The translations under genes were made by a program, and so were the position numbers. A stretch of 64,000 bases of DNA from Rathayibacter sp. VKM Ac-2879 (lineage in GTDB: Bacteria > Actinomycetota > Actinomycetes > Actinomycetales > Microbacteriaceae): assembly GCF_015351245.1 (NCBI RefSeq), contig NZ_JADKSO010000001.1:248001-312000 (forward strand), written 5' to 3'. The notes beneath the pieces were generated by a model. That model ran no database searches. It worked only from the letters and a program-made list of their open reading frames with translations, and was not told the origin of the DNA. Below are positions 1 through 64,000 of the stretch, one piece after another. Position 1 is the first letter of the stretch. Each line of letters opens with the position of its first letter.

Positions 1-25
1 GCGACCCTGTCACAAGGAGAAGACC

Positions 26-460
26 ATGACCACCGTCACCCCCACCAGCAGTGCCACCTCCGCCACGAACGGCACCGCCACCTCGGTAGGCAAGAACACC
101 GTCGCCGATGGCGTGGTCGAGAAGGTCGCCGGCATCGCGGCCCGCGAGGTTCCTGGCGTGCACGACCTCGGCGGCGGAGCGGCGCGCGCCCTCGGCGCCA
201 TCCGCAACGCGATCAACGCTCAGGATCGCGGCCAGGGCGTCTCGGTCGAGGTCGGCGAGAAGCAGGTTGCCGCGGACATCACGGTCGTCGCCGAGTACCC
301 CGTCGCGCTGCAGAAGCTCGCCGACAGCGTCCGCTCGGCCGTCTCCGACGCCATCTCGTCCGTCGTCGGCATGGAGGTCGCGGAGGTCAATGTGACCGTG
401 TCCGACGTGTACATCCCCTCGGACGACAATGACGAGGAGACCGAGAGCCGCGTCGAGTGA
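26..460 (+). CDS. Asp23/Gls24 family envelope stress response protein
   Basis: 144 residues. After a low-complexity Thr/Ser/Ala leader of about 25 residues comes a typical Asp23/Gls24 domain: VADGVVEKVAGIAAREVPGV followed by the amphipathic strand pattern around ADITVVAEYPVALQKLA and a C-terminal VTVSDVYI. Proteins of this family are cytoplasmic or membrane-associated and are linked to cell-envelope stress. An AAGGAG ribosome site lies at about 15-20, supporting the ATG at 26. The acidic C-terminus (DDNDEETE) is usual for the family. In actinobacteria such genes often occur in tandem, so further copies may lie upstream of the window; that is inference. Confidence 0.9.
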   Translation: MTTVTPTSSATSATNGTATSVGKNTVADGVVEKVAGIAAREVPGVHDLGGGAARALGAIRNAINAQDRGQGVSVEVGEKQVAADITVVAEYPVALQKLADSVRSAVSDAISSVVGMEVAEVNVTVSDVYIPSDDNDEETESRVE

Positions 461-497
461 TCGCCCGCGTCGTCGGCTGGCGCGTAGCGTCGTGGGA

Positions 498-1283
498 ATG
501 AGCCCCACCGAACTCCTCCGCGCTTACGACGAGCAACTGCGAACCGGTGCAGAGACCCCGAGCGCCGTCTCCGTGACCCGTGAGGGACCGCTGCGGTTGG
601 TGACCTTCGCGGGCGGTCGCGGATTCGTCACCTACCGCGACCTCGCGGAGGCGTCGGCCGACGACATCGCCGCCCTCGTCGCGGCCGCACGCGCGCACTT
701 CGAGGCAGCCCCGTCGATCCGATCGGTCGAGTGGAAGACCCGCGGCCACGACCGCGCGCCCGGCTTGCACGAGGCGCTGCTCGCACACGGCTTCGTTCCC
801 CGCGAGACCGAGTCGATCATGGTCGGGCCACTCTCAGCGCTCGTGCGCGACGCGCCGCTGCCGGAGGGCGCCCGGGTGCGACGCGTCGGCGAAGAGACGG
901 AGGTCCGGGCGATGAGCGCGATGGTCGACGCCGCCTTCGGGGAGGACGTCGACATCGCGCTCGCCGACGCGCTGCTCGCCCGCCTCGCGCGCGGTGACGG
1001 CATGGAGCTCTGGGTCGCCGAAGTCGACGGACGGATGGTGGCGGGCGGACGCCTCGAGCCCGTCGCCGGGAGCGACTTCGCGGGGATCTGGGGTGGCGCC
1101 ACTCTCCCCGACTACCGGGGCCGCGGACTGTACCGTGCGGTGACGACGGCGCGCGCGGCGTCGGCCCTCGAACTCGGCAAATCGCTCGTGCACAGCGACT
1201 CGACCGAGTACTCCCGACCGATTCTCGAACGCGCCGGGCTCACGCGGGTATCGACGACCACTCCGTACGTCTGGCGACGGTGA
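498..1283 (+). CDS. GNAT family N-acetyltransferase
   Basis: 261 residues from the ATG at 498; the frame is open back to 429, but the extra residues are Arg-rich and overlap the preceding gene. The C-terminal half is a GNAT fold: the acetyl-CoA pyrophosphate-binding motif appears as DYRGRGLYRAV, preceded by a beta-hairpin (ELWVAEVDGRMVAGG). The N-terminal half, about 110 residues, has no motif I recognise and may be a second degenerate GNAT repeat, as in other two-lobed acetyltransferases. It lies 37 bases after the Asp23 gene. The substrate cannot be predicted. Confidence 0.85.
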   Translation: MSPTELLRAYDEQLRTGAETPSAVSVTREGPLRLVTFAGGRGFVTYRDLAEASADDIAALVAAARAHFEAAPSIRSVEWKTRGHDRAPGLHEALLAHGFVPRETESIMVGPLSALVRDAPLPEGARVRRVGEETEVRAMSAMVDAAFGEDVDIALADALLARLARGDGMELWVAEVDGRMVAGGRLEPVAGSDFAGIWGGATLPDYRGRGLYRAVTTARAASALELGKSLVHSDSTEYSRPILERAGLTRVSTTTPYVWRR

Positions 1284-1373
1284 CGCGTGCCCCACGGAGG
1301 CGGGAGAGTGTCGCCCGCTGCGAAGCAGGGCAGCTGCAGGCCCCGGCCGGGTGGCGGCGTGCGCGCCGGCCCG

Positions 1374-2108
1374 TCAGGGGGTCGGCGGTACGACCTGGTA
1401 GCCGCCCTCGACGGCGCCGTCGGGCCGCAAGGTGATCTGGGTGTAGACGGGCGCGCCGTCCCGCTCCGCGGTGCCGCTCACCCGCAGCGGTTGCCCCGCG
1501 AAGAAGGCGTCGATCCCGGCGCAGCTCGCGGCGAGCGTGCCGTCCTGGTGCTCGAGGGCGAGACACACCGTGGTGCCGTCCGGCACGGTGACGAGGAGGC
1601 GGTCGTCCTGAGCCGTCATGAAGGCCGGGCTGTAGACGTCGGCGCCGCGCGAGATCAGCGTCAGTCCCTGGGGCAGATCGGTGGTGCGTTGCCAACCGTT
1701 GAGCAGGGCGGCGATGCGCGAGGCGGTCGTGCCCGTCGCCGAGGCGCTCGGCGTCGGCACGGCGATGTCGCGCCCGTCGCCGTCGGAGAACAGCGCGGAG
1801 GCGCCGAGACCGCCGAGCAGTGCGCCGAGCGCGAGCCCCGTGGCACCGATCGCGAGGACCCGCGGGCGCCGTCGACGTCGGATCGCGGCGGGCGGCTCGG
1901 CGGAGACGTCCGGCGCGGAGGCGAAGAGATCCTCCGGTGAGTCCAGGCCCGCCGCCGAAGGCGCCTCGGCGGTGTCCTCGGGCGCCGCGGTGTCCTCGAG
2001 CTCGTGCAACCGTCGCAGCGCCTCCCGACGCCCGGCGGGATCTCCATCGTCCGGGCGCGCGAAAGCCGCTCTCTCGAGATCCTTGCGCTCGTCGTCGTCG
2101 GCCTGCAC
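1374..2108 (-). CDS. Single-pass membrane protein of unknown function
   Basis: 244 residues if translation starts at the GTG at 2108; no ATG is better placed and no strong ribosome site is visible, so the start is uncertain. Layout: an acidic cytoplasmic N-terminus (QADDDERKDLERAAFARPDD), a basic stretch RRRRRPR, one transmembrane helix (LAIGATGLALGALLGGLGA), then an extracytoplasmic domain of about 140 residues with two cysteines (TVCLALE and AASCAGID) that could form a disulfide. It is divergent from the gene at 2274. I do not recognise the family; the acidic tail and single helix are a common layout in actinobacterial envelope proteins. Confidence 0.65.
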   Translation of the reverse strand: MQADDDERKDLERAAFARPDDGDPAGRREALRRLHELEDTAAPEDTAEAPSAAGLDSPEDLFASAPDVSAEPPAAIRRRRRPRVLAIGATGLALGALLGGLGASALFSDGDGRDIAVPTPSASATGTTASRIAALLNGWQRTTDLPQGLTLISRGADVYSPAFMTAQDDRLLVTVPDGTTVCLALEHQDGTLAASCAGIDAFFAGQPLRVSGTAERDGAPVYTQITLRPDGAVEGGYQVVPPTP

Positions 2109-2273
2109 GTCGCCAGTATGGCGGCAGCGGCGAGCGCCCACGACCGCAGTGGCCGCGTACGGAGGTCGACGGGGAACCTCGCTTGGCAGGGGGGCGCCTC
2201 CACCGCAAGGCCTGGAACCCGCTCTCCGGCCTTCGTACGGTGAGCCGACCGACTCGAGGAGCGACTGGCCGAC

Positions 2274-2537
2274 ATGATCCGCACCACTGTGACCATCGAG
2301 GGCAAGACCTACGGCCTCTCGCAGGGGACCGATGTCGATGAGCTCAAGCAGTCGGCTACGCGAGCGACCCAGGCCGGCGGTGGCCTCGTCGACTTCGTGA
2401 TCGTCGGCAACCGGCACGTCACCGTGCTGATCTCGACCGGGGTGCCGGTGATCTTCGAAGAGGTCGTGGTCGCCGACGACGATCGTGACACGGGCGATGT
2501 TCAGCATCCGTGGGACGACATCGACTATCTCGACTGA
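2274..2537 (+). CDS. Small conserved hypothetical protein
   Basis: 87 residues. A GAGGAG ribosome site is spaced normally before the ATG at 2274. It starts with a beta-strand pattern, IRTTVTIEGKTYGLSQGTDV, then a short helix and a hydrophobic hairpin (VDFVIVGNRHVTVLISTGVPVIF), and ends in an acidic tail, WDDIDYLD. It contains no cysteine and no signal or membrane segment, so it is probably cytoplasmic. No function can be assigned. Coding statistics (GC-rich third positions, a clean start) support a real gene. Confidence 0.7.
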   Translation: MIRTTVTIEGKTYGLSQGTDVDELKQSATRATQAGGGLVDFVIVGNRHVTVLISTGVPVIFEEVVVADDDRDTGDVQHPWDDIDYLD

Positions 2538-2607
2538 TCGCCGATCTCCGGCGGAGAGAGTACGTACGTTCTCTCCGTGAGGTTCCCGCCCGTCGGCCGC
2601 ACCGAGG

Positions 2608-2958
2608 TCACTCGCGTGCTGACAGGATGCAGAACTCGTTCCCTTCCGGGTCGCCGAGGACCACCCACGAGCGCTCCCCCTGGCCTACGTCGACGCGGGA
2701 TGCGCCCCTCGCGAGCAGGCGTGCCACCTCGGCCTCCTGGTCGTCGGGCACGAAGTCCAGGTGCAGTCGGTTCTTCGTGGTCTTGCGCTCCGGCACGTCG
2801 AGGAACAGCAGGCTCGGTCCGCGCCCCGAGGGGGCGAGCAGCTCGATCCCGTCCGCGTCCTCGTCGACGATGTCCCACCCGAGAGCCTCCTGCCACCAGT
2901 GGCCGAGGCGTCGGAAGTCCATGCAGTCGACGATGATCGCTTCGAGGCGGAGGCTCAT
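2608..2958 (-). CDS. VOC (glyoxalase-like) family protein
   Basis: 116 residues forming one vicinal-oxygen-chelate unit of two beta-alpha-beta-beta-beta modules. The first is LEAIIVDCMDFRRLGHWWQEALGW; the second starts with RLHLDFVPDDQEAEVARLL and ends in VVLGDPEGNEFCIL. The terminal DPEGNEFCIL motif is typical of the glyoxalase-6-like group found widely in actinobacteria. A metal site would use the His of LHLDF and the Glu of NEF. The reaction is unknown; relatives include resistance proteins and isomerases. It is transcribed toward the small gene ending at 2537. Confidence 0.85.
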   Translation of the reverse strand: MSLRLEAIIVDCMDFRRLGHWWQEALGWDIVDEDADGIELLAPSGRGPSLLFLDVPERKTTKNRLHLDFVPDDQEAEVARLLARGASRVDVGQGERSWVVLGDPEGNEFCILSARE

Positions 2959-3109
2959 GTCCCGACGCTAACGCTCGCGTGGCAGGAGGCGGAACCCCGC
3001 CACCGGTCGACGCGCCTGCCGAATCGGCACGGGAAGTGGCGTGATCCGCATCGGCGCGCGATCCTCGACGGGCATCCCGTCCACCCCCTGCGCCCCCTCG
3101 AGGAGTCCC

Positions 3110-3745
3110 ATGACCACCGCTCGCGAGCACTGGGAGGCCCGCTACTCCGACTCCGGCCGCGTCTGGTCGGGTCGCCCCAACGCCACTCTCGTCGACCTCG
3201 TGGGCGGGCTGACGCCCGGACGTGCGCTCGATCTCGGCGCAGGCGAGGGCGGCGACGTACTCTGGCTCGCCTCCCGCGGCTGGAGGGTCACCGGGCTCGA
3301 CCTCTCGGAGACGGCGCTCACGCGAGCGAGGGAGGCCGCTGCGAGGCAGGGCCTCGACGTCGCCCTCCGTTACGCCGATCTCGCGGGGGACTGGCCCGTC
3401 GCGGGAGACTTCGACCTCGTGACCGCGAGCTTCCTGCATTCGATGGTCGAGCTGCCGCGGATCGACATCCTCCGTCGCGCGGCCGAGCTCGTCGCTCCCG
3501 GAGGGCATCTCGCGATCGTCTCTCACGTCGCGCCTCCGCCCGGCGCCCGCGAACACCACCACGGAGCCTCCGAGGCGCCTCTCGAGTTGGCGTCGCCCGA
3601 GGAGGAACTCGCCGCCCTCGCCCTCGACGCCCGGTGGATCCCGCTCGTCGTCGAGACTCGGGAGCGGGTCGCTTCCGGTCCCGACGGACACGAGGTGCCG
3701 CTGCTCGACGGCGTGCTCCTCGTGCGGCGCTCCGCCACGGACTGA
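3110..3745 (+). CDS. Class I SAM-dependent methyltransferase
   Basis: 211 residues. The ATG at 3110 follows GAGGAG; upstream in-frame codons encode low-complexity sequence. Motif I is ALDLGAGEGGDVLWLASRGW (about residues 38-57), motif II follows as VTGLDLSETAL, and the post-I acid and motif region reads DFDLVTASFLHSM. This is the TehB/thiopurine methyltransferase-like group: the HWEARY start (residues 6-11) is characteristic. All motifs needed for S-adenosylmethionine binding are present, so the enzyme looks intact, unlike the shortened methyltransferase at 9398. The substrate is unknown. It converges, 7 bases apart, with the GAF-ANTAR gene. Confidence 0.88.
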   Translation: MTTAREHWEARYSDSGRVWSGRPNATLVDLVGGLTPGRALDLGAGEGGDVLWLASRGWRVTGLDLSETALTRAREAAARQGLDVALRYADLAGDWPVAGDFDLVTASFLHSMVELPRIDILRRAAELVAPGGHLAIVSHVAPPPGAREHHHGASEAPLELASPEEELAALALDARWIPLVVETRERVASGPDGHEVPLLDGVLLVRRSATD

Positions 3746-3752
3746 GCGGCGC

Positions 3753-4385
3753 TCACGCGCCTTTGCGCTCGAACGGGCCGCCTCCGACGTCGCGGACGCT
3801 GCGTCCCGCGCGGACGGCATGCCCGCGCAGCACGAGCAGTGCCTCCAGAGGGCTGAGTCCCGACGCCCGCGCCAGGAACGCGGCAGCTGACCACACCTTC
3901 CGGTCCGTGAGAAGGTGCTCGCTCCGCGCGACACGGATCTCGCCCTCTGCGGCGGCGGCGAGCACGGCGCGCGCGAGGAGCGTGGCGAGGTGCTCGGCGA
4001 GGTCGAGGTCGGGCGGATCGAGCGGTGTGCGGCTCGACAGGGTGACCGCGCCGATGTCGAGCGGCCCGTAGGAGACGGGCAGCGCCGTCAGCGCGCACAG
4101 ACCGTTCGCGAGGAGGGCGGGCGCGAGATGCGGCCACCGCGCCAACTGCTCCTCGGCGTCGAGCGGAGGGAGGACGGCGAGGTTGCCGAGGGAGGCGTCC
4201 CATGCCGGACCCTGCCTTGCTCGTGCCTGCGCGCGGTCGAGCACCGCGGCCGAACGGCTCGTCGCGGCCAGCGTCTCCACGGCGAAGGGAGCCGCGAGCG
4301 TGCACACCGCCGCCGCGTCGATCGGCAGCAGCTGAACGAAACGGGCCAGAGCGCCGAGGAGGTCGGTGCTCGTGCCGGAACCCAC
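3753..4385 (-). CDS. GAF and ANTAR domain-containing regulator
   Basis: 210 residues. The first 145 form a GAF-like sensor domain (ALARFVQLLPIDAAAVCTL ... ALPVSYGPLDIGAVTL ... LAEHLATLLARAVL). The last 55 are an ANTAR RNA-binding domain: LLTDRKVWSAAAFLARASGL, then the signature SPLEALLVLRGHAVRAGRSV. ANTAR proteins bind paired hairpins in nascent RNA and prevent termination. No histidine kinase or obvious target operon adjoins it, so the ligand and target are unknown. The N-terminal ANTAR helix is shorter than usual. Confidence 0.78.
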   Translation of the reverse strand: MGSGTSTDLLGALARFVQLLPIDAAAVCTLAAPFAVETLAATSRSAAVLDRAQARARQGPAWDASLGNLAVLPPLDAEEQLARWPHLAPALLANGLCALTALPVSYGPLDIGAVTLSSRTPLDPPDLDLAEHLATLLARAVLAAAAEGEIRVARSEHLLTDRKVWSAAAFLARASGLSPLEALLVLRGHAVRAGRSVRDVGGGPFERKGA

Positions 4386-4397
4386 GCGGGGTCTCCG

Positions 4398-4955
4398 TCA
4401 GCGAGCTTGAAGCGATCTCGTCTGGTCGTTCATGGTGTTCCCCACGTAGGAGGTGCTGCCGGCGAAGCCGAAGCTGTTGCCGCCGAAACCGGTGCTCGAG
4501 AAGATCTTCACGGTGCATCCGGAGTACGTCGCGAAGGAGCTGACGCGTCCATACCAGCTCGAGCCGATGTCGCTGACCGATTTGATCGTGCTGCCGTTAC
4601 ACGTCGACCCGCTCGACACCTCGTAGTAGGAGCCGCCGTAGTTCGAGTCGTCGTAGAGGCGTGTGACGACGTAGCTCGCGAGCACGGCGGCAGGGCCTCT
4701 CGCGGCGGTACTCGCCGGCCCTTCGATGACGACGACACCGGTCTCGTCGTAGACCTTCGCGTGCAGGTCCTCGTCGACCGGTGCGCAGATCTCGCGATCG
4801 AGCTCGATCATGAAGATGCAGTTCTCGGCGGAATCGTCGGCCGCGGCGGCGGGCGCGAGGGCGGTAGAGGGCACGAGGACCCCCGCAAGAAGGAGGAGCG
4901 TGGCGCCCACCCCGGCGGCGCGACGGCGCGCCACAAAGTCCCTGTTCGTGGACAT
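4398..4955 (-). CDS. Secreted beta/gamma-crystallin-like (peptidase inhibitor I36-type) protein
   Basis: 185 residues with a clear signal peptide: basic start, GVGATLLLLAGVLVPSTALA, and an Ala-rich cleavage region near residue 38. The C-terminal 85 residues hold two crystallin-type Greek-key motifs, YDDSNYGGSYYEV and FSSTGFGGNSFGF, with four cysteines overall (NC, EIC, TC, GC) suited to disulfides. This arrangement resembles the secreted I36/SMPI family of metalloprotease inhibitors and other microbial beta/gamma-crystallins; inhibition is not shown by sequence. The ATG at 4955 follows GGGGAGA. It is divergent from the ECF sigma gene, with a shared 149-bp upstream region. Confidence 0.8.
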   Translation of the reverse strand: MSTNRDFVARRRAAGVGATLLLLAGVLVPSTALAPAAAADDSAENCIFMIELDREICAPVDEDLHAKVYDETGVVVIEGPASTAARGPAAVLASYVVTRLYDDSNYGGSYYEVSSGSTCNGSTIKSVSDIGSSWYGRVSSFATYSGCTVKIFSSTGFGGNSFGFAGSTSYVGNTMNDQTRSLQAR

Positions 4956-5104
4956 GTTTCATCTCCCCAGATGAGTGCGCTCCCGCCTGATAGCGAGAGC
5001 GTGCTCAGCATGACGACGCCCGCAGACGAGTGTCAAGTGACGGGCGAATCCCGAGAGATCCGAGGAATGTTGAGACGATCGAGAGGGAGCGGACACCACG
5101 AGAC

Positions 5105-5752
5105 ATGGGCACTTCATCGGAGGCGATCTCGGCCGAGCAGGCCGCGGCTGCCTCCGGCGACGGCGACGCCGCCCTCGTCGCTCGTGCACGCCACGGTGAC
5201 CGTGGAGCCTTCGGCCGGCTCTACGACCGTCACGCCGCGACCACCTACCGTTACGCCCTCAGCATCGTCCGCGAGTCGAACGATGCCGAAGACGTCGTCC
5301 AGGACGTGTTCCTCACGACCTGGAGCCGCATCAAGGACGTCACCATCGTGGACGCCTCGGCCCTGCCGTGGCTGCTCACGACCGCGCGCTACACGTCCCT
5401 GAACCTCCTCCGCAGCAAGACGCGGGCGCGTAACCGCATCGTCGACGCCGACCCGTCGACGCACCCCGACCCCTCCGGCACGCCCGAGGACGAGGTGACC
5501 CGTCGCCTCCTGGTCGAGGCGATCGAGGAGGCGGTGGCCGAGCTCTCCGAGATCGACCGGGCGCTGTACTCGCTCTGCATCGAACAGGGCAGCAGCTATG
5601 CCGATGCCGCGCAGGCGCTCGGCGCCTCGCACGGAACGGTCCGCAACCGCCTCAGCCGGCTTCGTTCGTCGCTGCGCCGCACGCTCCGCCACGTCGAGAC
5701 GGGCCGCCCGTCGACGCAGCCGGGCGACACCTCCGAGAAGGAGAGCCGATGA
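5105..5752 (+). CDS. ECF-type RNA polymerase sigma factor
   Basis: 215 residues. Region 2 spans about residues 26-95: FGRLYDRHAATTYRYALSI and the helix DAEDVVQDVFLTTW, which binds core polymerase and the -10 element. Region 4 is near the end: ELSEIDRALYSLCIEQGSSY, then the helix-turn-helix QALGASHGTVRNRLSRLRSS. The ATG at 5105 is chosen because the open frame before it is Arg-rich. The stop overlaps the next gene by four bases (ATGA), so both are translationally coupled. Confidence 0.9.
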   Translation: MGTSSEAISAEQAAAASGDGDAALVARARHGDRGAFGRLYDRHAATTYRYALSIVRESNDAEDVVQDVFLTTWSRIKDVTIVDASALPWLLTTARYTSLNLLRSKTRARNRIVDADPSTHPDPSGTPEDEVTRRLLVEAIEEAVAELSEIDRALYSLCIEQGSSYADAAQALGASHGTVRNRLSRLRSSLRRTLRHVETGRPSTQPGDTSEKESR

Positions 5753-6255
5753 GCATCGATATCGGTCCCACCCCCGAGCAGTTGACCCGGATGCGCTCCG
5801 CCATCCTCTCCGACATCGCCGCCCGCAGCCGTGCCACACGCAAGCGCTTCGGGATCATCGGAGTCGTGTTGGTCGTCGCGCTCGGCACGAGCGCCGCGGC
5901 GATCGCGGTCGCACGGGCGAGCGTCGACCAGGCGAACACGAGCTTCGACTGCTACTCGGTCGCCGACCTCGGCGCCGATCACGGCACCACCGCCCTGGTC
6001 GACGACGATCGCGACGGATTCACCCTCCTCCCGCTCTCTGCGCGCGTCGCTGCGGCGCGTGCAGCGTGCGAGCGGAGCTGGAGCGCCGTCCCCGACGGCG
6101 CGCCTTCGGGCCTCGGACCGATCCAGGTCGAGAACCCGACCGTCTGCCTCCTGCCGGATGGCAGGCTCGGCGTCCTGCCCAATGCGCAGGACGTCGCCAC
6201 CGATTCGTTCTGCGAGAGCCTCGGCGCGAGCGCTCCCGCAGAACCCTCCGACTGA
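5749..6255 (+). CDS. Single-pass membrane protein coupled to the ECF sigma factor
   Basis: 168 residues. A short cytoplasmic N-terminus (MSIDIGPTPEQLTRMRSAIL) is followed by a helix (FGIIGVVLVVALGTSAAAIAV, about 34-55) and an external domain with four cysteines (FDCYSV, RAACERS, TVCLLP, SFCESL). The four-base ATGA overlap with the sigma gene suggests a partner, most simply an anti-sigma factor or sigma-linked sensor. It lacks the His-x3-Cys-x2-Cys motif of zinc anti-sigma domains; its cytoplasmic part is only about 33 residues. The role is therefore inferred from context. Confidence 0.75.
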   Translation: MSIDIGPTPEQLTRMRSAILSDIAARSRATRKRFGIIGVVLVVALGTSAAAIAVARASVDQANTSFDCYSVADLGADHGTTALVDDDRDGFTLLPLSARVAAARAACERSWSAVPDGAPSGLGPIQVENPTVCLLPDGRLGVLPNAQDVATDSFCESLGASAPAEPSD

Positions 6256-6313
6256 TCTGGCGAGGGTGAGCCGTCTGGGGAACGACGGCACACCCGCTTA
6301 TGGGGAAAAGGGA

Positions 6314-6364
6314 CGGCACCCGTCGCGTTTGGGCTCTGGGGAGAGTGACCCGCGACGGGTGCCG
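6314..6364. terminator. Perfect 14-bp inverted repeat between convergent genes
   Basis: CGGCACCCGTCGCG at 6314-6327 is perfectly complementary to 6351-6364, with a 23-base spacer. It lies between the sigma-operon stop (6255) and the stop of the minus-strand AraC gene (6532). There is no T-tract, so it may stop transcription poorly or be a protein-binding palindrome. The rest of 6256-6531 shows nothing else recognisable. Confidence 0.5.
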
Positions 6365-6531
6365 GACCACCGGCCTCGTGTATCAGCACGGATGAACAGC
6401 CGGGGGCTCGTCCAGCGTCCCACGGACGGGTGACGGAACCCAAGGTCTGACCGTAGCTTCCGCCGACGCCCCGCTCGTCCTCGTCGACGAGCACCGCCAT
6501 CGACACGGGCGCGGCCTGGGGGAGTGAGAGG

Positions 6532-7425
6532 TCAGCCCAGGCGCGAGACGGGGGTGGCTTCGAGGTGGCGCAGGTCTCGCTGGAGGCGCTGCGAGCGCAC
6601 GTAGCCGCTCAAGGCGTGCTCGCGAGCGGGCGGGACCTCGCTGCCGCCGAGCAGTGCCCGTGCCGTCGTGAGGCGGGCGCGGCGGATCTCGTCGAAGACG
6701 GTCGTGCCGTTCTTGGCGAAGGTGCGCTGGAGGGTGCGCTTGGGCACGCCCAGGCGTTCGCAGATCTCTTGCACCGAGAGGCGAGAATCGGCCGACATCG
6801 CGGCGATCAGTGCCAGCGCGCGGGTGTAGACGTCTTCGGCCGTGTCGCGCGGAAGCGAGGTGGCGAGCACCGCGCCGGCCAGTTGCTCGACCGCGGCGCG
6901 CACGAGGGGGAACGCGGCCGAGTCGGCGTCGAGCGGGGAGCTGAACGTGGCGTTGACGGTCGAAAGCAGGATGCCGCGACTGGCGGCGTCGGCGCCGGTC
7001 ACGACCGCGCCGCCGTCGTCCGCCTCGAGGAGGCCGAGGAGCGGGCGCTCGAGGGCGATCTCGGTGCGTGCGCTCGGGGTGTCGGTGACGAGAGTGAAGG
7101 CGGAGTCGCCGCGCAGGAAGGCGATCTCGCCGGGCGACACCTGCACCTCGACCGCGGAGGGGTCGTCGGGCTGCACGGTGAGGGTGCCCTCGAGGGGGAT
7201 GAGCAGCCGGATGCCGCCGCACCGCGCATCGCGGTGGAGTCGGGCGGGAGTGTGCCAGATACGGAGGACGTCGACCCCGTCGCTGCTGAGCGTGTCCGCG
7301 ACGATGCGGAACGCCCCCGCGGGACGGGCGTCGAGCCCGCTCGTCGCCAGCCATGTGGCGGCGGCGGCGTCTCGGCGTGAGACGCCTCGGTCGACGATCG
7401 GGCGGCTGGAGTCGGCGATTCCCAT
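6532..7425 (-). CDS. AraC family transcriptional regulator
   Basis: 297 residues. The N-terminal part is a cupin-like ligand domain (strands around LLIPLEGTLTVQ and VSPGEIAFLRGDSAFTLVT). The C-terminal 95 residues contain the AraC DNA-binding domain: LSVQEICERLGVPKRTLQRT is the first helix-turn-helix, followed by a region ending SGYVRSQRLQRDLRH that is less canonical for the second. The ATG at 7425 shares one base with the stop of the preceding gene (TGATG), so it is the third cistron of a translationally coupled set starting at 8590. The effector is unknown. Confidence 0.82.
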   Translation of the reverse strand: MGIADSSRPIVDRGVSRRDAAAATWLATSGLDARPAGAFRIVADTLSSDGVDVLRIWHTPARLHRDARCGGIRLLIPLEGTLTVQPDDPSAVEVQVSPGEIAFLRGDSAFTLVTDTPSARTEIALERPLLGLLEADDGGAVVTGADAASRGILLSTVNATFSSPLDADSAAFPLVRAAVEQLAGAVLATSLPRDTAEDVYTRALALIAAMSADSRLSVQEICERLGVPKRTLQRTFAKNGTTVFDEIRRARLTTARALLGGSEVPPAREHALSGYVRSQRLQRDLRHLEATPVSRLG

Positions 7426-8015
7426 CACGGTGAGGTCCTGTCTACGAGAGCGGCCTTCGGGTGCCGCGGTGTTTCTAGAGTGGCGGATCGCGCCCCAGGA
7501 TGAGAAGTCTTCAGTCCGGATCCTCCGTCGATCAGCGCCAATCGGCCAGGATGCAGGGGCGCGATCGACGGGGTGAACCGCACGAGCGGCATGCGCCTGT
7601 CGACGCGGTGGGAGTCGATCCACACCTCGAGTCCCGCCTCGTCGTCGAAGGGGAGGCCGTCGGCGGTCGTGCCCCGCAGGGCCACCGAGTGGCGCAGCAA
7701 CCGCGGCCTGCGCAGGCGGGCCGCGGTGTGGTGCGCGACGACGACGAATCCGGCTCCCGGCCCGACGCGTTCAGCGCGGCCGACGACCGTCACCGGCTCC
7801 TCGTCGTAGTCGAGCTCGGTCCCGCTGCCGTCCGTGAAGGACCCGCGGCACAGCACGAGGTCATGCAGCGGTCGACTCCCGGTGTTGTGGAACTGCATCC
7901 AGAACGTGATCACGGCGGCGTCGCGCACGAAGCGGCGGCCCGAGAGGAGCGGTGCCGCTGTGCCGTCGAGCACGAGGCGCGAGCGGAGGGCGACGGGCGT
8001 CCCGTGCGCTCTCAT
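7425..8015 (-). CDS. Conserved hypothetical protein, middle gene of a three-gene operon
   Basis: 196 residues from the ATG at 8015, which overlaps the upstream stop by four bases. It appears soluble and beta-rich, with strands such as VITFWMQFHNTGSRPLHDL, TVVGRAERVGPGAGFVVVAH and FDDEAGLEVWID. There is no signal peptide or membrane helix. The HNTGSRPLHDL stretch looks like an immunoglobulin-like or DUF11-like strand pair, but I cannot name the family. The gene is embedded between a membrane protein and an AraC regulator by stop-start overlaps on both sides, so its function is probably tied to theirs. Confidence 0.65.
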   Translation of the reverse strand: MRAHGTPVALRSRLVLDGTAAPLLSGRRFVRDAAVITFWMQFHNTGSRPLHDLVLCRGSFTDGSGTELDYDEEPVTVVGRAERVGPGAGFVVVAHHTAARLRRPRLLRHSVALRGTTADGLPFDDEAGLEVWIDSHRVDRRMPLVRFTPSIAPLHPGRLALIDGGSGLKTSHPGARSATLETPRHPKAALVDRTSP

Positions 8016-8590
8016 GCGGCAGCTGTCGGCTCGGCGGGGGCGACGGCCGAGTCGTGGGGCGCCGGCGGAGGTGTGCCCTGCTGGCGCTCGCGGTGACGCC
8101 CTGAGGCGGCGAGATGCAGGAGGCTCGTGGCCGCCACGGCCGTCGCGAGGGCAGCGGCCCAGCTGATGTCGCGCAGATCGAAGAGCAAGAGGAGCGACAC
8201 CGCTCCCTGCCCCACGGTGATGCTCGCGGCGGCGCTGACGACGGCCAGTGCGAACAGGGCCGCCGAGGCCGCCACGGGAGCCGCCTCCGCGACGATGCCC
8301 CGCCCGGTCGGCCGTGCGAAGGTGCGGAGCGCATCGACGACGCCGAGCCCGCAGAGCGCCGCCGCGACGAGTGCGACGAGTGCGAGGGTCGGCCCGGAGA
8401 CGAACAGTAAAAGGGCGCCCACCACGACGGCGAGGGCGCTCAGGAGTGTCCCGGGGTCGAGGCTCGGTCCTCCGCGTGCGCGGCGCTCTGCCCGCGCGGA
8501 GCGCCACGCGCAGCCTCCGCCGACGACGAGCGTGCAGCCGACGAGGAGGGGCAGGACGAGGGAGGCGGTGGGGAGGCTGGCAGGGGGCAT
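8012..8590 (-). CDS. Multi-pass membrane protein, first gene of the AraC operon
   Basis: 192 residues. The ATG at 8590 follows GAGGAG. About six hydrophobic segments are visible: SLVLPLLVGCTLVVGGG, LLSALAVVVGALLLFVSG, LALVALVAAALCGLGVV, AAPVAASAALFALAVVSAA, VGQGAVSLLLLF and WAAALATAVAATSLLHLA. It has no charged residues typical of a transporter substrate site and no motif I recognise. It is coupled to the next gene by an ATGA overlap. Whether the AraC protein controls this operon itself is open. Confidence 0.65.
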   Translation of the reverse strand: MPPASLPTASLVLPLLVGCTLVVGGGCAWRSARAERRARGGPSLDPGTLLSALAVVVGALLLFVSGPTLALVALVAAALCGLGVVDALRTFARPTGRGIVAEAAPVAASAALFALAVVSAAASITVGQGAVSLLLLFDLRDISWAAALATAVAATSLLHLAASGRHRERQQGTPPPAPHDSAVAPAEPTAAA

Positions 8591-8900
8591 GAGAGGACTC
8601 CTCCGAGGCGGTCGGCGCGCTGCGCATCTCGATGATCGGGGCTCTGCGGGGAGTGGCGGCAGCCGAGGCGCAAACGTCTCCGCGGGAGGCGCACGAACGC
8701 TGTCGCGAGACGACGGGCGCACCTCCCGGGACCATGTCTGGATCGTGCCAAGCCTCTGTTTATAACGCGCCAGACCGTCGTTGTGCCCCGTAGGAGGCGC
8801 ACCTTGGACTGCACTTCAGCCCTTCCCTCGCGTCGATTCCCGTACGACGCCCAGCGCTCCCGACCCACTGCGCCGCACCACCTGTGAAAGCCGGACCTGC
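8591..8900. promoter_or_regulatory. Divergent intergenic region with a likely promoter
   Basis: 310 bases separate the start at 8590 (minus) from the start at 8901 (plus). No coding potential is evident. The AT-richest stretch, CTGTTTATAACGCGC around 8755-8769, contains TATAAC, a reasonable -10 hexamer for the plus-strand gene, though no convincing -35 is visible. No palindromic operator was found. Confidence 0.35.
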
Positions 8901-9371
8901 ATGACCACGACCTCCGACAGCTGGAACCTCGCCGCGCGCGCGGCGGCTCCCGAACGCTTCAGCGCACTCCCGAGCGCGTCCCTCCGCTCGTCCGCCGCGA
9001 GCGGCAGAGCCGCCGCCCTCAGCGACCGGATCGACCGCTCCCTCCTCGCGCTCCACTCGCTGCCGGGCCTCGACGCCCGTGCCATCGCACGCTCCCTCGG
9101 AGTCTCGCTGGCCGCCGTCCGCGTCGCGCACTGGATGCACCGACGCTGCTCGATCCGATCCGCCCTCGCCCGCACTCGCGTCGACACGGCCCACCGCTAC
9201 CTCCACGCGGAGGCGTCGAACCTGCCGCAGCCGCTCCTCATGAGTCGAGCGGCCGAGGTCGCCGGGTTCCCCTCGATCGACGCGATGGACCGTGCTTTCC
9301 TCCGCTACCGCCACCGCTCGAGCTACGACGTGATGCTCACCTCGCGCGCGGTGCGTCGCGGCGCCGCGTGA
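8901..9371 (+). CDS. AraC-like helix-turn-helix protein (DNA-binding domain only)
   Basis: 156 residues from the ATG at 8901. It lacks a ligand-binding domain. The first helix-turn-helix is GLDARAIARSLGVSLAAVRVAHWM; the region LLMSRAAEVAGFPSIDAMDRAFL followed by RYRHRSSYDVM matches the second helix-turn-helix and the conserved tail of AraC proteins, where the usual GF..LS.F..FK..G..P pattern is recognisable but degenerate. It may be a standalone regulator or a decayed one. Divergent from the 8590 operon. Confidence 0.65.
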   Translation: MTTTSDSWNLAARAAAPERFSALPSASLRSSAASGRAAALSDRIDRSLLALHSLPGLDARAIARSLGVSLAAVRVAHWMHRRCSIRSALARTRVDTAHRYLHAEASNLPQPLLMSRAAEVAGFPSIDAMDRAFLRYRHRSSYDVMLTSRAVRRGAA

Positions 9372-9397
9372 CGCCTCCGCTCTCGTAGCCTCGGACG

Positions 9398-9775
9398 ATG
9401 GGCGACGCGGAGGTGCGGAACGCGTACGCGGCACGCGCGGACGAGTACACGGCCCTGTTCGGCTCGGTCGACGCGGCCCGGTGCGACGATCGCTCGCTGA
9501 TTGCGGCGTGGGCCGACGGGCTGCCGCCCAACGAGATGCGCGAGGTGCTGGCCGGGGTGGCCGGCCTCCTCCGGCCGAGCGGCACTCTCCTGATGGGCTT
9601 CTTCGAGGGTCCGCGGCAGGAGGTGTTCGCGCACGCTGTGACTCCCGCCTGGTTCCATCCGCTCGACGAGATGCGCTCGCTCGTCACGGCTGCGGGTCTC
9701 GACATCGTGCACGCCGCACGCCGCAGCGCTCCGGGCGTGCGCGATCACGGCGAGCTCCTCGCCGTGCGGCGCTGA
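9398..9775 (+). pseudogene. SAM methyltransferase lacking its SAM-binding core
   Basis: 125 residues, but relatives are about 200. The start (MGDAEVRNAYAARADEYTAL) is the N-terminal helix of a class I methyltransferase, and PPNEMREVLAGVAGLLRPSG onward is the C-terminal half (motif III, then TLLMGFFEGPRQEVF). The segment that should lie between them, with the glycine-rich motif I and the acidic motif II, is absent: residue 42 joins directly to the post-motif helix (near nucleotide 9521). The deletion keeps the frame. Without motif I the product cannot bind S-adenosylmethionine in the usual way, so it is probably non-functional. Confidence 0.72.
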
Positions 9776-9789
9776 GGCGCTCGGGCCTG

Positions 9790-11469
9790 CTACAACCGCT
9801 CGCCGCGCCATTCCGTCGGGATGTTCTCGCCGCGGGAGAACGCCTCCTCCTCGCGCTTGCGCAGATCGACGCGGCGGATCTTGCCCGAGATCGTCTTGGG
9901 CAGCTCCGCGAACTCGATGCGGCGAACGCGTTCGAACGACGAGAGCAGCTCGCGGGTGTGCGCGAAGATCGCGCCCGCGGTCTCGGAGGTCGGCTCCCAG
10001 CCGTCCGCAAGGGTGACGTAGGCCTTCACTACGCTGTGGCGCACGGCGTCCGGAGCCGGGACGACCGCCGACTCGGCGACCGCGGGGTGCTGGAGCAGGA
10101 CGCTCTCGACCTCGAACGGCGAGATCGTGAAATCGGACGACTTGAAGATGTCGTCGGTGCGACCGACGAAGGTGATCGTGCCGTCGATGGCCCGCACCGC
10201 CACGTCTCCGGTGTGGAAGTAGCCGCCAGCCCGCGCGCGCTCGGTGCGCTCGTCATCGCCGTGGTAGCCCGACATGAGAGTCACCGGCTCGACGGAGAGG
10301 TCGAGGCAGATCTCGCCGGTCGAGGCCTGCTCGCCCGTGAGCGGATCGACGAGGGCGACGGCGACACCGGGGAGGGGGCGGCCCATCGCTCCAGGCACGA
10401 TCGGGGCACCGGGCGGGTTCGCGATGATCGCGGTCGTCTCGGTCTGGCCGTAGCCGTCGCGGAGGGTGAGCCCCCACCCGCGTTCGACGGTCGCGATGAC
10501 CTCGGGGTTGAGCGGCTCTCCGGCCGAGAGGATCTCGGCGAGTGCGCGCGGTTTGGCGCCGAGCTCTGACTGAATCAGCATCCGCCACACGGTCGGCGGC
10601 GCGCAGAAGGTGATGACCTCGGCCCGGTCGAGCTGCCTGCGCAGAGCGGTGGGGGAGAAGCGGCTGTAGTTGTAGACGAAGACGGTCGCCTCCGCGTTCC
10701 ACGGGGCGAAGAAGCAGCTCCAAGCGTGCTTGCCCCAGCCGGGCGAGCTGATCGCCATGTGCACGTCGCCGGGGCGCACGCCGAGCCAGTACATCGTGGT
10801 GAGGTGCCCGACGGGGTACGACTTGTGCGTGTGCACGGCCATCTTGGGCGTGGAGGTGGTGCCCGAGGTGAAGTAGATCAGGCACGGGTCGGTCGGGCGC
10901 ACCACCACGGAGGGACTGATGCCGGTCGCCTCGAGCGAGTCGTCGTAGTCGAGCCAGCCCGCGCGCGCGCCGCCGACGACGATGCGGCCGAAGTCGCCCT
11001 CCACCCCGTCGAACTTCCCGGTCTCGGAGGCATCCGCGATGACGTGTGCGACCTGGCCGCGCTCGAGGCGGCTGGCGAGATCGGCGGGAGAGAGGAGGGT
11101 CGTGGTGGGAAGGATGACCGCGCCGAGCTTCATGATCGCGAGCATCGCCTCCCAAAGCTCGAGCCGGTTGCCGAGCATGAGCATCACGTGGTCGCCCTGC
11201 TCGACGCCCACCGAGTGCAGCCAGGCGGCGACCTCGTCTGAGCGCCAGCGCATCCGGTCGAAGGAGTACTGCTGCTCGGAGCCGTCCTCCTCGACGATCC
11301 AGAGCGCGGTGCGCTCGTTGCCGATCGCGATGGCGTCGAACCAGTCGACCGCCCAGTTGAAGGCGTCGCCGACATCGGGCCAGGCGAAGGCGGCGGAGGC
11401 GGCAGCGGCGTCGGTGCGGTGCTGCAGCAGGACGTCGCGCGCGGCGCGGAAGCTCCCGGTGGGGTTCAT
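9790..11469 (-). CDS. AMP-forming acyl-CoA synthetase
   Basis: 559 residues, normal for the ANL superfamily. It would activate a carboxylic acid to the acyl-adenylate and then to the CoA thioester. The phosphate-binding loop is YFTSGTTSTPK (residues 199-209); the adenine/aryl motif is DGYGQTET; the hinge motif is YFHTGDVA with GRTDDIFKSSDFTISP; the catalytic lysine is Lys530 in KTISGKIRR. The MACS-like features (GKIRR end, GWGKHAW loop) suggest a medium-chain or branched acyl substrate. A single gene on the minus strand; its stop converges with the gene ending at 9775. Confidence 0.92.
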   Translation of the reverse strand: MNPTGSFRAARDVLLQHRTDAAAASAAFAWPDVGDAFNWAVDWFDAIAIGNERTALWIVEEDGSEQQYSFDRMRWRSDEVAAWLHSVGVEQGDHVMLMLGNRLELWEAMLAIMKLGAVILPTTTLLSPADLASRLERGQVAHVIADASETGKFDGVEGDFGRIVVGGARAGWLDYDDSLEATGISPSVVVRPTDPCLIYFTSGTTSTPKMAVHTHKSYPVGHLTTMYWLGVRPGDVHMAISSPGWGKHAWSCFFAPWNAEATVFVYNYSRFSPTALRRQLDRAEVITFCAPPTVWRMLIQSELGAKPRALAEILSAGEPLNPEVIATVERGWGLTLRDGYGQTETTAIIANPPGAPIVPGAMGRPLPGVAVALVDPLTGEQASTGEICLDLSVEPVTLMSGYHGDDERTERARAGGYFHTGDVAVRAIDGTITFVGRTDDIFKSSDFTISPFEVESVLLQHPAVAESAVVPAPDAVRHSVVKAYVTLADGWEPTSETAGAIFAHTRELLSSFERVRRIEFAELPKTISGKIRRVDLRKREEEAFSRGENIPTEWRGERL

Positions 11470-11660
11470 GTGTCTCCGTAGCGGTCGGGCTCCCGCCGGC
11501 GCGGGACAACCTCGCCCATTCTCCTCTCGCCGCCCACCCTCCGCCTTTCTCGCGCGAGACTCGCTGATCGGGTCGGGGCCTGGCAGCCGCCGCAGAGTAT
11601 GGCCCGCTGTCGACCCGTCTCGGGTAGACCGGAGGGACGCCGATGGACAGGAGGAGCCCG

Positions 11661-12143
11661 ATGAAGACCGAGAGAAAGACGAGGTTCGGCGTGATCGGGC
11701 TGGTGTCTACGCTCGCGCTCAGCGGGTGCACCTGGTCGGCCGGTACGGCCCCGGAGGGGGCGACGCCGTCGATCGCGGGCTCGCCGACGTCGGCCGTGCA
11801 GCCGCTTGGCGCCGTGACGCTCCCCGAGGGAGCCTCCGCCGCTGTGCGGTGGACCGATCAGATCGGCGCGCCCTCGCCGCAGACCGTCTACCTCAGCGGA
11901 AACCCGTTGCACATCACGGTCTCGGTCGCATGCGACTCCGAGGACTCCGAGGTGAAAGTGGAGGTCGTGGGGGTCATGACGAGTGGGTCGTCGTGCAGTG
12001 CCAGCCCGCGCACGACCCGTAGCGGGACCGGCGGCGGGAACACGGGCACCATGCATGTCAGCGTCGATCAGGCGGCGGAGATCCGGATCACGACGGTTCC
12101 TGTTGACGCGCACTGGTCAGGCGCCGTGTCGACCGGAGGCTGA
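11661..12143 (+). CDS. Putative lipoprotein of unknown function
   Basis: 160 residues. An AGGAGGAG site at 11649-11656 sets the start at the ATG at 11661, not the in-frame ATG at 11643, which lies upstream of it. The signal peptide ends in a lipobox, STLALSGC, so the Cys near residue 22 would be lipidated and the protein held on the outer face of the membrane. The mature part is Ser/Thr/Gly-rich with beta strands (LHITVSVACDSEDSEVKVEV; AAEIRITTVPVDAHWSG) and two more cysteines. No domain recognised. It converges with the M23 peptidase gene. Confidence 0.78.
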   Translation: MKTERKTRFGVIGLVSTLALSGCTWSAGTAPEGATPSIAGSPTSAVQPLGAVTLPEGASAAVRWTDQIGAPSPQTVYLSGNPLHITVSVACDSEDSEVKVEVVGVMTSGSSCSASPRTTRSGTGGGNTGTMHVSVDQAAEIRITTVPVDAHWSGAVSTGG

Positions 12144-12175
12144 GTCGGCTCCTGCAGGAGGAGAGGGGCGGCGCG

Positions 12176-13012
12176 TCAGCCGAGAGGGACGCCGAGCGCG
12201 GACATGAAGGGCACGGGGTCGACCGCCTCGCCGTCGACGCGCATCTCGAAGTGCAGATGGCAGCCCGTCGAGGCTCCGGTCGACCCTCGCAGAGCGATGA
12301 CCTCGCCGGCTGTCACGGTGTCGCCGACGCCGACCACCAGTGTGCTGTTGTGCGCATAGCCCGTCTCGATGCCGCCGCCGTTGTCGAGCAGGATCCAGTT
12401 GCCGTAGCTGCCCTGAGACGACGCCTCCTCGACCGTGCCGCCTGCCGCGGCGCGCACGGGAGTCCCGCAGGCGCCGGCGAGGTCGGTTCCCTTGTGGAAC
12501 AGGTTGACGCCTGCCACCGGAGCGTCCGGACGAGGACCGTAGCCATCGCTGATCCGACCCGCGATCGGGAGGACCCACGTGCCGGAGGCGCCGGACGCGG
12601 CGGCCGTCGACTCGTCGGCTCCCACGGTGATCGCCGCGAGGGAGGCGGTGGGCACGAGGACCTCGGGCTTCGCCTCCGCAGCGAACGCGTCGCGCGTGAC
12701 GCTCTGCTGCACCACGCCCGCCGCGACGAAGCTCTGGGGACGGGCGGAGGCGGCGCTCGCCGTGGCCCCGCCGACGGCCGGCTCGGCGGCGTTTCCGACC
12801 GCGAAGGCGGGCATCGTCGAGGTGACCGCCAGGCCGGCGACGAGGCTCATCGCGGCGGCGGCGGAGGCGCGAGGCCGCGACCGGCGGCGGCTCGCGCGTC
12901 GCTCAGCCTCCTGGCTCGCGCGCAGTGACCGTCGGGAGGGGAGGGCGTCGGTCGAGATCGGGGTTGCGGCGGGGTGTCCCGCGGGGTTCGGGAGGCGGTT
13001 GGTTCGGTGCAT
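12176..13012 (-). CDS. M23 family zinc metallopeptidase (peptidoglycan endopeptidase)
   Basis: 278 residues. After a basic N-terminus (RRASRRRSRPR) is a signal/anchor segment, MSLVAGLAVTSTMPAFA. The C-terminal M23 domain is complete: zinc ligands His173 and Asp177 in HKGTD and His254 in CHLHFE, with His221 (GYAHN) and His252 as the partner histidines. It should cut peptide cross-links in peptidoglycan outside the membrane, or act as a LytM-type cofactor. The central region (80-140) is Ala-rich and probably a linker. Start at 13012 chosen for the basic leader; internal Met55 is possible. Confidence 0.88.
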   Translation of the reverse strand: MHRTNRLPNPAGHPAATPISTDALPSRRSLRASQEAERRASRRRSRPRASAAAAMSLVAGLAVTSTMPAFAVGNAAEPAVGGATASAASARPQSFVAAGVVQQSVTRDAFAAEAKPEVLVPTASLAAITVGADESTAAASGASGTWVLPIAGRISDGYGPRPDAPVAGVNLFHKGTDLAGACGTPVRAAAGGTVEEASSQGSYGNWILLDNGGGIETGYAHNSTLVVGVGDTVTAGEVIALRGSTGASTGCHLHFEMRVDGEAVDPVPFMSALGVPLG

Positions 13013-13179
13013 GCAGAAGGGGATTCCAGGTCGTCCGCCGGGCCGTGAGGGAAGGGGAGGCGGGGTGGTCTGTCGGGCTTACGCGCCGGGCCGGGGAGCC
13101 GGGCGACCCTCCAGAATAGGCGCGACCCTCCGCGGGGAGGCTGAGAGAGCGCTCACGAGGCGCGGCGTGTGCACCCGGC

Positions 13180-13344
13180 TCAGCGGTTCGCAGTGAAGAC
13201 GAGCAGCGCGATGAGTCCCGCGACGGTCGCGGCGACCCCGGAGCCCAGGCGCCACCACATCCACTTGTCCCGCCGTGGACCGCGCATCGGACGCCGCTGC
13301 CCGGCCCGCCCAGAAAAGCCGTTGAAGTTCGGGATGAATGCCAT
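13180..13344 (-). CDS. Small single-pass membrane protein
   Basis: 54 residues from the ATG at 13344 (an in-frame ATG at 13380 would add 12 residues). A polar N-terminus (FIPNFNGFSGRAGQRRPMRG) is followed by RRDKWMWWRLGSG and one C-terminal helix, VAATVAGLIALLVFTANR. The Trp-rich, positively charged junction fits a cytoplasmic N-terminus with the helix inserted at the end (tail-anchored). No function known. Confidence 0.55.
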   Translation of the reverse strand: MAFIPNFNGFSGRAGQRRPMRGPRRDKWMWWRLGSGVAATVAGLIALLVFTANR

Positions 13345-13498
13345 GCACTCCAGAGTGCCGGGCGGCGGCCCGTGATGCACGCCTCGTGCGCGACTCCCAG
13401 GCCTTTACTCGCGTGAGCGGCTTCTCGCCACCCGGTGCCGCGCGGCGGTGCGGTGGGTACCGTGGAGGATCACGGGAAACCGAGCGGAGGAGCGGCGG

Positions 13499-13915
13499 AT
13501 GGCTCAGGGCGATCAAGCACGAGGCACGGCGGCGCAGGGCAAGGCAGCGCAGAAGCGCGCCAAGAAGGCGCTGAAGAAGGCGGAAAAGTCGGTGCGGGCG
13601 GCGCACGAGGCGGTTCGTGACTCGAGCAAGAAACTGCGCAAGCGGGCGAGGAAGCTGGCGGAGCAGACCGAGAAGCTTCGTCGCACCCAGGAACGGGCAG
13701 CGCGCAAGGCCGCCGCGGCCGAGAGCGCGTCGTCGACGAAGCCGGTCCCGAGCCTGGATCTCCTGCCCCCGTTGCCGCACTCGACTCCCCGGCCGGAGGC
13801 GTCGCCCACCCGGCCCGAGCCCAGCACGCCCGCACCCACCGTGCTCGGGAGTGCCACCGATCCCTCTCGCACGCCCGATCTCACTCCTCCGCTTCCTCGC
13901 GCGGCAGCAGAATGA
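13499..13915 (+). CDS. Lys/Ala-rich coiled-coil protein of unknown function
   Basis: 138 residues; a CGGAGGAG site precedes the ATG at 13499. Residues 10-75 are almost pure Lys, Arg, Ala and Glu (AQKRAKKALKKAEKSVRAA, then KLRKRARKLAEQTEKLRR), predicting a long basic coiled coil; the last 60 residues are Pro/Ser/Thr-rich and disordered. The composition recalls histone-like or surface-linker proteins, but no domain is identifiable. It lies before the phosphate-carrier operon, separated by 131 bases. Confidence 0.6.
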   Translation: MAQGDQARGTAAQGKAAQKRAKKALKKAEKSVRAAHEAVRDSSKKLRKRARKLAEQTEKLRRTQERAARKAAAAESASSTKPVPSLDLLPPLPHSTPRPEASPTRPEPSTPAPTVLGSATDPSRTPDLTPPLPRAAAE

Positions 13916-14046
13916 GCGGCGCCGCGAACGCCTATACCTGAAGAAACGCACAGGCTCGAGAACTCCGTCGCGTGTCGAGATGAATAGTCGGTGAATGCCT
14001 CCGCCGCCCGCGCCGCGAGAGGCCTTCGTGGAGCAGGATCTCCTTC

Positions 14047-15258
14047 GTGGATTCCTTCATCCTGCTCGCGCTCGTCGTCGTCACCGCTCTCGCCTTCGAC
14101 TTCACCAACGGCTTCCATGACACGGCGAACGCGATGGCGACGTCCATCGCCACCGGTGCGCTGAAGCCCAAGGTCGCCGTCGCGCTCTCGGCGTCGCTCA
14201 ATCTCGTCGGCGCGTTCCTCAGCATCGAGGTCGCGCTGACCGTGACCAATGCGGTCGTGAAGATCCAGGACAAGACCGGCGCCCCCGACCCTGCGCTGCT
14301 CGAGAACGGCGGATCGGCGCTCCTGCTGATCGTGCTCGCGGGCCTCATCGGCGGGATCGTCTGGAACCTGCTCACCTGGCTGCTCGGCCTCCCGTCGAGC
14401 TCCTCCCACGCGTTGTTCGGCGGTCTGATCGGATCCGCCCTCGCCGGGCTCGGCATCAACGGCGTCAACTGGGCCGGCGACGGCTCGAAGCTCGACGGTG
14501 TGGTCGGCAAGGTGATCCTCCCGGCCCTGATGTCGCCCGTCCTCGCGGGAGCGGTCGCCGCGATCGGGACCTGGTTGGTCTTCCGCGTGATCGGGAACCT
14601 CGCTGAGAAGAGCCTGCACCGCGGCTTCCGCATCGGCCAGATCGGCAGCGCCTCCCTCGTCTCGCTCGCACACGGGACGAACGACGCGCAGAAGACGATG
14701 GGCGTCATCACGCTCGCCCTCATCGCGGCCGGGGGCTGGAGCGACACCGGATCGGTGCCGTTCTGGGTCAAGCTCAGCTGCGCGCTGGCCATCTCGCTCG
14801 GTACCTACATCGGTGGCTGGCGCATCATCCGCACCGTCGGGAAGGGCCTCGTCGAGATCGACACCCCCCAGGGCATGGCGGCCGAGAGCGCCTCCGCCGC
14901 CGTGATCCTCGCGTCGAGCCACCTCGGCTTCGCTCTCTCGACCACGCACGTCGCGACGGGCTCGATCCTCGGCTCCGGAGTCGGCCGTCCAGGCGCGCAG
15001 GTGCGCTGGCGGGTCGCGCTGCGCATGGTGATCGCGTGGGTGATCACGCTGCCCGCCGCCGCCCTCGTCGGTGCCGTGATGTGGTGGGTCGGCCACCTGC
15101 TCGGAGGCGCCGGCGGCGGCCTGCTCATGGCCGCGATCCTCGTCGCGGTCTCCGCCGCCATCTACCTCCGATCGCGTCGCGACAGCATCGGGGCGCACAA
15201 CGTCAACGACGAGTGGCAGGACGCGGCCCGTCCCGCGCCCCAGACCGTCGACGCCTGA
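14047..15258 (+). CDS. pit: PiT family inorganic phosphate transporter
   Basis: 403 residues starting at a GTG preceded by GGAGCAGG. Both PiT signatures are present: the N-terminal ALAFDFTNGFHDTANAMATS and the C-terminal repeat GSASLVSLAHGTNDAQKTMG, related by the ancestral duplication of this family. About ten membrane helices can be counted. It would import phosphate (as metal-phosphate) with protons across the cytoplasmic membrane. The small membrane protein at 15276 follows within 20 bases and is probably co-transcribed. The Ser-rich loop GLPSSSSHALFGG is standard for the family. Confidence 0.94.
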   Translation: MDSFILLALVVVTALAFDFTNGFHDTANAMATSIATGALKPKVAVALSASLNLVGAFLSIEVALTVTNAVVKIQDKTGAPDPALLENGGSALLLIVLAGLIGGIVWNLLTWLLGLPSSSSHALFGGLIGSALAGLGINGVNWAGDGSKLDGVVGKVILPALMSPVLAGAVAAIGTWLVFRVIGNLAEKSLHRGFRIGQIGSASLVSLAHGTNDAQKTMGVITLALIAAGGWSDTGSVPFWVKLSCALAISLGTYIGGWRIIRTVGKGLVEIDTPQGMAAESASAAVILASSHLGFALSTTHVATGSILGSGVGRPGAQVRWRVALRMVIAWVITLPAAALVGAVMWWVGHLLGGAGGGLLMAAILVAVSAAIYLRSRRDSIGAHNVNDEWQDAARPAPQTVDA

Positions 15259-15275
15259 GCGAAAGGACCGCCGCC

Positions 15276-15569
15276 GTGTTCTCCCTCTTCCTCACTGCCG
15301 CCGGCCAGGTGGCGCTCGTCGCCGTGCTGCTCGGGGTGGGCCTGCCCGTGCTCTTCGCGCTGGGCGTGCGCTCGTTCGCGGTCGCCGGAGGTGCGCGGCC
15401 CGGCTCGCCCGCGAGCGTCCCTGCGCCGCTGCTGCGCATCGTCGGCGTGCTGTGCTTCGCGCTCGTTGTCGCGGCCGTCGTCCTCGGACTGAGCATCATC
15501 ATCGCGACCGGGCTCGGTCAAGCGGTGAGCTTCGAGCACGTGATCCCGACCTTCGTCCCCAAGGGCTGA
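15276..15569 (+). CDS. Small two-helix membrane protein downstream of pit
   Basis: 97 residues from a GTG at 15276 with GAAAGGA nine bases before. Two hydrophobic segments: AAGQVALVAVLLGVGLPVLFA and LLRIVGVLCFALVVAAVVLGL, with a short loop and a C-terminal VSFEHVIPTFVPKG. No enzymatic motif. Similar small proteins follow PiT genes in other actinobacteria (recollection), so it may be an accessory subunit; this is inference from position. Confidence 0.7.
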   Translation: MFSLFLTAAGQVALVAVLLGVGLPVLFALGVRSFAVAGGARPGSPASVPAPLLRIVGVLCFALVVAAVVLGLSIIIATGLGQAVSFEHVIPTFVPKG

Positions 15570-15572
15570 GAC

Positions 15573-16208
15573 ATGGCCCCGTCCGATCCGATCGCGTCGC
15601 GCGAGGGGATCGTCGCCCGCGTCGTCGGCTGGCTGCGCGCCGGGTATCCGACCGGCGTTCCGGAGCAGGACTACGTGCCGTTGCTGGGCCTGCTGCGTCG
15701 CAATCTGACGCCGGACGAGTTGGAGCAGGTCGTCGCTCAGCTACTCGACGATGCCGTGACCGCCGATGCGGCGGTCTCGCCCGCACAGATGCGCGAGCGC
15801 ATCGAGCAACGGCTTCTCGGGCCGGCGCTTCCGGAGGATCTGGTGCGGGTCTCGGCGCGTCTCGCGAGCGCCGGGTGGCCGTTGGCCGGCCCGGGGGCAC
15901 TCGAGGAGCCGGATTCGCACGCGGGACTCGTGGCTCGCGTGGTGCGCTGGCTGCGCGCCGGGTATCCCGCGGGCCTGCCTGAGGCCGATTTTGTGCCGCT
16001 GCTCGCGCTGCTGCGGCGCAGGCTCAGCGACGAGGAGGTCGCGGAGGTGGCCGCGCGCCTCGCGGCCGACGGTGACGTCCCGGCGAGCCGCGTCGACGTG
16101 GGGACCGTGATCGCCGGTATCACCTCGGAGCTGCCCTCCGATGACGACATCGAGCGGGTCCGCCGCTCTCTCGTCGCCCTCGGCTGGCAGGACGCCTCCG
16201 CGGAGTGA
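15573..16208 (+). CDS. DUF3349 family protein with two tandem copies of the domain
   Basis: 211 residues made of two related halves: residues 11-105 start GIVARVVGWLRAGYPTGVP, and 117-206 start GLVARVVRWLRAGYPAGLP. Each half ends in a helical segment closing with ASAGWPL or VALGWQD. Single-domain DUF3349 proteins of about 100 residues are common in actinobacteria; here two are fused. No function is known for the family. The gene begins three bases after the preceding stop, so it is the third cistron after pit. Confidence 0.85.
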   Translation: MAPSDPIASREGIVARVVGWLRAGYPTGVPEQDYVPLLGLLRRNLTPDELEQVVAQLLDDAVTADAAVSPAQMRERIEQRLLGPALPEDLVRVSARLASAGWPLAGPGALEEPDSHAGLVARVVRWLRAGYPAGLPEADFVPLLALLRRRLSDEEVAEVAARLAADGDVPASRVDVGTVIAGITSELPSDDDIERVRRSLVALGWQDASAE

Positions 16209-16285
16209 GCGCGCGGAGACCCGCGCCCGACGAGCTCGGCGTCTCGGGGCTGGCGGCCCTGCCGCGAGCACGGCAGGCTGACAGT

Positions 16286-16870
16286 ATGCCCGACGACGCG
16301 AAGCAGACCCTCCTCCGTTACCTGCAGGAGGGCCGCGACGCCCTCCTGCAGAAGCTCGACGGACTCGACGACTACGAGCTCCGTCGCCCGCTCGTGCCCA
16401 CGGGCACGAATCTCCTCGGCCTCGTGAAGCATGTGGCCGGCACGGAGGCGGGCTACCTCGGTGCGGTCTTCGGCCGCCCGTTCCCCGAGCCGTTGCCGTG
16501 GATGGAGGCGAGCTCCGAGCCCAACTCGGACATGTGGGCGACGGCGGAGGAATCGCGCGAGGACGTGGTCGCGCTGTACCGCCGCGTCTGGGCCCATTCC
16601 GACGCGACCGTCGCCGCACTCGACCTCGATGCTCCCGGCGTCGTGCCGTGGTGGACGCGGCGCGACGTCACTGTGCATCGCATCCTCGTGCACCTGGTCG
16701 CCGAGACCCACCGCCACGCCGGACACGCCGACCTCGTGCGCGAGCTGATCGACGGGCGAGTGGGCCTGCGCTCGCCCGGCGACAACCTGCCTCCCGTGCC
16801 CGCCGAGTGGTGGCCGGGGTATGTGGCCCGTCTGGAGGCGGTGGCCCGCGCTGTTCGGGACCGGACCTGA
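16286..16870 (+). CDS. DinB-like (DUF664-type) metalloprotein
   Basis: 194 residues, a four-helix bundle. The three candidate metal histidines are in LLGLVKHVAGTEAGYLG (helix 2) and ETHRHAGHADLVRELIDG (helix 4), the latter being the family's hallmark. Members include mycothiol- or bacillithiol-dependent transferases and maleylpyruvate isomerase relatives; the thiol here would be mycothiol, as expected in an actinobacterium. The ATG at 16286 is preferred over an in-frame GTG at 16205, whose extra residues overlap the preceding stop and look random. Confidence 0.83.
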   Translation: MPDDAKQTLLRYLQEGRDALLQKLDGLDDYELRRPLVPTGTNLLGLVKHVAGTEAGYLGAVFGRPFPEPLPWMEASSEPNSDMWATAEESREDVVALYRRVWAHSDATVAALDLDAPGVVPWWTRRDVTVHRILVHLVAETHRHAGHADLVRELIDGRVGLRSPGDNLPPVPAEWWPGYVARLEAVARAVRDRT

Positions 16871-16989
16871 GGCGGGAGTCAGGTCGCGAAGCCTCTCCCG
16901 TCCTGAGGGGTCAGTCAAGGGGTGGGAACCGCTGACCCGCACGTCCTACCGTCGAGTGGACACAATGTCCGCACCGGCGGGAGGGTGAG

Positions 16990-17316
16990 ATGCAGAAGTT
17001 GTACTACGCGAGCGGCTACGTGCTCCTGGGCGACGAGGTATGTTCGGCGCTCGTCGAGTATGCGTCCGCGCTGGCGAACGTGGGGAAGTCGGACCTGGTC
17101 GTTGTCCCCTCCCTCTCGGATGAGGGGCTGCGCGGCGAGACTCGCTTCCTGATCGGTCCGGCCAGTCAGCTCTTCACGAGCCCGGCGCTCGACCGCGGAG
17201 TCGACCTCGACGACGTCGAGGCGATCGAGTCGATGCTCGAGAAGACGAGGCGCCTTCAGCCCGCGCGACCGACCATCCAACCCCGCGGCGAGGACGACGA
17301 CACCGACTACCTCTGA
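16990..17316 (+). CDS. Conserved hypothetical protein
   Basis: 108 residues following GGGAGGG. It begins MQKLYYASGYVLLGDEVCSA, with an N-terminal strand, a helix and then a hydrophobic strand pair (SDLVVVPSLSDEGL; TRFLIGPASQLFTSP), and ends in an acidic tail (GEDDDTDYL). No membrane or signal segment. I cannot name the family. It converges with the AraC gene, five bases apart. Its translation start is clean, and the third-position GC bias matches the neighbours. Confidence 0.7.
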   Translation: MQKLYYASGYVLLGDEVCSALVEYASALANVGKSDLVVVPSLSDEGLRGETRFLIGPASQLFTSPALDRGVDLDDVEAIESMLEKTRRLQPARPTIQPRGEDDDTDYL

Positions 17317-17321
17317 CTCCG

Positions 17322-18287
17322 TTACCTCGAGCGCCCACCTTCCAGGGTGGTGCTGGGGTGCTCGCCGAAGCGGTGGGCGTAGGAGGCGGAGAAGCGGCCC
17401 AGGTGGGCGAAGCCCCAGCGGCGCGCGGCCTCCGACACGCTGACGACGCCGGTCTCGCCCGCGGTCAGCTCGCGGTGGACGGCGTCGAGCCGGATGCGGC
17501 GGAGGTAGTCGACGGCGGTGAGGCCGAGCTCTCGGCGGAACTCGTTCTGCAGCGTGCGCAGCCCCATCCCTGCCGCTTCCGCGATGTCGTCGGTGCTCAG
17601 CGCGTGGTGCGCGTGGGCGTACATGTAGTCGATCGCCGCGCGGAGTCGCCCGCCGCGAGGCACCGTGAGGTCGACCGGGTCGCTCAGGGCGACGTGAGGG
17701 AAAGTCTCGAGCAGCGCGATGGCGATGGCGCGGTCTGCCTCGCGGCGTAGCAGCGGTGAGGTGTCGGCGTCGTAGAGGACGCGGGCGACGGTCGCGACAG
17801 TGGCTGACCAGCGACGCAGCGACTCGCCCTCGGGCCGTGCGGTCGTGTCGAAGAGGAGCGGGCCGGGCTCTGTCCCCTCCGCCTCCGCCGCGACCCCCTC
17901 GAGGAAAGAGCCGTCGAAGTGGATGAGGTTCTGCCGGTAGTCGTGGAACTCGAAGGCGCTCGGCCGGTTGTTGACGAAGATCGCGGGCTGTCCGCGCACG
18001 AGCGTCACCGGATCGCCGGTCAGATCGGTGGCGCCCTCGCCTGCCGTCAGCCACGAGACGACGTACTCGCCCTCCGTCTGGATGCTGCCCTGCACGGTTC
18101 CCGCGAACTGGCTCCCCCGGAGCGTGACGGCGCCGTCGCCCACGGAGGTGTAGCGGTAGGAGAAGTTCTCGCCGGGTTCGACGACGAAGCGCTGGCCGTT
18201 GTACGACTCCTCGAACAGAGCGCGAGCCTGCTCGATGTCGCGGCCGCCGACATCGGAGCGCATGACCTGATCGTTCTGCCCGTCCAT
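17322..18287 (-). CDS. AraC family transcriptional regulator
   Basis: 321 residues. The N-terminal 190 form the sensor (AraC-binding-like) half, including strands SYRYTSVGDGAVTLRG and GQPAIFVNNRPSAFEFHDY. The last 100 are the DNA-binding domain: LSTDDIAEAAGMGLRTLQNE is the first helix-turn-helix; VSVSEAARRWGFAHLGRFSA with SYAHRFGEHPS is the second and is canonical. It resembles AraC proteins that bind aromatic acids or alkanoates, but the effector is not deducible. It is followed by convergent 16990. No target operon adjoins it. Confidence 0.88.
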   Translation of the reverse strand: MDGQNDQVMRSDVGGRDIEQARALFEESYNGQRFVVEPGENFSYRYTSVGDGAVTLRGSQFAGTVQGSIQTEGEYVVSWLTAGEGATDLTGDPVTLVRGQPAIFVNNRPSAFEFHDYRQNLIHFDGSFLEGVAAEAEGTEPGPLLFDTTARPEGESLRRWSATVATVARVLYDADTSPLLRREADRAIAIALLETFPHVALSDPVDLTVPRGGRLRAAIDYMYAHAHHALSTDDIAEAAGMGLRTLQNEFRRELGLTAVDYLRRIRLDAVHRELTAGETGVVSVSEAARRWGFAHLGRFSASYAHRFGEHPSTTLEGGRSR

Positions 18288-18360
18288 TGCACTCAGAGTG
18301 CCATTCGCGGGCGCCGGAGACCAGCGCTTATCGCCCGGGCTCGCTCAGCGGAGAGACGAT

Positions 18361-18726
18361 TCACGCGGAGAGGCGGGCGGGGGCTCCGGCCGCACGGGTC
18401 ATGGCGACGACGGTCGGGGCATGAAAGCGGCTCAGGAGCGTGACCGTGTGGCGGGAGCCCGCCTCGACTGCGAGCGAGAAGGTCGCTCCCGAGACCGTCG
18501 CCTGCCACGAGCGCACGTCGCCGAGGTCGATACGGGCGGAGGAGGTGGGGCCGCGCAGGAGGAATCCGTCGTCGGTGACGCACAACGAACCGCTCACGCC
18601 GTCGACGGTGGAGGAGCACTCGAAGCTCGCGCCCTCCTCCGTCGCGCCCGCGAGGGTGAGGAAGTCGAGGTCGAGGAGAGTCGGATCGCCGTCCTCCGAG
18701 GGGAGGAGCGACCGCGGGGGAGCCAT
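18361..18726 (-). CDS. Hypothetical protein in a two-gene operon
   Basis: 121 residues from the ATG at 18726. Beta-rich: DPTLLDLDFLTLAGATEEGA, GSLCVTDDGFLLRGPTSSAR and WQATVSGATFSLAVEAGSRH suggest a small sandwich or PH-like barrel. Two cysteines (ECSST, SLCVTD). It starts 23 bases after the stop of the upstream minus-strand gene (18750-19085), so the two are probably co-transcribed. No known family recognised. Confidence 0.55.
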   Translation of the reverse strand: MAPPRSLLPSEDGDPTLLDLDFLTLAGATEEGASFECSSTVDGVSGSLCVTDDGFLLRGPTSSARIDLGDVRSWQATVSGATFSLAVEAGSRHTVTLLSRFHAPTVVAMTRAAGAPARLSA

Positions 18727-18749
18727 GGCGGGTCGGCGGGACGCCCGGC

Positions 18750-19085
18750 TCAGGCGGCCGTGGTCAGCCCGGAGGACTGGGACTGCTGGGCCGGCTCGGG
18801 CGTGAGCCGCAGGCCCCGCCCGCTGTTCGCCTCCTCCATCAGCGCGCGCACCCACTCGGAGTTCACCGCGGGCATGCGACTGCCGTGGAACGAGAACTGC
18901 AGCGGGATGGTCGGGTGCAGCCAGAGGGTGTGCCGGCCGGTCCCGTGCGCCGGCGAGGCGTCGAGCTGGAACGCGAACGCCTCGTTGCGCCGGAACTTGT
19001 TGATCATCACGATCTGGAGGTGCGCGAGCGCGCGGTCGTCGATCTCGTGAGATGTGGGGGGAGTGCCGTAGAGGAGAGCGCCCAT
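18750..19085 (-). CDS. DUF7882-like small conserved actinobacterial protein
   Basis: 111 residues. It begins MGALLYGTPPTSHEIDDRAL and continues LAHLQIVMINKFRRNEAFAF, the pattern I associate with a small protein family widespread in Microbacteriaceae (recollection of DUF7882, sometimes mislabelled as an ATP-dependent DNA ligase). Then follow WLHPTIPLQFSFHGS and EWVRALMEEANSGRGL. It is probably cytoplasmic and globular. Function unknown; the match is recollection and was not tested. Confidence 0.75.
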   Translation of the reverse strand: MGALLYGTPPTSHEIDDRALAHLQIVMINKFRRNEAFAFQLDASPAHGTGRHTLWLHPTIPLQFSFHGSRMPAVNSEWVRALMEEANSGRGLRLTPEPAQQSQSSGLTTAA

Positions 19086-19400
19086 GATGGTGTGCCGCCG
19101 TTCTGTAGGGATGCCGCGGTGTCGGTCGCGGTGAGTGAGGTGAGCCCGAGCCGCGAGACGCGGGGCGAGTGGGGGCGAAGGGATTCGGCCTGCTCCGAGC
19201 GCCGGTGTCTCTGGCCGGCGCTGCGGGCCGCGACATCGAGCGCTCGGGTCGTCCGTCCGCAGGTGACAGTGAAACTACGCCCCCCGCGTTCGGGGTGCAC
19301 GCCGGGTATCCACAATACGAAACGGCGCGGGTGGACTCTCGGATGATGCCCGGCGCGCGCTGGCGGCGGCGCCCGCTGACCTCGTCGTCGCCTTCACCTC
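19086..19400. other. Intergenic region without a visible gene
   Basis: About 315 bases between the start of the DUF7882-like gene (19085, minus) and the nested palindrome that begins at 19401. I see no coding sequence. It should contain the promoter for the minus-strand pair 19085-18361. No operator-like palindrome was found here. Confidence 0.4.
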
Positions 19401-19468
19401 CGCCCACTGTCCAGAAGTCGTCGCATTCGGGCGCGAATGCGACGACTTCTGGGCCTTCGGTGTGGGCG
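19401..19468. terminator. Nested perfect inverted repeats after the GH35 gene
   Basis: Core arms of 19 bases, CCAGAAGTCGTCGCATTCG at 19411-19429 and its exact complement at 19434-19452, enclose a four-base loop. Outer arms CGCCCAC (19401-19407) and GTGGGCG (19462-19468) pair around it. It lies directly after the beta-galactosidase stop on the minus strand and probably ends that operon. The length and perfection exceed an ordinary terminator, and no T-tract follows. Confidence 0.65.
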
Positions 19469-21235
19469 TCAGATTTCGGTGTGACCCAGCTCGGGGCCGG
19501 CCAGGAGGCGGATCTCGGGCTCGGCGAACGCCTCCAGTTCGAGCACCACGACACGATTGCGGCCCGCGTGCGTCACGGGCGCCGGCACGATCAGCGTCCT
19601 CTGCGGCCCGCGTCGCCAGTAGCGCCCGAGGAGGAAGCCGTTGACCCAGACGAGGCCCTTGCCCCAGTGCAGGGTGTCGAGGAACAGATCGGCCGGTGCG
19701 TCGAGCTCCACGACTCCGGAGGCGAGGCCCGGCCCCGCCGCGAATCCGCTCGCGCTCGGCCCTGCCAGCTCGGGGAGGCACTCCACGGCGAGTGGCCGCG
19801 CCGTCCACCCCGTGAGCTCCGCGCCGTCGAGGTGGACGCCTCCGATGAGCCCCTTGTGCTCGCCGATGCGCGTGCCGTAGTTCACCCGGCCCTGGTTCTC
19901 GACCAGGATCGCCAGCTCGCCCCGGCCGCTCGGGAGGGTCAGCGCCCGCTCGTGATGATCGCGGGCGAGCACGCCAACGGGCGCCCCGTCGAGCAGCACC
20001 GTGGCGCGGTCGCGCACCTCCTCGCCGACGACGAGACGGGCCGGAGCGGCGCCTCCGTCGAGGGTGGTCGTGAAGAGCACGAAGCCGTCGTCGTGCCCGA
20101 GATCGTCGAAGCTCGCCATCGCGTCGAGACGCACGGCCTCGCCGAACGCGGAGTCGAGGCCCAGGAGCGCCGGGCCGGCGAGGAGCGGCGCGGCGAGGGC
20201 TGGCGCGGGCGCGCGCACGGCAGGTACTTCGGCGGGGACCGGTGCGTAGCGCGCGATCACCTCGCGGAACGCCCAGAACTTCGCCGTCGGGTCGCCGCTC
20301 TCGTCGATCGGCGCGTCGTAGTCGTAGCTCGTCGTGATGGCCGCGTAACGGCCCTTGTCGTTGGCGCCGCTGGTGAGGCCGAAGTTGGTGCCTCCGTGGA
20401 CCATGTAGATGTTGACCGAGCCGCCCACCGCGAGCACGGCGTCGAGCTCGCGAGCCGACGCCTCCGCATCGGTCGTGTGGTGCTGGGTGCCCCAATCGTC
20501 GAACCAGCCGCACCAGAACTCCATGCACATCAGCGGTCCCGTGGGCTGGAACTCGCGCAGCGTCGCGAGGCGCTCGGCGGCGCGCGAACCGAACGAGCCG
20601 GTCAGGTGCAGTCCAGGGAGGCTGCCGTCGGCGAGCATCTGCGGCGTCGGCTGGTCGATGGTCGTCAGTGGCACCGAGATGCCGCACTCGCGTGTCACGC
20701 GGACCAGCTCGGCCAGGTACTCCTTGTCGGACCCGTACGCGCCGTACTCGTTCTCGATCTGCACGAGAACCACCGGGCCGCCGGAGTCGATCTGCCGGGG
20801 GGCGACGACCGCGTACACGCGACGGAGGTAGTCGGTCACGGCCGCGAGGTAGTGCGACTCCGAGCGGCGCACTCCCACCTCGGGGTCGCGGAAGAGCCAG
20901 GCCGGCAGCGCGCCGTTGTCCCATTCCGCGCAGATGTAGGGGCCGGGCCGCACGATCGCGTGCATGCCCTCGGCGGCGATCAGGTCGAGGAAGCGCCCCA
21001 GGTCGAGTCCTGCGTCCTCGCGCCATTCACCCTGGCGCGGCTCGTGGGCGTTCCAGGCGACGTAGGTCTCGATGGTGTTCAAGCCCATCAGGCGCGCCTT
21101 GTGGATCCGGTCGGCCCACAGGTCGGGGTGGATCCTGAAGTAGTGCAGCGCTCCCGACAGGATGCGGTGCGGGCGGCCGTCGAGCTCGAAGTCGACGGCC
21201 CCGATGGCGAAGCGACTCTCGGGAACGGTGGTCAT
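19469..21235 (-). CDS. GH35 beta-galactosidase
   Basis: 588 residues without a signal peptide, hence cytoplasmic. The TIM barrel (about 15-330) has the GH35 hallmarks: SGALHYFRIHPDLWADRI, WNAHEPRQGEW, RPGPYICAEWDNGALPAWL, and IENEYGAYG with the acid/base Glu163; the nucleophile is Glu239 in MCMEFWCGWFDDWG, and NIYMVHGGTNFG follows. The C-terminal beta domains are typical of the family. It would release terminal beta-galactose from short oligosaccharides. Last gene of the importer operon, preceded by a hairpin (21274-21307). Confidence 0.94.
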   Translation of the reverse strand: MTTVPESRFAIGAVDFELDGRPHRILSGALHYFRIHPDLWADRIHKARLMGLNTIETYVAWNAHEPRQGEWREDAGLDLGRFLDLIAAEGMHAIVRPGPYICAEWDNGALPAWLFRDPEVGVRRSESHYLAAVTDYLRRVYAVVAPRQIDSGGPVVLVQIENEYGAYGSDKEYLAELVRVTRECGISVPLTTIDQPTPQMLADGSLPGLHLTGSFGSRAAERLATLREFQPTGPLMCMEFWCGWFDDWGTQHHTTDAEASARELDAVLAVGGSVNIYMVHGGTNFGLTSGANDKGRYAAITTSYDYDAPIDESGDPTAKFWAFREVIARYAPVPAEVPAVRAPAPALAAPLLAGPALLGLDSAFGEAVRLDAMASFDDLGHDDGFVLFTTTLDGGAAPARLVVGEEVRDRATVLLDGAPVGVLARDHHERALTLPSGRGELAILVENQGRVNYGTRIGEHKGLIGGVHLDGAELTGWTARPLAVECLPELAGPSASGFAAGPGLASGVVELDAPADLFLDTLHWGKGLVWVNGFLLGRYWRRGPQRTLIVPAPVTHAGRNRVVVLELEAFAEPEIRLLAGPELGHTEI

Positions 21236-21273
21236 CTGGATCCCCCTCAGGATCGGTGAGGTGCGGCGAACGA

Positions 21274-21307
21274 AGCGGGGCCGGCCGGAGATCCGGCCGA
21301 CCCCGCT
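21274..21307 (-). terminator. Hairpin between binding-protein and beta-galactosidase genes
   Basis: AGCGGGGCCGGCCGG (21274-21288) pairs with 21293-21307 with one mismatch around a four-base loop. It sits between the binding-protein stop (21323) and the GH35 start (21235), where it could lower downstream expression or protect the 3' end of the binding-protein message. Confidence 0.6.
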
Positions 21308-21322
21308 GTCAGGGAGTGAGTA

Positions 21323-22669
21323 CTACTCGGAGACCTTGAAGCCCTGCGAGTTGCCGTACTGCACCAGCTTGCTCTGCCAGTCGGCGAGACCCTTGTCGAG
21401 GTCCGTGCCGTTGGCGTAGGACTGGCCGACGGTGTCACCGAATACGCTGTTCGCGTACACCTGGAAGGGCAGGTACGACCAGCCGGTACGGACGTCCTTC
21501 GACGCCTGGGTGAGCACCTCGTTGATCTTCTGGCCACCGAAGTAGGCCGACTCCATGCCCGTGAAGGCGGGGTCGCTCAGCTCGGCGCTCGTCGACGGGA
21601 AGCCGCCGCTCTTGAGGAAGACGTCGATCGACGAGGAGTCGCTGTTCAGCCAGCGGAGGAACGCGGCGGCGAGCGCCGGGTTCTGGCTCTGCTTGGTGAC
21701 GGACTGGCCGCCTCCACCGTTCTCGGCGCTGACGGCGGTGCCGTCGTAGGTGGGGATGGGCGCGACGGCCCAGTCACCGGAGGCACCGGGGACGCTGGAC
21801 TCGAGCACGCCGGGCATCCAGGCGCCGGTCACGAGCGAGGCGATCGAGCCGTCGGCCAGACCCTTGTACCACTCGTCGCCCCAGGCGGGGGTGCTCGAGA
21901 GCAGCTTCTTCTCGATGAGCTGGTTCCAGACACCGGTCCACTTCTTGGAGCCGGCGTCGGCGAGGTTGACGGTGACGTTGGTGCCGTCGGTGGTGAACGG
22001 CTTGCCGCCCGCCTGCCAGATCATGCTGGTCGCGAAGCCCGCGTCGCCGGTGTCGGCGGTGATGTACTTCGACGGGTCGGCGGTGTGCAGCTTCTCGGCT
22101 GCGGCGACGTACTCGTCCCACGTCGTGGGGACCGAGATGCCGTACTGGTCGAAGACCTTCTTGTTGTAGAACAGCGCCATGGGGCCGGAGTCCTGCGGAA
22201 GGCCGACGAGCTTGCCACCGATGTTCACGCTGCCCCATGTGGAGGCGGAGTACTTGTCCTGCAGGTCGCCCATCCCGTACTGCGAGAGGTCGAGCAGCGA
22301 GTCCGACAGGGCGAACTGCGGCATGGCGTAGTACTCGATCTGCACGACGTCAGGGGCGCCGGAGCCGGCCTTGACCGCATTCTCGAGCTTCGTGTACTCG
22401 TCCTTGTTGGTGCCGGCGTTGACGAGGTCGACCTGGACCTTGGGGTAGGCCTTCTCGAATGCGGCGACCTGAGCCTCGGCGCTGGGGGTCCAGCTCCAGT
22501 AGGTGATCTTTCCGCCGGCCTGGAGGGCGGCGTCGAGGTCGGCGGAGGTGCCGCCGCTCGTGGCGCCGCCACCCGAGGTGGACGAGCAGGCCGCGAGGGA
22601 TCCTGCGGCCAGCGCCACGGCGGCGGCGACCGTCAGGGTCCGCCTGAGGGCGGAACGGGCGATCTTCAT
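21323..22669 (-). CDS. Sugar ABC importer substrate-binding lipoprotein
   Basis: 448 residues. Signal peptide with lipobox: TVAAAVALAAGSLAACSSTS, so Cys at about 28 is lipidated. The mature domain is a family 1 extracellular solute-binding protein (MalE-like): KITYWSWTPSAEAQVAAFEK and FEKAYPKVQVDLVNAGTN at the start, VQIEYYAMPQFALSDSLLDL, LFYNKKVFDQYGISVPTTWD and GAWMPGVLES later. It would deliver oligosaccharides to the two permeases just upstream. Being third, after both permeases, is an unusual order. No ATPase gene is in this operon, so it probably uses a shared MsiK-type ATPase encoded elsewhere (known for actinobacterial CUT1 importers). Confidence 0.93.
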   Translation of the reverse strand: MKIARSALRRTLTVAAAVALAAGSLAACSSTSGGGATSGGTSADLDAALQAGGKITYWSWTPSAEAQVAAFEKAYPKVQVDLVNAGTNKDEYTKLENAVKAGSGAPDVVQIEYYAMPQFALSDSLLDLSQYGMGDLQDKYSASTWGSVNIGGKLVGLPQDSGPMALFYNKKVFDQYGISVPTTWDEYVAAAEKLHTADPSKYITADTGDAGFATSMIWQAGGKPFTTDGTNVTVNLADAGSKKWTGVWNQLIEKKLLSSTPAWGDEWYKGLADGSIASLVTGAWMPGVLESSVPGASGDWAVAPIPTYDGTAVSAENGGGGQSVTKQSQNPALAAAFLRWLNSDSSSIDVFLKSGGFPSTSAELSDPAFTGMESAYFGGQKINEVLTQASKDVRTGWSYLPFQVYANSVFGDTVGQSYANGTDLDKGLADWQSKLVQYGNSQGFKVSE

Positions 22670-22761
22670 AGTGGTGTTTCCCTTCACTTCTTCGTGCTGC
22701 GGGTGCTGCGGATGGTGCGGGGCAGGACGCTCCGACCGGGATGGGTAGTAGGGGGAGGGGC

Positions 22762-23676
22762 TCAGCCCTTGACGCTGCCGGCGCTCAGGCCGGACTGCCA
22801 GAAGCGCTGGAGCCCGAGGAACGCGACGACGATGGGGATGATCGTGAGCAGAGAGCCCGTGATCACGAGGTTGTAGATCGGCTGCGCGCTCACGCCGGTG
22901 GCCTGCGCGTTCCACTGGTTGAGCCCGACGGTGAGCGGGTACCACGAGGGGTCGCTCAGCATGATCAGCGGGAGGAAGTAGTTGTTCCAGGTGGCGACGA
23001 CCGAGAACAGCAGGACGGTCACGATCCCGGGGGCGAGGAGGCGGATCGAGATGGTGAAGAAGGTGCGGAACTCGCCCGCCCCGTCCATCCTCGCCGCTTC
23101 GAGCAGCTCGGTCGGAACCGACTCCACCGCGTAGACCCAGACCAGGTAGAGCCCGAACGGGCTGATGAGGGACGGGATGATGATCGCCCACGGCGTGTTG
23201 GTGAGGCCGAGCTGGCTGAACATGAGGAACGTCGGAACGGCGAGCGCCGTGCCGGGCACCGCGATCGCGCCGAGCACCACCGCGAACACGGCCTTGCGCC
23301 CGGTGAAGCGGAACTTCGCGAGACCATAGCCGGCGAGCGTGGCCAAGAGCGTCGCGCCTCCCGCCCCCACGACGACATAGAGGAGGGTGTTGCCGAGCCA
23401 GCGGAGGAAGATGCCGTCGCGGTAGGTGAGCGTGTCGGCGATGTTCTGGAAGAGCACGAAGTCGCCGTCGAACCAGAGGCCGAAGCTCGAGAGCAGCCCG
23501 GCCTGCGTCTTCGTCGCGTTGATGACGAGCCAGGCGAGGGGCACGAGGCTGTAAAGGATGAACACCGACATCAGCAGCGTGAACGCGACGGACTTCTTCG
23601 GGTTCACCGACGAGCCGCGGCGTGGGCGGGGCGTGCGCGGGGTGGGGGCGCGCCGAGCGGGGGTCGCGAGGGCCAT
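22762..23676 (-). CDS. Sugar ABC importer permease (MalG-like, CUT1)
   Basis: 304 residues with six membrane helices, starting VAFTLLMSVFILYSLVPLAW. The cytoplasmic EAA loop that docks the ATPase is VPTELLEAARMDGAGEFRTF. N-terminal residues are Pro/Arg-rich. The ATG at 23676 overlaps the stop of the partner permease by one base (TGATG), so the two subunits are coupled. It sits 92 bases before the binding-protein gene. The substrate is inferred from the GH35 and GH30 context to be a galacto-oligosaccharide. Confidence 0.93.
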   Translation of the reverse strand: MALATPARRAPTPRTPRPRRGSSVNPKKSVAFTLLMSVFILYSLVPLAWLVINATKTQAGLLSSFGLWFDGDFVLFQNIADTLTYRDGIFLRWLGNTLLYVVVGAGGATLLATLAGYGLAKFRFTGRKAVFAVVLGAIAVPGTALAVPTFLMFSQLGLTNTPWAIIIPSLISPFGLYLVWVYAVESVPTELLEAARMDGAGEFRTFFTISIRLLAPGIVTVLLFSVVATWNNYFLPLIMLSDPSWYPLTVGLNQWNAQATGVSAQPIYNLVITGSLLTIIPIVVAFLGLQRFWQSGLSAGSVKG

Positions 23677-24617
23677 CAGTTCTCCTTCCGCGCGCCACGG
23701 AGCTGCACGACGTAGGCGATCACGGCGGTGATCACTCCCATGACGATGGCGACCGTGGCCGACGCGTTGTACTGCTGACCGGCGAAGGACAGGTTGTAGG
23801 CGTACATGTTCGGCGTGAAGTAGGTGGTGATGATGTTCGGCGCGAGCGTACGGAGGATGTTGGGCTCGTTGAACAGCTGGAAGCTGCCGATGATCGAGAA
23901 GATCGTGGCGATCACGATGGCGCCGCGGAGGGCGGGGAGCTTGATCGAGGTGATGACCCGCATCTGGCCTGCTCCGTCGATCTCGGCGGCCTCGTAGAGC
24001 TCGCCAGGGACCGTCTTGAGAGCGGAGTAGAAGATCAGCATGTTGTAGCCGACGAACTCCCACGTGACGATGTTGCCGATGGAGGCGAGGATCCAGTCAC
24101 GTGAGAACGGCTGGACGGCATCGGAGCCGAGGAGATCGTTCAGGTTGGCGGCGAGACCGAAGTTGTTTCCGTAGATGAAGCCCCACATGAGCACGGCGAC
24201 GACGGCGGGGACGGCGTAGGGGAGGAACACGACGATGCGGAAGAACCCGGTTCCGTGGAGGCGTCCGCTGTCGATCGCGAGCGCCGCGACGAGCGCGAGC
24301 ACCAGCATCACCGGCACCTGCACGACCAGGAACAGCAGGACCCGGCCGAAGCCCTCCCAGAAGTTCGGGTCGGTGAAGAGGGCGAGGTAGTTCTCGAAGC
24401 CGACGAACGAGTTTCCGCCGATGAGCTGCTCGCGGAAGAGGCTGAGGTAGATCGAGTAGACGACGGGCGCGATGAAGACGAGGACGAAGACCACGAGGAA
24501 CGGAGCGACGAACGCCAGGCCCTTCCACTCGCTCTTCGCCCGAGACTTCGGGGTGGCGAGAGGAGCCGCTGGAGGCGAGACTTCGCTCAGCGGGACAGGG
24601 GGAGACGTCGTCGTCAT
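23676..24617 (-). CDS. Sugar ABC importer permease (MalF-like, CUT1)
   Basis: 313 residues. Six helices, the first WKGLAFVAPFLVVFVLVFIA followed by YSIYLSLFREQL. The EAA loop reads VPGELYEAAEIDGAGQMRVI. The start at 24617 is preferred over upstream in-frame codons because the latter cross the operator at 24648-24665. First gene of the operon and divergent from the LacI gene; the 156-bp gap contains the operator, so importer and regulator are probably controlled together. Confidence 0.93.
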   Translation of the reverse strand: MTTTSPPVPLSEVSPPAAPLATPKSRAKSEWKGLAFVAPFLVVFVLVFIAPVVYSIYLSLFREQLIGGNSFVGFENYLALFTDPNFWEGFGRVLLFLVVQVPVMLVLALVAALAIDSGRLHGTGFFRIVVFLPYAVPAVVAVLMWGFIYGNNFGLAANLNDLLGSDAVQPFSRDWILASIGNIVTWEFVGYNMLIFYSALKTVPGELYEAAEIDGAGQMRVITSIKLPALRGAIVIATIFSIIGSFQLFNEPNILRTLAPNIITTYFTPNMYAYNLSFAGQQYNASATVAIVMGVITAVIAYVVQLRGARKEN

Positions 24618-24647
24618 CGGGATTCCGTTCGGGTCGCACCGGCCCGC

Positions 24648-24665
24648 CATGTTCACGTCAACATG
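24648..24665. promoter_or_regulatory. LacI-type operator, importer/regulator intergenic region
   Basis: CATGTTCACGTCAACATG is an 18-bp inverted repeat with one mismatched pair, centred on ACGT. It is 31 bases before the permease start at 24617 and between divergent genes. On the minus strand it contains TTGACG, a -35-like hexamer, so repressor binding would block polymerase. The same 14-mer core TGTTCACGTCAACA recurs at 30661-30674. Confidence 0.75.
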
Positions 24666-24758
24666 GCAGAACGACACCGTAGCATGGCGACGTCTCGACC
24701 GCGACTGTCGGGCCCGGCGGGATGTCGAGCGATGCGTCATCGAGGCGCGGCCACGCGC

Positions 24759-24771
24759 TATAAAGGGGGTG
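24759..24771 (+). promoter_or_regulatory. Possible -10 element and ribosome site of the LacI gene
   Basis: TATAAA at 24759-24764 is followed by GGGGGTG and then the ATG at 24774. If TATAAA is the -10, transcription would start at or next to the ATG and the message would be leaderless; if AAAGGGGG is the ribosome site, the promoter lies further upstream. The sequence alone does not decide. Confidence 0.35.
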
Positions 24772-24773
24772 AC

Positions 24774-25814
24774 ATGGGTATCGACACGAACCGTAGCTCG
24801 GGCACTGCACGGCCCCGACGCGGTGTGTCGATGGCCGACGTCGCCCGGCGCGCGAACGTCTCAGGGCAGACCGTCTCGCGGGTGTCCAACGGCAAGCAGA
24901 ACGTGGACACGGAGACCCGAGAGCGTGTGCTCGAGGCCATGAGAGTCCTGGGCTATCGGCCCAATAGCGCCGCGAGGGCTCTACGCACCGGCCGCTTCCA
25001 CAGCATCGGCGTGATCATGTTCACGCTCTCCTCCTTCGGCAACATGCGCACCCTCGACGCCATCGCCATCGCGGCGGCCGACGCGGGTTACTCGATCACC
25101 CTCATCCCCGTGTCCCACCCCACCCAGGGTGAGGTCTCGGTAGCGTTCCACCGCCTCAGCGAGGAGGCGGTGGACGGCGTGATCATCATCGTCGAGGCGC
25201 ACCTGCTCGACGAGGCCGACATGGTGCTTCCGCCCGAGCTGCCCGTGGTGGTGGTCGACTCCGCGGGGGGAGAGAAGTATCCGGTCGTCGACACGGACCA
25301 GGTCGCCGGAGCGCGCCTGGCGGTGGAGCACCTCCTCGATCTCGGGCACCGAACGGTGTGGCACATCGCGGGGCCTGAACGCTCGTACTCGGCGGAGCGC
25401 CGCCGAGACGCGTGGGAGACCACGTTGCGCGCGCGGAACGCGCCGATGCCGGAGGTGCTCGTGGGCGACTGGTCGAGCGACTCCGGCCACCGCCTGGGGC
25501 GCCAGCTGGCGGCCGACCCGGAGGTGACCGCCATCTTCGCGGCGAACGACCAGATGGCGCTCGGTGTCCTGCGCGCACTGCACGAGGCCGGTCGCTCCGT
25601 GCCGGGCGACGTCAGCGTGGTCGGCTTCGACGACATGCAGGAGTCGGCGAGCTTCTGGCCGCCGCTGACGACGGTCCGGCAGTTCTTCGGCGACACGGGC
25701 CGCGGCGCCGTCGACATCCTCCTGCGCGAGCTGGAGTCGGGCGAGCGCTCGGGCGTCACCCTCGTGCCGACGACGCTCGTGGTGCGCGAGAGCACGGGGC
25801 CGGCGCGGCGCTGA
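24774..25814 (+). CDS. LacI family transcriptional regulator of the galactan module
   Basis: 346 residues. Helix-turn-helix and hinge at residues 17-75: VSMADVARRANVSGQTVSRV, then YRPNSAARALRTGR. The recognition helix carries Gly-Gln at the positions that vary between LacI proteins (SGQTVSRV). The effector domain is a periplasmic-binding-protein fold: HSIGVIMFTLSSFG, DGVIIIVEAHLLD, FDDMQESASFWPPLTTVRQ near the end. It should bind the TGTTCACGT(C/G)AACA sites, repress the importer, the beta-galactosidase and the GH30 gene, and release on an oligosaccharide or sugar. Divergent from the importer. Confidence 0.93.
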   Translation: MGIDTNRSSGTARPRRGVSMADVARRANVSGQTVSRVSNGKQNVDTETRERVLEAMRVLGYRPNSAARALRTGRFHSIGVIMFTLSSFGNMRTLDAIAIAAADAGYSITLIPVSHPTQGEVSVAFHRLSEEAVDGVIIIVEAHLLDEADMVLPPELPVVVVDSAGGEKYPVVDTDQVAGARLAVEHLLDLGHRTVWHIAGPERSYSAERRRDAWETTLRARNAPMPEVLVGDWSSDSGHRLGRQLAADPEVTAIFAANDQMALGVLRALHEAGRSVPGDVSVVGFDDMQESASFWPPLTTVRQFFGDTGRGAVDILLRELESGERSGVTLVPTTLVVRESTGPARR

Positions 25815-25969
25815 GCCTCGCGGCCGCACGGAGCGATCCGCAGGCGACCAGGAGGGGGTTTTTCTCGCTTGACGGTGCTTATGCGTCACCCCTTACCGGG
25901 GGCCGATTGTTCAGAAGGGCCAGCGCGATACTGTGAGGCTCCTCACCCCCTCATTCCAAGGAGATGCCC

Positions 25970-26854
25970 ATGTCGGTCGGCCTGCTCGCGGTCGTGGATG
26001 ACATCCTGTCCGCCGCCCTGAAGGCGAGCGCGAAGACCGCCGGCGTCGTGATCGACGACGCGGCCGTGACTCCGCAATACGTGCAGGGACTCACGCCGGC
26101 GCGTGAGATCCCGGTGGTGGCGAGGATCGCGCTCGGCAGCCTCTTCAACAAGTTCGTCATCATCATCCCGCTCGCCCTGCTGCTCTCGGCCTTCGCGCCG
26201 GGGGTGCTGCCCTACCTGCTCATCGTGGGAGGCACCTTCCTCTGCTTCGAGGGCGCCGAGAAGGTCCTCGACTGGTTCGGCGTGCATCACGACAGCGGCG
26301 AGGAGGAGTCTCGGGACGAGAAGAAGCTCGTCTTCGGCGCGATCCGCACCGATCTCATCCTGAGCACCGAGATCATGCTCATCGGGCTCGACTCGCTCGA
26401 CCCCGATCTCGGCATCTGGCCCACGCTCGGGGCGCTCGCGGTGGTGGCCCTCGGGATGACGCTGCTCGTCTACGGCGCCGTGGCGCTGCTGGTGAAGGTC
26501 GACGACGTCGGACTGCGGCTGATGAAGAACGCAGCCCGCGGCGTGCGTCGTGCGGGCGCGCGCATCGTCGCGTCGATGCCCAACGTCTTCCGCGCGATCA
26601 GCGTCATCGGCACGCTCGCGATGCTCTGGGTGGGGGGCCACCTCGTCATCGCGAACCTCGCCGAGACCCTCTGGCGCGCTCCCTCCGACCTCGCGCACGC
26701 CGTCGCTCACGCCGTGGAGGCCGCCGGGCCTGTCGTCGAGTGGTTCGCCGACACGGCGGTGTCGATGGTCGTCGGCCTCGTGCTCGGGCTGCTCGTCGTC
26801 GCGATCGCGAGGGGCGTCTCCGCCCTGCTGCACCGCACTCCGAGCGAGGGCTGA
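25970..26854 (+). CDS. DUF808 (YedI-like) membrane protein
   Basis: 294 residues. AAGGAG at 25958-25963 favours the ATG at 25970 over the ATG at 25964, which touches it. The family signature is the N-terminal GLLAVVDDILSAALKASAKT followed by GVVIDDAAVTPQYVQGL, then KKLVFGAIRTDLILSTEIM. Six or so helices (FVIIIPLALLLSAFAPGVLP; LPYLLIVGGTFLCFEGAEKV; TLGALAVVALGMTLLVYGAV; ISVIGTLAMLWVGGHLVIAN). Proteins of this family are inner-membrane with no proven role. It interrupts the galactan module and is probably unrelated to it. Confidence 0.9.
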   Translation: MSVGLLAVVDDILSAALKASAKTAGVVIDDAAVTPQYVQGLTPAREIPVVARIALGSLFNKFVIIIPLALLLSAFAPGVLPYLLIVGGTFLCFEGAEKVLDWFGVHHDSGEEESRDEKKLVFGAIRTDLILSTEIMLIGLDSLDPDLGIWPTLGALAVVALGMTLLVYGAVALLVKVDDVGLRLMKNAARGVRRAGARIVASMPNVFRAISVIGTLAMLWVGGHLVIANLAETLWRAPSDLAHAVAHAVEAAGPVVEWFADTAVSMVVGLVLGLLVVAIARGVSALLHRTPSEG

Positions 26855-26880
26855 GCGCGCGGGAACAGGTCCCTCAACGA

Positions 26881-26919
26881 CGTGACCGCCCCCGCCCGAG
26901 GAGGGCGGAGGCGGTCACG
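26881..26919. terminator. Bidirectional terminator hairpin
   Basis: CGTGACCGCCCCCGCCC (26881-26897) pairs with 26903-26919 with one mismatch and a five-base loop. It lies between the convergent stops at 26854 and 26932, and probably serves both genes. Confidence 0.75.
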
Positions 26920-26931
26920 GGGTACAGCGGA

Positions 26932-29900
26932 TCAGCAGCTGCGGGCCGCGTACGACGCGGGGATCACCGAGCTGACGGTCTTGCCGTCAACGGTGCCCGT
27001 CGCCGTCACGCTCACCGTGCCGGCCGCCACGGAGGCGGCGCGGGTGGTGAACGCGGCGGTCGCGTTCGATCCCGGGGCGATGCCGGTGAACTGCTTCGAG
27101 CCGTAGCTCGAGGCGATCGTCATCCCCACCGGCACGCTCGCCTTGTTGAGCGCGGTCACCGTGAGGGTGACCTTGCCGGCGATGCAGCGGGTCGAGGCGG
27201 TGACCGTCACGGCGAGGGCGGCGGGCTTCGTGAGCGTCACCGTGACCTTCGTCGTGGTGGTCTTCGAGCCGTCGGCCGAGGTGACGGCGATGGTCCCCAC
27301 TCCGTCGGTGCCGGGTTGCGTGACGCGCACGGAGGCCGCCGAGTCGGTGGCGATCGCGGTGATCACCGGCATGCTGTCGCTTTCGACGGTGACCGCATAG
27401 TCGGTGCGCGTCGGCGAGAAGCCGCTCACTCCGACGCCGTTCACCCTCAGGGCGCCGAGGGTGCTGACCGCGGCGGGCGAGGCGACCGACTCGAACAGCT
27501 TCACCTCCGACACGATGAGGTGCGTGTTCGCGTAGGCGTTCATCACGACGCGGAACGCCTTCGCCGTGACCGGCGCGAACGAGGCGACGAGCGTAGGCGC
27601 CGAGCCGTCCGCCGGGGAGGCGAGAGGCTTCGCCGTCTCGTAGCCCGGGACCGAGGTCCAGGTGCCATCCGTGCTCTGGTACTGCAACTGGTAGCTCTGC
27701 GCCCAGCTGGTGCCTCCGTCGCGCAGGAACTGCACCGACACCTTCTCGACCTGATGGGTCGAGGGGAAGGCGTAGCTCAGAGTGCTCTGCGCAGCCTTGG
27801 CCCCGCTGGTCCAGTTCGACCAGGCCTTGTCGCCGTCGATGCCGTTGCGCGTGCCGTCCGGGCTGTAGCCCGGCTCCGAGAAGGTGGCCGAGGCCACGAT
27901 GCCCGCATCGGGGTTGAAGTTGCGCAGGGTGCCCGCGGTGACGAGTACGGTGAGCGTGGCGGGCAGCGTGCCGGAGTCGGCGGTCGCCGTGCCCGAGATC
28001 GTCACCGAGCCGGGCGCCGAGAGCGAGGCGGTGGTGAGCGGTGTCCAGTCCCAGGTGACCGGCACCGCGAAGGTGCTGGTCGAGGCACCGACCCGGGCGG
28101 GGACGGTCGTCGGGGCCGCGGCCTTGACTCCCGCGACGCTCGCGCCGGTGGCAACCGTCAGCGACACCGGGTCGGTTGCGGTCAGTCCGCCGACGTCGAC
28201 GAGCGCCGTGACCGGGACGCTCTGGCCGAACAGGTCGGTCGCGGTCCCCTTCACCTCGACGCGGCCGGCGGTGCCGTAGACCGAGTCCGCCGGGCGCTGC
28301 CAGGTCACGGCGATTGCCGCTCCCGTGCCCCACGCGTACTGCGGGGTGACGGTGGCGGGCAGGGTCGGAGCGACACCGACGGCGGTGCGGACGGCGACCG
28401 TCTGCCCGGCGTTCGGAGCCAGGTCGCGGAGCGTCCACGACTGGTTCGTGCCTCCGTTGGAGCCATACACGCCGACCGTCGTGTTCTCGGCACTCGAGGC
28501 CGAGTTGACGTCGAGCGACTGCGCGATCGACTCGTTGACCAGCGTGTAGTTCACGCCATCGGTCGTGTTCACGAACCAGCGGGTAGCGGGCATGGTCAGG
28601 GCGGAGGCGACCGACACGGAACGCAGCTCGGTCCCGGCGGTCGTCGCGCCGAGGATGCGGCCGTCGCCGTTCTCGAGGACCACCCGGCGGGTGCCCTCAC
28701 GCTGGCCGACCGGCACCTCGTGCACGGTCCAGCTCTGCTTCGCGGCAGTGGCGGAGTCGGTGGCGAGGGTGGTGATCGTCGTCGCGGCGCCTGAAGGGTT
28801 GCCGGTCAGGGCCTTGCCGCTCTGGGTGCCGACGAACTGGTAGCGGTGGCCGTCACGCAGCGCGGGGGCGGAGTCGGCGACTCCCGAGACGCCGTCGATC
28901 GAGAAGGACGTGACCGACTTGGCGGGGACCGTGACCGTTGCGGTGCGCGACTGGCGGTCGATGCTCACCGCGGCCTGCTTCACGAGCGCGTTGCCGGTGG
29001 GGGCGTCGGCCGAGGATGCCTGGGTGGTCACGTAGGGGGTGACCTGCGCGCCGGAGGCGAGGGTGCCGAAGCGTGACAGGTCGAGCGTGATCGTCTGCGC
29101 GGTCGTCGCGTTGTTGGTGTGCACGACCGTCGCGCCGGTGCCGTCGCCGCGGACGGCCGCGGTGCTGGCGGTGTCGTTGGAGGGCATCAGGTGGTCGCCC
29201 TCGTGAATGAACTTGGTGAAGTTGCGGATCGTGTTGAACTTCGAGTTCGTCTGCACGCCGCAGACCGGGGCCTTGGTGGAGTCGCCACCCGCGTCGGCGA
29301 CGCGACGGGCCGACTTCCAGACCTCGGCGCCGTTCTCCTGGTAGGGCTTGCAATCGAGGTCGATGTAGACGGAGCCCCAGTTGAGGTTCTCGCCCTTCGG
29401 GCTCATGTTGTAGAGGTCCTCGACGGGCTGCCAGAGCACCCACGCCTTCGGATCGAGCTCGCGGAGGTCGTCCGAGATGCGGCCGGCGATGCCGAGGCCG
29501 TTCTCGATGTTGGTCGGGTCGAAGCCCTGCACCCAGTTGCCCTCGATCTCGCTCATCCACAGGTCCTTGTCGGCCTGCTGGGCGAGGTCGCGGACCGCGA
29601 GGCGGTCGGCAGTGCCGTACGTGTGCACGTTGAGGCGGTCGACCTGCGCGCGGACGTCGGCGGGGTAGGCGGCCCAGTTCTGCTTGAAGATGCTCGGGTT
29701 GGTCTCGTCCATCGCGGCGATGCCGGCGTTGGTGCTCGAGGCTGCGAGAGCGGCGGCGACGTCGGGGATGAGGCTCGCCTGGCGGCTCGGGCCGACGTGC
29801 ATGCCCTCCTGGCGTCCGCCGGTCGGGACGCCGTTGGTGAGCTGGGTGCCCCAGTAGGGCGTGTTGGGCTCGTTGAACGGGTCGAGGGAGTCGAACGAGA

Positions 29901-30588
29901 TGCCGTACTGGTCCTCGAGATGCGAGGTGACGTTGACGAGGTACTTCGCGAACTGCGCCTCGGCGGCGGGCTTGAGCTGCTCTGCCGACGAGTCGAAGCC
30001 TCCCGAGACGTAGCCGCTCTCGGTCATGAAGTAGGGCGCGGAGTTGGCGAACGCCTCCCAGTGCGTGATCTGCTTCTCGGCGGCGAGCTTCTGCACCCAC
30101 CAGCGCTGCGTCTCGTCGGCGCTCCAGTCGTACGAGGCCGGGTCGTCGGCGTTCCACTTCGACAGCAGCGTGTCGCGGTCGGCGAGGTTCGTCGACGTGC
30201 CGCCGTAAGTGGAGGCGCTGCCCGAGGGGTTGGGCTTCCAGTAGCCCTCGACCGCGCCGCCCGGGCGCAGATAGTCCTTCACATCGGAGGCGTTGCCTCC
30301 GCCGATGTTGTAGCGCGCGATGTTGAGGTCGAGGCCGTCCTGGCCGAAGACCTTCTGGTAGAGGTCCTCGCGCAGCGCTTCGGGGTAGTTGCCGGTCGCG
30401 TTGGCGAACCAGACGAGGCTGGTTCCCCAGCCCTCGAAGGCGTCACCGGCTGCGGCGGGGTTCGGGGTGATGCGGAACGCGTCCGCGGCGGTGGCCGGAG
30501 CAGCGGCCGCGGGGATCGCGAGCAGAGCTCCCGTGGCCAGGGCGGCGCTCGTGGCGAGCGCAGCGAGCCTCCTGATAGACATCGACAT
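26932..30588 (-). CDS. Secreted multidomain GH30 endo-beta-1,6-galactanase-like enzyme
   Basis: 1218 residues. Signal peptide 1-35 (ALATGALLAIPAAAA). The GH30 barrel with its beta side domain fills about 36-540: FEGWGTSLVWFAN, ARYNIGGGNASDVKDYLRPG, acid/base Glu240 in DPFNEPNTPYWG, nucleophile Glu347 in WMSEIEG. The start pattern FRITPNPAAAGDAFEGWGTS matches my recollection of GH30_5 endo-beta-1,6-galactanases. Then follow a ricin-type beta-trefoil-like region (about 565-725), a bacterial Ig-like unit, an F5/8-type carbohydrate-binding module (about 930-1060), a cadherin-like repeat, and a C-terminal domain (1128-1218) shared with the GH43 protein. Two operators precede it. Confidence 0.88.
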   Translation of the reverse strand: MSMSIRRLAALATSAALATGALLAIPAAAAPATAADAFRITPNPAAAGDAFEGWGTSLVWFANATGNYPEALREDLYQKVFGQDGLDLNIARYNIGGGNASDVKDYLRPGGAVEGYWKPNPSGSASTYGGTSTNLADRDTLLSKWNADDPASYDWSADETQRWWVQKLAAEKQITHWEAFANSAPYFMTESGYVSGGFDSSAEQLKPAAEAQFAKYLVNVTSHLEDQYGISFDSLDPFNEPNTPYWGTQLTNGVPTGGRQEGMHVGPSRQASLIPDVAAALAASSTNAGIAAMDETNPSIFKQNWAAYPADVRAQVDRLNVHTYGTADRLAVRDLAQQADKDLWMSEIEGNWVQGFDPTNIENGLGIAGRISDDLRELDPKAWVLWQPVEDLYNMSPKGENLNWGSVYIDLDCKPYQENGAEVWKSARRVADAGGDSTKAPVCGVQTNSKFNTIRNFTKFIHEGDHLMPSNDTASTAAVRGDGTGATVVHTNNATTAQTITLDLSRFGTLASGAQVTPYVTTQASSADAPTGNALVKQAAVSIDRQSRTATVTVPAKSVTSFSIDGVSGVADSAPALRDGHRYQFVGTQSGKALTGNPSGAATTITTLATDSATAAKQSWTVHEVPVGQREGTRRVVLENGDGRILGATTAGTELRSVSVASALTMPATRWFVNTTDGVNYTLVNESIAQSLDVNSASSAENTTVGVYGSNGGTNQSWTLRDLAPNAGQTVAVRTAVGVAPTLPATVTPQYAWGTGAAIAVTWQRPADSVYGTAGRVEVKGTATDLFGQSVPVTALVDVGGLTATDPVSLTVATGASVAGVKAAAPTTVPARVGASTSTFAVPVTWDWTPLTTASLSAPGSVTISGTATADSGTLPATLTVLVTAGTLRNFNPDAGIVASATFSEPGYSPDGTRNGIDGDKAWSNWTSGAKAAQSTLSYAFPSTHQVEKVSVQFLRDGGTSWAQSYQLQYQSTDGTWTSVPGYETAKPLASPADGSAPTLVASFAPVTAKAFRVVMNAYANTHLIVSEVKLFESVASPAAVSTLGALRVNGVGVSGFSPTRTDYAVTVESDSMPVITAIATDSAASVRVTQPGTDGVGTIAVTSADGSKTTTTKVTVTLTKPAALAVTVTASTRCIAGKVTLTVTALNKASVPVGMTIASSYGSKQFTGIAPGSNATAAFTTRAASVAAGTVSVTATGTVDGKTVSSVIPASYAARSC

Positions 30589-30624
30589 TGATGCAGTCTC
30601 TCTTTCGCCATCGAAATGCAGAGC

Positions 30625-30638
30625 TGTTCACGTGAACA
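30625..30638. promoter_or_regulatory. LacI-type operator O1 of the GH30 gene
   Basis: TGTTCACGTGAACA is a perfect 14-bp palindrome, 37 bases before the GH30 start. It is the symmetric version of the 14-mer at 24648-24665. Its centre lies 36 bp from that of the second site at 30661-30674. Confidence 0.78.
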
Positions 30639-30660
30639 CGCCCTGACGGCCGACTGTACA

Positions 30661-30674
30661 TGTTCACGTCAACA
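30661..30674. promoter_or_regulatory. LacI-type operator O2 of the GH30 gene
   Basis: TGTTCACGTCAACA, identical to the core of the importer operator at 24648-24665. Read on the minus strand it contains TTGACG. Two sites 36 bp apart would allow cooperative binding of two repressor dimers across the GH30 promoter. Confidence 0.78.
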
Positions 30675-30706
30675 ATCGGAACCCGCTCAGCGACCGAGGC
30701 CGCCCC

Positions 30707-31609
30707 TCAGTCGCGGTGCGTCGTCTCGGGGAAGGACTCGGGCTCGCACTGGATCGTGGCGTGCTCGATGTGGTGGCGCTCGCGGAGGATCGCGAGCACC
30801 TCCCCGAGCGCGGTCCGGTAGTCGACGTCCGGAGCGACCACGATGTGGCCGCTCGCGCTCTCCATCCCGGAGGTGATGGTCCACACGTGCAGATCGTGCA
30901 GTGCCAGGACGCCGGGAACCGCGCACAGGTCGCGCTCGATCGCGGCGAGGTCGACGTGGGCGGGCGCCGACTCCATCAGGATCGCGAGGGCCTGCCGCGT
31001 CAGCGTCCACGTGCGCGGGAGGATCAGCAGGCCGATCAGCACGCCGACGATCGGATCGATCCACGCCCACCCGGTGGTCAGCAGCACGATCGCCGCCGCG
31101 ATCACGCCGACCGAGCCGAGCGCGTCGCCGAGGACCTCGAGCGAGGCTCCGCGGAGGGTGATGCTCTCTTTCGCGCCGACCGCGAGCAGGCGCAGGCTCA
31201 CCAGGTTCACGAGCAGGCCGACGATCGCGGTGACCAGGAGGGGGGTGCCCGGGACTGCGGGCGGCTCGGCGAAGCGGCGTACCGCCTCCACGATCACGAA
31301 CCCGGCGACACCGAACAGCAGCAGACCGTTCGCGAGCGCCGCGAGCACTTCGAGGCGGTAGGAGCCGTAGGTGCGACCCGGGGCGGACGGACGCGCGGCG
31401 AGGGAGATCGCGGCGAGCGACATCCCGAGCGCGAGCACATCGGTGCCCATGTGTGCGGCGTCCGAGAGCAGGGCGAGAGAGCCCGTGCTCGCGCCCACGA
31501 CGAACTCCACGACCGTGAACGCGGCTGTGAGTGCGAAGGCGGCGAGGAGCGGGCGTCGATGCCGTCCCGCGGCCGAGCGGGGGGCGCCGTGGCTGTGATC
31601 GGATCCCAT
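30707..31609 (-). CDS. Cation diffusion facilitator (CDF) metal transporter
   Basis: 300 residues. AAGGAGGG precedes the ATG at 31609. Short His motif at the start (SDHSHG). Helices I-VI include the CDF metal site: ALLSDAAHMGTDVLALGMSL (helix II, with the D-x3-H-x-x-x-D pattern) and LEVLGDALGSVGVIAAAIVL (helix V, HD/LGD site). The cytoplasmic C-terminal domain (DLHVWTITSGMESASGHIVV) is the ferredoxin-like CDF dimer domain. It would export Zn2+ or Co2+. The gene at 32185-31700 lies just upstream on the same strand. Confidence 0.93.
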   Translation of the reverse strand: MGSDHSHGAPRSAAGRHRRPLLAAFALTAAFTVVEFVVGASTGSLALLSDAAHMGTDVLALGMSLAAISLAARPSAPGRTYGSYRLEVLAALANGLLLFGVAGFVIVEAVRRFAEPPAVPGTPLLVTAIVGLLVNLVSLRLLAVGAKESITLRGASLEVLGDALGSVGVIAAAIVLLTTGWAWIDPIVGVLIGLLILPRTWTLTRQALAILMESAPAHVDLAAIERDLCAVPGVLALHDLHVWTITSGMESASGHIVVAPDVDYRTALGEVLAILRERHHIEHATIQCEPESFPETTHRD

Positions 31610-31699
31610 CGTCGCGCCCTCCTTACAACATCTGCACGTATGCACAGTCTTGCATGAAAGTGCGGCTGCAAGGTGCGGCGAGCCTCGCCGAGGGGCCGC

Positions 31700-32185
31700 T
31701 CAGACCGCGCGGTCCGAGCCCACGGGAGAGGCGTCCCACAGCTCCTCGAGCGGATCCTCGGTGTCGCGTCCGGCGAGCAGCTCGCGCTGCTGCCGCTCCG
31801 CCTCCTCCGTCGTGATCTCGCCGAGCCGGACGGAGGCACGGATCGCCGCGGTGCGGCCGCCATCGCGGGTGAGGAACGGGTCCTCAGGGCAAGCGCGGCG
31901 TACTCCGTCGCGCGCGTCGAAGGCGTTCGCGACGATGCCGGTGATCGCCGGGGTGCACGCCAGGAGCTCGAGGGCAGCCTCGTCGGCCGCGCGCCACGCG
32001 GCTCCGGAGGGGCGCCGTTCGAGGCTCACCGGTCCGTCGGTCGTCATCAGAGTGAGCCGTTCGAGTTGGGGGAGGAGGCGCAAGATGCGCTCCGCGGCGG
32101 CGAGTGCCTCGGCGGGCAGCGCCTCGACGGGGCCGGAGTACAGCGGCGCCCAGCTCTCCTCTGGGCGACGTCGGCTCTCGTTCAT
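31700..32185 (-). CDS. Hypothetical protein upstream of the CDF gene
   Basis: 161 residues; GAGAGGA precedes the ATG at 32185. Ala/Glu/Leu-rich and helical: PAEALAAAERILRLLPQLER, WRAADEAALELLACTPAITG, LGEITTEEAERQQRELLAGR. No signal or membrane segment. It contains two cysteines (LLACTP, RRACPED) that could bind metal, but there is no recognised metal-regulator fold (ArsR or MerR). It may be co-transcribed with the CDF gene, 90 bases downstream. I do not recognise a family. Confidence 0.6.
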   Translation of the reverse strand: MNESRRRPEESWAPLYSGPVEALPAEALAAAERILRLLPQLERLTLMTTDGPVSLERRPSGAAWRAADEAALELLACTPAITGIVANAFDARDGVRRACPEDPFLTRDGGRTAAIRASVRLGEITTEEAERQQRELLAGRDTEDPLEELWDASPVGSDRAV

Positions 32186-32369
32186 CGCGTCGTCCTCTCG
32201 CTCGATGCCCGGCCGTCACAGAGGGTTTCCGACCGCCTCCGACGACGGTATTGGACGGGGCCGTCCCTGTCAGGACATCCGGCGCGAACCGGACAGGATC
32301 ACCCCCGCGTTGGGGGACGCGACGGCGGGGATCGGCGCTCCCGGTGGCGCACGCGGTCGTAGAAGATGG

Positions 32370-32385
32370 GTAAGGCTATGCTTAC
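32370..32385. promoter_or_regulatory. Palindrome resembling an iron-box (DtxR/IdeR-type) half-sites
   Basis: GTAAGGCTATGCTTAC has arms GTAAG/CTTAC and an internal GGCTA recalling the actinobacterial iron-regulator consensus built on TTAGG...CCTAA. It lies just before a lipoprotein-like start at 32397. Weak match: the outer TTA/TAA bases are not conserved. Confidence 0.3.
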
Positions 32386-32396
32386 TTGGACTGCGA

Positions 32397-32759
32397 GTGG
32401 GAGGCGCTTCGCCGCGTTCCCGCCACTCTTACGACGACCTCGGGAGATCTCTGTCCGCGCACTCCCGTCGCCTCCTCGCGCTCACTCTGACGGCGCTCGC
32501 CGTCGCCGCGGCCCTCGCGGGATGCGGAGCCTCCGAGCGGGTGACGCCTGTGAGCACCGCCGCAGTGTCGGCGCATGACGCTCTGCCAGACGGATGCCGA
32601 TCAGTCAACGGTCTCCTGCTCCGGGGTGGATGCGCCTTACAGTCCGAGAGACGTCCGTCCGGCGTGTGCAGCAGGAGCGCTCGGACGGGCGATGACGGGG
32701 AAGGGCGGTCGAGATGCCGAGGGACGACGCGACACCGGGGCGGTTCGCCCGATTCGTGA
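32397..32759 (+). pseudogene. Possible truncated lipoprotein (remnant)
   Basis: An open frame of 120 codons from a GTG at 32397. Its first part reads like a lipoprotein: a basic segment, then LALTLTALAVAAALAGCGAS with an LAGC lipobox. After about 80 residues the sequence turns Arg/Gly-rich without structure and overlaps the next gene at 32714. There is no clear ribosome site. It may be the 5' remnant of a siderophore- or solute-binding lipoprotein gene; the rest of 32186-32713 shows no other gene. Confidence 0.35.
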
Positions 32760-32899
32760 AGTGGGTGAACACGGCCGACGGCTGGGAGCCGGAGTATCTG
32801 CGCGGCAAGGTCATCGCCAAGAAGGACGGCGAGTGGATCGTCGCAGTCGACGGCGAGGAGCGCCGCGTGGTCAAGAAGGAGTGGAGCGTCTACCGCTGA
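32714..32899 (+). CDS. Small conserved hypothetical protein
   Basis: 61 residues; GGGGAAGGG precedes the ATG at 32714. Highly charged and globular-looking: GRFARFVKWVNTADGWEPEY, then RGKVIAKKDGEWIVAVDGEE and VVKKEWSVYR. This looks like a small SH3-like barrel. No known function. Confidence 0.6.
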   Translation: MPRDDATPGRFARFVKWVNTADGWEPEYLRGKVIAKKDGEWIVAVDGEERRVVKKEWSVYR

Positions 32900-33036
32900 C
32901 GGTGGTGCTCGCGGGAGCGGCGCCCTGATGCGAGAGCGTGCGGATGCCTCCTGTGTTCAGCAGCCCCCTGCGTTCAGGAGCCCCAGCAAGCGCGGAGCAG
33001 CGCGGGAACGCGAGGCCAGGGCAGCGCCCCGCACGG

Positions 33037-33228
33037 CTACTCGAGGAGGAGGGCGTGCCCGTTGATCAGCAGGGTGTCGGCGTCGTTCGCGTCCGGGGAG
33101 CCCACGCCGCCGGTCGAGCGGCTCGACCCGTCCACGGAGTCCGAGGTTGCCGCGAGGGCGGGAGTCGCTGCCGCGGCGGTGAAGAGAAGACCGCAAGCAA
33201 GTGCGGTGATCACGGTGGTGCGGTTCAT
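33037..33228 (-). CDS. Small secreted protein
   Basis: 63 residues from the ATG at 33228, preceded by AAGGACG. A signal peptide (VITALACGLLFTAAAATPALA) is followed by a mature part of only about 35 residues, TSDSVDGSSRSTGGVGSPDA and then DADTLLINGHALLLE. No cysteine in the mature part. Could be a secreted peptide; function unknown. Confidence 0.55.
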   Translation of the reverse strand: MNRTTVITALACGLLFTAAAATPALAATSDSVDGSSRSTGGVGSPDANDADTLLINGHALLLE

Positions 33229-33422
33229 CGGCGTCGTCCTTGGCGTCGTAGCGGACCGCTTCCGGTGGAGGCGGCTAACAGGTTCCCTCGAGACTAGGCG
33301 GCCGACGCCTCCAGGGGGCTGGGTCGTTCCTATGATCCCGATAAGAGCTGCCAGCATGGCAGAGATCGCGCATGGCCATCGTGAGACGACCCTGCGGGCT
33401 GGGGCTTACGACGCGGCATTCC

Positions 33423-33509
33423 GTTCATAACTCAGGACGGATGCCGTATGCGGCCCGGTGCTGTCGCGGAACCCCGGTCTCCCGACGGCATCCATCCTGA
33501 GTTGTGAAC
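33423..33509. repeat. Long inverted repeat (family A, copy 1)
   Basis: Arms of 25 bases: 33423-33447 starting GTTCATAACTCAGGACGGA, and 33485-33509, complementary at 23 of 25 positions, with a 37-base spacer. It lies 11 bases after the MFS stop (33520) on the minus strand, so it may end that gene. The arms match those of the repeat at 35838-35923. Confidence 0.75.
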
Positions 33510-33519
33510 GCAGCGGGGG

Positions 33520-34737
33520 TCAGCGGAGTCGCGCGGGAGGCTCCGCGCGCACCGCCGCGGTCGCCCGAGCGTCCACGATCAGGCTCACGACGAGCCCGAC
33601 CGCCACGACCGCGATCGCGGCCCACGGGAGCGCGTCGAGCCCGCTCACATCGATCGCCACGCCGCCGACGATTGCGCCTCCGCCGATGCCGATGTTGAAC
33701 GCCGTCGTCTGCAAGGCCGCGGCGAGGCTCCGCAGCCGGAACGAGGAGACCCGCAACATCCGAGTCTGCAACATTGCCGGGATACCGCCGAACGCGACGT
33801 TCCACACCACCGCGGCGACCACCACCGCGGCCGTCGCCCCGGCACCCGCTGCCAGGGCGAGCCCCGCCAACGCCAGCACGACGGCGACGCCCGCCACCAT
33901 GAACCCCGCACGCGGGAAGCGGTCGGTCGTGAAACCGGCGAGGACGAGACCGACGGCCCCCGCTCCTCCAAAGGCGAAGAGCACCAGCGGCACCGTGTCG
34001 GGCGCGAAGGACGCGTTCTCGAGCCACGGCGCGATGTAGGTCGACAGTGTGTTCTGACCGATGAGCACCAGCAGGATCACCAGGCAGACGCCGAGGATGC
34101 GGGGAAGAGTGCGGTCTTTGCGGGCGGGGAGGCGGATCTCGCCCGTCTTCACCGGGATGTGATGGTTCACGGCGGGGAGGAACTTCGCGACGACGAGCGC
34201 AAGCAGCAGGACGATGCCGCCGAGGATCGCGAAGGTCGGCCGCCAGCCGAATGCGTGGCCGAGAGCCGTGCCGACCGGCACGCCAAGCACGAACGCGGCC
34301 GAGCCTCCGCCCGCTGTGATCGCCGTCGCGCGGCCGAGCTGCTCGGGAGCGACGAGGTGCGCGGAGTAGGCGGCGACGACCGCCCAGAACAGGCCGTGCG
34401 CGAGTCCACCGAGGATGCGCGCCCCGACGAGGAGGGCGAAGGTGGGCGCGAGGGCGGCGAGCACGTTGGCGACTGCGATCGTGCAGAGCGCGACCAGTAC
34501 GAGGCTCTTGCGCGAGAAGCGATGGGTGAGCAGAGTCAGCGGAGTCGTGGCGATCACCACGGTCGCCGCGAAGATCGTCACGAGCTGGCCGGTGAGCGGG
34601 ATGCTCACGCCCAGATCGCGCGACATGTCGGGGATGAGCCCGGTCGGCAGGAACTCGCTCGTGACCGACACGAAGATCGCGCCGGCGATCGTGAGCAGTC
34701 CGATCCAGGGGAAGGTGGGGCGTGGAGTGGGGTTCAC
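33520..34737 (-). CDS. MFS transporter (DHA1/AraJ-like)
   Basis: 405 residues with twelve helices. Conserved MFS motif A between helices 2 and 3 appears in a weak form (LTLLTHRFSRKSLVLVALCT) and the antiporter motif in helix 5 (GGGSAAFVLGVPVGTALGH) is present. The overall match is to arabinose- or drug-efflux DHA1 permeases: ATG 34737, N-terminal WIGLLTIAGAIFVSVTSEFL and PTGLIPDMSRDLGVSI. It would export a sugar or a drug by proton antiport. Its stop is followed by a long hairpin. Confidence 0.9.
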   Translation of the reverse strand: MNPTPRPTFPWIGLLTIAGAIFVSVTSEFLPTGLIPDMSRDLGVSIPLTGQLVTIFAATVVIATTPLTLLTHRFSRKSLVLVALCTIAVANVLAALAPTFALLVGARILGGLAHGLFWAVVAAYSAHLVAPEQLGRATAITAGGGSAAFVLGVPVGTALGHAFGWRPTFAILGGIVLLLALVVAKFLPAVNHHIPVKTGEIRLPARKDRTLPRILGVCLVILLVLIGQNTLSTYIAPWLENASFAPDTVPLVLFAFGGAGAVGLVLAGFTTDRFPRAGFMVAGVAVVLALAGLALAAGAGATAAVVVAAVVWNVAFGGIPAMLQTRMLRVSSFRLRSLAAALQTTAFNIGIGGGAIVGGVAIDVSGLDALPWAAIAVVAVGLVVSLIVDARATAAVRAEPPARLR

Positions 34738-34910
34738 AGTGTCCTGAGGGAGGGTGCGGTGGGAAGACGGCCATCAAGCCTCGCACGCCTACCCTGCTCG
34801 GCGCTCCCTGCCTCCGTATCGTGCGCTCCTCTGCGGCCGGCGCCCGTCAACCCTCTTGGGCGCCAGCCGCTCGCGCGGTGTGCTGGAGGCTCTCACCCCC
34901 GAGGAGCACC

Positions 34911-35084
34911 ATGAGCGCCACCACCGTCCTCCCTATCGAGACCTACGCCGACGAGCACGGCTGGCACAACCGCATCGCCCAGGCCGAGGTCCCGTTGAGC
35001 CATCACGACTCTCGGGAGGAGGCGGAAGAGGCCGGCATCGAGATCGCGGAGCAGCGCGGCGGCGAGCACATCGTCCTCTGCTGA
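34911..35084 (+). CDS. DUF2188-like small protein
   Basis: 57 residues from the ATG at 34911 with GAGGAG just before. The core GWHNRIAQAEVPLSHHDSRE and EEAGIEIAEQRGGEHIVL matches the DUF2188 pattern: a strand with Trp, a loop ending in a DS/DT-R-E-A turn, a helix, and a last strand. Cytoplasmic; function unknown. Confidence 0.7.
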   Translation: MSATTVLPIETYADEHGWHNRIAQAEVPLSHHDSREEAEEAGIEIAEQRGGEHIVLC

Positions 35085-35296
35085 CCTGTAGCGTCCTGTC
35101 CCGCCGTCTCGCTCGAGGTGCCAGGGCAGGCTGGCCCGAGCCGCGCCGAAGGCTCCGTCCGCCCGGGTGCACCGAGCTGGCATTTCACGGAGGGTTCGTG
35201 TGGCACGGTTGCGACGGTCGGCATCCGACTCCTAGGCTCGGAACCCCGAGGGAGAACGATCGTTCTACCGTTTTCCCCGCCCGCCAAGGAGGACTC

Positions 35297-35737
35297 ATGC
35301 CCACTCGTACCGCCCGCACTGCCTGGAACGGCTCCCTCGAGACCGGCGAGGGCCAGGTCGAGCTCTCGAGCTCGAAGATCGGCACTTACGACGTCTCGTT
35401 CCCGAAGCGCGCCGCCGACGACGCCAACGGCGCCACCAGCCCCGAGGAGCTCCTCGGGGCCGCCCACTCCGCCTGCTACGCAATGCAGTTCTCGGCCGTC
35501 CTCGGCCAGGCCGGCGGCACCGTCGAGGCGCTCGACGTGCGCGCCGAGGTCTCGCTCGGCCCGGACCCCCAGGGCGGCTTCAAGCTGACCGGCATCGCGC
35601 TGACCGTCAGCGGCGAGGTCAGCGGCATCGACGAGGCGACGTTCCTCAAGGCTGCCGACGAGGCGAAGGCCACCTGCCCCGTCAGCAAGGCGCTCACGGG
35701 GGTCGACATCACGCTCGACGCCACTTTCGAGAGCTGA
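35297..35737 (+). CDS. OsmC/Ohr family peroxiredoxin-like protein
   Basis: 146 residues; AGGAGG precedes the ATG at 35297. The redox pair is Cys60 in GAAHSACYAMQF and Cys127 in AKATCPVSKAL; the N-terminal Arg-rich start and TSPEELLGAAHSAC motif match OsmC subtypes that reduce organic hydroperoxides with lipoyl-type electron donors. Cytoplasmic dimer. It is a single gene with its own terminator hairpin at 35749-35789. Confidence 0.92.
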   Translation: MPTRTARTAWNGSLETGEGQVELSSSKIGTYDVSFPKRAADDANGATSPEELLGAAHSACYAMQFSAVLGQAGGTVEALDVRAEVSLGPDPQGGFKLTGIALTVSGEVSGIDEATFLKAADEAKATCPVSKALTGVDITLDATFES

Positions 35738-35748
35738 GCCTCCCCTCT

Positions 35749-35789
35749 CACGCAGAAGCACCCCCGTCTCACGGGGGTGCTTCTGCGTG
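35749..35789 (+). terminator. Rho-independent-type terminator of the OsmC gene
   Basis: CACGCAGAAGCACCCCCGT (35749-35767) and its exact complement (35771-35789) form a perfect 19-bp stem with a three-base loop, 12 bases after the OsmC stop. Confidence 0.88.
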
Positions 35790-35837
35790 TTCGCCGCTGT
35801 TCTGCCGAGGCTCCAGCCGCCCGACACGGCTCGTCTC

Positions 35838-35923
35838 GTTCACTACTCAGGATGAAACGCGATCAGCCGCTGCGGATCCGCATGAACTCGGTCCGCCTGC
35901 GGCGTTCATCCTGAATAGTGAAC
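35838..35923. repeat. Long inverted repeat (family A, copy 2)
   Basis: Arms GTTCACTACTCAGGATGAA (35838-35856) and 35905-35923 match at 18 of 19 positions with a 48-base spacer. The four arms of copies 1 and 2 share the word GTTCAYWAYTCAGGAYGRA. It lies between the OsmC terminator and the LLM oxidoreductase stop (35928), where it would act on the minus strand. Confidence 0.75.
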
Positions 35924-35927
35924 CGAA

Positions 35928-37304
35928 TCAGGCATCCGCGCGGTAGCGGAACCCGGCCCCGAGGTGCTCCTCCGGCAGCCGGTCGCCACGGCCGTGCAAC
36001 TTCTGGCGCAGGCTGCCCTCGACGTACTCCTCCGGGTATGCCCCGCGGCGCCGCAGCTCCGGCACGATGAACTCGACGACATCCTCGAAGGTGCCCGGCG
36101 TGATCGCGTAGGCGAGGTTGAAGCCGTCCACGTCCGTGTCCTCGACCCACTCCTGCAGGTGGTCCGCCACCTCCGAAGGCGAACCGACGATGAACGGACC
36201 GAGGCCCCCGATCGCGCCAAGCTTCGCGATGTCGCGCACCTTCCACTCCGAGCCGTCCTCGTTCGCTTCCTGGAAGTTCGCGACCGTCGACTGGATGGCG
36301 TTGCTCTTGACGTTGCCGATCGGCTCGTCGAGGTCGTACTGCGAGAGGTCGATGCCCATCCAGCCCGACATGAACACGAGCGCGCCCTCCTCGCTCGCGT
36401 ACGACAGGTAGTCGCGGTGCTTGGCGTGCGCCGCCTCGCTGGTCTCCGCCGTGATGATCGTCAGCAGGGTGTAGATCTTGGCGGAGTGGCGGTCGCGGCC
36501 CGCCGCCTCCAGGGCGTCGCGGATGCGCGAGACCGTCGCCTTCAGGCCCGCCTTCGTCGAGGAGGCGACGAAGATCGCCTCCGCATTGCCTGCCGCGAAG
36601 CGGATGCCGCGCGGCGAGGCGCCGGCCTGGTAGATGACGGGCGTGCGCTGCACCGAGGGCTCCGAGAGGTGGATGCCGGGGACGGTGAAGTTCTTCCCGC
36701 GATGCCCGATCTCGTGCACTTTCGCCGGGTCGGTGAAGACGCCGGAGTCGCGGTCGCGGATGACCGCGTCGTCCTCCCACGACCCCTCCCACAGCTTGTA
36801 GAGCACCTCGAGGTACTCGTCGGCGACGTCGTAGCGGTCGTCGTGCTCGAGCTGGTCCTCGTGGCCCATGTTGCGGGCGGCGCTCGGAAGGTAGCCCGTG
36901 ACGACGTTCCAGCCGATGCGGCCCTTGGTGAGGTGGTCGAGCGTCGACATGCGGCGCGCGAAAGGGTAGGGGTGCTCGTACGCGGTGCCCGCGGTGATGC
37001 CGAACCCGAGGTTCTCGGTGGCGGCCGCCATCGCCGACACCAGGAGGATCGGGTCGTTGACGGGGACCTGCGCGCCGTGGCGGATCGCGGCCTCGTTGGA
37101 GCCTCCGTAGACGTCGTAGGTGCCGAGGACGTCGGCGATGAAGATGCCGTCGAAGGTGCCCCGCTCGAGCAGCTTCGCCAGCTCGGTCCAGTACGAGAGG
37201 TCTTTGTAGCGCCACGACTGGTCCTGGGGGTGTCGCCACATGCCCGAGGACTGATGGGCGACGCAGTTCATGTCGAAGGCGTTGAAGCGGATCTGGCGGG
37301 TCAT
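35928..37304 (-). CDS. LLM class flavin-dependent monooxygenase (NtaA/DszA-like)
   Basis: 458 residues from the ATG at 37304. It belongs to the bacterial-luciferase fold, subgroup NtaA/SnaA/DszA: start FNAFDMNCVAHQSSGMWRHP, then KLLERGTFDGIFIADVLGTY, GRIGWNVVTGYLPSAARNMG and PVIYQAGASPRGIRFAAGNA. Such enzymes use FMNH2 supplied by a separate reductase to oxidise amines, sulfur heterocycles or long-chain substrates. No flavin reductase is next to it. It is 71 bases after the CE7 esterase gene, same strand. Substrate unknown. Confidence 0.9.
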   Translation of the reverse strand: MTRQIRFNAFDMNCVAHQSSGMWRHPQDQSWRYKDLSYWTELAKLLERGTFDGIFIADVLGTYDVYGGSNEAAIRHGAQVPVNDPILLVSAMAAATENLGFGITAGTAYEHPYPFARRMSTLDHLTKGRIGWNVVTGYLPSAARNMGHEDQLEHDDRYDVADEYLEVLYKLWEGSWEDDAVIRDRDSGVFTDPAKVHEIGHRGKNFTVPGIHLSEPSVQRTPVIYQAGASPRGIRFAAGNAEAIFVASSTKAGLKATVSRIRDALEAAGRDRHSAKIYTLLTIITAETSEAAHAKHRDYLSYASEEGALVFMSGWMGIDLSQYDLDEPIGNVKSNAIQSTVANFQEANEDGSEWKVRDIAKLGAIGGLGPFIVGSPSEVADHLQEWVEDTDVDGFNLAYAITPGTFEDVVEFIVPELRRRGAYPEEYVEGSLRQKLHGRGDRLPEEHLGAGFRYRADA

Positions 37305-37375
37305 GCCGATGATCGTGCCCGAGCGATCCTGATGGCGTCCGAGTCTCCGACGCACAACGTCACATTCCGGGCCGG

Positions 37376-38359
37376 TCAGGCGAGCTCGCGAGCGAGGAAG
37401 CGCATGTGTTCGGCGATCTGGAAGGCCTCGCCCCCCTCGTGTCCGTTGAAGGGGTAGACGCGCATCTCGCGCGGTCCCGCATAGCGGTTGTAGGAGGCGT
37501 ACACCGTCGACGGCGGGCAGATGTCGTCGAGCAGTCCCACCGAGAACATCGACGACGCCAGCGCGTAGGGAGCGAAGGAGGTGCCGTCGAAGTAGGACAG
37601 CGTGTCGAACACCCAGTCCTCCGAGCCGCGGTGCGTGCGCAGGTAGCGGGTGATCTCGCCGTAGGGCATCGTGTCGGTCAGCCGGACGGCATGCGCCATG
37701 TGGCTGAGGAACGGCACGTCCACGATTGCCGCGCGCGCCGCCGCCGCGTCGCCGAGTACCCCGAGGATGCCCGCGACCGCGAGCGCGATGCCTCCGCCCT
37801 GGCTCGCGCCCGAGACGGCGACGCGGCTCGCGTCGACTGCCGGGTGGGCGCGCAGCACGTCGAGGGCGCGCACCGCGTCCGTGAAGACGCGGCGGTAGTA
37901 GTGGTCGGCGGGTGACTCGATGCCCAGCGTCATGAAGCCGTTGGCGTGTGGCCCGCTGCCGACGGGGTCGGCGGTCGCGCCGCTGCGCCGCTCGGTGCCT
38001 TGGCCGCGGGTGTCCATGATCAGGTGCGCGTAGCCGGCGGCGGCCATGGTGGTCCACTCGTTCAGCTGGCCGCGGCCGCCTCCGTAGCCGATGAAGGTCA
38101 CGAGCGCCGGGAGGGGGGTCTGTGTGTCGCGGGGCAGGATCAGCCAGCCGCGGATCGGGTGGCCTCCGAAGCCCGAGAAGGTGACGTCGAAGGTGTCGAG
38201 GAGGCGGAATCCGGCGTCGACTCGCGCGAATCGCGGCTCGGTGGCGGCGGCGCGCGCCTCGGCGATCGTGTCTCGCCAGAACGTTGCGAACCCTTCTGGT
38301 TCGGGGAGCTCGGGGGCGTAGCGCTCGAGGAGGTCGAGGGGGAGGTCGTACTGCGGCAT
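37376..38359 (-). CDS. CE7 family acetyl esterase (acetylxylan esterase/cephalosporin deacetylase type)
   Basis: 327 residues, no signal peptide, so cytoplasmic. Catalytic triad: Ser186 in GASQGGG, Asp278 in GLLDDICPPST, His307 in NGHEGG. Family markers RGQ (DTRGQGTERR) and CPPST are present. CE7 enzymes are hexamers that remove acetyl groups from imported xylo- or other oligosaccharides, and from cephalosporins. AAGGAGA precedes the ATG at 38359. It is likely co-transcribed with the LLM gene downstream. Its glycan substrate is not fixed by context. Confidence 0.93.
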   Translation of the reverse strand: MPQYDLPLDLLERYAPELPEPEGFATFWRDTIAEARAAATEPRFARVDAGFRLLDTFDVTFSGFGGHPIRGWLILPRDTQTPLPALVTFIGYGGGRGQLNEWTTMAAAGYAHLIMDTRGQGTERRSGATADPVGSGPHANGFMTLGIESPADHYYRRVFTDAVRALDVLRAHPAVDASRVAVSGASQGGGIALAVAGILGVLGDAAAARAAIVDVPFLSHMAHAVRLTDTMPYGEITRYLRTHRGSEDWVFDTLSYFDGTSFAPYALASSMFSVGLLDDICPPSTVYASYNRYAGPREMRVYPFNGHEGGEAFQIAEHMRFLARELA

Positions 38360-38495
38360 CGCGGTCTCCTTCGCTGGGATCGTTGCCGGGGCGCGCCGAC
38401 GATCGAGGCTACCCGCCGCGATGCGGGACCTGGATGCGGCGTGGGAGAACGGGTCGCGGAGGAATGCCTCCCCGCCTCGAGCGTTCTCCTGGTGC

Positions 38496-39137
38496 ATGAC
38501 GATCTACGGAATCATCGGAGCAGGACACATCGGCAGCCAGATCGCGCGAGCGGTCATCGCCCTCGGAGACGAGGTGGTCATCGCGAACTCGCGGGGGCCA
38601 GAGACCCTCGGGGATCTCATCGCGGAGCTCGGCCCGAAGGCTCGCGCGGCGACGGCCGACGAGGCGGCGGAGGCGGCCGAGGTCGCGGTCGTGACTGTTC
38701 CGCTCGCGGCGCTCGACCGGGTTCCGGTCGAGCCGCTCCGCGGGAAGATCGTGCTCGACACCAACAACTACTACTTCGAGCGCGACGGCCGCATCGAGGC
38801 TCTCGACAAGGGTGAGACCACCACGAGTGAGATGCTGCAGCAGCACCTCCCGGAGTCGAAGGTCGTCAAGGCCTTCAACCACATCATGGCCGCCGACATC
38901 ACGACGACCGGTTCGCCGGCAGGTACCCCCGGCCGGCGCGCGCTGGCGACGTCGAGCGACTACCCGGAGGCGATCCACTTCGTGACCGACCTCTACGACC
39001 GGCTGGGCTTCGACACCGTCGCGATCGCTCCGTTGAGCGAGTCGTGGCGCGTCGAGCGCGACCGTCCGGCCTACGTCGTGCGCCAGAACCGCGACGAGCT
39101 CGAGGCAAACCTCGCGAAGGCTCCGCGCACGGTGTGA
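38496..39137 (+). CDS. NADP-binding reductase of the F420:NADPH oxidoreductase-like family
   Basis: 213 residues. Rossmann motif YGIIGAGHIGSQIARAVIAL at the start, with NSRGPETLGDL as the NADP-phosphate site (Ser-Arg). Then VAVVTVPLAALDRVPVEPLR, GKIVLDTNNYYFERDG and VVKAFNHIMAADI, the conserved pattern of the Fno/NADPH-dependent F420 reductase-related group, whose other members act on small substrates. Divergent from the CE7 gene. The ATG at 38496 is not preceded by a strong ribosome site; it may be read from a short leader. Confidence 0.85.
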   Translation: MTIYGIIGAGHIGSQIARAVIALGDEVVIANSRGPETLGDLIAELGPKARAATADEAAEAAEVAVVTVPLAALDRVPVEPLRGKIVLDTNNYYFERDGRIEALDKGETTTSEMLQQHLPESKVVKAFNHIMAADITTTGSPAGTPGRRALATSSDYPEAIHFVTDLYDRLGFDTVAIAPLSESWRVERDRPAYVVRQNRDELEANLAKAPRTV

Positions 39138-39340
39138 GCCGGGCGCCCTGTGGGCGAGGAGGGGAGCGGTGCCGCGGAGGCGCTGCTCCCTTCTGGGTGA
39201 CGGGTCCTGTGTCCTGCGAGACGGCGGCCGGAGGCGGTAGGTCCCGAGCGAGTCGGCCCCGCAGCGCTCGCGGCCTGGGATAGTCGAAGGATCACCCACG
39301 CACAGAGAGCCCCTTCGGGCTCCGAGAGGAGAGGCCTGCC

Positions 39341-40972
39341 ATGCCCTCAGCACCTCGTCCCGTCCCGCCGCGGACTGCGCTCTCTCGTCGGAGTGTCGTC
39401 CTGGGCGGGCTCGCGGTCCTGCCGCTGCTCAGCGCATGCACCTTCGACGGCGGATCGACGGTCGACGGCGGCCAGGAGTCGCCGCGCACTCGCACCGCGG
39501 CTCCGAGCGGGCCGGTCGCCCTGGCTCCCGACGCGCTGGCCGCGAGCGCGGCGCTGTTCGTCTCCGCTCCGCTTGTCGTGCTGGTCGAGGACGTCGCGGA
39601 GTCGCGATTGCGCGCCGCCCAGGTGAGCATCGCGTGGGGCGTGCCACTGTTCGTCGGCGCAGCCGATACCTCGCCGTCGCCCTCCGGCGCGCCCGCCACT
39701 GCCGGCGCGCCCGATGCCCTCGCCGGCGAGTTCCGCAGGCTCGGTGTCTCCCGTGTCGTCGCGATCGGAGACGTCACCGCTCCCCAGGGCGTCGACGTCG
39801 TCGTGTCGGCCCCCGACGCCGCGGCGCTCTCCGCTGCGACGGGCGTGAGCGTCGCCGACCTCCCGCTCGCCGACCTCGCCTCGTTCGCCCCGGCCACGCC
39901 GTCCTCCGCCCCGTTCGGGGAGGTGCCGCCGCGGGGCGACCCGCTCGGCACGCTCCTGGGCCTGGCCCGCGCGCAGGATGCCGACGTCGCCGCCCTCGCG
40001 ACTGCCCGCGCCGCCGGCATCCCGGTGACGGTGGTCGACGGCGACGACCTGCTCGCCTCGGGAGCCGCGGTGGCCGCGATCGCCGACGCGAAAGCCTCCT
40101 GCACGGTGCTGCTGGGCCCCGCGCTCGCCGCGCAGCCCGAGCCCGCGTGGGCGGTGCGTGCCGCCGGGAGCGGCTGGCAGCTGCCGGGCGGCGGCCAGCG
40201 CCTCTTCGGCGGCCACCTCTTCGTCGCGATCTACGGCACTCCGGGCGCTCCCGTGCTCGGTGTCCTCGGCGAGCAGGGCCTGCAGCCGACGATCGCCCGG
40301 GCGGAGGCGGTGGCCGAGCCGTACCGCGCACTCACCGGCAAGCAGGTCGTGCCGAGCCTCGAGATCATCGCGACGGTCGCGGCCGGCGATCCCGGTGCCG
40401 ATGGCGACTACTCCAACGAGCGGGACGTCTCGACACTGCGCCCGTACATCGACGCGGCCGAGAAGGCGGGGATGTACGTCGTTCTCGACCTGCAGTCGGG
40501 TCGCACCGACTTCCTCACGCAGGCGAAGCTCTACGCCGAACTGTTGCGGTTGCCGAACGTCGGCCTGGCTCTCGACCCGGAGTGGCGGCTGACGGCCGAC
40601 GAGAAGCCGCTTGAGCAGATCGGTCGGGTGTCGGCCGCCGAGGTGGACAGCGTGTCGGAGTGGCTGGCCGATCTCGTGCGGAGCGAGGGGCTGCCGCCGA
40701 AGATGTTCGTCCTGCACCAGTTCCGCCTCTCGATGCTGCAGGACCGATCGAGCATCCGTCGCGATCGGCCCGAGCTTGAGTTCCTCATCCACGTCGATGG
40801 CCAGGGCTCGCAGCCCGACAAGCAGGCGACATGGAACGCGCTGCACGAGGATGCCCCCGCGGGTATCGCGTGGGGGTGGAAGAACTTCTACGACGAGGAC
40901 ACGCCCATGCTGACTCCTGCCGAGACCCTGGCCCAGGTCCGCCCCCTCCCCGACCTCGTCACCTACCAGTAG
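39341..40972 (+). CDS. Tat-type lipoprotein with cell-wall-binding-like and barrel domains
   Basis: 543 residues. The start TALSRRSVVLGGLAVLPLLS has a twin-arginine motif and lipobox LLSAC (Cys33), suggesting a folded lipoprotein exported by Tat. Residues 60-300 show strands and helices such as VLVEDVAESRLRAAQVSIAW and EFRRLGVSRVVAIGDVTAP, resembling cell-wall-binding repeat 2. Residues 340-540 look like a TIM barrel: VPSLEIIATVAAG, GMYVVLDLQSGRTDFLTQAK, NVGLALDPEWRL, AWGWKNFYDEDTPM. The start follows GAGAGGAGAGG; a small hairpin GAGCCC/GGGCTC (39307-39322) lies in the leader. Function unknown. Confidence 0.75.
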   Translation: MPSAPRPVPPRTALSRRSVVLGGLAVLPLLSACTFDGGSTVDGGQESPRTRTAAPSGPVALAPDALAASAALFVSAPLVVLVEDVAESRLRAAQVSIAWGVPLFVGAADTSPSPSGAPATAGAPDALAGEFRRLGVSRVVAIGDVTAPQGVDVVVSAPDAAALSAATGVSVADLPLADLASFAPATPSSAPFGEVPPRGDPLGTLLGLARAQDADVAALATARAAGIPVTVVDGDDLLASGAAVAAIADAKASCTVLLGPALAAQPEPAWAVRAAGSGWQLPGGGQRLFGGHLFVAIYGTPGAPVLGVLGEQGLQPTIARAEAVAEPYRALTGKQVVPSLEIIATVAAGDPGADGDYSNERDVSTLRPYIDAAEKAGMYVVLDLQSGRTDFLTQAKLYAELLRLPNVGLALDPEWRLTADEKPLEQIGRVSAAEVDSVSEWLADLVRSEGLPPKMFVLHQFRLSMLQDRSSIRRDRPELEFLIHVDGQGSQPDKQATWNALHEDAPAGIAWGWKNFYDEDTPMLTPAETLAQVRPLPDLVTYQ

Positions 40973-40995
40973 CGCCCCTCCCCGCCCCCCTCTCC

Positions 40996-41064
40996 CCTCC
41001 GCGAGATGCCACTTATGAGCGCGACACGCCGAGGGATCGCGTCATAAGTGGCATCTCGCGGAGG
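40996..41064. terminator. 23-bp perfect inverted repeat between convergent genes
   Basis: Arms at 40996-41018 (CCTCCGCGAGATGCCACTTA then TGA) and 41042-41064 are exact complements around a 23-base spacer, between convergent stops at 40972 and 41095. Flanked by C-rich (left) and G-rich (right) runs that could extend the stem. Probably a bidirectional terminator. Confidence 0.7.
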
Positions 41065-41094
41065 GGGGCGGGAGGGGGGAGGGAGGGGGCGGGG

Positions 41095-42477
41095 TCAGCG
41101 GGGTGCGATGACGCGCGCCTCGACGTCCTCGAGAGCCTGGCCGCGCGTCTCCGGCACCATCCGCCAGAGGAACGCCAACGCGAGCAGCCCGACGGCACCG
41201 AAGAGGAAGAACGTGCCGGTGATCCCCACGCCCGCCACGAGGGTAGGGAAGAACAGCCCCAGCAGCGCGTTCGTGATCCAGTGGCAGAAGATCGCAATGC
41301 CCACCCCGATGCCGCGGATGCGCTGCGGGAAGATCTCGGAGAGCATCACCCACGTCGCAATGTTGAGGAACGTCTGCATGCTGCCCACGAAGGCGACCAC
41401 GAGCACCAGGATCACAAAGGGCCGCGCGGGGTCGCCGACCGGCAGAGCGAGGGATGCCACGCCGATCAACAGGTGCATCGTCGTCGTCAGCGAGTAGCCG
41501 AGCAAAAGGGTCGTACGACGGTTCATCGTCTGCATCAGCCGCAGCCCGACCAGCCCGCCGAGCACCGCGATCACACCGGGCGCGATGTTGGCGACGAGGG
41601 CGCCGTCGTGGTCGAACCCCGCCTCCTTCAGCACCGACTGGCCGTAATACATGATCGAGTTAATGCCGGTCAGCTGCTGCGCCACCCCGATGCCGATGCC
41701 CACCAGCAGGATCCGCAGCGCCCAGCGCTGCCGCAGCACCTGCAGCAGCGGGTGGCGCGGCGCGCGGGAGGCGTCACGCGCGCGGTCGATGCCGGCCGTC
41801 TCCTCCTGCGCCTGCTCGGGCGTGCGGATGGTGGACAGCACGGCCAGCGCCTCGTCGCGGCGCCCCTTCTCGAGGAGCCAGCGCGGTGACTCCGGCACGC
41901 GTAGCATGCCCACGAGGAGGGCCGCGGCGGGCAGCGCGGCGACGGCGAGCATGATCCGCCAGACGCTGGGAAGTTCGCCCCACACCGTGCCGATGACGGC
42001 GTTCGCCACGAAGGCGGCGAGCTGGCCGATGACGATCATCAGCTCGTTGCGCCCGGCGAGCGAGCCGCGGATCTCGGAGGGGGAGATCTCGGAGAGGAAG
42101 ATCGGCACGACCACGGAGGCCCCGCCGACCGCGAGGCCGAGGATCGCGCGGCCCACGACCATGACGGCGAAGCCCGGCGCGACGACGCACACGATCGCGC
42201 CCACCAGGAACAGCACGGCGAGCAGCTGGATCGTGCGGCGCCGACCGATCGCGTCCGCCAGCCGACCGCCGCTGATCGCTCCGACCGCCGCCGCGAACAG
42301 CAGCGAGCTGGTGACGACTCCCTCCGTCAGCGGGGTGAGCCCGAGCTCGACCGACATGGGCTCGAGGGCGCCGTTGATGACGCCGGTGTCGTAGCCGAAG
42401 AGGAGGCCGCCGAGGGTCGCTATGAGCGCGATCATGCCGAGACGCCGCGAGGGCGCCTCCAGGGAGGTGGTGGTCAT
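41095..42477 (-). CDS. Sugar porter family MFS transporter (sugar:H+ symporter)
   Basis: 460 residues, twelve helices. Diagnostic sugar-porter motifs: GYDTGVINGAL (helix 1), GRLADAIGRRRTIQ (between helices 2 and 3), RAILGLAVGGASVVVPIFLS, VPESPRWLLEKGRRDEA (end of helix 6), QQLTGINSIMYY (helix 7), SEIFPQRIRGIGVGIA (helix 10) and a PETRGQALEDVE end. QQLTG is the monosaccharide-binding motif. Substrates of relatives include glucose, xylose, arabinose, galactose and inositol. No operator of either LacI regulon is seen upstream. Its stop converges with 40972 over a long hairpin. Confidence 0.95.
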   Translation of the reverse strand: MTTTSLEAPSRRLGMIALIATLGGLLFGYDTGVINGALEPMSVELGLTPLTEGVVTSSLLFAAAVGAISGGRLADAIGRRRTIQLLAVLFLVGAIVCVVAPGFAVMVVGRAILGLAVGGASVVVPIFLSEISPSEIRGSLAGRNELMIVIGQLAAFVANAVIGTVWGELPSVWRIMLAVAALPAAALLVGMLRVPESPRWLLEKGRRDEALAVLSTIRTPEQAQEETAGIDRARDASRAPRHPLLQVLRQRWALRILLVGIGIGVAQQLTGINSIMYYGQSVLKEAGFDHDGALVANIAPGVIAVLGGLVGLRLMQTMNRRTTLLLGYSLTTTMHLLIGVASLALPVGDPARPFVILVLVVAFVGSMQTFLNIATWVMLSEIFPQRIRGIGVGIAIFCHWITNALLGLFFPTLVAGVGITGTFFLFGAVGLLALAFLWRMVPETRGQALEDVEARVIAPR

Positions 42478-42538
42478 GCCGTAAGCCTGGCGGACTCAGC
42501 GCGCCGCCGGCGGCAGGACCACCCCACCCGATCGGGGC

Positions 42539-43759
42539 TCAGGAGCCTTCGGGCTTCACACCCTCAGCCCGCGGGCTCTCGGGGGTCGTGTCCCCGAGGT
42601 CCGCGTCGTGGGCGTCCGCGCCCTCCGAGCCCGAACTCCGGGCGCCCTCGCGGAGGCCCTCCTCCTTCGCCTGCTGCACGAGAGCGGCGACGTGGCGACG
42701 CGAGCGGCGGCGTCCGGCGAACAGTGCGAGGAGGATCAGCGCGATCCCGAGCAGCACGAGCAGCTGCGGGAGGGGCACGGCCGCGACGGTGAGCGACTGG
42801 GTGATCGGCGCCATCGTCGCTTCCTGACCCTCGGGCGCCGCGACAGTGGGGGCGACGGTGAGGTCGGCGCCGACTCCGAAGAGCGGCCAGATGGAGTCGA
42901 GCTGTACCGACACCGAGCGGCGGTCGCCCGGCAGGAGCTCCTGTTGCACCCCGTCGGCGGGCGTCAGCGGGACGGAGGCGCCCTGCGCGTTCGCGCTTCC
43001 GCCGAGCAGGAGTCGCACGTTGCCCGTGTTGACGACGTCGGCGACGAGCGAGAGAGAGCCGGGCTCGAAGGGGTTCCACGACAGCCGGTAGTCGCTCGCG
43101 ACGTTCTCGATCGAGAGCGCGGGCGTGAGGTCGCCCTTGACGCGGGTCATCACGCGGAAGCCGATGCGGCTCTCGACCCCGACCGAGGAGCCGCCGGGCG
43201 TCTGGTTCGCCGAGCGGACGGAGGCGGCGATGCCGGCGGCGTGGTCGCCCGGCGTCGCGTTCTGGGGCACGGTCACAGTGAAGGGAACGATGCCCGTTCC
43301 GCCGGGCTCGACGGTGATCGAGCCGGGTGCCGAGATCCATGTTCCGGCGTCGACCGACTTCTGGTCGGAGGACAGCATGTTGAAGCGGCCCTTGTCGGTG
43401 AAGTAGCCGTCGGCCGCGACGATCGAGAAGGTGACGCTCGTGGCGCTGAGATTGCGCACCGCGGCCTGTTGCTCGGCCTTCGTGCCGGGGTCGAGATCGA
43501 GCTCGATCCAGGCCCGCTTGTCGGGCGCGCCGTTCGAGGCGGGAGTCACCGACCATGTGATCTTGTCGGCCGCCGACGGTGCGGACGAAGCCGAGGGCGC
43601 CGGCGTGGCGCTGGGTGCGGCGGAGGAGACGGGCGCCACGCCGAGGGCGAGGATTCCGACGAGCAGCGCGAGCGCCGCTCTCACTCCTCGTGCTCCGCGA
43701 GGGGAGGAGGGGGTGGCGCGAGCGGGTCGCGGCGTCGTCGAAGAGCGCGGGTCAGTCAT
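42539..43759 (-). CDS. DUF916-type membrane-anchored surface protein (WxL-partner-like)
   Basis: 406 residues. Signal peptide VRAALALLVGILALGVAPVS, then about 270 external residues of paired Ig-like beta domains (ITWSVTPASNGAPDKRAWIE; GGTGIVPFTVTVPQNATPGD; YRLSWNPFEPGSLSLVADVV), one helix (LPQLLVLLGIALILLALFAG) and a charged tail. This order, with the phrase PGDHAAGI, is the DUF916/WxL-protein peptidoglycan-binding layout known in Firmicutes, where DUF916 proteins accompany WxL proteins. It follows the WxL-like gene, separated by two hairpins. The start follows a weak site. Confidence 0.72.
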   Translation of the reverse strand: MTDPRSSTTPRPARATPSSPRGARGVRAALALLVGILALGVAPVSSAAPSATPAPSASSAPSAADKITWSVTPASNGAPDKRAWIELDLDPGTKAEQQAAVRNLSATSVTFSIVAADGYFTDKGRFNMLSSDQKSVDAGTWISAPGSITVEPGGTGIVPFTVTVPQNATPGDHAAGIAASVRSANQTPGGSSVGVESRIGFRVMTRVKGDLTPALSIENVASDYRLSWNPFEPGSLSLVADVVNTGNVRLLLGGSANAQGASVPLTPADGVQQELLPGDRRSVSVQLDSIWPLFGVGADLTVAPTVAAPEGQEATMAPITQSLTVAAVPLPQLLVLLGIALILLALFAGRRRSRRHVAALVQQAKEEGLREGARSSGSEGADAHDADLGDTTPESPRAEGVKPEGS

Positions 43760-43791
43760 CAGAACCTCATAGTCGCACGGGGGACGCACGA

Positions 43792-43820
43792 CGCGGCCGG
43801 GCGGAAGTCGCCCGGCCGCG
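43792..43820 (-). terminator. Hairpin in the WxL-like/DUF916 intergenic region
   Basis: CGCGGCCGGGCG (43792-43803) and its complement (43809-43820) form a perfect 12-bp stem with a five-base loop, second of two hairpins before the DUF916 start. Confidence 0.6.
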
Positions 43821-43838
43821 TCGCGGTCATGGTAGTCG

Positions 43839-43860
43839 GGAGGCTCCGCGGGGAGCCTCC
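43839..43860 (-). terminator. Hairpin directly after the WxL-like gene
   Basis: GGAGGCTCC (43839-43847) and GGAGCCTCC (43852-43860) pair perfectly over four bases of loop, six bases after the WxL-like stop. Together with 43792-43820 it may limit read-through into the DUF916 gene. Confidence 0.6.
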
Positions 43861-43865
43861 ACGGG

Positions 43866-44486
43866 TCACTCGAAGAGCGAGAGGGTAAGCGTCGAGCTGT
43901 ACGCTCCGGCGTCCACGGTGGGCTCGGTGCGCAGGAACAGGTCGGCGTTCGCGGTCCACGAGCCCTCGGTGGCGATGCCGGCCGAGTCGTTCGTGATCGC
44001 GAGGAGCTCCTGGCCCACGAGGCCGACGCCGTTCGGGCCGCCGTCGATGGCGGTGTCGACGACATCGCCCTCGGCGACGAGACCCTGCTCGCCTCCGTCG
44101 ATGAGCTTCGGGGCCCAGCCGAGGTTCTCGGCGCCGATGGTCTTGCCGTCAGCGCTCGTGAAGTCGCTCGCCGTGCCGAGCACGTACCAGCCGGCGTCGG
44201 CGGGGATGTCGGCGGGGTCGCGGGTGTCGGTGACCGTCACCGTGGGGAGGGTGCCGGTGAACTGGCGGATGACGCCGGTCGAGCCGTTCTCGGTCAGGGT
44301 GGTGGAGGTGCCGGCGACCGACATCGAGAGCGCACCGGTACCGGTGAGCGGCGCGATGTCGACGTTGACGTTCACGTCGTCGTTGCCGTACTGGGTGTCG
44401 GCCATGGCCGTGCCCGCGACTCCGAGGAGGAGGACGCCGCCGGCCAGGCCGGCAGCTCCGCGGATGAGGAGGGAGCGAGTGTTCAT
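43866..44486 (-). CDS. Secreted WxL-like surface protein
   Basis: 206 residues. Signal peptide GAAGLAGGVLLLGVAGTAMA, then a beta-rich domain: NDDVNVNVDIAPLTGTGALS, TLPTVTVTDTRDPADIPADA, GWYVLGTASDFTSADGKTIG, ending AGAYSSTLTLSLFE. A Trp-x-Val (GWYVLGTASDF) occupies the position of the first WxL motif; the second Trp motif is altered. WxL proteins attach non-covalently to peptidoglycan. The start lies 76 bases after the GH43 stop on the same strand, so it may be read from the GH43 transcript. Role: surface display or binding, inferred from context. Confidence 0.68.
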   Translation of the reverse strand: MNTRSLLIRGAAGLAGGVLLLGVAGTAMADTQYGNDDVNVNVDIAPLTGTGALSMSVAGTSTTLTENGSTGVIRQFTGTLPTVTVTDTRDPADIPADAGWYVLGTASDFTSADGKTIGAENLGWAPKLIDGGEQGLVAEGDVVDTAIDGGPNGVGLVGQELLAITNDSAGIATEGSWTANADLFLRTEPTVDAGAYSSTLTLSLFE

Positions 44487-44562
44487 GTCGGGTGTTCTCC
44501 GTTCTTCGGCCGGCGGCGTCGCCGGCACGTCTGTGTGGGTGTGGGGAGGGTGGTGGTCGTGA

Positions 44563-47500
44563 TCAGCCGCAGCTGAGCGCGGCGTAGGGGGCGGTCGCGG
44601 AGGCGGAGGCGGGCTTGCCCGAGACGAAGGCCGTCGCGGTTGCGCTCGCCGAGCCTGCGGGGACGCTCGTCGCCCGGGTGGTGAAGGCGTACGACACGGT
44701 CTTGCCCGCGCCCACCTCCGCCACAGTGGTCGACCCGTACGAGGAGCCGATCGCCATCTTGACGGGGAAGGCGTTCGGGTTCGTCGCGGTCATCGTGAGG
44801 ACGACCTTGCCGGTGATGCACCGTGTGGTCGCCGTCGCCTTGACGGCGATCGCGGGAGCCACGCTGATCGTCTGCGGAGCGACGCTCTGGAGGGTCGGCG
44901 TCACCTTCTGCATGAGCCCGGTGGTGGGGTCGAAGGTGAGCTTGTCGATGGTGGTCTCGCGGTGCGTGCCGTCTCCGCCGGGGATGGCGAAGCGGTGGTA
45001 GGCGATGTACCAGTCGTCGGTGCCGGGAACGTTGATGATCGAGTTGTGGCCCGTGGCGAGGATGCCGAGCGAGGGGTCCTTCTCGAGGATCACGCCTCGG
45101 TAGGTCCACGGTCCGTCGACGCTCGTCGCGGTGGCGTAGCCGACGCGGTAGTTCTCGGAACCGGTGTCGTCGATCGAGTAGGTCAGGTGGTACAGACCCT
45201 GGCGGTAGTTGACGAACGATCCCTCGCGGAAGTCGGTCAGCCCGCTGATCGGCTTGATGGTGCCCGGCTTGATGGTGAGCATGTCGTCCGAGAGCTCACC
45301 GTAGACCGGCGAGCCGTTGCCCCAGAAGAGGTAGCTCTTGCCCGTGGCCGGATCGGTGAAGGCGTCCGGGTCGATGGCCTGACCGGAGTTGACCGACTCG
45401 CCGTTGGTGATCATCGCCGTGGGCTGCGCGGTGAACGGGCCCATCGGGCTGTCGGCTACGGCGACTCCGATGGTCTTCCGGTTCAGCGACGCGTTGTGGC
45501 CGCTGAAGTAGAAGTAGTACTTGCCGTTCTTCTGGATGATCGTCGGTGCCCAGGCGTTGCCGACCGCCCACGGGACGTTGCCGTTGGCTCCATCGAGGGT
45601 GAGGAAGGGCTTGTCCGAGCGGGTCCAGTCGACGAGGTTCTTCGACGACCAGACGTAGAAGGTGTTGCCTCCCCAGCCGGGCGTGCCGTCGGTGGTCGCG
45701 TAGATGTAGTAGGTGTCACCGAAGACCGCGATGTTGGGGTCGGCGTAGTAGCCGGGCAGCACCGGCGACTTCACCTCGATCGCCTTGAAGGTCCAGGTCG
45801 TGGTGGCGCCTCCGCCTGCGGGGGTCAGGACGACCGTCTGCGGGGTGGAGAGGTTGCGCACGGTCCCGGAGGCGGGGCTCGCGGTCACGCCGCTCGCCGT
45901 CAGGTAGGTCGGCGTGAGGGCGGTCAAGGAGGTGCCGCGCTTCACCGGGAAGGTGACGACGCGGTTGGCGGCGTCGATGATCGGCGCGGTCTTGAGCACG
46001 TCTCCCGAGAGCGTCACGTCGGCCAGGGCCGTCGTGTTGCCGGAGGAGTTCAGGACCTCGCTCGAGCTCAGCGCACGGTTGTAGATCGCGAATTCGCGGA
46101 TCTGGCCGCGGAAGCGGTTGTCCCCGTCGTAGTTCGAGCGGCCGATGTAGTTCGCGGTGGTGACGCCGCCTCCGATGTCCTTCGGCTCGACGGTGACGGT
46201 GCCGCTGCCGACCTTCACGCCGTCGAGGAAGATTGTCGCGGTCGAGCCGGCGAGCGTGTAGGTGAGCTGGGCCCAGCGTCCACGCGGCACCGCAGTGCCC
46301 TGCGAGACCGTCTGCTCGCTGTTGTAGTCACCCGCGGTGATGCTCGTGCGGTAGCCGTCTCCTGTGGTGAACAGGTAGCCGTTGCCGACGCCGTTGCTGG
46401 TGTTGCCGAGGCCGTAGATGAAGTACGGCGTCCGCTGGTTGGGGTCGATCCACACCTCGGTCTGCACCGTGATGTCGGTGATCCCGGCGAGCAGGTTGTC
46501 GGGCAGTTTGATGTAGTCGTCGGTGCCGTCGAAGGTGACCGCGCCGTTCTGCGCGGTGGCGCCGGAGACGAGCGTGCCGTTCTGGCCGTTGCCGGAGGCG
46601 TCGGTCACGGTGGTGCCGGAGACCTGGTCGAAGGTGTAGCGGAGGATCTCGCCCGCTGCGTTCGCGGTCTTGGGGGCCGGGCCCGCGGTGGCGCTGTAGG
46701 CGGCGTTGATGCGCGCCTCCTCGGCGCTCGAGAGGCGCAGGACCGAACCGTGACGGAACGGCGCCGAGAACGAGTACGTGTTCGCTCCGGTGGTGCCGGT
46801 CTGGAGGGCGGTGAACTGCAGGCTCGCGAGCGAGTTCGTCACGTAGGCGGAGTAGCCGCCGTTGTCTCCCATCACGACCCAGCGGCCATCGGGCAGCTGG
46901 TAGACCGTGAGGCCTTCGATGTGGTCGGAGAGGCCGTGAGCGGTGTCTTCACCGCGGGCGATGACGCGGGTCCACGGGCCGGCGAGGCTCGTCGCGGTGT
47001 CGACGACGGTGCGCCAGTCGGAGGTGGAGAAGCGGTAGAAGGTGTTCCCCTCCTTGGCGATCGTCGTGTCGATGATGCTGCCGCCGCTCGCGCCGCCCTG
47101 GGGCGGGTTCTCGTCGAGCCAGATCGTCGGGGTGGTGAAGGTCATGAAGTCGCGGGTGGTGGTCACGTAGACGCGCTGCGCGGAGGCGGAGCCGGTCTTC
47201 GTCTTGTCGCGTGACGCCCAGTAGACGTAGTACTGGCCGGTCGTGGCGTCCCACATCGCCTCAGGGGCCCAGACGTTGCCCGCGTCGGCGAAGCCGGCGA
47301 AGACGAGGCTCTGGTCGCTCCAGTGCACGAGGTCGGTCGAGCGCCAGATGACGAGCTTCTGGCTCGCGTTGGTCTGGTCCCAGGTGCCGCCGGGCGCGGT
47401 GCCCTCGGCGTGGAGGTCGGTGCCGAGGATCCAGTACTCGTCGCCGGTGGGGGAGCGCACGAGGTGCGGGTCGCGGACGCCGAGAGTGCCGGCGAGGTTG

Positions 47501-48879
47501 GCGAGGATGGGCTTGTTGTTGTTGAGCTTCGACCAGTGCAGGCCGTCGTCGCTGGCGCCGAAGTAGATCTTCTCGTAGTCGGTGGTGCCGAAGTGGGTCC
47601 AGAGGTAGCTGGCGTCGTAGTTGGTGTCGAGGCCGACCGGAGCCGCGGTCACGGTGAGGGGGATCTGCCGGGTCGCGGTGGTGCCGGGCACGCTCGCGGT
47701 GACCGTGACGGTCGAGGTGCTGGCGGGACGCGTGACGACTCCGGTCGTGCTGACCACGGCGGTGTTCGACGAGGACCACGAGACGTCGTAGGCGCCTCCG
47801 GCCCGCGTCGGCAGGGTGACGTTGCCGCGGATGTCGCCGGAGTTCGGGATCGAGATCGCGTCGAGCGCCTTCTGCGCGTCGGCGTTCGTGTCTTGAGCGG
47901 GGACCTTCGCGGTGAAGGTGCGCGTTTGGGTCGCGGATCCGCGGGACGCGGTCGCGGTGAGCGTCACGGTCGAGGTGCCGGACGCCGGACGCGTGACGGC
48001 TCCGCTGTTCGAGATCACCGCGGTGTTGCTCGAGGCCCAGCTGATCGTGGAGCCGTTGGGCCCGGACGTCGGCAGGGTGAGGTTGGCGGTGACGGCGTTG
48101 AGGTCGCCGAGGTCGAGTGCAGCGAGGTCGCGAGTGGCGCGAGTGGCGTCGGTCGCCTGGATCGAGGCGACGTCGGACGCGGAGAGCGCCGTGTTGTAGA
48201 TACGGAAGTCGCGCACCGAGCCGGTGAGGTACTTGTCGGCGTCGTAGACCGAACGGCCGATGTAGTCGGCGGTGGTCGAGCCGTTGCCGAGGGAGCCGGG
48301 GGTGATGGTCACGCCGGTCTGCTGGGCGACCTGGGTGCCGTCGAGGTAGAGCTTCGCGGTGTCGCTCGCGTCGTCGAGCGTGTAGGTGAGGGTCTTCCAG
48401 ACGCCGCGGTCGAGGTTGGCGTTGGAGTTGACCGTCTGCTCGGTCTGCCAGTTGCCGCTCGCGATCGAGGTCTTGTAGCTGTTGCCCGTCGTGTACAGGT
48501 AGCCGTTGCCCGCGCCGTTCGTGGTGTTTCCGAGGCCCCAGATGAAGTAGGGGGTGCCCTGGCTCGGGCTGACGAGGACCTCGGTGCTGACGGTGACCGA
48601 GGTGAGGCCCGCGAGCACGTTGTCGGGCAGCTTCACGTAGTCGTTGGCCCCGTCGAGCTTGACCCCGGCGCTTCCCTGCGGGGCGGCGCCGTTGACGAGG
48701 GTTCCGTTGCGGCCTTTGCCGGAGCTGTCGACCGCGACGGTGCCGCTGGTCTCGTCGAGCGCGTAGCGGAGGACGAGAGAGGAGTCGCTGGGAGCGGCGA
48801 TGGCCGTCTGGGCCGTGAGGAGGGGCACGGCGAGCGCGATGGCGCTCACGATGACCAGGGGTCTGAGAAGGGGCTTCAT
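44563..48879 (-). CDS. Secreted protein with two GH43 and two LamG domains (arabinofuranosidase-like)
   Basis: 1438 residues from the ATG at 48879 (AGGAGC upstream). Order: signal peptide (1-30), LamG/concanavalin-like domain (about 30-235), two Ig-like repeats (240-405), first GH43 propeller (about 415-725; VRDPHLVRSP for the base Asp, DHIEGLTVY for the acid Glu), second LamG (740-940), Ig-like unit (945-1035), second GH43 propeller (about 1040-1330; YYADPNIAVF, AIDPDAFTD, FREGSFVNYR), and a C-terminal domain (1346-1438) shared with the GH30 enzyme. Both propellers keep their acids. The second resembles alpha-L-arabinofuranosidases. The operator 48939-48952 precedes it. Confidence 0.9.
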   Translation of the reverse strand: MKPLLRPLVIVSAIALAVPLLTAQTAIAAPSDSSLVLRYALDETSGTVAVDSSGKGRNGTLVNGAAPQGSAGVKLDGANDYVKLPDNVLAGLTSVTVSTEVLVSPSQGTPYFIWGLGNTTNGAGNGYLYTTGNSYKTSIASGNWQTEQTVNSNANLDRGVWKTLTYTLDDASDTAKLYLDGTQVAQQTGVTITPGSLGNGSTTADYIGRSVYDADKYLTGSVRDFRIYNTALSASDVASIQATDATRATRDLAALDLGDLNAVTANLTLPTSGPNGSTISWASSNTAVISNSGAVTRPASGTSTVTLTATASRGSATQTRTFTAKVPAQDTNADAQKALDAISIPNSGDIRGNVTLPTRAGGAYDVSWSSSNTAVVSTTGVVTRPASTSTVTVTASVPGTTATRQIPLTVTAAPVGLDTNYDASYLWTHFGTTDYEKIYFGASDDGLHWSKLNNNKPILANLAGTLGVRDPHLVRSPTGDEYWILGTDLHAEGTAPGGTWDQTNASQKLVIWRSTDLVHWSDQSLVFAGFADAGNVWAPEAMWDATTGQYYVYWASRDKTKTGSASAQRVYVTTTRDFMTFTTPTIWLDENPPQGGASGGSIIDTTIAKEGNTFYRFSTSDWRTVVDTATSLAGPWTRVIARGEDTAHGLSDHIEGLTVYQLPDGRWVVMGDNGGYSAYVTNSLASLQFTALQTGTTGANTYSFSAPFRHGSVLRLSSAEEARINAAYSATAGPAPKTANAAGEILRYTFDQVSGTTVTDASGNGQNGTLVSGATAQNGAVTFDGTDDYIKLPDNLLAGITDITVQTEVWIDPNQRTPYFIYGLGNTSNGVGNGYLFTTGDGYRTSITAGDYNSEQTVSQGTAVPRGRWAQLTYTLAGSTATIFLDGVKVGSGTVTVEPKDIGGGVTTANYIGRSNYDGDNRFRGQIREFAIYNRALSSSEVLNSSGNTTALADVTLSGDVLKTAPIIDAANRVVTFPVKRGTSLTALTPTYLTASGVTASPASGTVRNLSTPQTVVLTPAGGGATTTWTFKAIEVKSPVLPGYYADPNIAVFGDTYYIYATTDGTPGWGGNTFYVWSSKNLVDWTRSDKPFLTLDGANGNVPWAVGNAWAPTIIQKNGKYYFYFSGHNASLNRKTIGVAVADSPMGPFTAQPTAMITNGESVNSGQAIDPDAFTDPATGKSYLFWGNGSPVYGELSDDMLTIKPGTIKPISGLTDFREGSFVNYRQGLYHLTYSIDDTGSENYRVGYATATSVDGPWTYRGVILEKDPSLGILATGHNSIINVPGTDDWYIAYHRFAIPGGDGTHRETTIDKLTFDPTTGLMQKVTPTLQSVAPQTISVAPAIAVKATATTRCITGKVVLTMTATNPNAFPVKMAIGSSYGSTTVAEVGAGKTVSYAFTTRATSVPAGSASATATAFVSGKPASASATAPYAALSCG

Positions 48880-48938
48880 CGCACTTGCTCCTAGATCGGC
48901 ACCATTGCTGAGGGGAGAGGGCCGACAGACGTCGGCAA

Positions 48939-48952
48939 TGTTCACGGTAACA
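48939..48952. promoter_or_regulatory. LacI-type operator before the GH43 gene
   Basis: TGTTCACGGTAACA is 60 bases before the GH43 start. It is the exact reverse complement of 54098-54111 (TGTTACCGTGAACA). Just beside it, CACGGTG (48951-48957) and CACCGTG (48965-48971) form a second palindrome around TTTACGT, so two sites may overlap. Confidence 0.78.
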
Positions 48953-49093
48953 CGGTGTTTACGTCACCGTGAAGACCTTAGCCCGGTCACTTCTCAGTCA
49001 TTTTCTCAGGTTCGGGCATGTGTGGGCGGAATGACGGGCCCGTTTTCTGAGAGCCGCTCAGGCCGCGGCGCGCGCGTTCTCCCTCCACGACGA

Positions 49094-49123
49094 AGCCCTC
49101 CCGTCCACGAGGACGAGAGGGCT
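49094..49123 (-). terminator. Terminator hairpin after the importer operon
   Basis: AGCCCTCCCGTCC (49094-49106) pairs with 49111-49123 with one mismatch and a four-base loop, 19 bases after the last permease stop (49142). It separates the importer from the GH43 transcription unit. Confidence 0.65.
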
Positions 49124-49141
49124 CCGACGCTGCCGCGAGGG

Positions 49142-50182
49142 TCAGGTCTTGCTGCGCGCCATCACCGCGCGCTGGAGGAGCACGAAGATCAGGAGGATGC
49201 CTCCGGTGATGATCGTCGTCGCCTCGGGCGGGATGCCGCCGTCTCGGGTGATCAGGACGTTCATGAGGCCGAGCACCAGCGCGCCCACCACCGAGCCGAG
49301 CACGAAGCCCACGCCTCCGGTGAGGAGCGTGCCGCCGATGACGGTCGCTGCGATGGCGTCGAGCTCCCAACCGGTACCCGTGATGTTCTGGGCGCTGCCG
49401 AGACGTGCCGTGTAGACGACTCCGGCGAGGCCCGCCAGGGTGCCGCTGATCACGTAGATGAGCAGCTTGGTGCGGACGACCGGCAGACCCATGAGGGCGG
49501 CCGACTGCTCGGAGCCGCCCATCGCGTACACCGTGCGGCCGAGGCGCGTGCGGTGCAGCACGAAGAACGCGACGGCGACGACGACGACGGCGATGATCAC
49601 GCCGGGGCTGATCACGAAGTCGTTGACCTTCGGTCCGTCGATGAGCTTGATCGGGGCGGCCAGGCTCAGCACGGCCGAGTCGCCGGGGAGGCGCTCGGGC
49701 ACGGTGCTCAGCATCGACGCGAGTCCGCGGGCCAGGAACATCATCGCGAGGGTCGCGATGAAGGGCTGGACGTTGAAGTACTGGATGAGGACGCCCGACA
49801 CGAGGCCGAAGGCCGAGCCGATCACCACCATCAGCACCATGACGAACCACGGGTTCCAGCCGGCGTTGATGAGGAGCACCCCGCTGACGCTGCTGAAGGC
49901 GATCACCGCGCCGACCGAGAGGTCGATGCCTCCCGTGAGGATCACGAAGGTGAGGCCCACGGCGAGGATGATCAGGTGCGAGTTGTTGACCAGCAGGTTC
50001 GAGATCGTGTTCGCCTGCAGGATGCGGCCGTAGGCGGCCTCACCGTAGAACACCATCGCGAGGAAGATGATCAGGGCGGCCACGGTCGGCAGCTTGTCGA
50101 GGTGCTGGCTCAGCCAGCCGCGTGCTCCAGAAGAGCGGTTCGAGCTCGCCGGAGGGGCGGAGCGGGTCATCACGGCGCTCAT
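49142..50182 (-). CDS. Sugar ABC importer permease (YjfF-like)
   Basis: 346 residues with about ten helices of the CUT2 (ribose/AraH-type) permease fold: NNSHLIILAVGLTFVILTGG then IDLSVGAVIAFSSVSGVLLI, the family signature; QPFIATLAMMFLARGLASML and DAIAATVIGGTLLTGGVGF follow. The second permease of a two-permease system, as in the E. coli ytfQ-ytfR-ytfT-yjfF galactofuranose importer. It overlaps the first permease by four bases (ATGA). The importer here is likely for arabinose or a related furanose, because the GH43 gene shares its operator. Confidence 0.92.
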   Translation of the reverse strand: MSAVMTRSAPPASSNRSSGARGWLSQHLDKLPTVAALIIFLAMVFYGEAAYGRILQANTISNLLVNNSHLIILAVGLTFVILTGGIDLSVGAVIAFSSVSGVLLINAGWNPWFVMVLMVVIGSAFGLVSGVLIQYFNVQPFIATLAMMFLARGLASMLSTVPERLPGDSAVLSLAAPIKLIDGPKVNDFVISPGVIIAVVVVAVAFFVLHRTRLGRTVYAMGGSEQSAALMGLPVVRTKLLIYVISGTLAGLAGVVYTARLGSAQNITGTGWELDAIAATVIGGTLLTGGVGFVLGSVVGALVLGLMNVLITRDGGIPPEATTIITGGILLIFVLLQRAVMARSKT

Positions 50183-51251
50183 GCGGGAATCGCCTCTTTC
50201 TGCGGGGCGCGGCGACGCGCCTCACGACGGGACTTGAAAGCGGAACGGACCCGCTCCGACTGCAGCAGGCAGAGCGCGACGATGACGATCGCCTTGAAGG
50301 CGGGGGTCGCCGACGACGAGACGCCCAGGAACACGACGGTCTTGTCGAGCGTCGCGATCAGGATCGCGCCGACGGCAGCACCGGTGATGTTGAACTTTCC
50401 ACCGGCGAGCGAGGTGCCTCCGATGACGACCGCGAGGATCGCGTCGAGCTCGAGCTGGTAGCCGGTGCGCGAGACGTCGACGGTCATGACGCTCGCGGTG
50501 GCGAAGACGCCCGCGACACCGGCGAGGAGGCCGCTGGCGATGTAGGCGGTCATCAGCAGGCCGCGGCGGTTGATTCCCGCGAGGCGGGCCGCCTTCGGGT
50601 CCATTCCGATGGCTTCGATCATGAGGCCCAGCGCGCTGCGGCGGACCAGGATCCCGACGAGGACGACGATCGCGATCGCGATGAGGAACACGACCGGGAG
50701 TCCGAAGACGTACCCGTTGGCGATCCAGCGGAACGGCTCGTTCGTCGCGGCGGTGTTCTGGCCGCCCGTGATGACCTTCGCCAGGCCGCGGCCGGCGAGC
50801 ATCACGACGAGCGTGCTGATGAAGGGTTGGAGGCCCACCACCGACACGAGGATGCCGTTGATGGCACCGAGCACCGCCGAGATGAGCATCGCGATGCCGA
50901 ACGCGCCGGCAGCGGCTCCGAGGGAGTCGGGGGCGCCGGCGGAGTTCAGGAACTCCATCGACACGGCGCCGGCGACCACCATGATCGAGCCGACCGAGAG
51001 GTCGATGCCTCCCGTCGCCACGACGAGGCACATGCCGACGGCGATCATCAGGATCGGCGCGGCGGCGCGGGCGATGTCGATGAGGTTGCCGACAAGGTAG
51101 CCCGTGTTGGGGCTCACCGTGACGGACAAGTATCCCGGGTCCTTTGCCACGTTCACGAGGAGGAGCAGCACGATGGCCACGACTCCCCAGAAGTACTGGC
51201 GTCGGATCAGCCCGGCCAGGGCGGAGCCCCGAGAGGGCTTCGTGTCGCTGC

Positions 51252-51255
<4 letters not shown>
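50179..51255 (-). CDS. Sugar ABC importer permease (YtfT-like)
   Basis: 358 residues of the CUT2 fold: APILMIAVGMCLVVATGG with IDLSVGSIMVVAGAVSMEFL, QPFISTLVVMLAGRGLAKVI and ELDAILAVVIGGTSLAGGKF. The long insertion with NEPFRWIANGYVFGLPVVF is typical. Overlap of four bases with the ATPase gene upstream and with the YjfF-like gene downstream, so the three are translationally coupled. Forms a heterodimer with the other permease in the membrane. Confidence 0.92.
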
Positions 51256-52826
<1,571 letters not shown>

Positions 52827-52881
52827 GTCGCGTCGTTCCGTTCTCGAGCGGGGCGCAGCCGAGCGGGTGCGCCTAATGGGT

Positions 52882-52926
52882 CGGAGCGACCGGGGCCGGG
52901 GAGTGGTGCCGGCCCCGGTCGCTCCG
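52882..52926 (-). terminator. 18-bp hairpin between binding-protein and ATPase genes
   Basis: CGGAGCGACCGGGGCCGG (52882-52899) and its exact complement (52909-52926) form an 18-bp stem with a nine-base loop. It is inside the importer operon, after the binding-protein stop (52949). It probably makes the binding protein more abundant than the membrane subunits by partial termination or message protection. Confidence 0.72.
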
Positions 52927-52948
52927 GGTGTGGTGTGCTGCCGAGCGA

Positions 52949-53953
52949 TCAGTACTTACGGTCGGGCAGGGCGGTCTTCGCAGCGTCGGGCGAGTCGAAG
53001 GTCTTGCTCGGGACGACGATCGACGAGTCGACCTTGTCACCGGCGAGGGTCTTCTTCACGGCGTCGAGCGCGGTCTCGCCGAACAGCGGGTTGTACTCAG
53101 CGACGAAGCTGAGCTGACCGTCCGCGAGCGCCTGGAGGGCGTTCTTGGTGCCGTCGATCGTGGCGATCTTGACGTCCTTGCCCGGGGTGAGGCCAGCCTC
53201 CTGGACGGCCTGGATGACGCCGAGGCCCATCTCGTCGTTCTGGGCGAAGACCATCTGGACGTCGTTGTTGTTCGACTTCAGAACGGTCTCGAAGACGCTC
53301 TTGGCTTCCTCGGTCGACCAGTTCGCGGTCTGCGCACCGATCTTGACGAAGGCGCTGTCCTTGCCGATGACGTCGTCCCAGCCCTCGTTGCGCTCGTTGA
53401 CGACCGAGACACCGGCGGGGCCCTCAAGCGTGAAGTACTTCGCGCCGTTCGGGAACTCCTTCTTGGCCCAGTCGGCGACCGAGGTGCTGACGGCGATGTT
53501 GTCAGGCGCGATGCGGGTGACGTAGAGGTCGGTGTTGTTCGGCTCGATGCCGCGGTCGATCAGGATGACCGGGATGTCGGCCTCCTTGGCGCGCTGGAGC
53601 GAGTCCTCCCAGCCGGAGCCTTCGGTCGCCGACAGCAGGATGACGTCGACGCCCTCGTCCACGAACGAGGTGAAGGAGTCGATCTGCGACTTCTGGTCAC
53701 CGTTGGTGGCGGGAGCGTACTTGAGGTCGAAGCCAGCGTCCTTGGTGAACGTGTCCTCGATGTTGGTCTCGTTCGCCTGGCGCCATGCGCCCTCGGGGCC
53801 GACGGCCACGAAGCCGACGGTGATGAGCTTGCCCGGGTCCGTGGTCGAGCCGGAGCCCGAGTCGGAGTCGGCCGAGCAGCCGGCGAGGCCGAATGCGAGC
53901 GCGCCGATGGTGGCCAGGCTCAGGAACTGGCCGATACGCCTCGTCTTGGACAT
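52949..53953 (-). CDS. Sugar-binding lipoprotein (YtfQ-like)
   Basis: 334 residues; AAGGAGGAG before the ATG at 53953 is an excellent site. Lipobox ALAFGLAGC. The mature domain is a periplasmic-binding-protein type 1 fold: TVGFVAVGPEGAWRQANETN, FVDEGVDVILLSATEGSGWE with AKEADIPVILIDRGI, and IATIDGTKNALQALADGQLS. The SATEGSGWEDSLQRAKEA segment is very close to YtfQ and its actinobacterial and bifidobacterial relatives. It would bind a furanose or pentose outside the cell. First gene of the operon; an operator lies 145 bases upstream. Confidence 0.93.
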   Translation of the reverse strand: MSKTRRIGQFLSLATIGALAFGLAGCSADSDSGSGSTTDPGKLITVGFVAVGPEGAWRQANETNIEDTFTKDAGFDLKYAPATNGDQKSQIDSFTSFVDEGVDVILLSATEGSGWEDSLQRAKEADIPVILIDRGIEPNNTDLYVTRIAPDNIAVSTSVADWAKKEFPNGAKYFTLEGPAGVSVVNERNEGWDDVIGKDSAFVKIGAQTANWSTEEAKSVFETVLKSNNNDVQMVFAQNDEMGLGVIQAVQEAGLTPGKDVKIATIDGTKNALQALADGQLSFVAEYNPLFGETALDAVKKTLAGDKVDSSIVVPSKTFDSPDAAKTALPDRKY

Positions 53954-54097
53954 AGATCTCCTCCTTGAGATCGCGGGCACAGGGAAGTACCCGAGATGTG
54001 TGTGGGCTGAAGCGCCCTGAATGCGGGCCTGGTGGCCCGCGTGCGGTGAGTGCAGGATGATGTGCAGTGGAGCCGACGATGCGGCGCCTGGTGGGAA

Positions 54098-54111
54098 TGT
54101 TACCGTGAACA
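54098..54111. promoter_or_regulatory. LacI-type operator before the YtfQ-like gene
   Basis: TGTTACCGTGAACA, flanked as GGAA...TTCC to extend the dyad. The 14-mer is identical, in reverse complement, to 48939-48952 in front of the GH43 gene. It is 145 bases before the binding-protein start at 53953. Confidence 0.78.
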
Positions 54112-54223
54112 ATTCCAGCGATGCAACAGGTTCAGAGCCCCGTCGATAACGATCAGGTTTCGGCCGCTCGGGCAGGATGGCTCCGCGTCCCGGGCTCCTC
54201 CCGAGCGCTCTCCAGAGGACACG

Positions 54224-55789
54224 TCACCACGATTCGTCGGAGTCGGTGGTGTCGGCGGCGATCATCTCGACGATCGTGTCGACGGTGAGGCCGGGCCCGT
54301 TGCTGACCTCGCCGATCTTCTCGCGGTCCTTGAACACCACGATGCGATCGCTGAGGCGCACCACCTCCTCTAGCTCCGACGAGATGTAGACGACCGAGAC
54401 GCCCTCGCGGGCGAGCTGGGCGATGTGCGCCTGGATCTCGACCTTCGACGCCACATCGATGCCGCGCGCGGGCTCGTCCAGCACGAGGAGGCGCGGTCGG
54501 GTCGCGAGCCAGCGAGCCAGCACGACCTTCTGCTGGTTGCCGCCCGAGAGGTACTTGACCGGGATATCGGGATCGGCCGGAGAGATGTTGAGCGCCTCGA
54601 CGTATGTGGCAACCAGAGAGTCGGTCTCGGCGGCCGACAGCGGATGCGCCCAACCGCGCAACGCCTGCAGGCCCAGCACGAGGTTCTCGCGGAGAGACAG
54701 GTCGCCGATGATGCCGTCCTCGCGGCGGTTCTCGCTCGAGTGCGCGATGCGGTGCCGCAGACCCGAGACGGGATCCGTGATGTGCGCCGGCTCACCGTCG
54801 ATCAGCACCTCACCCGAGTCGGGCCTCTCGACGCCGCTGAGCAGCGACGCGAGCTCGGTCCGGCCAGAGCCGCGGAGGCCCGCGAAGCCGACGATCTCGC
54901 CGCGGTGCAGCTCCAGATCGGTGGGGCCGACCGCTCCGCGCCTGCCGATGCCCACCGCCCGGTAGACCGCCGGGCCGACGGGCTGCTGACGGTGCTCGCG
55001 GCGCTCGGAGCCGATCTGCCGCAACGCGTCGATGTCCTTGCCGATCATCTTCGCGATCAGCTCGGCCCGATCCATGGCCCGGGCCGGGTACTCACCCTCG
55101 GTGCAGCCGTCGCGCAGCACCGTCACCCGATCGCTGAGAGTGAGGACCTGCTCGAGGAAGTGCGAGACGAAGAGGATCGCGACGCCCTGGTCGCGGAGCC
55201 TCCGCAGCACCGTGAAGAGGCGGGCGACGTCGCCGAGGTCGAGGCTCGAGGTGGGCTCGTCGAGGACGAGGACCCGCGGTCGCCCGACCATCGCGCGGCT
55301 GATCGCGACGAGCTGCCGGATCGCGGGGGAGAGCGAGCGCAGCGGCAGGCGAGGATCGAGATCCTCCAGCCCCAGCTCGGCCAGCATCTCGGCGGCCCGC
55401 TTGTGCGTGCGCGACCACGAGATGCCCAGGTGCCCGCGGATCTCGTGCCCGATCATCACGTTCTCCCCGATGCTCAGGTTGTCCGTGAGCCGCTCGTCCT
55501 GGAACACCGCCGTGATGCCGGCTGCCTTCGCGTCCGCCGGACCCGAGAAGCGGCGAGCGACTCCGTCCAGGAGGATCTCGCCCGCATCGGGCTGGTGGAT
55601 GCCGGTGAGGGTCTTGATGAGCGTCGACTTGCCGGCGCCGTTCTCGCCCATCAGCCCGTGGATCTCGCCGGGGATCAGACGCAGCCGGGCGTCACGGAGC
55701 GCCGGGCCGGAGGAGAAGGACACGCAGATGCCCGTCATCTCGACGACGGGAGCCTCAAGAGGCGGAGTCGTCCGCGAGGGGATCGCCAC
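54224..55789 (-). CDS. Second sugar ABC ATPase, paralog of the YtfR-like protein
   Basis: 521 residues with two ATPase halves, same layout as 51252-52826: Walker A GENGAGKST, SLSPAIRQLVAISRAM, VLVLDEPTSSLD; then GLRGSGRTELASLLSG, LSGGNQQKVVLARWLA and LLVLDEPARGIDVASK. Long stretches (for example GKSTLIKTLTGI and AILFVSHFLEQV) are near-identical to the other copy. It has no permease or binding-protein genes of its own and lies before the YtfQ-like gene on the same strand. It may energise the same importer or a distant one; intact by motif. Confidence 0.92.
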   Translation of the reverse strand: MAIPSRTTPPLEAPVVEMTGICVSFSSGPALRDARLRLIPGEIHGLMGENGAGKSTLIKTLTGIHQPDAGEILLDGVARRFSGPADAKAAGITAVFQDERLTDNLSIGENVMIGHEIRGHLGISWSRTHKRAAEMLAELGLEDLDPRLPLRSLSPAIRQLVAISRAMVGRPRVLVLDEPTSSLDLGDVARLFTVLRRLRDQGVAILFVSHFLEQVLTLSDRVTVLRDGCTEGEYPARAMDRAELIAKMIGKDIDALRQIGSERREHRQQPVGPAVYRAVGIGRRGAVGPTDLELHRGEIVGFAGLRGSGRTELASLLSGVERPDSGEVLIDGEPAHITDPVSGLRHRIAHSSENRREDGIIGDLSLRENLVLGLQALRGWAHPLSAAETDSLVATYVEALNISPADPDIPVKYLSGGNQQKVVLARWLATRPRLLVLDEPARGIDVASKVEIQAHIAQLAREGVSVVYISSELEEVVRLSDRIVVFKDREKIGEVSNGPGLTVDTIVEMIAADTTDSDESW

Positions 55790-55891
55790 GTGCCGTCCTC
55801 GGTTCGTGAGCGGCGTGCCGTCGGGGACCGGCGCGCCTGGGGCTGCGGGAGATGATACGCGAGCGGCGGCAGGCGGATCATTCCAGGTCGG

Positions 55892-56893
55892 TCACGCTCG
55901 TGGCGGCGCCGTGGAGTCGCGGATCACGAGCTCGGTCGCGATCCGGGTGCGCTGAGGGATCTCCTGCCCGCGGATGCGGGCGTGGATGACCTCGGCGACG
56001 GTCGTGCCGAGCTTGTCGAAGTCTTGCCGCACCGTCGTGAGGGGCGGAAGGAAGTGCCGCGCGGTCGGAAGGTCGTCGAAGCCGATGATGCTGACGTCCT
56101 GGGGCACGCGGATGCCCTTCTCGAGGAGTCCGTGGATCACTCCGAGCGCCATCTCGTCGTTGGCCACGACCATTGCGGTGAAGTCGGGGACCGACCGCAG
56201 GCCCGCCGCGAAGTCGTAGCCGGAGTCGGGCGTCCAGTCGCCGATGACGATCGGGCGCTCGTGCATGCCCCAGGACTTCGCCCTGCTGTGGAACGCGCGT
56301 TCCCTGGCCCGGGCGTCGAGCCAGTCGAGCGGGCCGGCCAGGTGCAGGACGTCCCGGTGGCCGAGGCCGGCGAGGTGGTCGACGGCCTGGGTCATCCCGG
56401 CCTGCTGGTCGACTGAGACAGTGAGGAAGTTGGGGTCTCTGTCCGACTTGACGACGAGCGTGGGCACGCCGATCTCGACTGTCCGCAGGGTGGCGACGGA
56501 GGAGGAGCGGGGCGCGATCACGCAGAGAGCGTCGATCCCGAGTCCCGTGAGGTGCTCGATCGCGTCGACCGGGCTCATGTCGAGGTCGGGGCGGAGGGCG
56601 ACCGAGGTGATCGAGTAGCCCTTCTCGCGTGCGGCGCGCTCGATGGCGCGCAAAGTGCTGGACGGGCCGAACTCGGCTCCGCTCTCGATCATCACGCCGA
56701 TGCGGTCGGTGCGCTGGGTGACGAGGGAGCGGGCGGCGATGTTGGGTCGATAGTTGAGTTCGTCGACCGCCTCGAGGACCCTCTTGCGGGTCGACTCCTT
56801 GATGTTCGGATGCCCGCTCAGCACCCGCGAGACCGTCATGTGCGAGACGCCCGCCACCGCCGCGACATGGCGGAGGTTGGGTCTATCGACCAT
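55892..56893 (-). CDS. LacI family transcriptional regulator of the arabinan module
   Basis: 333 residues from the ATG at 56893, with GGAGGAGG before it. The helix-turn-helix is LRHVAAVAGVSHMTVSRVLS, with NYRPNIAARSLVTQR as hinge. The recognition helix carries His-Met (SHMTVSRV) where the other LacI protein has Gly-Gln, in line with the different centres of the two operator types. The effector domain ends in FDDLPTARHFLPPLTTVRQD. It probably controls the GH43 gene and the importer through TGTTACCGTGAACA. It is upstream of the second ATPase gene on the same strand, with a 102-bp gap. Confidence 0.92.
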   Translation of the reverse strand: MVDRPNLRHVAAVAGVSHMTVSRVLSGHPNIKESTRKRVLEAVDELNYRPNIAARSLVTQRTDRIGVMIESGAEFGPSSTLRAIERAAREKGYSITSVALRPDLDMSPVDAIEHLTGLGIDALCVIAPRSSSVATLRTVEIGVPTLVVKSDRDPNFLTVSVDQQAGMTQAVDHLAGLGHRDVLHLAGPLDWLDARARERAFHSRAKSWGMHERPIVIGDWTPDSGYDFAAGLRSVPDFTAMVVANDEMALGVIHGLLEKGIRVPQDVSIIGFDDLPTARHFLPPLTTVRQDFDKLGTTVAEVIHARIRGQEIPQRTRIATELVIRDSTAPPRA

Positions 56894-57168
56894 CGACGAC
56901 CTCCTCCGCTCCCCGGGCGGACCACCCGCGCACGCGCCCTCCCGGCGTTGGCGACGCGAAGAAGGCTCGGCGGCCGGGAATCCGTCCAGCATAGTCAGCG
57001 GAGCCGTTCTGGCACGCGTGGGGGGCGGACGATCTGCGCTCGGACGACCGGACACGCCGCTCCCGCTACCGGAGCGCAGGGAGGGGAGGCGCGAGCCCGG
57101 CGAGGACGCCTCTCTCCTGCACGGGATTGGCCGCCCTGCACTCCGATACGGGTACTGTCGTGAGCCTC

Positions 57169-57747
57169 ATGGCACGCGACAACGAACCTCTCGTCACCCT
57201 CACCGATCCGCTCGAAGAGCGCCTGCGCGCCCAGGTCGTCCGCGAGGGGGAGCGGGTGGTCGCCCTTCGCGCCGCGGCCCTTCTCGGCGGTGGCTACGAA
57301 GGCGAGTCGTTCCTTCTTACCGTCGGTGGCGAGCACGCCGAGGGCATCCTGAAGGGTGCGCCCTCCCTCTACTGGCCGGAGCTCTGGGGCGCCCGCGCCC
57401 TGCTCTACGTCTGGGACGAGCAGGCGGCCGACGCGGTGACCGCCGGCCTGGTAAATCCGGCGTGGCGCGTGCGGGAGATGTGCGCGCGGGTCTGCGCGGA
57501 GCGCGTGCTCGGCGGGCAGAAGAGGCTCGCCCGTGTGACGACCGACGAGCACCCCCGCGTGCGTGCGGCCGGGGCGCGGGCGCTCGTCGCCGCGGCGCTC
57601 GCGGGCCTCGCCTCCGGACGCGACGAGAAGGGCGAGTTCGCGGCGAGCGTCCAGGCGACGCTCACGACGATGCTGCGCGACCCCGACCGCGAGGTGCGCC
57701 GCGTCGCCCAGCAGTCCGCCGACGCCCTCCGGTCGGCTCGCCGCTGA
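57169..57747 (+). CDS. HEAT-repeat protein
   Basis: 192 residues from the ATG at 57169. Two halves: an N-terminal part with a glycine-rich region (AALLGGGYEGESFLLTVGGE) and a C-terminal set of helical HEAT-type repeats: VTAGLVNPAWRVREMCARVC, VTTDEHPRVRAAGARALVAA and TTMLRDPDREVRRVAQQSAD, each with the buried Val-Arg-x-x-Ala pattern. HEAT repeats make a protein-binding surface; no enzymatic residues. It is followed 34 bases later by the CoA-transferase gene, so it may be co-transcribed. Divergent from the LacI gene. Confidence 0.75.
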   Translation: MARDNEPLVTLTDPLEERLRAQVVREGERVVALRAAALLGGGYEGESFLLTVGGEHAEGILKGAPSLYWPELWGARALLYVWDEQAADAVTAGLVNPAWRVREMCARVCAERVLGGQKRLARVTTDEHPRVRAAGARALVAAALAGLASGRDEKGEFAASVQATLTTMLRDPDREVRRVAQQSADALRSARR

Positions 57748-57781
57748 TCGGGCCGCCCCCGACGCGATCGAAAGGCCGACC

Positions 57782-59014
57782 ATGACCGCTCCTCCGGCGC
57801 CGCTCGCGGGCGTCCGCGTCCTCGAGCTCGGCAACTTCATCGCCGCGCCGACCGCGGGCCGGCTCCTCGCCGACTTCGGCGCTGACGTGATCAAGGTCGA
57901 GCGGCCGGAGACCGGCGACGAGCTGCGCAAGTGGCGCCTGCACGAGGGCTCCGAGACCTCGCTCCTCTTTCATACGCTGAATCGCAACAAACGCTCGATC
58001 GTCCTCGACCTGCGCACCCCGGAGGGGCGTGACGCGGTGCGCGGCCTCGCCGCCGAGTGCGACGTGGTCCTCGAGAACTTCCGGCCCGGCACTCTCGAGC
58101 GCTGGGGAATCGGTCCCGCGGTACTCGACGAGGCGAATCCCGAGATCGTGATCGGGCGTATCTCGGCGTTCGGCCAGACGGGGCCGCTCTCGGCACGACC
58201 GGGCTTCGCGGCGGTGGCGGAGGCGATGGGCGGCTTCCGCGAGCTGGTCGGCGACCCCGATCGCCCGCCGGTGCGCGTCGGCGTCTCGATCGGCGACTCC
58301 ATCGCGGGCCTCTATGCGGGCTACGGCGTGATGATGGCGCTGTTCCAGCGCGAGACGCGTCGCGCCTCCGGACAGGGACCCGCGCCGCTCGTCGAGCGGG
58401 TCGTCGATGTCGCCCTCAACGAGGCGATGCTCTCGATGATGGAATCGCTCATCCCCGACTACCAGGCGCATGGAATCGTGCGTGAGCGCGTCGGCGGACG
58501 GATGGAGGGGATCGCGCCGACGAACGCCTACGGCTGCGCCGACGGCGCCAGCATCGTCATCGCCGGCAACGCCGACGCGATCTTCCAGCGTCTGATGCGC
58601 CTCATCGGCCGCAGCGACCTGGCCGAGGACCCGGGGCTTGCCAGCAACGAGCTCCGCTGGGTTCGCCGCGACGAGCTCGACGCGGCGATCGGCGCGTGGA
58701 CGGCCGGGCTGAGTGCCTCTGCGGCGCTCGCGATCCTCGACGAGCAGGGTGTCCCCTCCGGCCCGATCTTCACCGCGGCCGACATCAGCGCAAGCGAGCA
58801 GTACGCCGCGCGCGGCATGATCCAGCCGTTCGACGTCGAGGACGCGGGCCGCACCCTCGTCGCCGTCGGATTCCCGGGCATCGTCCCGGTGCTCGGCGAT
58901 CGCTCGCTGCCGATCCGCACGCTCGCGCCCGCCCTGGGCCACGACACCGCGGAGGTGCTGGCGATGCTCAAGCGCACGCCTCCCGAGACCGAGACCCCGG
59001 GCGACGGGCGATGA
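57782..59014 (+). CDS. CaiB/BaiF family (class III) CoA-transferase
   Basis: 410 residues. GAAAGG precedes the ATG at 57782. Family pattern: LAGVRVLELGNFIAAPTAGR, LLADFGADVIKVERPETGDE, KRSIVLDLRTPEGRDAV, ISAFGQTGPLSARPGFAAVA, and the catalytic Asp in GVSIGDSIAGLYAGYGVMMA. Class III transferases move CoA between dicarboxylic or hydroxy acids. Its stop overlaps the next gene by four bases (ATGA), which strongly suggests a joint pathway: activation of 3-hydroxy-3-methylglutarate (or citramalate-like acid) and then cleavage. This assignment is inference from the pair. Confidence 0.92.
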   Translation: MTAPPAPLAGVRVLELGNFIAAPTAGRLLADFGADVIKVERPETGDELRKWRLHEGSETSLLFHTLNRNKRSIVLDLRTPEGRDAVRGLAAECDVVLENFRPGTLERWGIGPAVLDEANPEIVIGRISAFGQTGPLSARPGFAAVAEAMGGFRELVGDPDRPPVRVGVSIGDSIAGLYAGYGVMMALFQRETRRASGQGPAPLVERVVDVALNEAMLSMMESLIPDYQAHGIVRERVGGRMEGIAPTNAYGCADGASIVIAGNADAIFQRLMRLIGRSDLAEDPGLASNELRWVRRDELDAAIGAWTAGLSASAALAILDEQGVPSGPIFTAADISASEQYAARGMIQPFDVEDAGRTLVAVGFPGIVPVLGDRSLPIRTLAPALGHDTAEVLAMLKRTPPETETPGDGR

Positions 59015-59937
59015 GCGCTCTGACGGCCGCCCGTCTACGCGACGTGACCCTGCGCGACGGCCTGCAGCTGACCGGCAAGCTGCTGTCGACGCCGCGCAAG
59101 GTCGAGCTGGCGCGAGCGCTGCTCGCGGCGGGCGTACCCGAGCTCGAGATCGGCTCGATGGCGCGCACCGACCTCGTGCCTCCGATGGCGAACACGCTCG
59201 AGGTGATCGCCGCCCTCACTCCCGAGGAGCTCGAGCGTTGCTGGGTGTGGGTCGCGACTCCCCGCCACGTCGAGCGCGCCGCCGCTGCGGGCGCCCGACG
59301 GTTCCAGTACTGCTTCTCGGCATCCGACTCGCACAACCGGGCCAACATCGGGCGCTCGACCGAGGCGAGCCTCGACGCGATGCCGGAGGCGGTGGCGTTC
59401 GCGCACGATGTCGGCGGGCGGATCCAGCTGTGCATCGCGACGTCGTTCACCTGCCCGTTCGAGGGAGCGGTCGATCCCGACCGGGTGATCGCACTCGCGC
59501 AGGATACGCGCGCCGAGGGAGCGGAGGACGTCGTGATCTGCGACACGCTCGGCCAGGCGCACCCCGGCCAAGTCGCCTCCTTGATCGGCCGGGTCGCGGC
59601 CGAGACTCCCCGGCGCGAGATCGTCTTCCACGGGCACGACACCTGGGGCTCGGGCGTCGCCAACGCGATCGCGGCCGTGCAGGCCGGCGCGGGCGTCGTC
59701 GACGGGGCCCTCGGAGGCCTCGGTGGCTGCCCTTTCGCGCCGGGAGCGAGCGGCAACACGGCAAGCGAGGATCTCCTCTTCGCGCTACGACCGGCATGGC
59801 TCACCCCCTCCGCGTTCGCCGCCATCGTCGGTCAGTCGGAGGCGGTGCTCGCCGACCTCGGCGAGCCCAACCGTTCCAGGGCCCGCGAGGGTGCGCGCTC
59901 GAACGCGCCCGCCTTCGCGTGGGCCGTGGGCCGCTGA
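59011..59937 (+). CDS. Hydroxymethylglutaryl-CoA lyase-like enzyme
   Basis: 308 residues. DRE-TIM barrel: RLRDVTLRDGLQLTGKLLST at the start (the Asp and Arg of the metal-binding turn), FQYCFSASDSHNRANIGRST, HGHDTWGSGVANAIAAV (metal His pair), and the lyase signature GALGGLGGCPFAPGASGNTA with the active-site Cys. It would split HMG-CoA into acetyl-CoA and acetoacetate, or a related citramalyl-CoA-type substrate. Translationally coupled to the CoA-transferase. Some replacements at the start (TLRDG instead of PRDG) make the exact substrate uncertain. Confidence 0.9.
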   Translation: MSALTAARLRDVTLRDGLQLTGKLLSTPRKVELARALLAAGVPELEIGSMARTDLVPPMANTLEVIAALTPEELERCWVWVATPRHVERAAAAGARRFQYCFSASDSHNRANIGRSTEASLDAMPEAVAFAHDVGGRIQLCIATSFTCPFEGAVDPDRVIALAQDTRAEGAEDVVICDTLGQAHPGQVASLIGRVAAETPRREIVFHGHDTWGSGVANAIAAVQAGAGVVDGALGGLGGCPFAPGASGNTASEDLLFALRPAWLTPSAFAAIVGQSEAVLADLGEPNRSRAREGARSNAPAFAWAVGR

Positions 59938-60148
59938 GGCGCCATCCGGCCGCCGGACCACGGAACCTCTCCCGTCGCACCGATGAGCCTCCTTCCTCGG
60001 CGTGCCCCGGCCAGGCGTTCGGTGCACCTCGCCAAGCCCTTTACCGGCAGGAGAGGTTCGGCCTGTGAATGAGGCCTTCCTCGCAAGAGGTGTCCGCGGC
60101 GACTATTCCGCTTCTCGGGCTCACGACAACGCCTGACACCAGTCGCGG

Positions 60149-60874
60149 ATGTCTTCCACCCGCATGGCTCCTGACCACTGCGGTGCGACCGCTACAGTCA
60201 AGGCCGTGATCGTGACTCCTCCCGGCGCCGCACGCGGGATCGTCCTCTTCGGTCCGGGTGCTGGCGGCGACCCCGCTCGATACGACGTGCTCCTCACCGC
60301 CGCCGCAGCCGCGGGATTCATCGTCACGGCACCGACACACGAGCGCTTCGACAACAGAACCGTGACGAATGAGCAGATGCAGCAACGTGCTGTCGGATTG
60401 GCCGAATCGCTTCGTGAGATAGACCGGCAAGACCTGCCCGTCGTCGCCGCAGGGCACTCCGTCGGAGGATGGGCTGCGCTCTGCCTTGCCGGTGCGCAAC
60501 CGTGGGGCCGTCACCGTCACCCCATCCCCGTGCCCGTCGAATCCCGGGTGGTGAAAGTCGTTGCCCTTGCGCCGACTGTGGGGTGGTTTCAGGCGCCGGG
60601 CGCGCTCGACACTCTCCGCGTTCCGGTCATCGTGCTGGCGGGAGCAGCCGACGCGGTAACGCCGTCGACGACCGCAGAGATCCTCCGCGCTGCCCCCGCT
60701 GAGGTCCGCGTGCACACCTACGAGGGCGCCGGGCATCTCGACTTCTTAAGCGCACTCCCGCCGTCCGTCACACCCACCCCTGGTCTCGACCACAAAGCCT
60801 TCATCACATCACTCGCTGCCGACTTCGTTGAAGCCCTCAGCGAGAACATCCCCGCCGAACGGGGAGGCGACTAG
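60149..60874 (+). CDS. Alpha/beta hydrolase
   Basis: 241 residues. Nucleophile Ser104 in AAGHSVGGWAA, acid in AGAADAVTP, His in GAGHLDFLSAL. The oxyanion region is GIVLFGPGAGGDPARYDVLL. This pattern is close to dienelactone hydrolase-like and prolyl-oligopeptidase-like serine hydrolases. The start is uncertain: ATGs at 60149 and 60164 are both in frame and no clear ribosome site is visible. GC content here is slightly lower than in the neighbours. Substrate unknown; stands alone. Confidence 0.85.
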   Translation: MSSTRMAPDHCGATATVKAVIVTPPGAARGIVLFGPGAGGDPARYDVLLTAAAAAGFIVTAPTHERFDNRTVTNEQMQQRAVGLAESLREIDRQDLPVVAAGHSVGGWAALCLAGAQPWGRHRHPIPVPVESRVVKVVALAPTVGWFQAPGALDTLRVPVIVLAGAADAVTPSTTAEILRAAPAEVRVHTYEGAGHLDFLSALPPSVTPTPGLDHKAFITSLAADFVEALSENIPAERGGD

Positions 60875-61018
60875 TGCTCAATCGACGAGGGACCTGCCAC
60901 TGGTCATGACGTGGTCGCCGGCCGGGTCAGGCAACGCCGTAGTGCGTCAGCGTGAGGCGGCGAAGCGCTCATCCCTTTCCGACGTCGTCGACTGCGCGCG
61001 TCCTCGATGGCTCTGGCG

Positions 61019-61855
61019 TCAGCTGGCGGGGATCGTTCCGGTGAGGAGCAGCCCGGAGAGCACGAGGGCGAGGGCGACCCGGTAGACGACGAAGACACCG
61101 AAGCCGTGCCTCGCGACGTAGCGCAGCAGCCACGCGATGGAGGCGTAGGCGACGACGAAGGAGACGGCGGTGGCGACGAGAGTCGGGATCCAGCCGACGC
61201 TCGCGCTGACGTCGGAGGCTGCTGTCGCCGCTTCGTACGCGCCGGCGGCGGTGAGAGCGGGAATGGAGAGGTAGAACGCGAACTTCGTCGCGGTCACCCG
61301 ATCCAGTCCACGGAACAGGCCACCACTGATCGTCGCTCCCGATCGGGAGACGCCGGGGATCAACGCGACGCACTGCACGAGGCCGATGACGATCGCGTCC
61401 TTCAGCGTGACCGCACGACGGTCTTTTGTCTCGGAGCCGACGCGTTCGGCGATGAGCATCACGACGCTCCAGCCGAGCAGGGCGGCGACGACGACCCAGA
61501 GGTTGCGGAGGCCCCCGCTGATCAGATCTTTCCCGAGGAAGCCGACGACGCCGATGGGGATCGACCCGAGGATGACGTACCAGGCGATCCGATAGTTCGT
61601 CCGTCGCCGTTGCGAGGGGTGACGGAGGCCAACGAACCACGCGGTGACGAGTTCGACGATGTCGTTGCGGAAGAAGAGGAGCACGGCGGCGATTGCGCCG
61701 ACTTGAATGATCGCGGTGAACGCCGTCACGCCGACGTCATCGACCCTCAGGCCTAGGAGCTTCTCGGCGATGGTGAGGTGCCCAGTGCTGGAGACCGGAA
61801 GGAACTCGGTCAGCCCCTCGATGATGCCGAGGATGATCGCCTGCAGGATGTCCAT
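61019..61855 (-). CDS. uppP: Undecaprenyl-diphosphatase (BacA/UppP)
   Basis: 278 residues with about eight helices. The two conserved motifs are complete: the Glu-rich N-terminal GIIEGLTEFLPVSSTGHL (with E-x3-E and the SSTGH loop) and the later PGVSRSGATISGGLFRGLDR (the Arg/Ser phosphate site). The enzyme removes a phosphate from undecaprenyl pyrophosphate in the membrane, returning the lipid carrier for peptidoglycan and glycopolymer synthesis, and gives bacitracin resistance. Single gene. Confidence 0.95.
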   Translation of the reverse strand: MDILQAIILGIIEGLTEFLPVSSTGHLTIAEKLLGLRVDDVGVTAFTAIIQVGAIAAVLLFFRNDIVELVTAWFVGLRHPSQRRRTNYRIAWYVILGSIPIGVVGFLGKDLISGGLRNLWVVVAALLGWSVVMLIAERVGSETKDRRAVTLKDAIVIGLVQCVALIPGVSRSGATISGGLFRGLDRVTATKFAFYLSIPALTAAGAYEAATAASDVSASVGWIPTLVATAVSFVVAYASIAWLLRYVARHGFGVFVVYRVALALVLSGLLLTGTIPAS

Positions 61856-62097
61856 CGGGTCCGTTCGTGTCAGAAGTGAGGATCGCGAGGGATCCCGGGA
61901 ATGCTACTGAGAGTAGGGACTGCGCCGGCTGCGTCGAGGCGCACACCGTGTCGCTTTGTGCATCTTCACCGAGCCCCGAGAAGACCACCGGTTATGCGCG
62001 TCGGCGGCGTGTTCCGCTTTTTGTGTATCGGCGCGGATCGTGCGAGTAGGACCGCTCGCGAATGATGGAACCGACCACGAGAGTCGGGTGCCGCGAG

Positions 62098-62595
62098 TCA
62101 TGACGCCGGGCGGACCATGCGGATCTCTCTGATGCCGGCTTCGATCTTGACTGTTCCAGTGGGTGTGAAACCGCTCTTTCGATAGAACGCCTGTGCCCGC
62201 GGAGCAGGGTCGCCGACCCAGAGCGCTGCGGGCTCGCCAGGATCGATCACCGCGTTCAAGAGAGCCGCGCCTGTTCCGGTTCCGTGGTATTCGGAGGCGA
62301 CGTAGAGGACGTTCAGGTGCCACGTCCATTCCTCCCCCTCGGTGGGGTTCGACATGGCGATGCCGACGATGACGCCTTCGCGTTCTGCGACGGCGACTCG
62401 AATGTCGGCCCATCGCTCGTCTGTCAGAGCACTGATCCAGAATCGTTCCCTGGATTCGAGCAGGTCAGGCGCATCGAGGACGGCGTCTGACACCAGAGTG
62501 CCGCGATAGGTCTCGCGCCACGATGCAACGTGCACCGACGCCATCGCTTCCGCATCGGCTGGCCGTGCCGGTCGAACCAAGAAGTCGCGTTCCAT
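62098..62595 (-). CDS. GNAT family N-acetyltransferase
   Basis: 165 residues. The start FLVRPARPADAEAMASVHVA followed by SWRETYRGTL is typical of the GNAT group with an N-terminal ASW-x-x-Y motif. The acetyl-CoA site is VLYVASEYHGTGTGAALLNA; the end GFTPTGTVKIEAGI contains the last strand. It would acetylate a small amine or a protein N-terminus. The substrate is unknown. Single gene, ATG at 62595. Confidence 0.88.
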   Translation of the reverse strand: MERDFLVRPARPADAEAMASVHVASWRETYRGTLVSDAVLDAPDLLESRERFWISALTDERWADIRVAVAEREGVIVGIAMSNPTEGEEWTWHLNVLYVASEYHGTGTGAALLNAVIDPGEPAALWVGDPAPRAQAFYRKSGFTPTGTVKIEAGIREIRMVRPAS

Positions 62596-62946
62596 GCGCC
62601 CACGCTACTCAGCAGGCGGGCACGGAGACTGTCCACGGAAGGGTGCCAGGGACGGAGCCGACCGATGGAGCCTGCGGCGCTCGTGACACTCACGGAGATC
62701 CCGGCCCTTGCCCACCGGTTCGCGGGGATGAACGAGGTCTTCGTCGTGCTGGTCGGAGTGATCGTGGCGGGCCGTCGGAGGCCGGCCGACTCGCACCGGT
62801 CGCGGCGAACACCCCGACGAGGAACAGGAGCGCTGCGATGACTCCGGACCGGTGCTTGGGATGCAGGAGAGGGCATGGGTACCCTGGTCAGCGGGTGCGG
62901 CTTATCGTCGCAGGGTGCGGAAGAAGCAGTAGGAGTCTCTCGCTGA
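62596..62946. other. Intergenic region without a supported gene
   Basis: About 350 bases between divergent genes. Short open frames exist on both strands but none has a ribosome site or a recognisable product; a plus-strand stretch EVFVVLVGVIVAG near 62729-62767 looks membrane-like but is too short. The region presumably holds the two promoters. Confidence 0.4.
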
Positions 62947-63294
62947 ATGGCTGAGCAAAGTGTTCTCATTGACGATCTCACCGGCGCCGTGATCCACGAG
63001 GGTCGCGGCGGCACGGTCGCCTTCTCGATCGACGACCGCGAATACGAGATCGATTTGACGGCGGCGAACATCGGCAAGCTACATCGGGCGATGGCGCCGT
63101 TCATCGCTGCGGCGCGCGCGTTGTCCTCGACGGCTCCGGAGCGGCGGGTGATCGCGGTCGCGGCCGGAGCGGGCCGCAAATCTCCCGAGATGCTCGCGGC
63201 CATCCGCCACTGGGCGCGCCGGCACGGTCACGAGGTGCCTCGATCGGGACGCATCCCGCGCGACGTGCAGGCCGCGTACGACGCCGCGCACTGA
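62947..63294 (+). CDS. lsr2: Lsr2 family nucleoid-associated protein
   Basis: 115 residues, normal length. The N-terminal dimerisation domain reads VLIDDLTGAVIHEGRGGTVA and YEIDLTAANIGKLHRAMAPF; the C-terminal DNA-binding domain reads IRHWARRHGHEVPRSGRIPR and DVQAAYDAAH. Lsr2 binds AT-rich DNA and silences foreign genes, like H-NS. The AT-hook-like RGR motif is SGR here (Ser100-Gly101-Arg102), which removes one of the two minor-groove arginines. A GTAGGAG site precedes the ATG. May be one of several Lsr2 paralogs. Confidence 0.93.
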   Translation: MAEQSVLIDDLTGAVIHEGRGGTVAFSIDDREYEIDLTAANIGKLHRAMAPFIAAARALSSTAPERRVIAVAAGAGRKSPEMLAAIRHWARRHGHEVPRSGRIPRDVQAAYDAAH

Positions 63295-63300
63295 CGCTCC

Positions 63301-63650
63301 CGTGCCGACGCGGACGAGTGCCGCGCCGATCGAGGTCCGCTCCCCCAGGGAGGCCGAGCAGAACGGCCGTCCCAGCGACCACTCCGACCACACGCATTCC
63401 CGCCGCCCCGAGGACGAGCGGGACGAGCACCCAGCCCTAACCGTCGCGGCCGAGTGCGCCGGGGACGACGAGACCCGTGACGACTGCGGCGGCGCTGAGC
63501 CACGCTGCCCGGCCCCGGCCCACTCGGCGGACGAAAGGGGCGACGAACCGACCTCCGGCCAGCAGTCCCACACCCTGCGGTAGCGCCCCGACCCCTCCGA
63601 ACGCGGGGCCGCACGCCGTCAAGTGCATGACTCCCTGTTGCGCTTCGTGT
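63301..63650 (-). pseudogene. Decayed MFS transporter (C-terminal part)
   Basis: On the minus strand one frame reads AQQGVMHLTACGPAFGGVGA, then LPQGVGLLAGGRFVAPFVRR and VGRGRAAWLSAAAVVTGLVV, the helix 7-9 region of an MFS drug transporter with its Gly-Arg-rich loop. It is broken by an in-frame amber codon (63437-63439), after which GWVLVPLVLGAAGMRVVGVV continues in the same frame as another helix. No intact start precedes it. The region 63295-63750 has no other gene. Confidence 0.6.
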
Positions 63651-63750
63651 CCTCGCGCGAGCCACGAGGGGTTCGCCTCCGCCGCATTCTCCTTACTGTC
63701 TCGTGATGGGCGTCTGCCCCACGTCCTCGAAGGGCCAGGAGGAGGAGACC

Positions 63751-64000
63751 ATGACCACGAGCAGCACCCCTGCGCGACCCGTCGACGCGCGCGCCGCCTC
63801 CGGGGCGCAAGTGCGCCCGCCGCGCAGCTCGACGAAGCCGAACGGCCAGTGGCTGGTCGACGGCACGGCTCCCCTCAACGCGAACGAGGAGTGGAAGCAG
63901 GCAGACGGTGGACTCGCGGTGCGCGAACGAATCGAGACCGTCTACGCCGCGGGAGGCTTCGCGTCGATCGATCCGACCGATCTGCACGGCCGCTTCCGCT
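63751..64000 (+). CDS. Ferredoxin-dependent sulfite/nitrite reductase, 5' part (runs off the window)
   Basis: The first 83 codons are present; AGGAGGAG ends six bases before the ATG at 63751. After a Thr/Ser/Pro/Ala leader come NGQWLVDGTAPLNANEEWKQ and ADGGLAVRERIETVYAAGGF, then ASIDPTDLHGRFR, the exact start pattern I know from actinobacterial assimilatory sulfite/nitrite reductases (SirA/NirA type, siroheme and 4Fe-4S). The enzyme makes sulfide from sulfite, or ammonia from nitrite, using reduced ferredoxin. The sulfur role is more likely in this group, but the catalytic part lies outside the window. Confidence 0.85.
   Translation, partial: MTTSSTPARPVDARAASGAQVRPPRSSTKPNGQWLVDGTAPLNANEEWKQADGGLAVRERIETVYAAGGFASIDPTDLHGRFR

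Follow-up and report, generated by a model that had tools for sequence, protein, structure and literature searches.

Two neighbouring LacI-controlled sugar regulons in Rathayibacter, read as probably separate and serving arabinogalactan side chains and L-arabinofuranose

The ABC importer of Bifidobacterium animalis subsp. lactis that carries the solute-binding protein Bal6GBP, whose ligand is beta-1,6-galactobiose, has been described alongside a GH42 galactosidase (PMC8106489). In Bifidobacterium longum, according to PMC8939339, BlArafE (BLLJ_1850) is a secreted LamG multi-domain enzyme with a GH43_22 domain followed by a GH43_34 domain and a C-terminal transmembrane anchor, and acts on gum arabic arabinogalactan protein (AGP). 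The exo-beta-1,3-galactanase Bl1,3Gal also takes part in the B. longum AGP set. Streptomyces avermitilis has the GH30_5 enzyme Sa16Gal30A, and a single cluster encodes the binding protein, fused ATPase and pair of permeases of the importers GafABCD and YtfQRT-YjfF. Judging from the listings of an open-access literature search, which covered arabinogalactan use by Rathayibacter or Microbacteriaceae, glycoside hydrolases in Rathayibacter genomes and LacI-controlled galactanases, we found no description of the gene set reported here; its parts are known and its arrangement is mildly new.

The 64,000-nucleotide stretch of DNA analysed here (the window) holds, between positions 19469 and 56893, genes for a GH30-like enzyme, a CUT1 importer, a GH35 enzyme, a double GH43 enzyme, a CUT2 furanose-type importer and two LacI regulators. 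An earlier note had placed these families here, and profile and structure matches bore it out; it had also read them as one two-branch system that may dismantle type II arabinogalactan. Rathayibacter is a plant-associated genus. From the genes present, their homology and co-occurrence, and the conservation of active sites and operators, we read the locus, with a probability of roughly three in four, as two neighbouring but separate sugar regulons. The two branches are set apart by a 14-kb gap whose genes are mostly unrelated (luciferase-like, AXE1, sugar MFS and WxLIP by Pfam; CDF-like and MFS by eye). The Pfam or NCBIfam scan covered 22 window proteins, and signal peptides were judged by eye.

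Each LacI protein has an N-terminal LacI helix-turn-helix and a sugar-binding domain, and a palindromic operator with a central CG lies near each gene. The first operator, TGTTSACGTSAACA, occurs exactly between the CUT1 genes and lacI1 (24650..24663) and twice before the GH30 gene (proximal, 30625..30638; distal, 30661..30674; 36 bp apart); the second, TGTTACCGTGAACA, occurs exactly before the double GH43 gene (48939..48952) and the CUT2 binding-protein gene (54098..54111). With two mismatches allowed, the TGTTSACGTSAACA pattern gave 5 matches, the three exact sites plus the two sites of the second operator, where shuffled sequences averaged 0.23 and 0/100 shuffles reached 5. With three mismatches, TGTTACCGTGAACA gave 9 matches (both strands of palindromic sites being counted) against 1.13, a number that no shuffle reached. 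The claim of two distinct operators held. Which LacI protein binds which operator we infer, as we do the inducers, enzyme activities and order of action.

In branch 1, the CUT1 solute-binding protein (SBP_bac_1; 21323..22669, minus strand) shares 195/407 aligned residues (48%) with Bal6GBP, matching its structures (6h0h/6q5g) at E about 1e-111 compared with 1.8e-52 for the next solved CUT1 binding protein; by this margin over the other solved CUT1 binding proteins it is, in similarity, of the Bal6GBP type. The N-terminal Trp pair of Bal6GBP is retained (WAW / WSW) and probably holds the Trp63 named in PMC8106489. The two permeases (22762..23676 and 23676..24617, minus strand) match PF00528 (BPD_transp_1), and lacI1 (24774..25814, plus strand) encodes a protein matching PF00356 and PF13377 with the recognition pair GQ. 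Whereas the Bifidobacterium importer is described alongside a GH42 enzyme, the galactosidase here (19469..21235, minus strand) belongs to GH35 (PF01301, E 7e-108; nearest solved structure 4mad, E 1.5e-138); it is predicted to be a cytoplasmic beta-galactosidase, no signal peptide being visible.

The GH30-like protein (26932..30588, minus strand; 1218 aa) carries a signal peptide and ricin-type, Big_4, F5/8 and C-terminal Ig-like modules. A Pfam search of the protein gave no GH30 match at 0.001, so the family assignment rests on its match to the solved endo-beta-1,6-galactanase 24td (E 9e-32). The alignment, which stops before Trp359, shows identity at the acid/base and nucleophile Glu pair (E217 and E320), at the Asn preceding the acid/base (N216) and at Gln229, Tyr294 and Trp350 of subsites -1/-2; PMC13431644 names these three as subsite residues, with Gln229 contacting the axial O4 of galactose. 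Against the reading, Glu replaces both Asp354 and Trp341, the latter forming a secondary sugar site which the same paper describes as kept in several characterised GH30_5 members; because of this replacement we call the protein a GH30_5-like candidate endo-beta-1,6-galactanase rather than filing it in GH30_5. Sa16Gal30A, with 113/317 residues identical, has the same catalytic Glu pair and most of the -1/-2 subsite residues; it differs in that Trp341 is replaced here and the ricin-type, Big_4, F5/8 and Ig-like modules are extra. A DUF808 gene lies between the GH30 gene and the rest of branch 1, to which we nevertheless assign the GH30 gene because of its two LacI1-type operators.

The operator is conserved in the genus. 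Across 15 genus genomes we counted 36 exact LacI1-type sites, 18 at LacI1/CUT1 (a promoter with exact sites in 14/15 genomes), 16 at GH30, one at an exo-beta-1,3-galactanase-like GH43 gene and one at a divergent promoter between a peptidase-like gene and the double GH43 gene. All 13 genomes with a GH30 gene have two LacI1-type sites in front of it, which depart from the operator by 2 mismatches at most and are exact in 9 genomes. It is highly unlikely that branch 1 is instead a general beta-galactoside system (e.g. for beta-1,4-galactan or lactose-like sugars) with GH30 as an incidental neighbour: the GH35 score falls far under the NCBIfam cut-offs, which leaves linkage preference unfixed, but the conserved site pair at GH30, the Bal6GBP-type binding protein and the absence of GH53 among the 22 scanned window proteins all argue against it.

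A regulon for side-chain use of type II arabinogalactan (beta-galactan) is the reading of branch 1 that is strongly supported, from the importer relative, the GH30 active site, the shared operator and a secreted relative of GH43_24-type exo-beta-1,3-galactanases, resembling Bl1,3Gal, that has LacI1-like sites in 10/15 genus genomes (these ten promoters being related sequences rather than independent trials). The set would serve to cut up and take in the galactose side chains that plant arabinogalactan carries; in the relatives the GH43_24-type enzyme may serve the backbone. Among the 22 scanned window proteins no beta-1,3-backbone enzyme was recognised, and there was no obvious beta-1,3-galactanase, glucuronidase or rhamnosidase. 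Across the family, 27 genomes had GH30, and 20 loci were taken, the other seven comprising four Rathayibacter already studied and three left out. It counts against our overall reading that none of these 20 stretches (15-20 kb around GH30, two shortened by contig ends) showed the double GH43 or CUT2 genes, and that 9 of them had neither a CUT1 nor a GH43_24-like gene.

In branch 2, the double GH43 protein (44563..48879, minus strand; 1460 aa if started at the first GTG, 1438 aa at the likely ATG) is a putative secreted arabinofuranosidase of LamG, GH43_22-like, LamG and GH43_34-like order, with two GH43 and two LamG stretches by Pfam, a signal peptide and motifs around the three acidic residues in each GH43 domain. 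Domain 1 matches the BAD1527 model at 127.6 bits against a cut-off of 500. The domain order fits that of BlArafE; in place of its transmembrane anchor, the C-terminus here, which has no transmembrane region, is a Cys-bracketed Ig-like module, a Cys standing one residue short of the end. Compared with the B. longum enzymes for gum arabic AGP, the GH30 enzyme, the Gaf-type importer and the two LacI operators are additions.

The CUT2 importer comprises YjfF-like (49142..50182; NF008630, E 7.7e-85) and YtfT-like (50179..51255; NF041862, E 7.2e-72) permeases, a YtfR-like ATPase (51252..52826; NF041861, E 1.9e-184) and a GafA/YtfQ-like binding protein (52949..53953; 6hbd/6hyh/6hb0, E about 1e-62), all on the minus strand. 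These are the four gene types of GafABCD and YtfQRT-YjfF; the difference is a second YtfR-like ATPase copy (54224..55789, minus strand; NF041861, E 5.4e-159, 529.7 bits, cut-off 850), also present in relatives, which adjoins lacI2 (55892..56893, minus strand; LacI-family models under equivalog cut-offs; recognition pair HM). Since all YtfQRT-YjfF-type proteins missed the NCBIfam equivalog cut-offs (203.8/510, 613.7/850, 242.4/535 and 285/363 bits, in that gene order), we call the importer Gaf-like rather than equivalent to YtfQRT-YjfF.

Homology does not fix the sugar of branch 2. The binding protein is 40% identical (118/298) to 6hbd, Mycobacterium smegmatis GafA, which like E. coli YtfQ binds D-galactofuranose (PMC10191376), and GH43_34 includes beta-D-galactofuranosidases (PMC8939339). 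There is nonetheless only a slim chance that galactofuranose polymers, and not plant arabinofuranosides, are the target of branch 2: GH43 domain 2 is 144/286 identical to its nearest structure, 3qz4 (titled BT_3675), described in PMC8939339 as an alpha-1,3-arabinofuranosidase on gum arabic, and in relatives the same regulon takes in GH127 and exo-1,5-arabinofuranosidase-like GH43 genes. Of 47 LacI2-type sites, 8 lay without a locus and stayed unclassified (3 of them at double-GH43 or CUT2 binding-protein genes). The 39 classified sites, three without a labelled gene and several in divergent promoters where another labelled gene (e.g. lacI2) also lies, included 8 before a GH43 gene structurally closest to an exo-1,5-arabinofuranosidase, 4 before GH127 and 4 before LamG-GH43 (one a weak match, 33% over 199 residues). 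We considered the ricin-lectin GH43 of this regulon as an exo-beta-1,3-galactanase and rejected it, its nearest structures being arabinofuranosidases.

Since in relatives the branch 2 operator lies ahead of GH127 and further GH43 genes as well, a putative L-arabinofuranose regulon is a better reading of this branch than a share in a joint arabinogalactan system. LacI2 would control arabinofuranose harvest, in which the secreted enzyme strips alpha-linked arabinofuranose from arabinogalactan, perhaps from other polymers too, and the Gaf-type importer takes up the sugar in furanose form; this debranching should expose galactan for branch 1. What LacI2 would control in relatives suits not only arabinogalactan but also arabinan and other polymers. 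The branch 2 cluster of relative G004 contains a PL11 rhamnogalacturonan lyase, and similar proteins occur in G003, G010 and G011.

That both LacI branches serve the single polymer, type II arabinogalactan, is possible but doubtful. The BlArafE-like domain order of the double GH43 favours it, and the GH127 and GH43 targets and PL11 do not; the key genes of both branches were also found in the same 13/15 genomes and went undetected in the other two. In G001, the divergent promoter of the closest double-GH43 orthologue contains an exact LacI1-type site and, nearer to the GH43 gene, a hybrid site, TGTTAACGTGAACA, one mismatch from either operator; both would favour a joint system. The exact site, however, lies 33 bp from the start of the divergent ricin-lectin, peptidase-like gene and farther from the GH43 gene, which counts against it. 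In view of these two sites we rejected the idea that the double GH43 had cleanly changed regulons in G001. In the 8 relatives with both branches on one contig, 51-107 kb separate them, and in another 5 they fall on separate contigs of draft assemblies, so the compact 38-kb arrangement was not seen in relatives and does not constitute one conserved cluster. This separation, together with the lack of a recognised backbone enzyme among the 22 scanned window proteins, leaves the joint system only partly supported. The two-regulon reading cautions against taking a gene cluster as a single-substrate system, since neighbouring glycan genes may belong to different regulons, and, for arabinogalactan use in Rathayibacter and its relatives among the Microbacteriaceae, it yields a compact set of genes with operators that can be tested.

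A two-sensor strategy is a speculative idea that we hold improbable. LacI1 would sense galacto-oligosaccharides and LacI2 L-arabinofuranose, so that galactan cutting and debranching are switched separately; the undescribed Cys-bracketed Ig-like C-terminal module, common to enzymes of both regulons, would hold them at the cell surface, letting arabinose be caught as furanose before mutarotation; and one relative's secreted ricin-lectin peptidase-like protein, with an adjoining LacI1 operator, would attack the arabinogalactan protein core.

The gene calls of the earlier note were correct, and the genes of both branches were present where it had placed them. Branch 1 comprises GH35 (19469-21235), the CUT1 binding protein (21323-22669), the CUT1 permeases (22762-23676 and 23676-24617), LacI1 (24774-25814, on the strand opposite to the GH35 and CUT1 genes) and GH30 (26932-30588), with a DUF808 gene between LacI1 and GH30. 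The closest solved structure to GH35 is 4mad, which we take to be a beta-1,3-selective enzyme. The CUT1 binding protein resembles Bal6GBP (195/407 residues identical by alignment), for which PMC8106489 gives a Kd of 92 nM for beta-1,6-galactobiose. GH30 was aligned with Sa16Gal30A (113 of 317 aligned residues identical), and 16 residues named in PMC13431644 were mapped. The two enzymes agree at W123, N216, E217, Q229, Y294, E320 and W350; GH30 carries Glu for D354, Tyr for W222 and Phe for W165, and also differs at K114, H170, Q183, W185, N186 and W341. GH30 conserves the catalytic and galactose-recognising core of Sa16Gal30A but not its secondary sites.

The window is Rathayibacter-like (Microbacteriaceae): its GH30 catalytic region has matches at 83-87% identity in four Rathayibacter loci. 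GH30 was found in 27 of 299 Microbacteriaceae genomes (E up to 1e-40). Among 20 GH30 loci examined, nine had LacI1 nearby together with the CUT1 binding protein and the two permeases, eight of these with GH35 as well. A GH43_24-like gene was near GH30 in four loci, two of them among the nine; one locus had LacI1 alone and eight had none of these partners. LacI1-type sites (0-1 mismatch) occurred in eight of the 20. Double GH43 and CUT2 genes were found in none of the 20 stretches (E up to 1e-20). A single open frame in genome G013 (L143:2344-6618) joins GH30-like and GH43_24-like domains to the C-terminal Cys-bracketed module described below.

Three exact copies of TGTTSACGTSAACA lie in the window, one between CUT1 and lacI1 and two, spaced 36 bp, upstream of GH30. 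Two exact copies of TGTTACCGTGAACA lie upstream of the double GH43 and of the CUT2 binding protein; pattern searches from the GH30 operators to the double GH43 found no more operators of either kind. We infer which LacI binds which operator from position and the recognition-helix pair, which among the relatives read was GQ, AQ or SQ for LacI1 and HM for LacI2 (n=6). Two bases distinguish the operators, and cross-binding is therefore possible. In a relative's stretch, an exact LacI1-type operator lies 33 bp from a gene (L066:8926-10551) for a secreted protein with ricin-type lectin domains and, by eye, a HELGH motif; a Pfam search of this protein gave no peptidase family.

Branch 2 comprises the double GH43 (44563-48879), CUT2 permeases (49142-51255), CUT2 ATPase copy 1 (51252-52826), the CUT2 binding protein (52949-53953), ATPase copy 2 (54224-55789) and LacI2 (55892-56893). 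Two ATPase genes accompany a single permease pair, and by eye both retain Walker motifs. Relatives also have copy 2, about 58-60% identical to copy 1 and about 1 to 20 kb from it, adjoining lacI2 where read. Domain 2 of the double GH43 shares 144/286 residues with 3qz4 (titled BT_3675), and the enzyme's GH43_22 to GH43_34 order is compatible with that of BlArafE. According to PMC8939339, the domains of BlArafE strip gum arabic side chains of arabinofuranose, first the alpha-1,3-linked and then the alpha-1,4-linked residues. The structures closest to the CUT2 binding protein are 6hbd and kin, mycobacterial GafA, described in PMC10191376 as binding L-arabinofuranose and D-galactofuranose.

The LacI2-type pattern TGTTACCGTGAACA matched exactly at 47 sites, spread over 13 of 15 Rathayibacter genomes (reversed control, 0). 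The 39 sites with loci, some of them divergent promoters, fell at the double GH43 (11), the CUT2 binding protein (9), a ricin-lectin GH43 whose closest structure is the exo-1,5-arabinofuranosidase 3akf (8), GH127 (4), LamG-GH43 (4, one a weak match) and no labelled gene (3). G001 and G005 (L040 and L112:7625) each have a site without a labelled sugar gene downstream. A PL11 rhamnogalacturonan lyase gene sits between ATPase copy 2 and the binding protein in G004, with similar proteins in G003, G010 and G011. We read branch 2 as a putative L-arabinofuranose regulon, broader than arabinogalactan. The joint arabinogalactan substrate proposed earlier is well supported for branch 1 by the Bal6GBP-like importer, the GH30 core and the operators. 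For branch 2 it held in part: the BlArafE-like domain order and co-occurrence favour it, but LacI2-type sites at GH127 and the exo-1,5-arabinofuranosidase-like GH43 do not.

GH30, the double GH43, ATPase copy 1 (counted at >=79%; fragmented in G001 and G015) and the CUT1 binding protein (partial in G001) occur in the identical 13 of 15 genomes, G006 and G007 being outside this set. G007 (L107) has a reduced branch 1 that retains LacI1, one CUT1 permease, GH35 and the operator; GH30 and the other permease were not found there, and the binding protein is shortened. Co-occurrence of the key genes supports cooperation of the branches. The single-stretch arrangement was not seen in relatives: the GH30 and double-GH43 loci lie 51-107 kb apart in the eight genomes that carry both on one contig, and on separate contigs in five. 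This distance and the differing operators argue for two regulons rather than one. The parts of the system are ordinary and their arrangement is mildly new.

Both GH30 (26935-27219) and the double GH43 (44566-44871) terminate in a module roughly 95 residues long and enclosed by two Cys. This C-terminal module also ends numerous other secreted Rathayibacter proteins, with further copies in relatives' loci; all except one of 61 non-identical matches (window counted, some overlapping) end 0-3 residues from the stop. Searches of 37 members against Pfam and NCBIfam gave no convincing family (best DUF4232, 9.6e-5, 4/37), and the predicted fold is an Ig-like sandwich (pLDDT 97).
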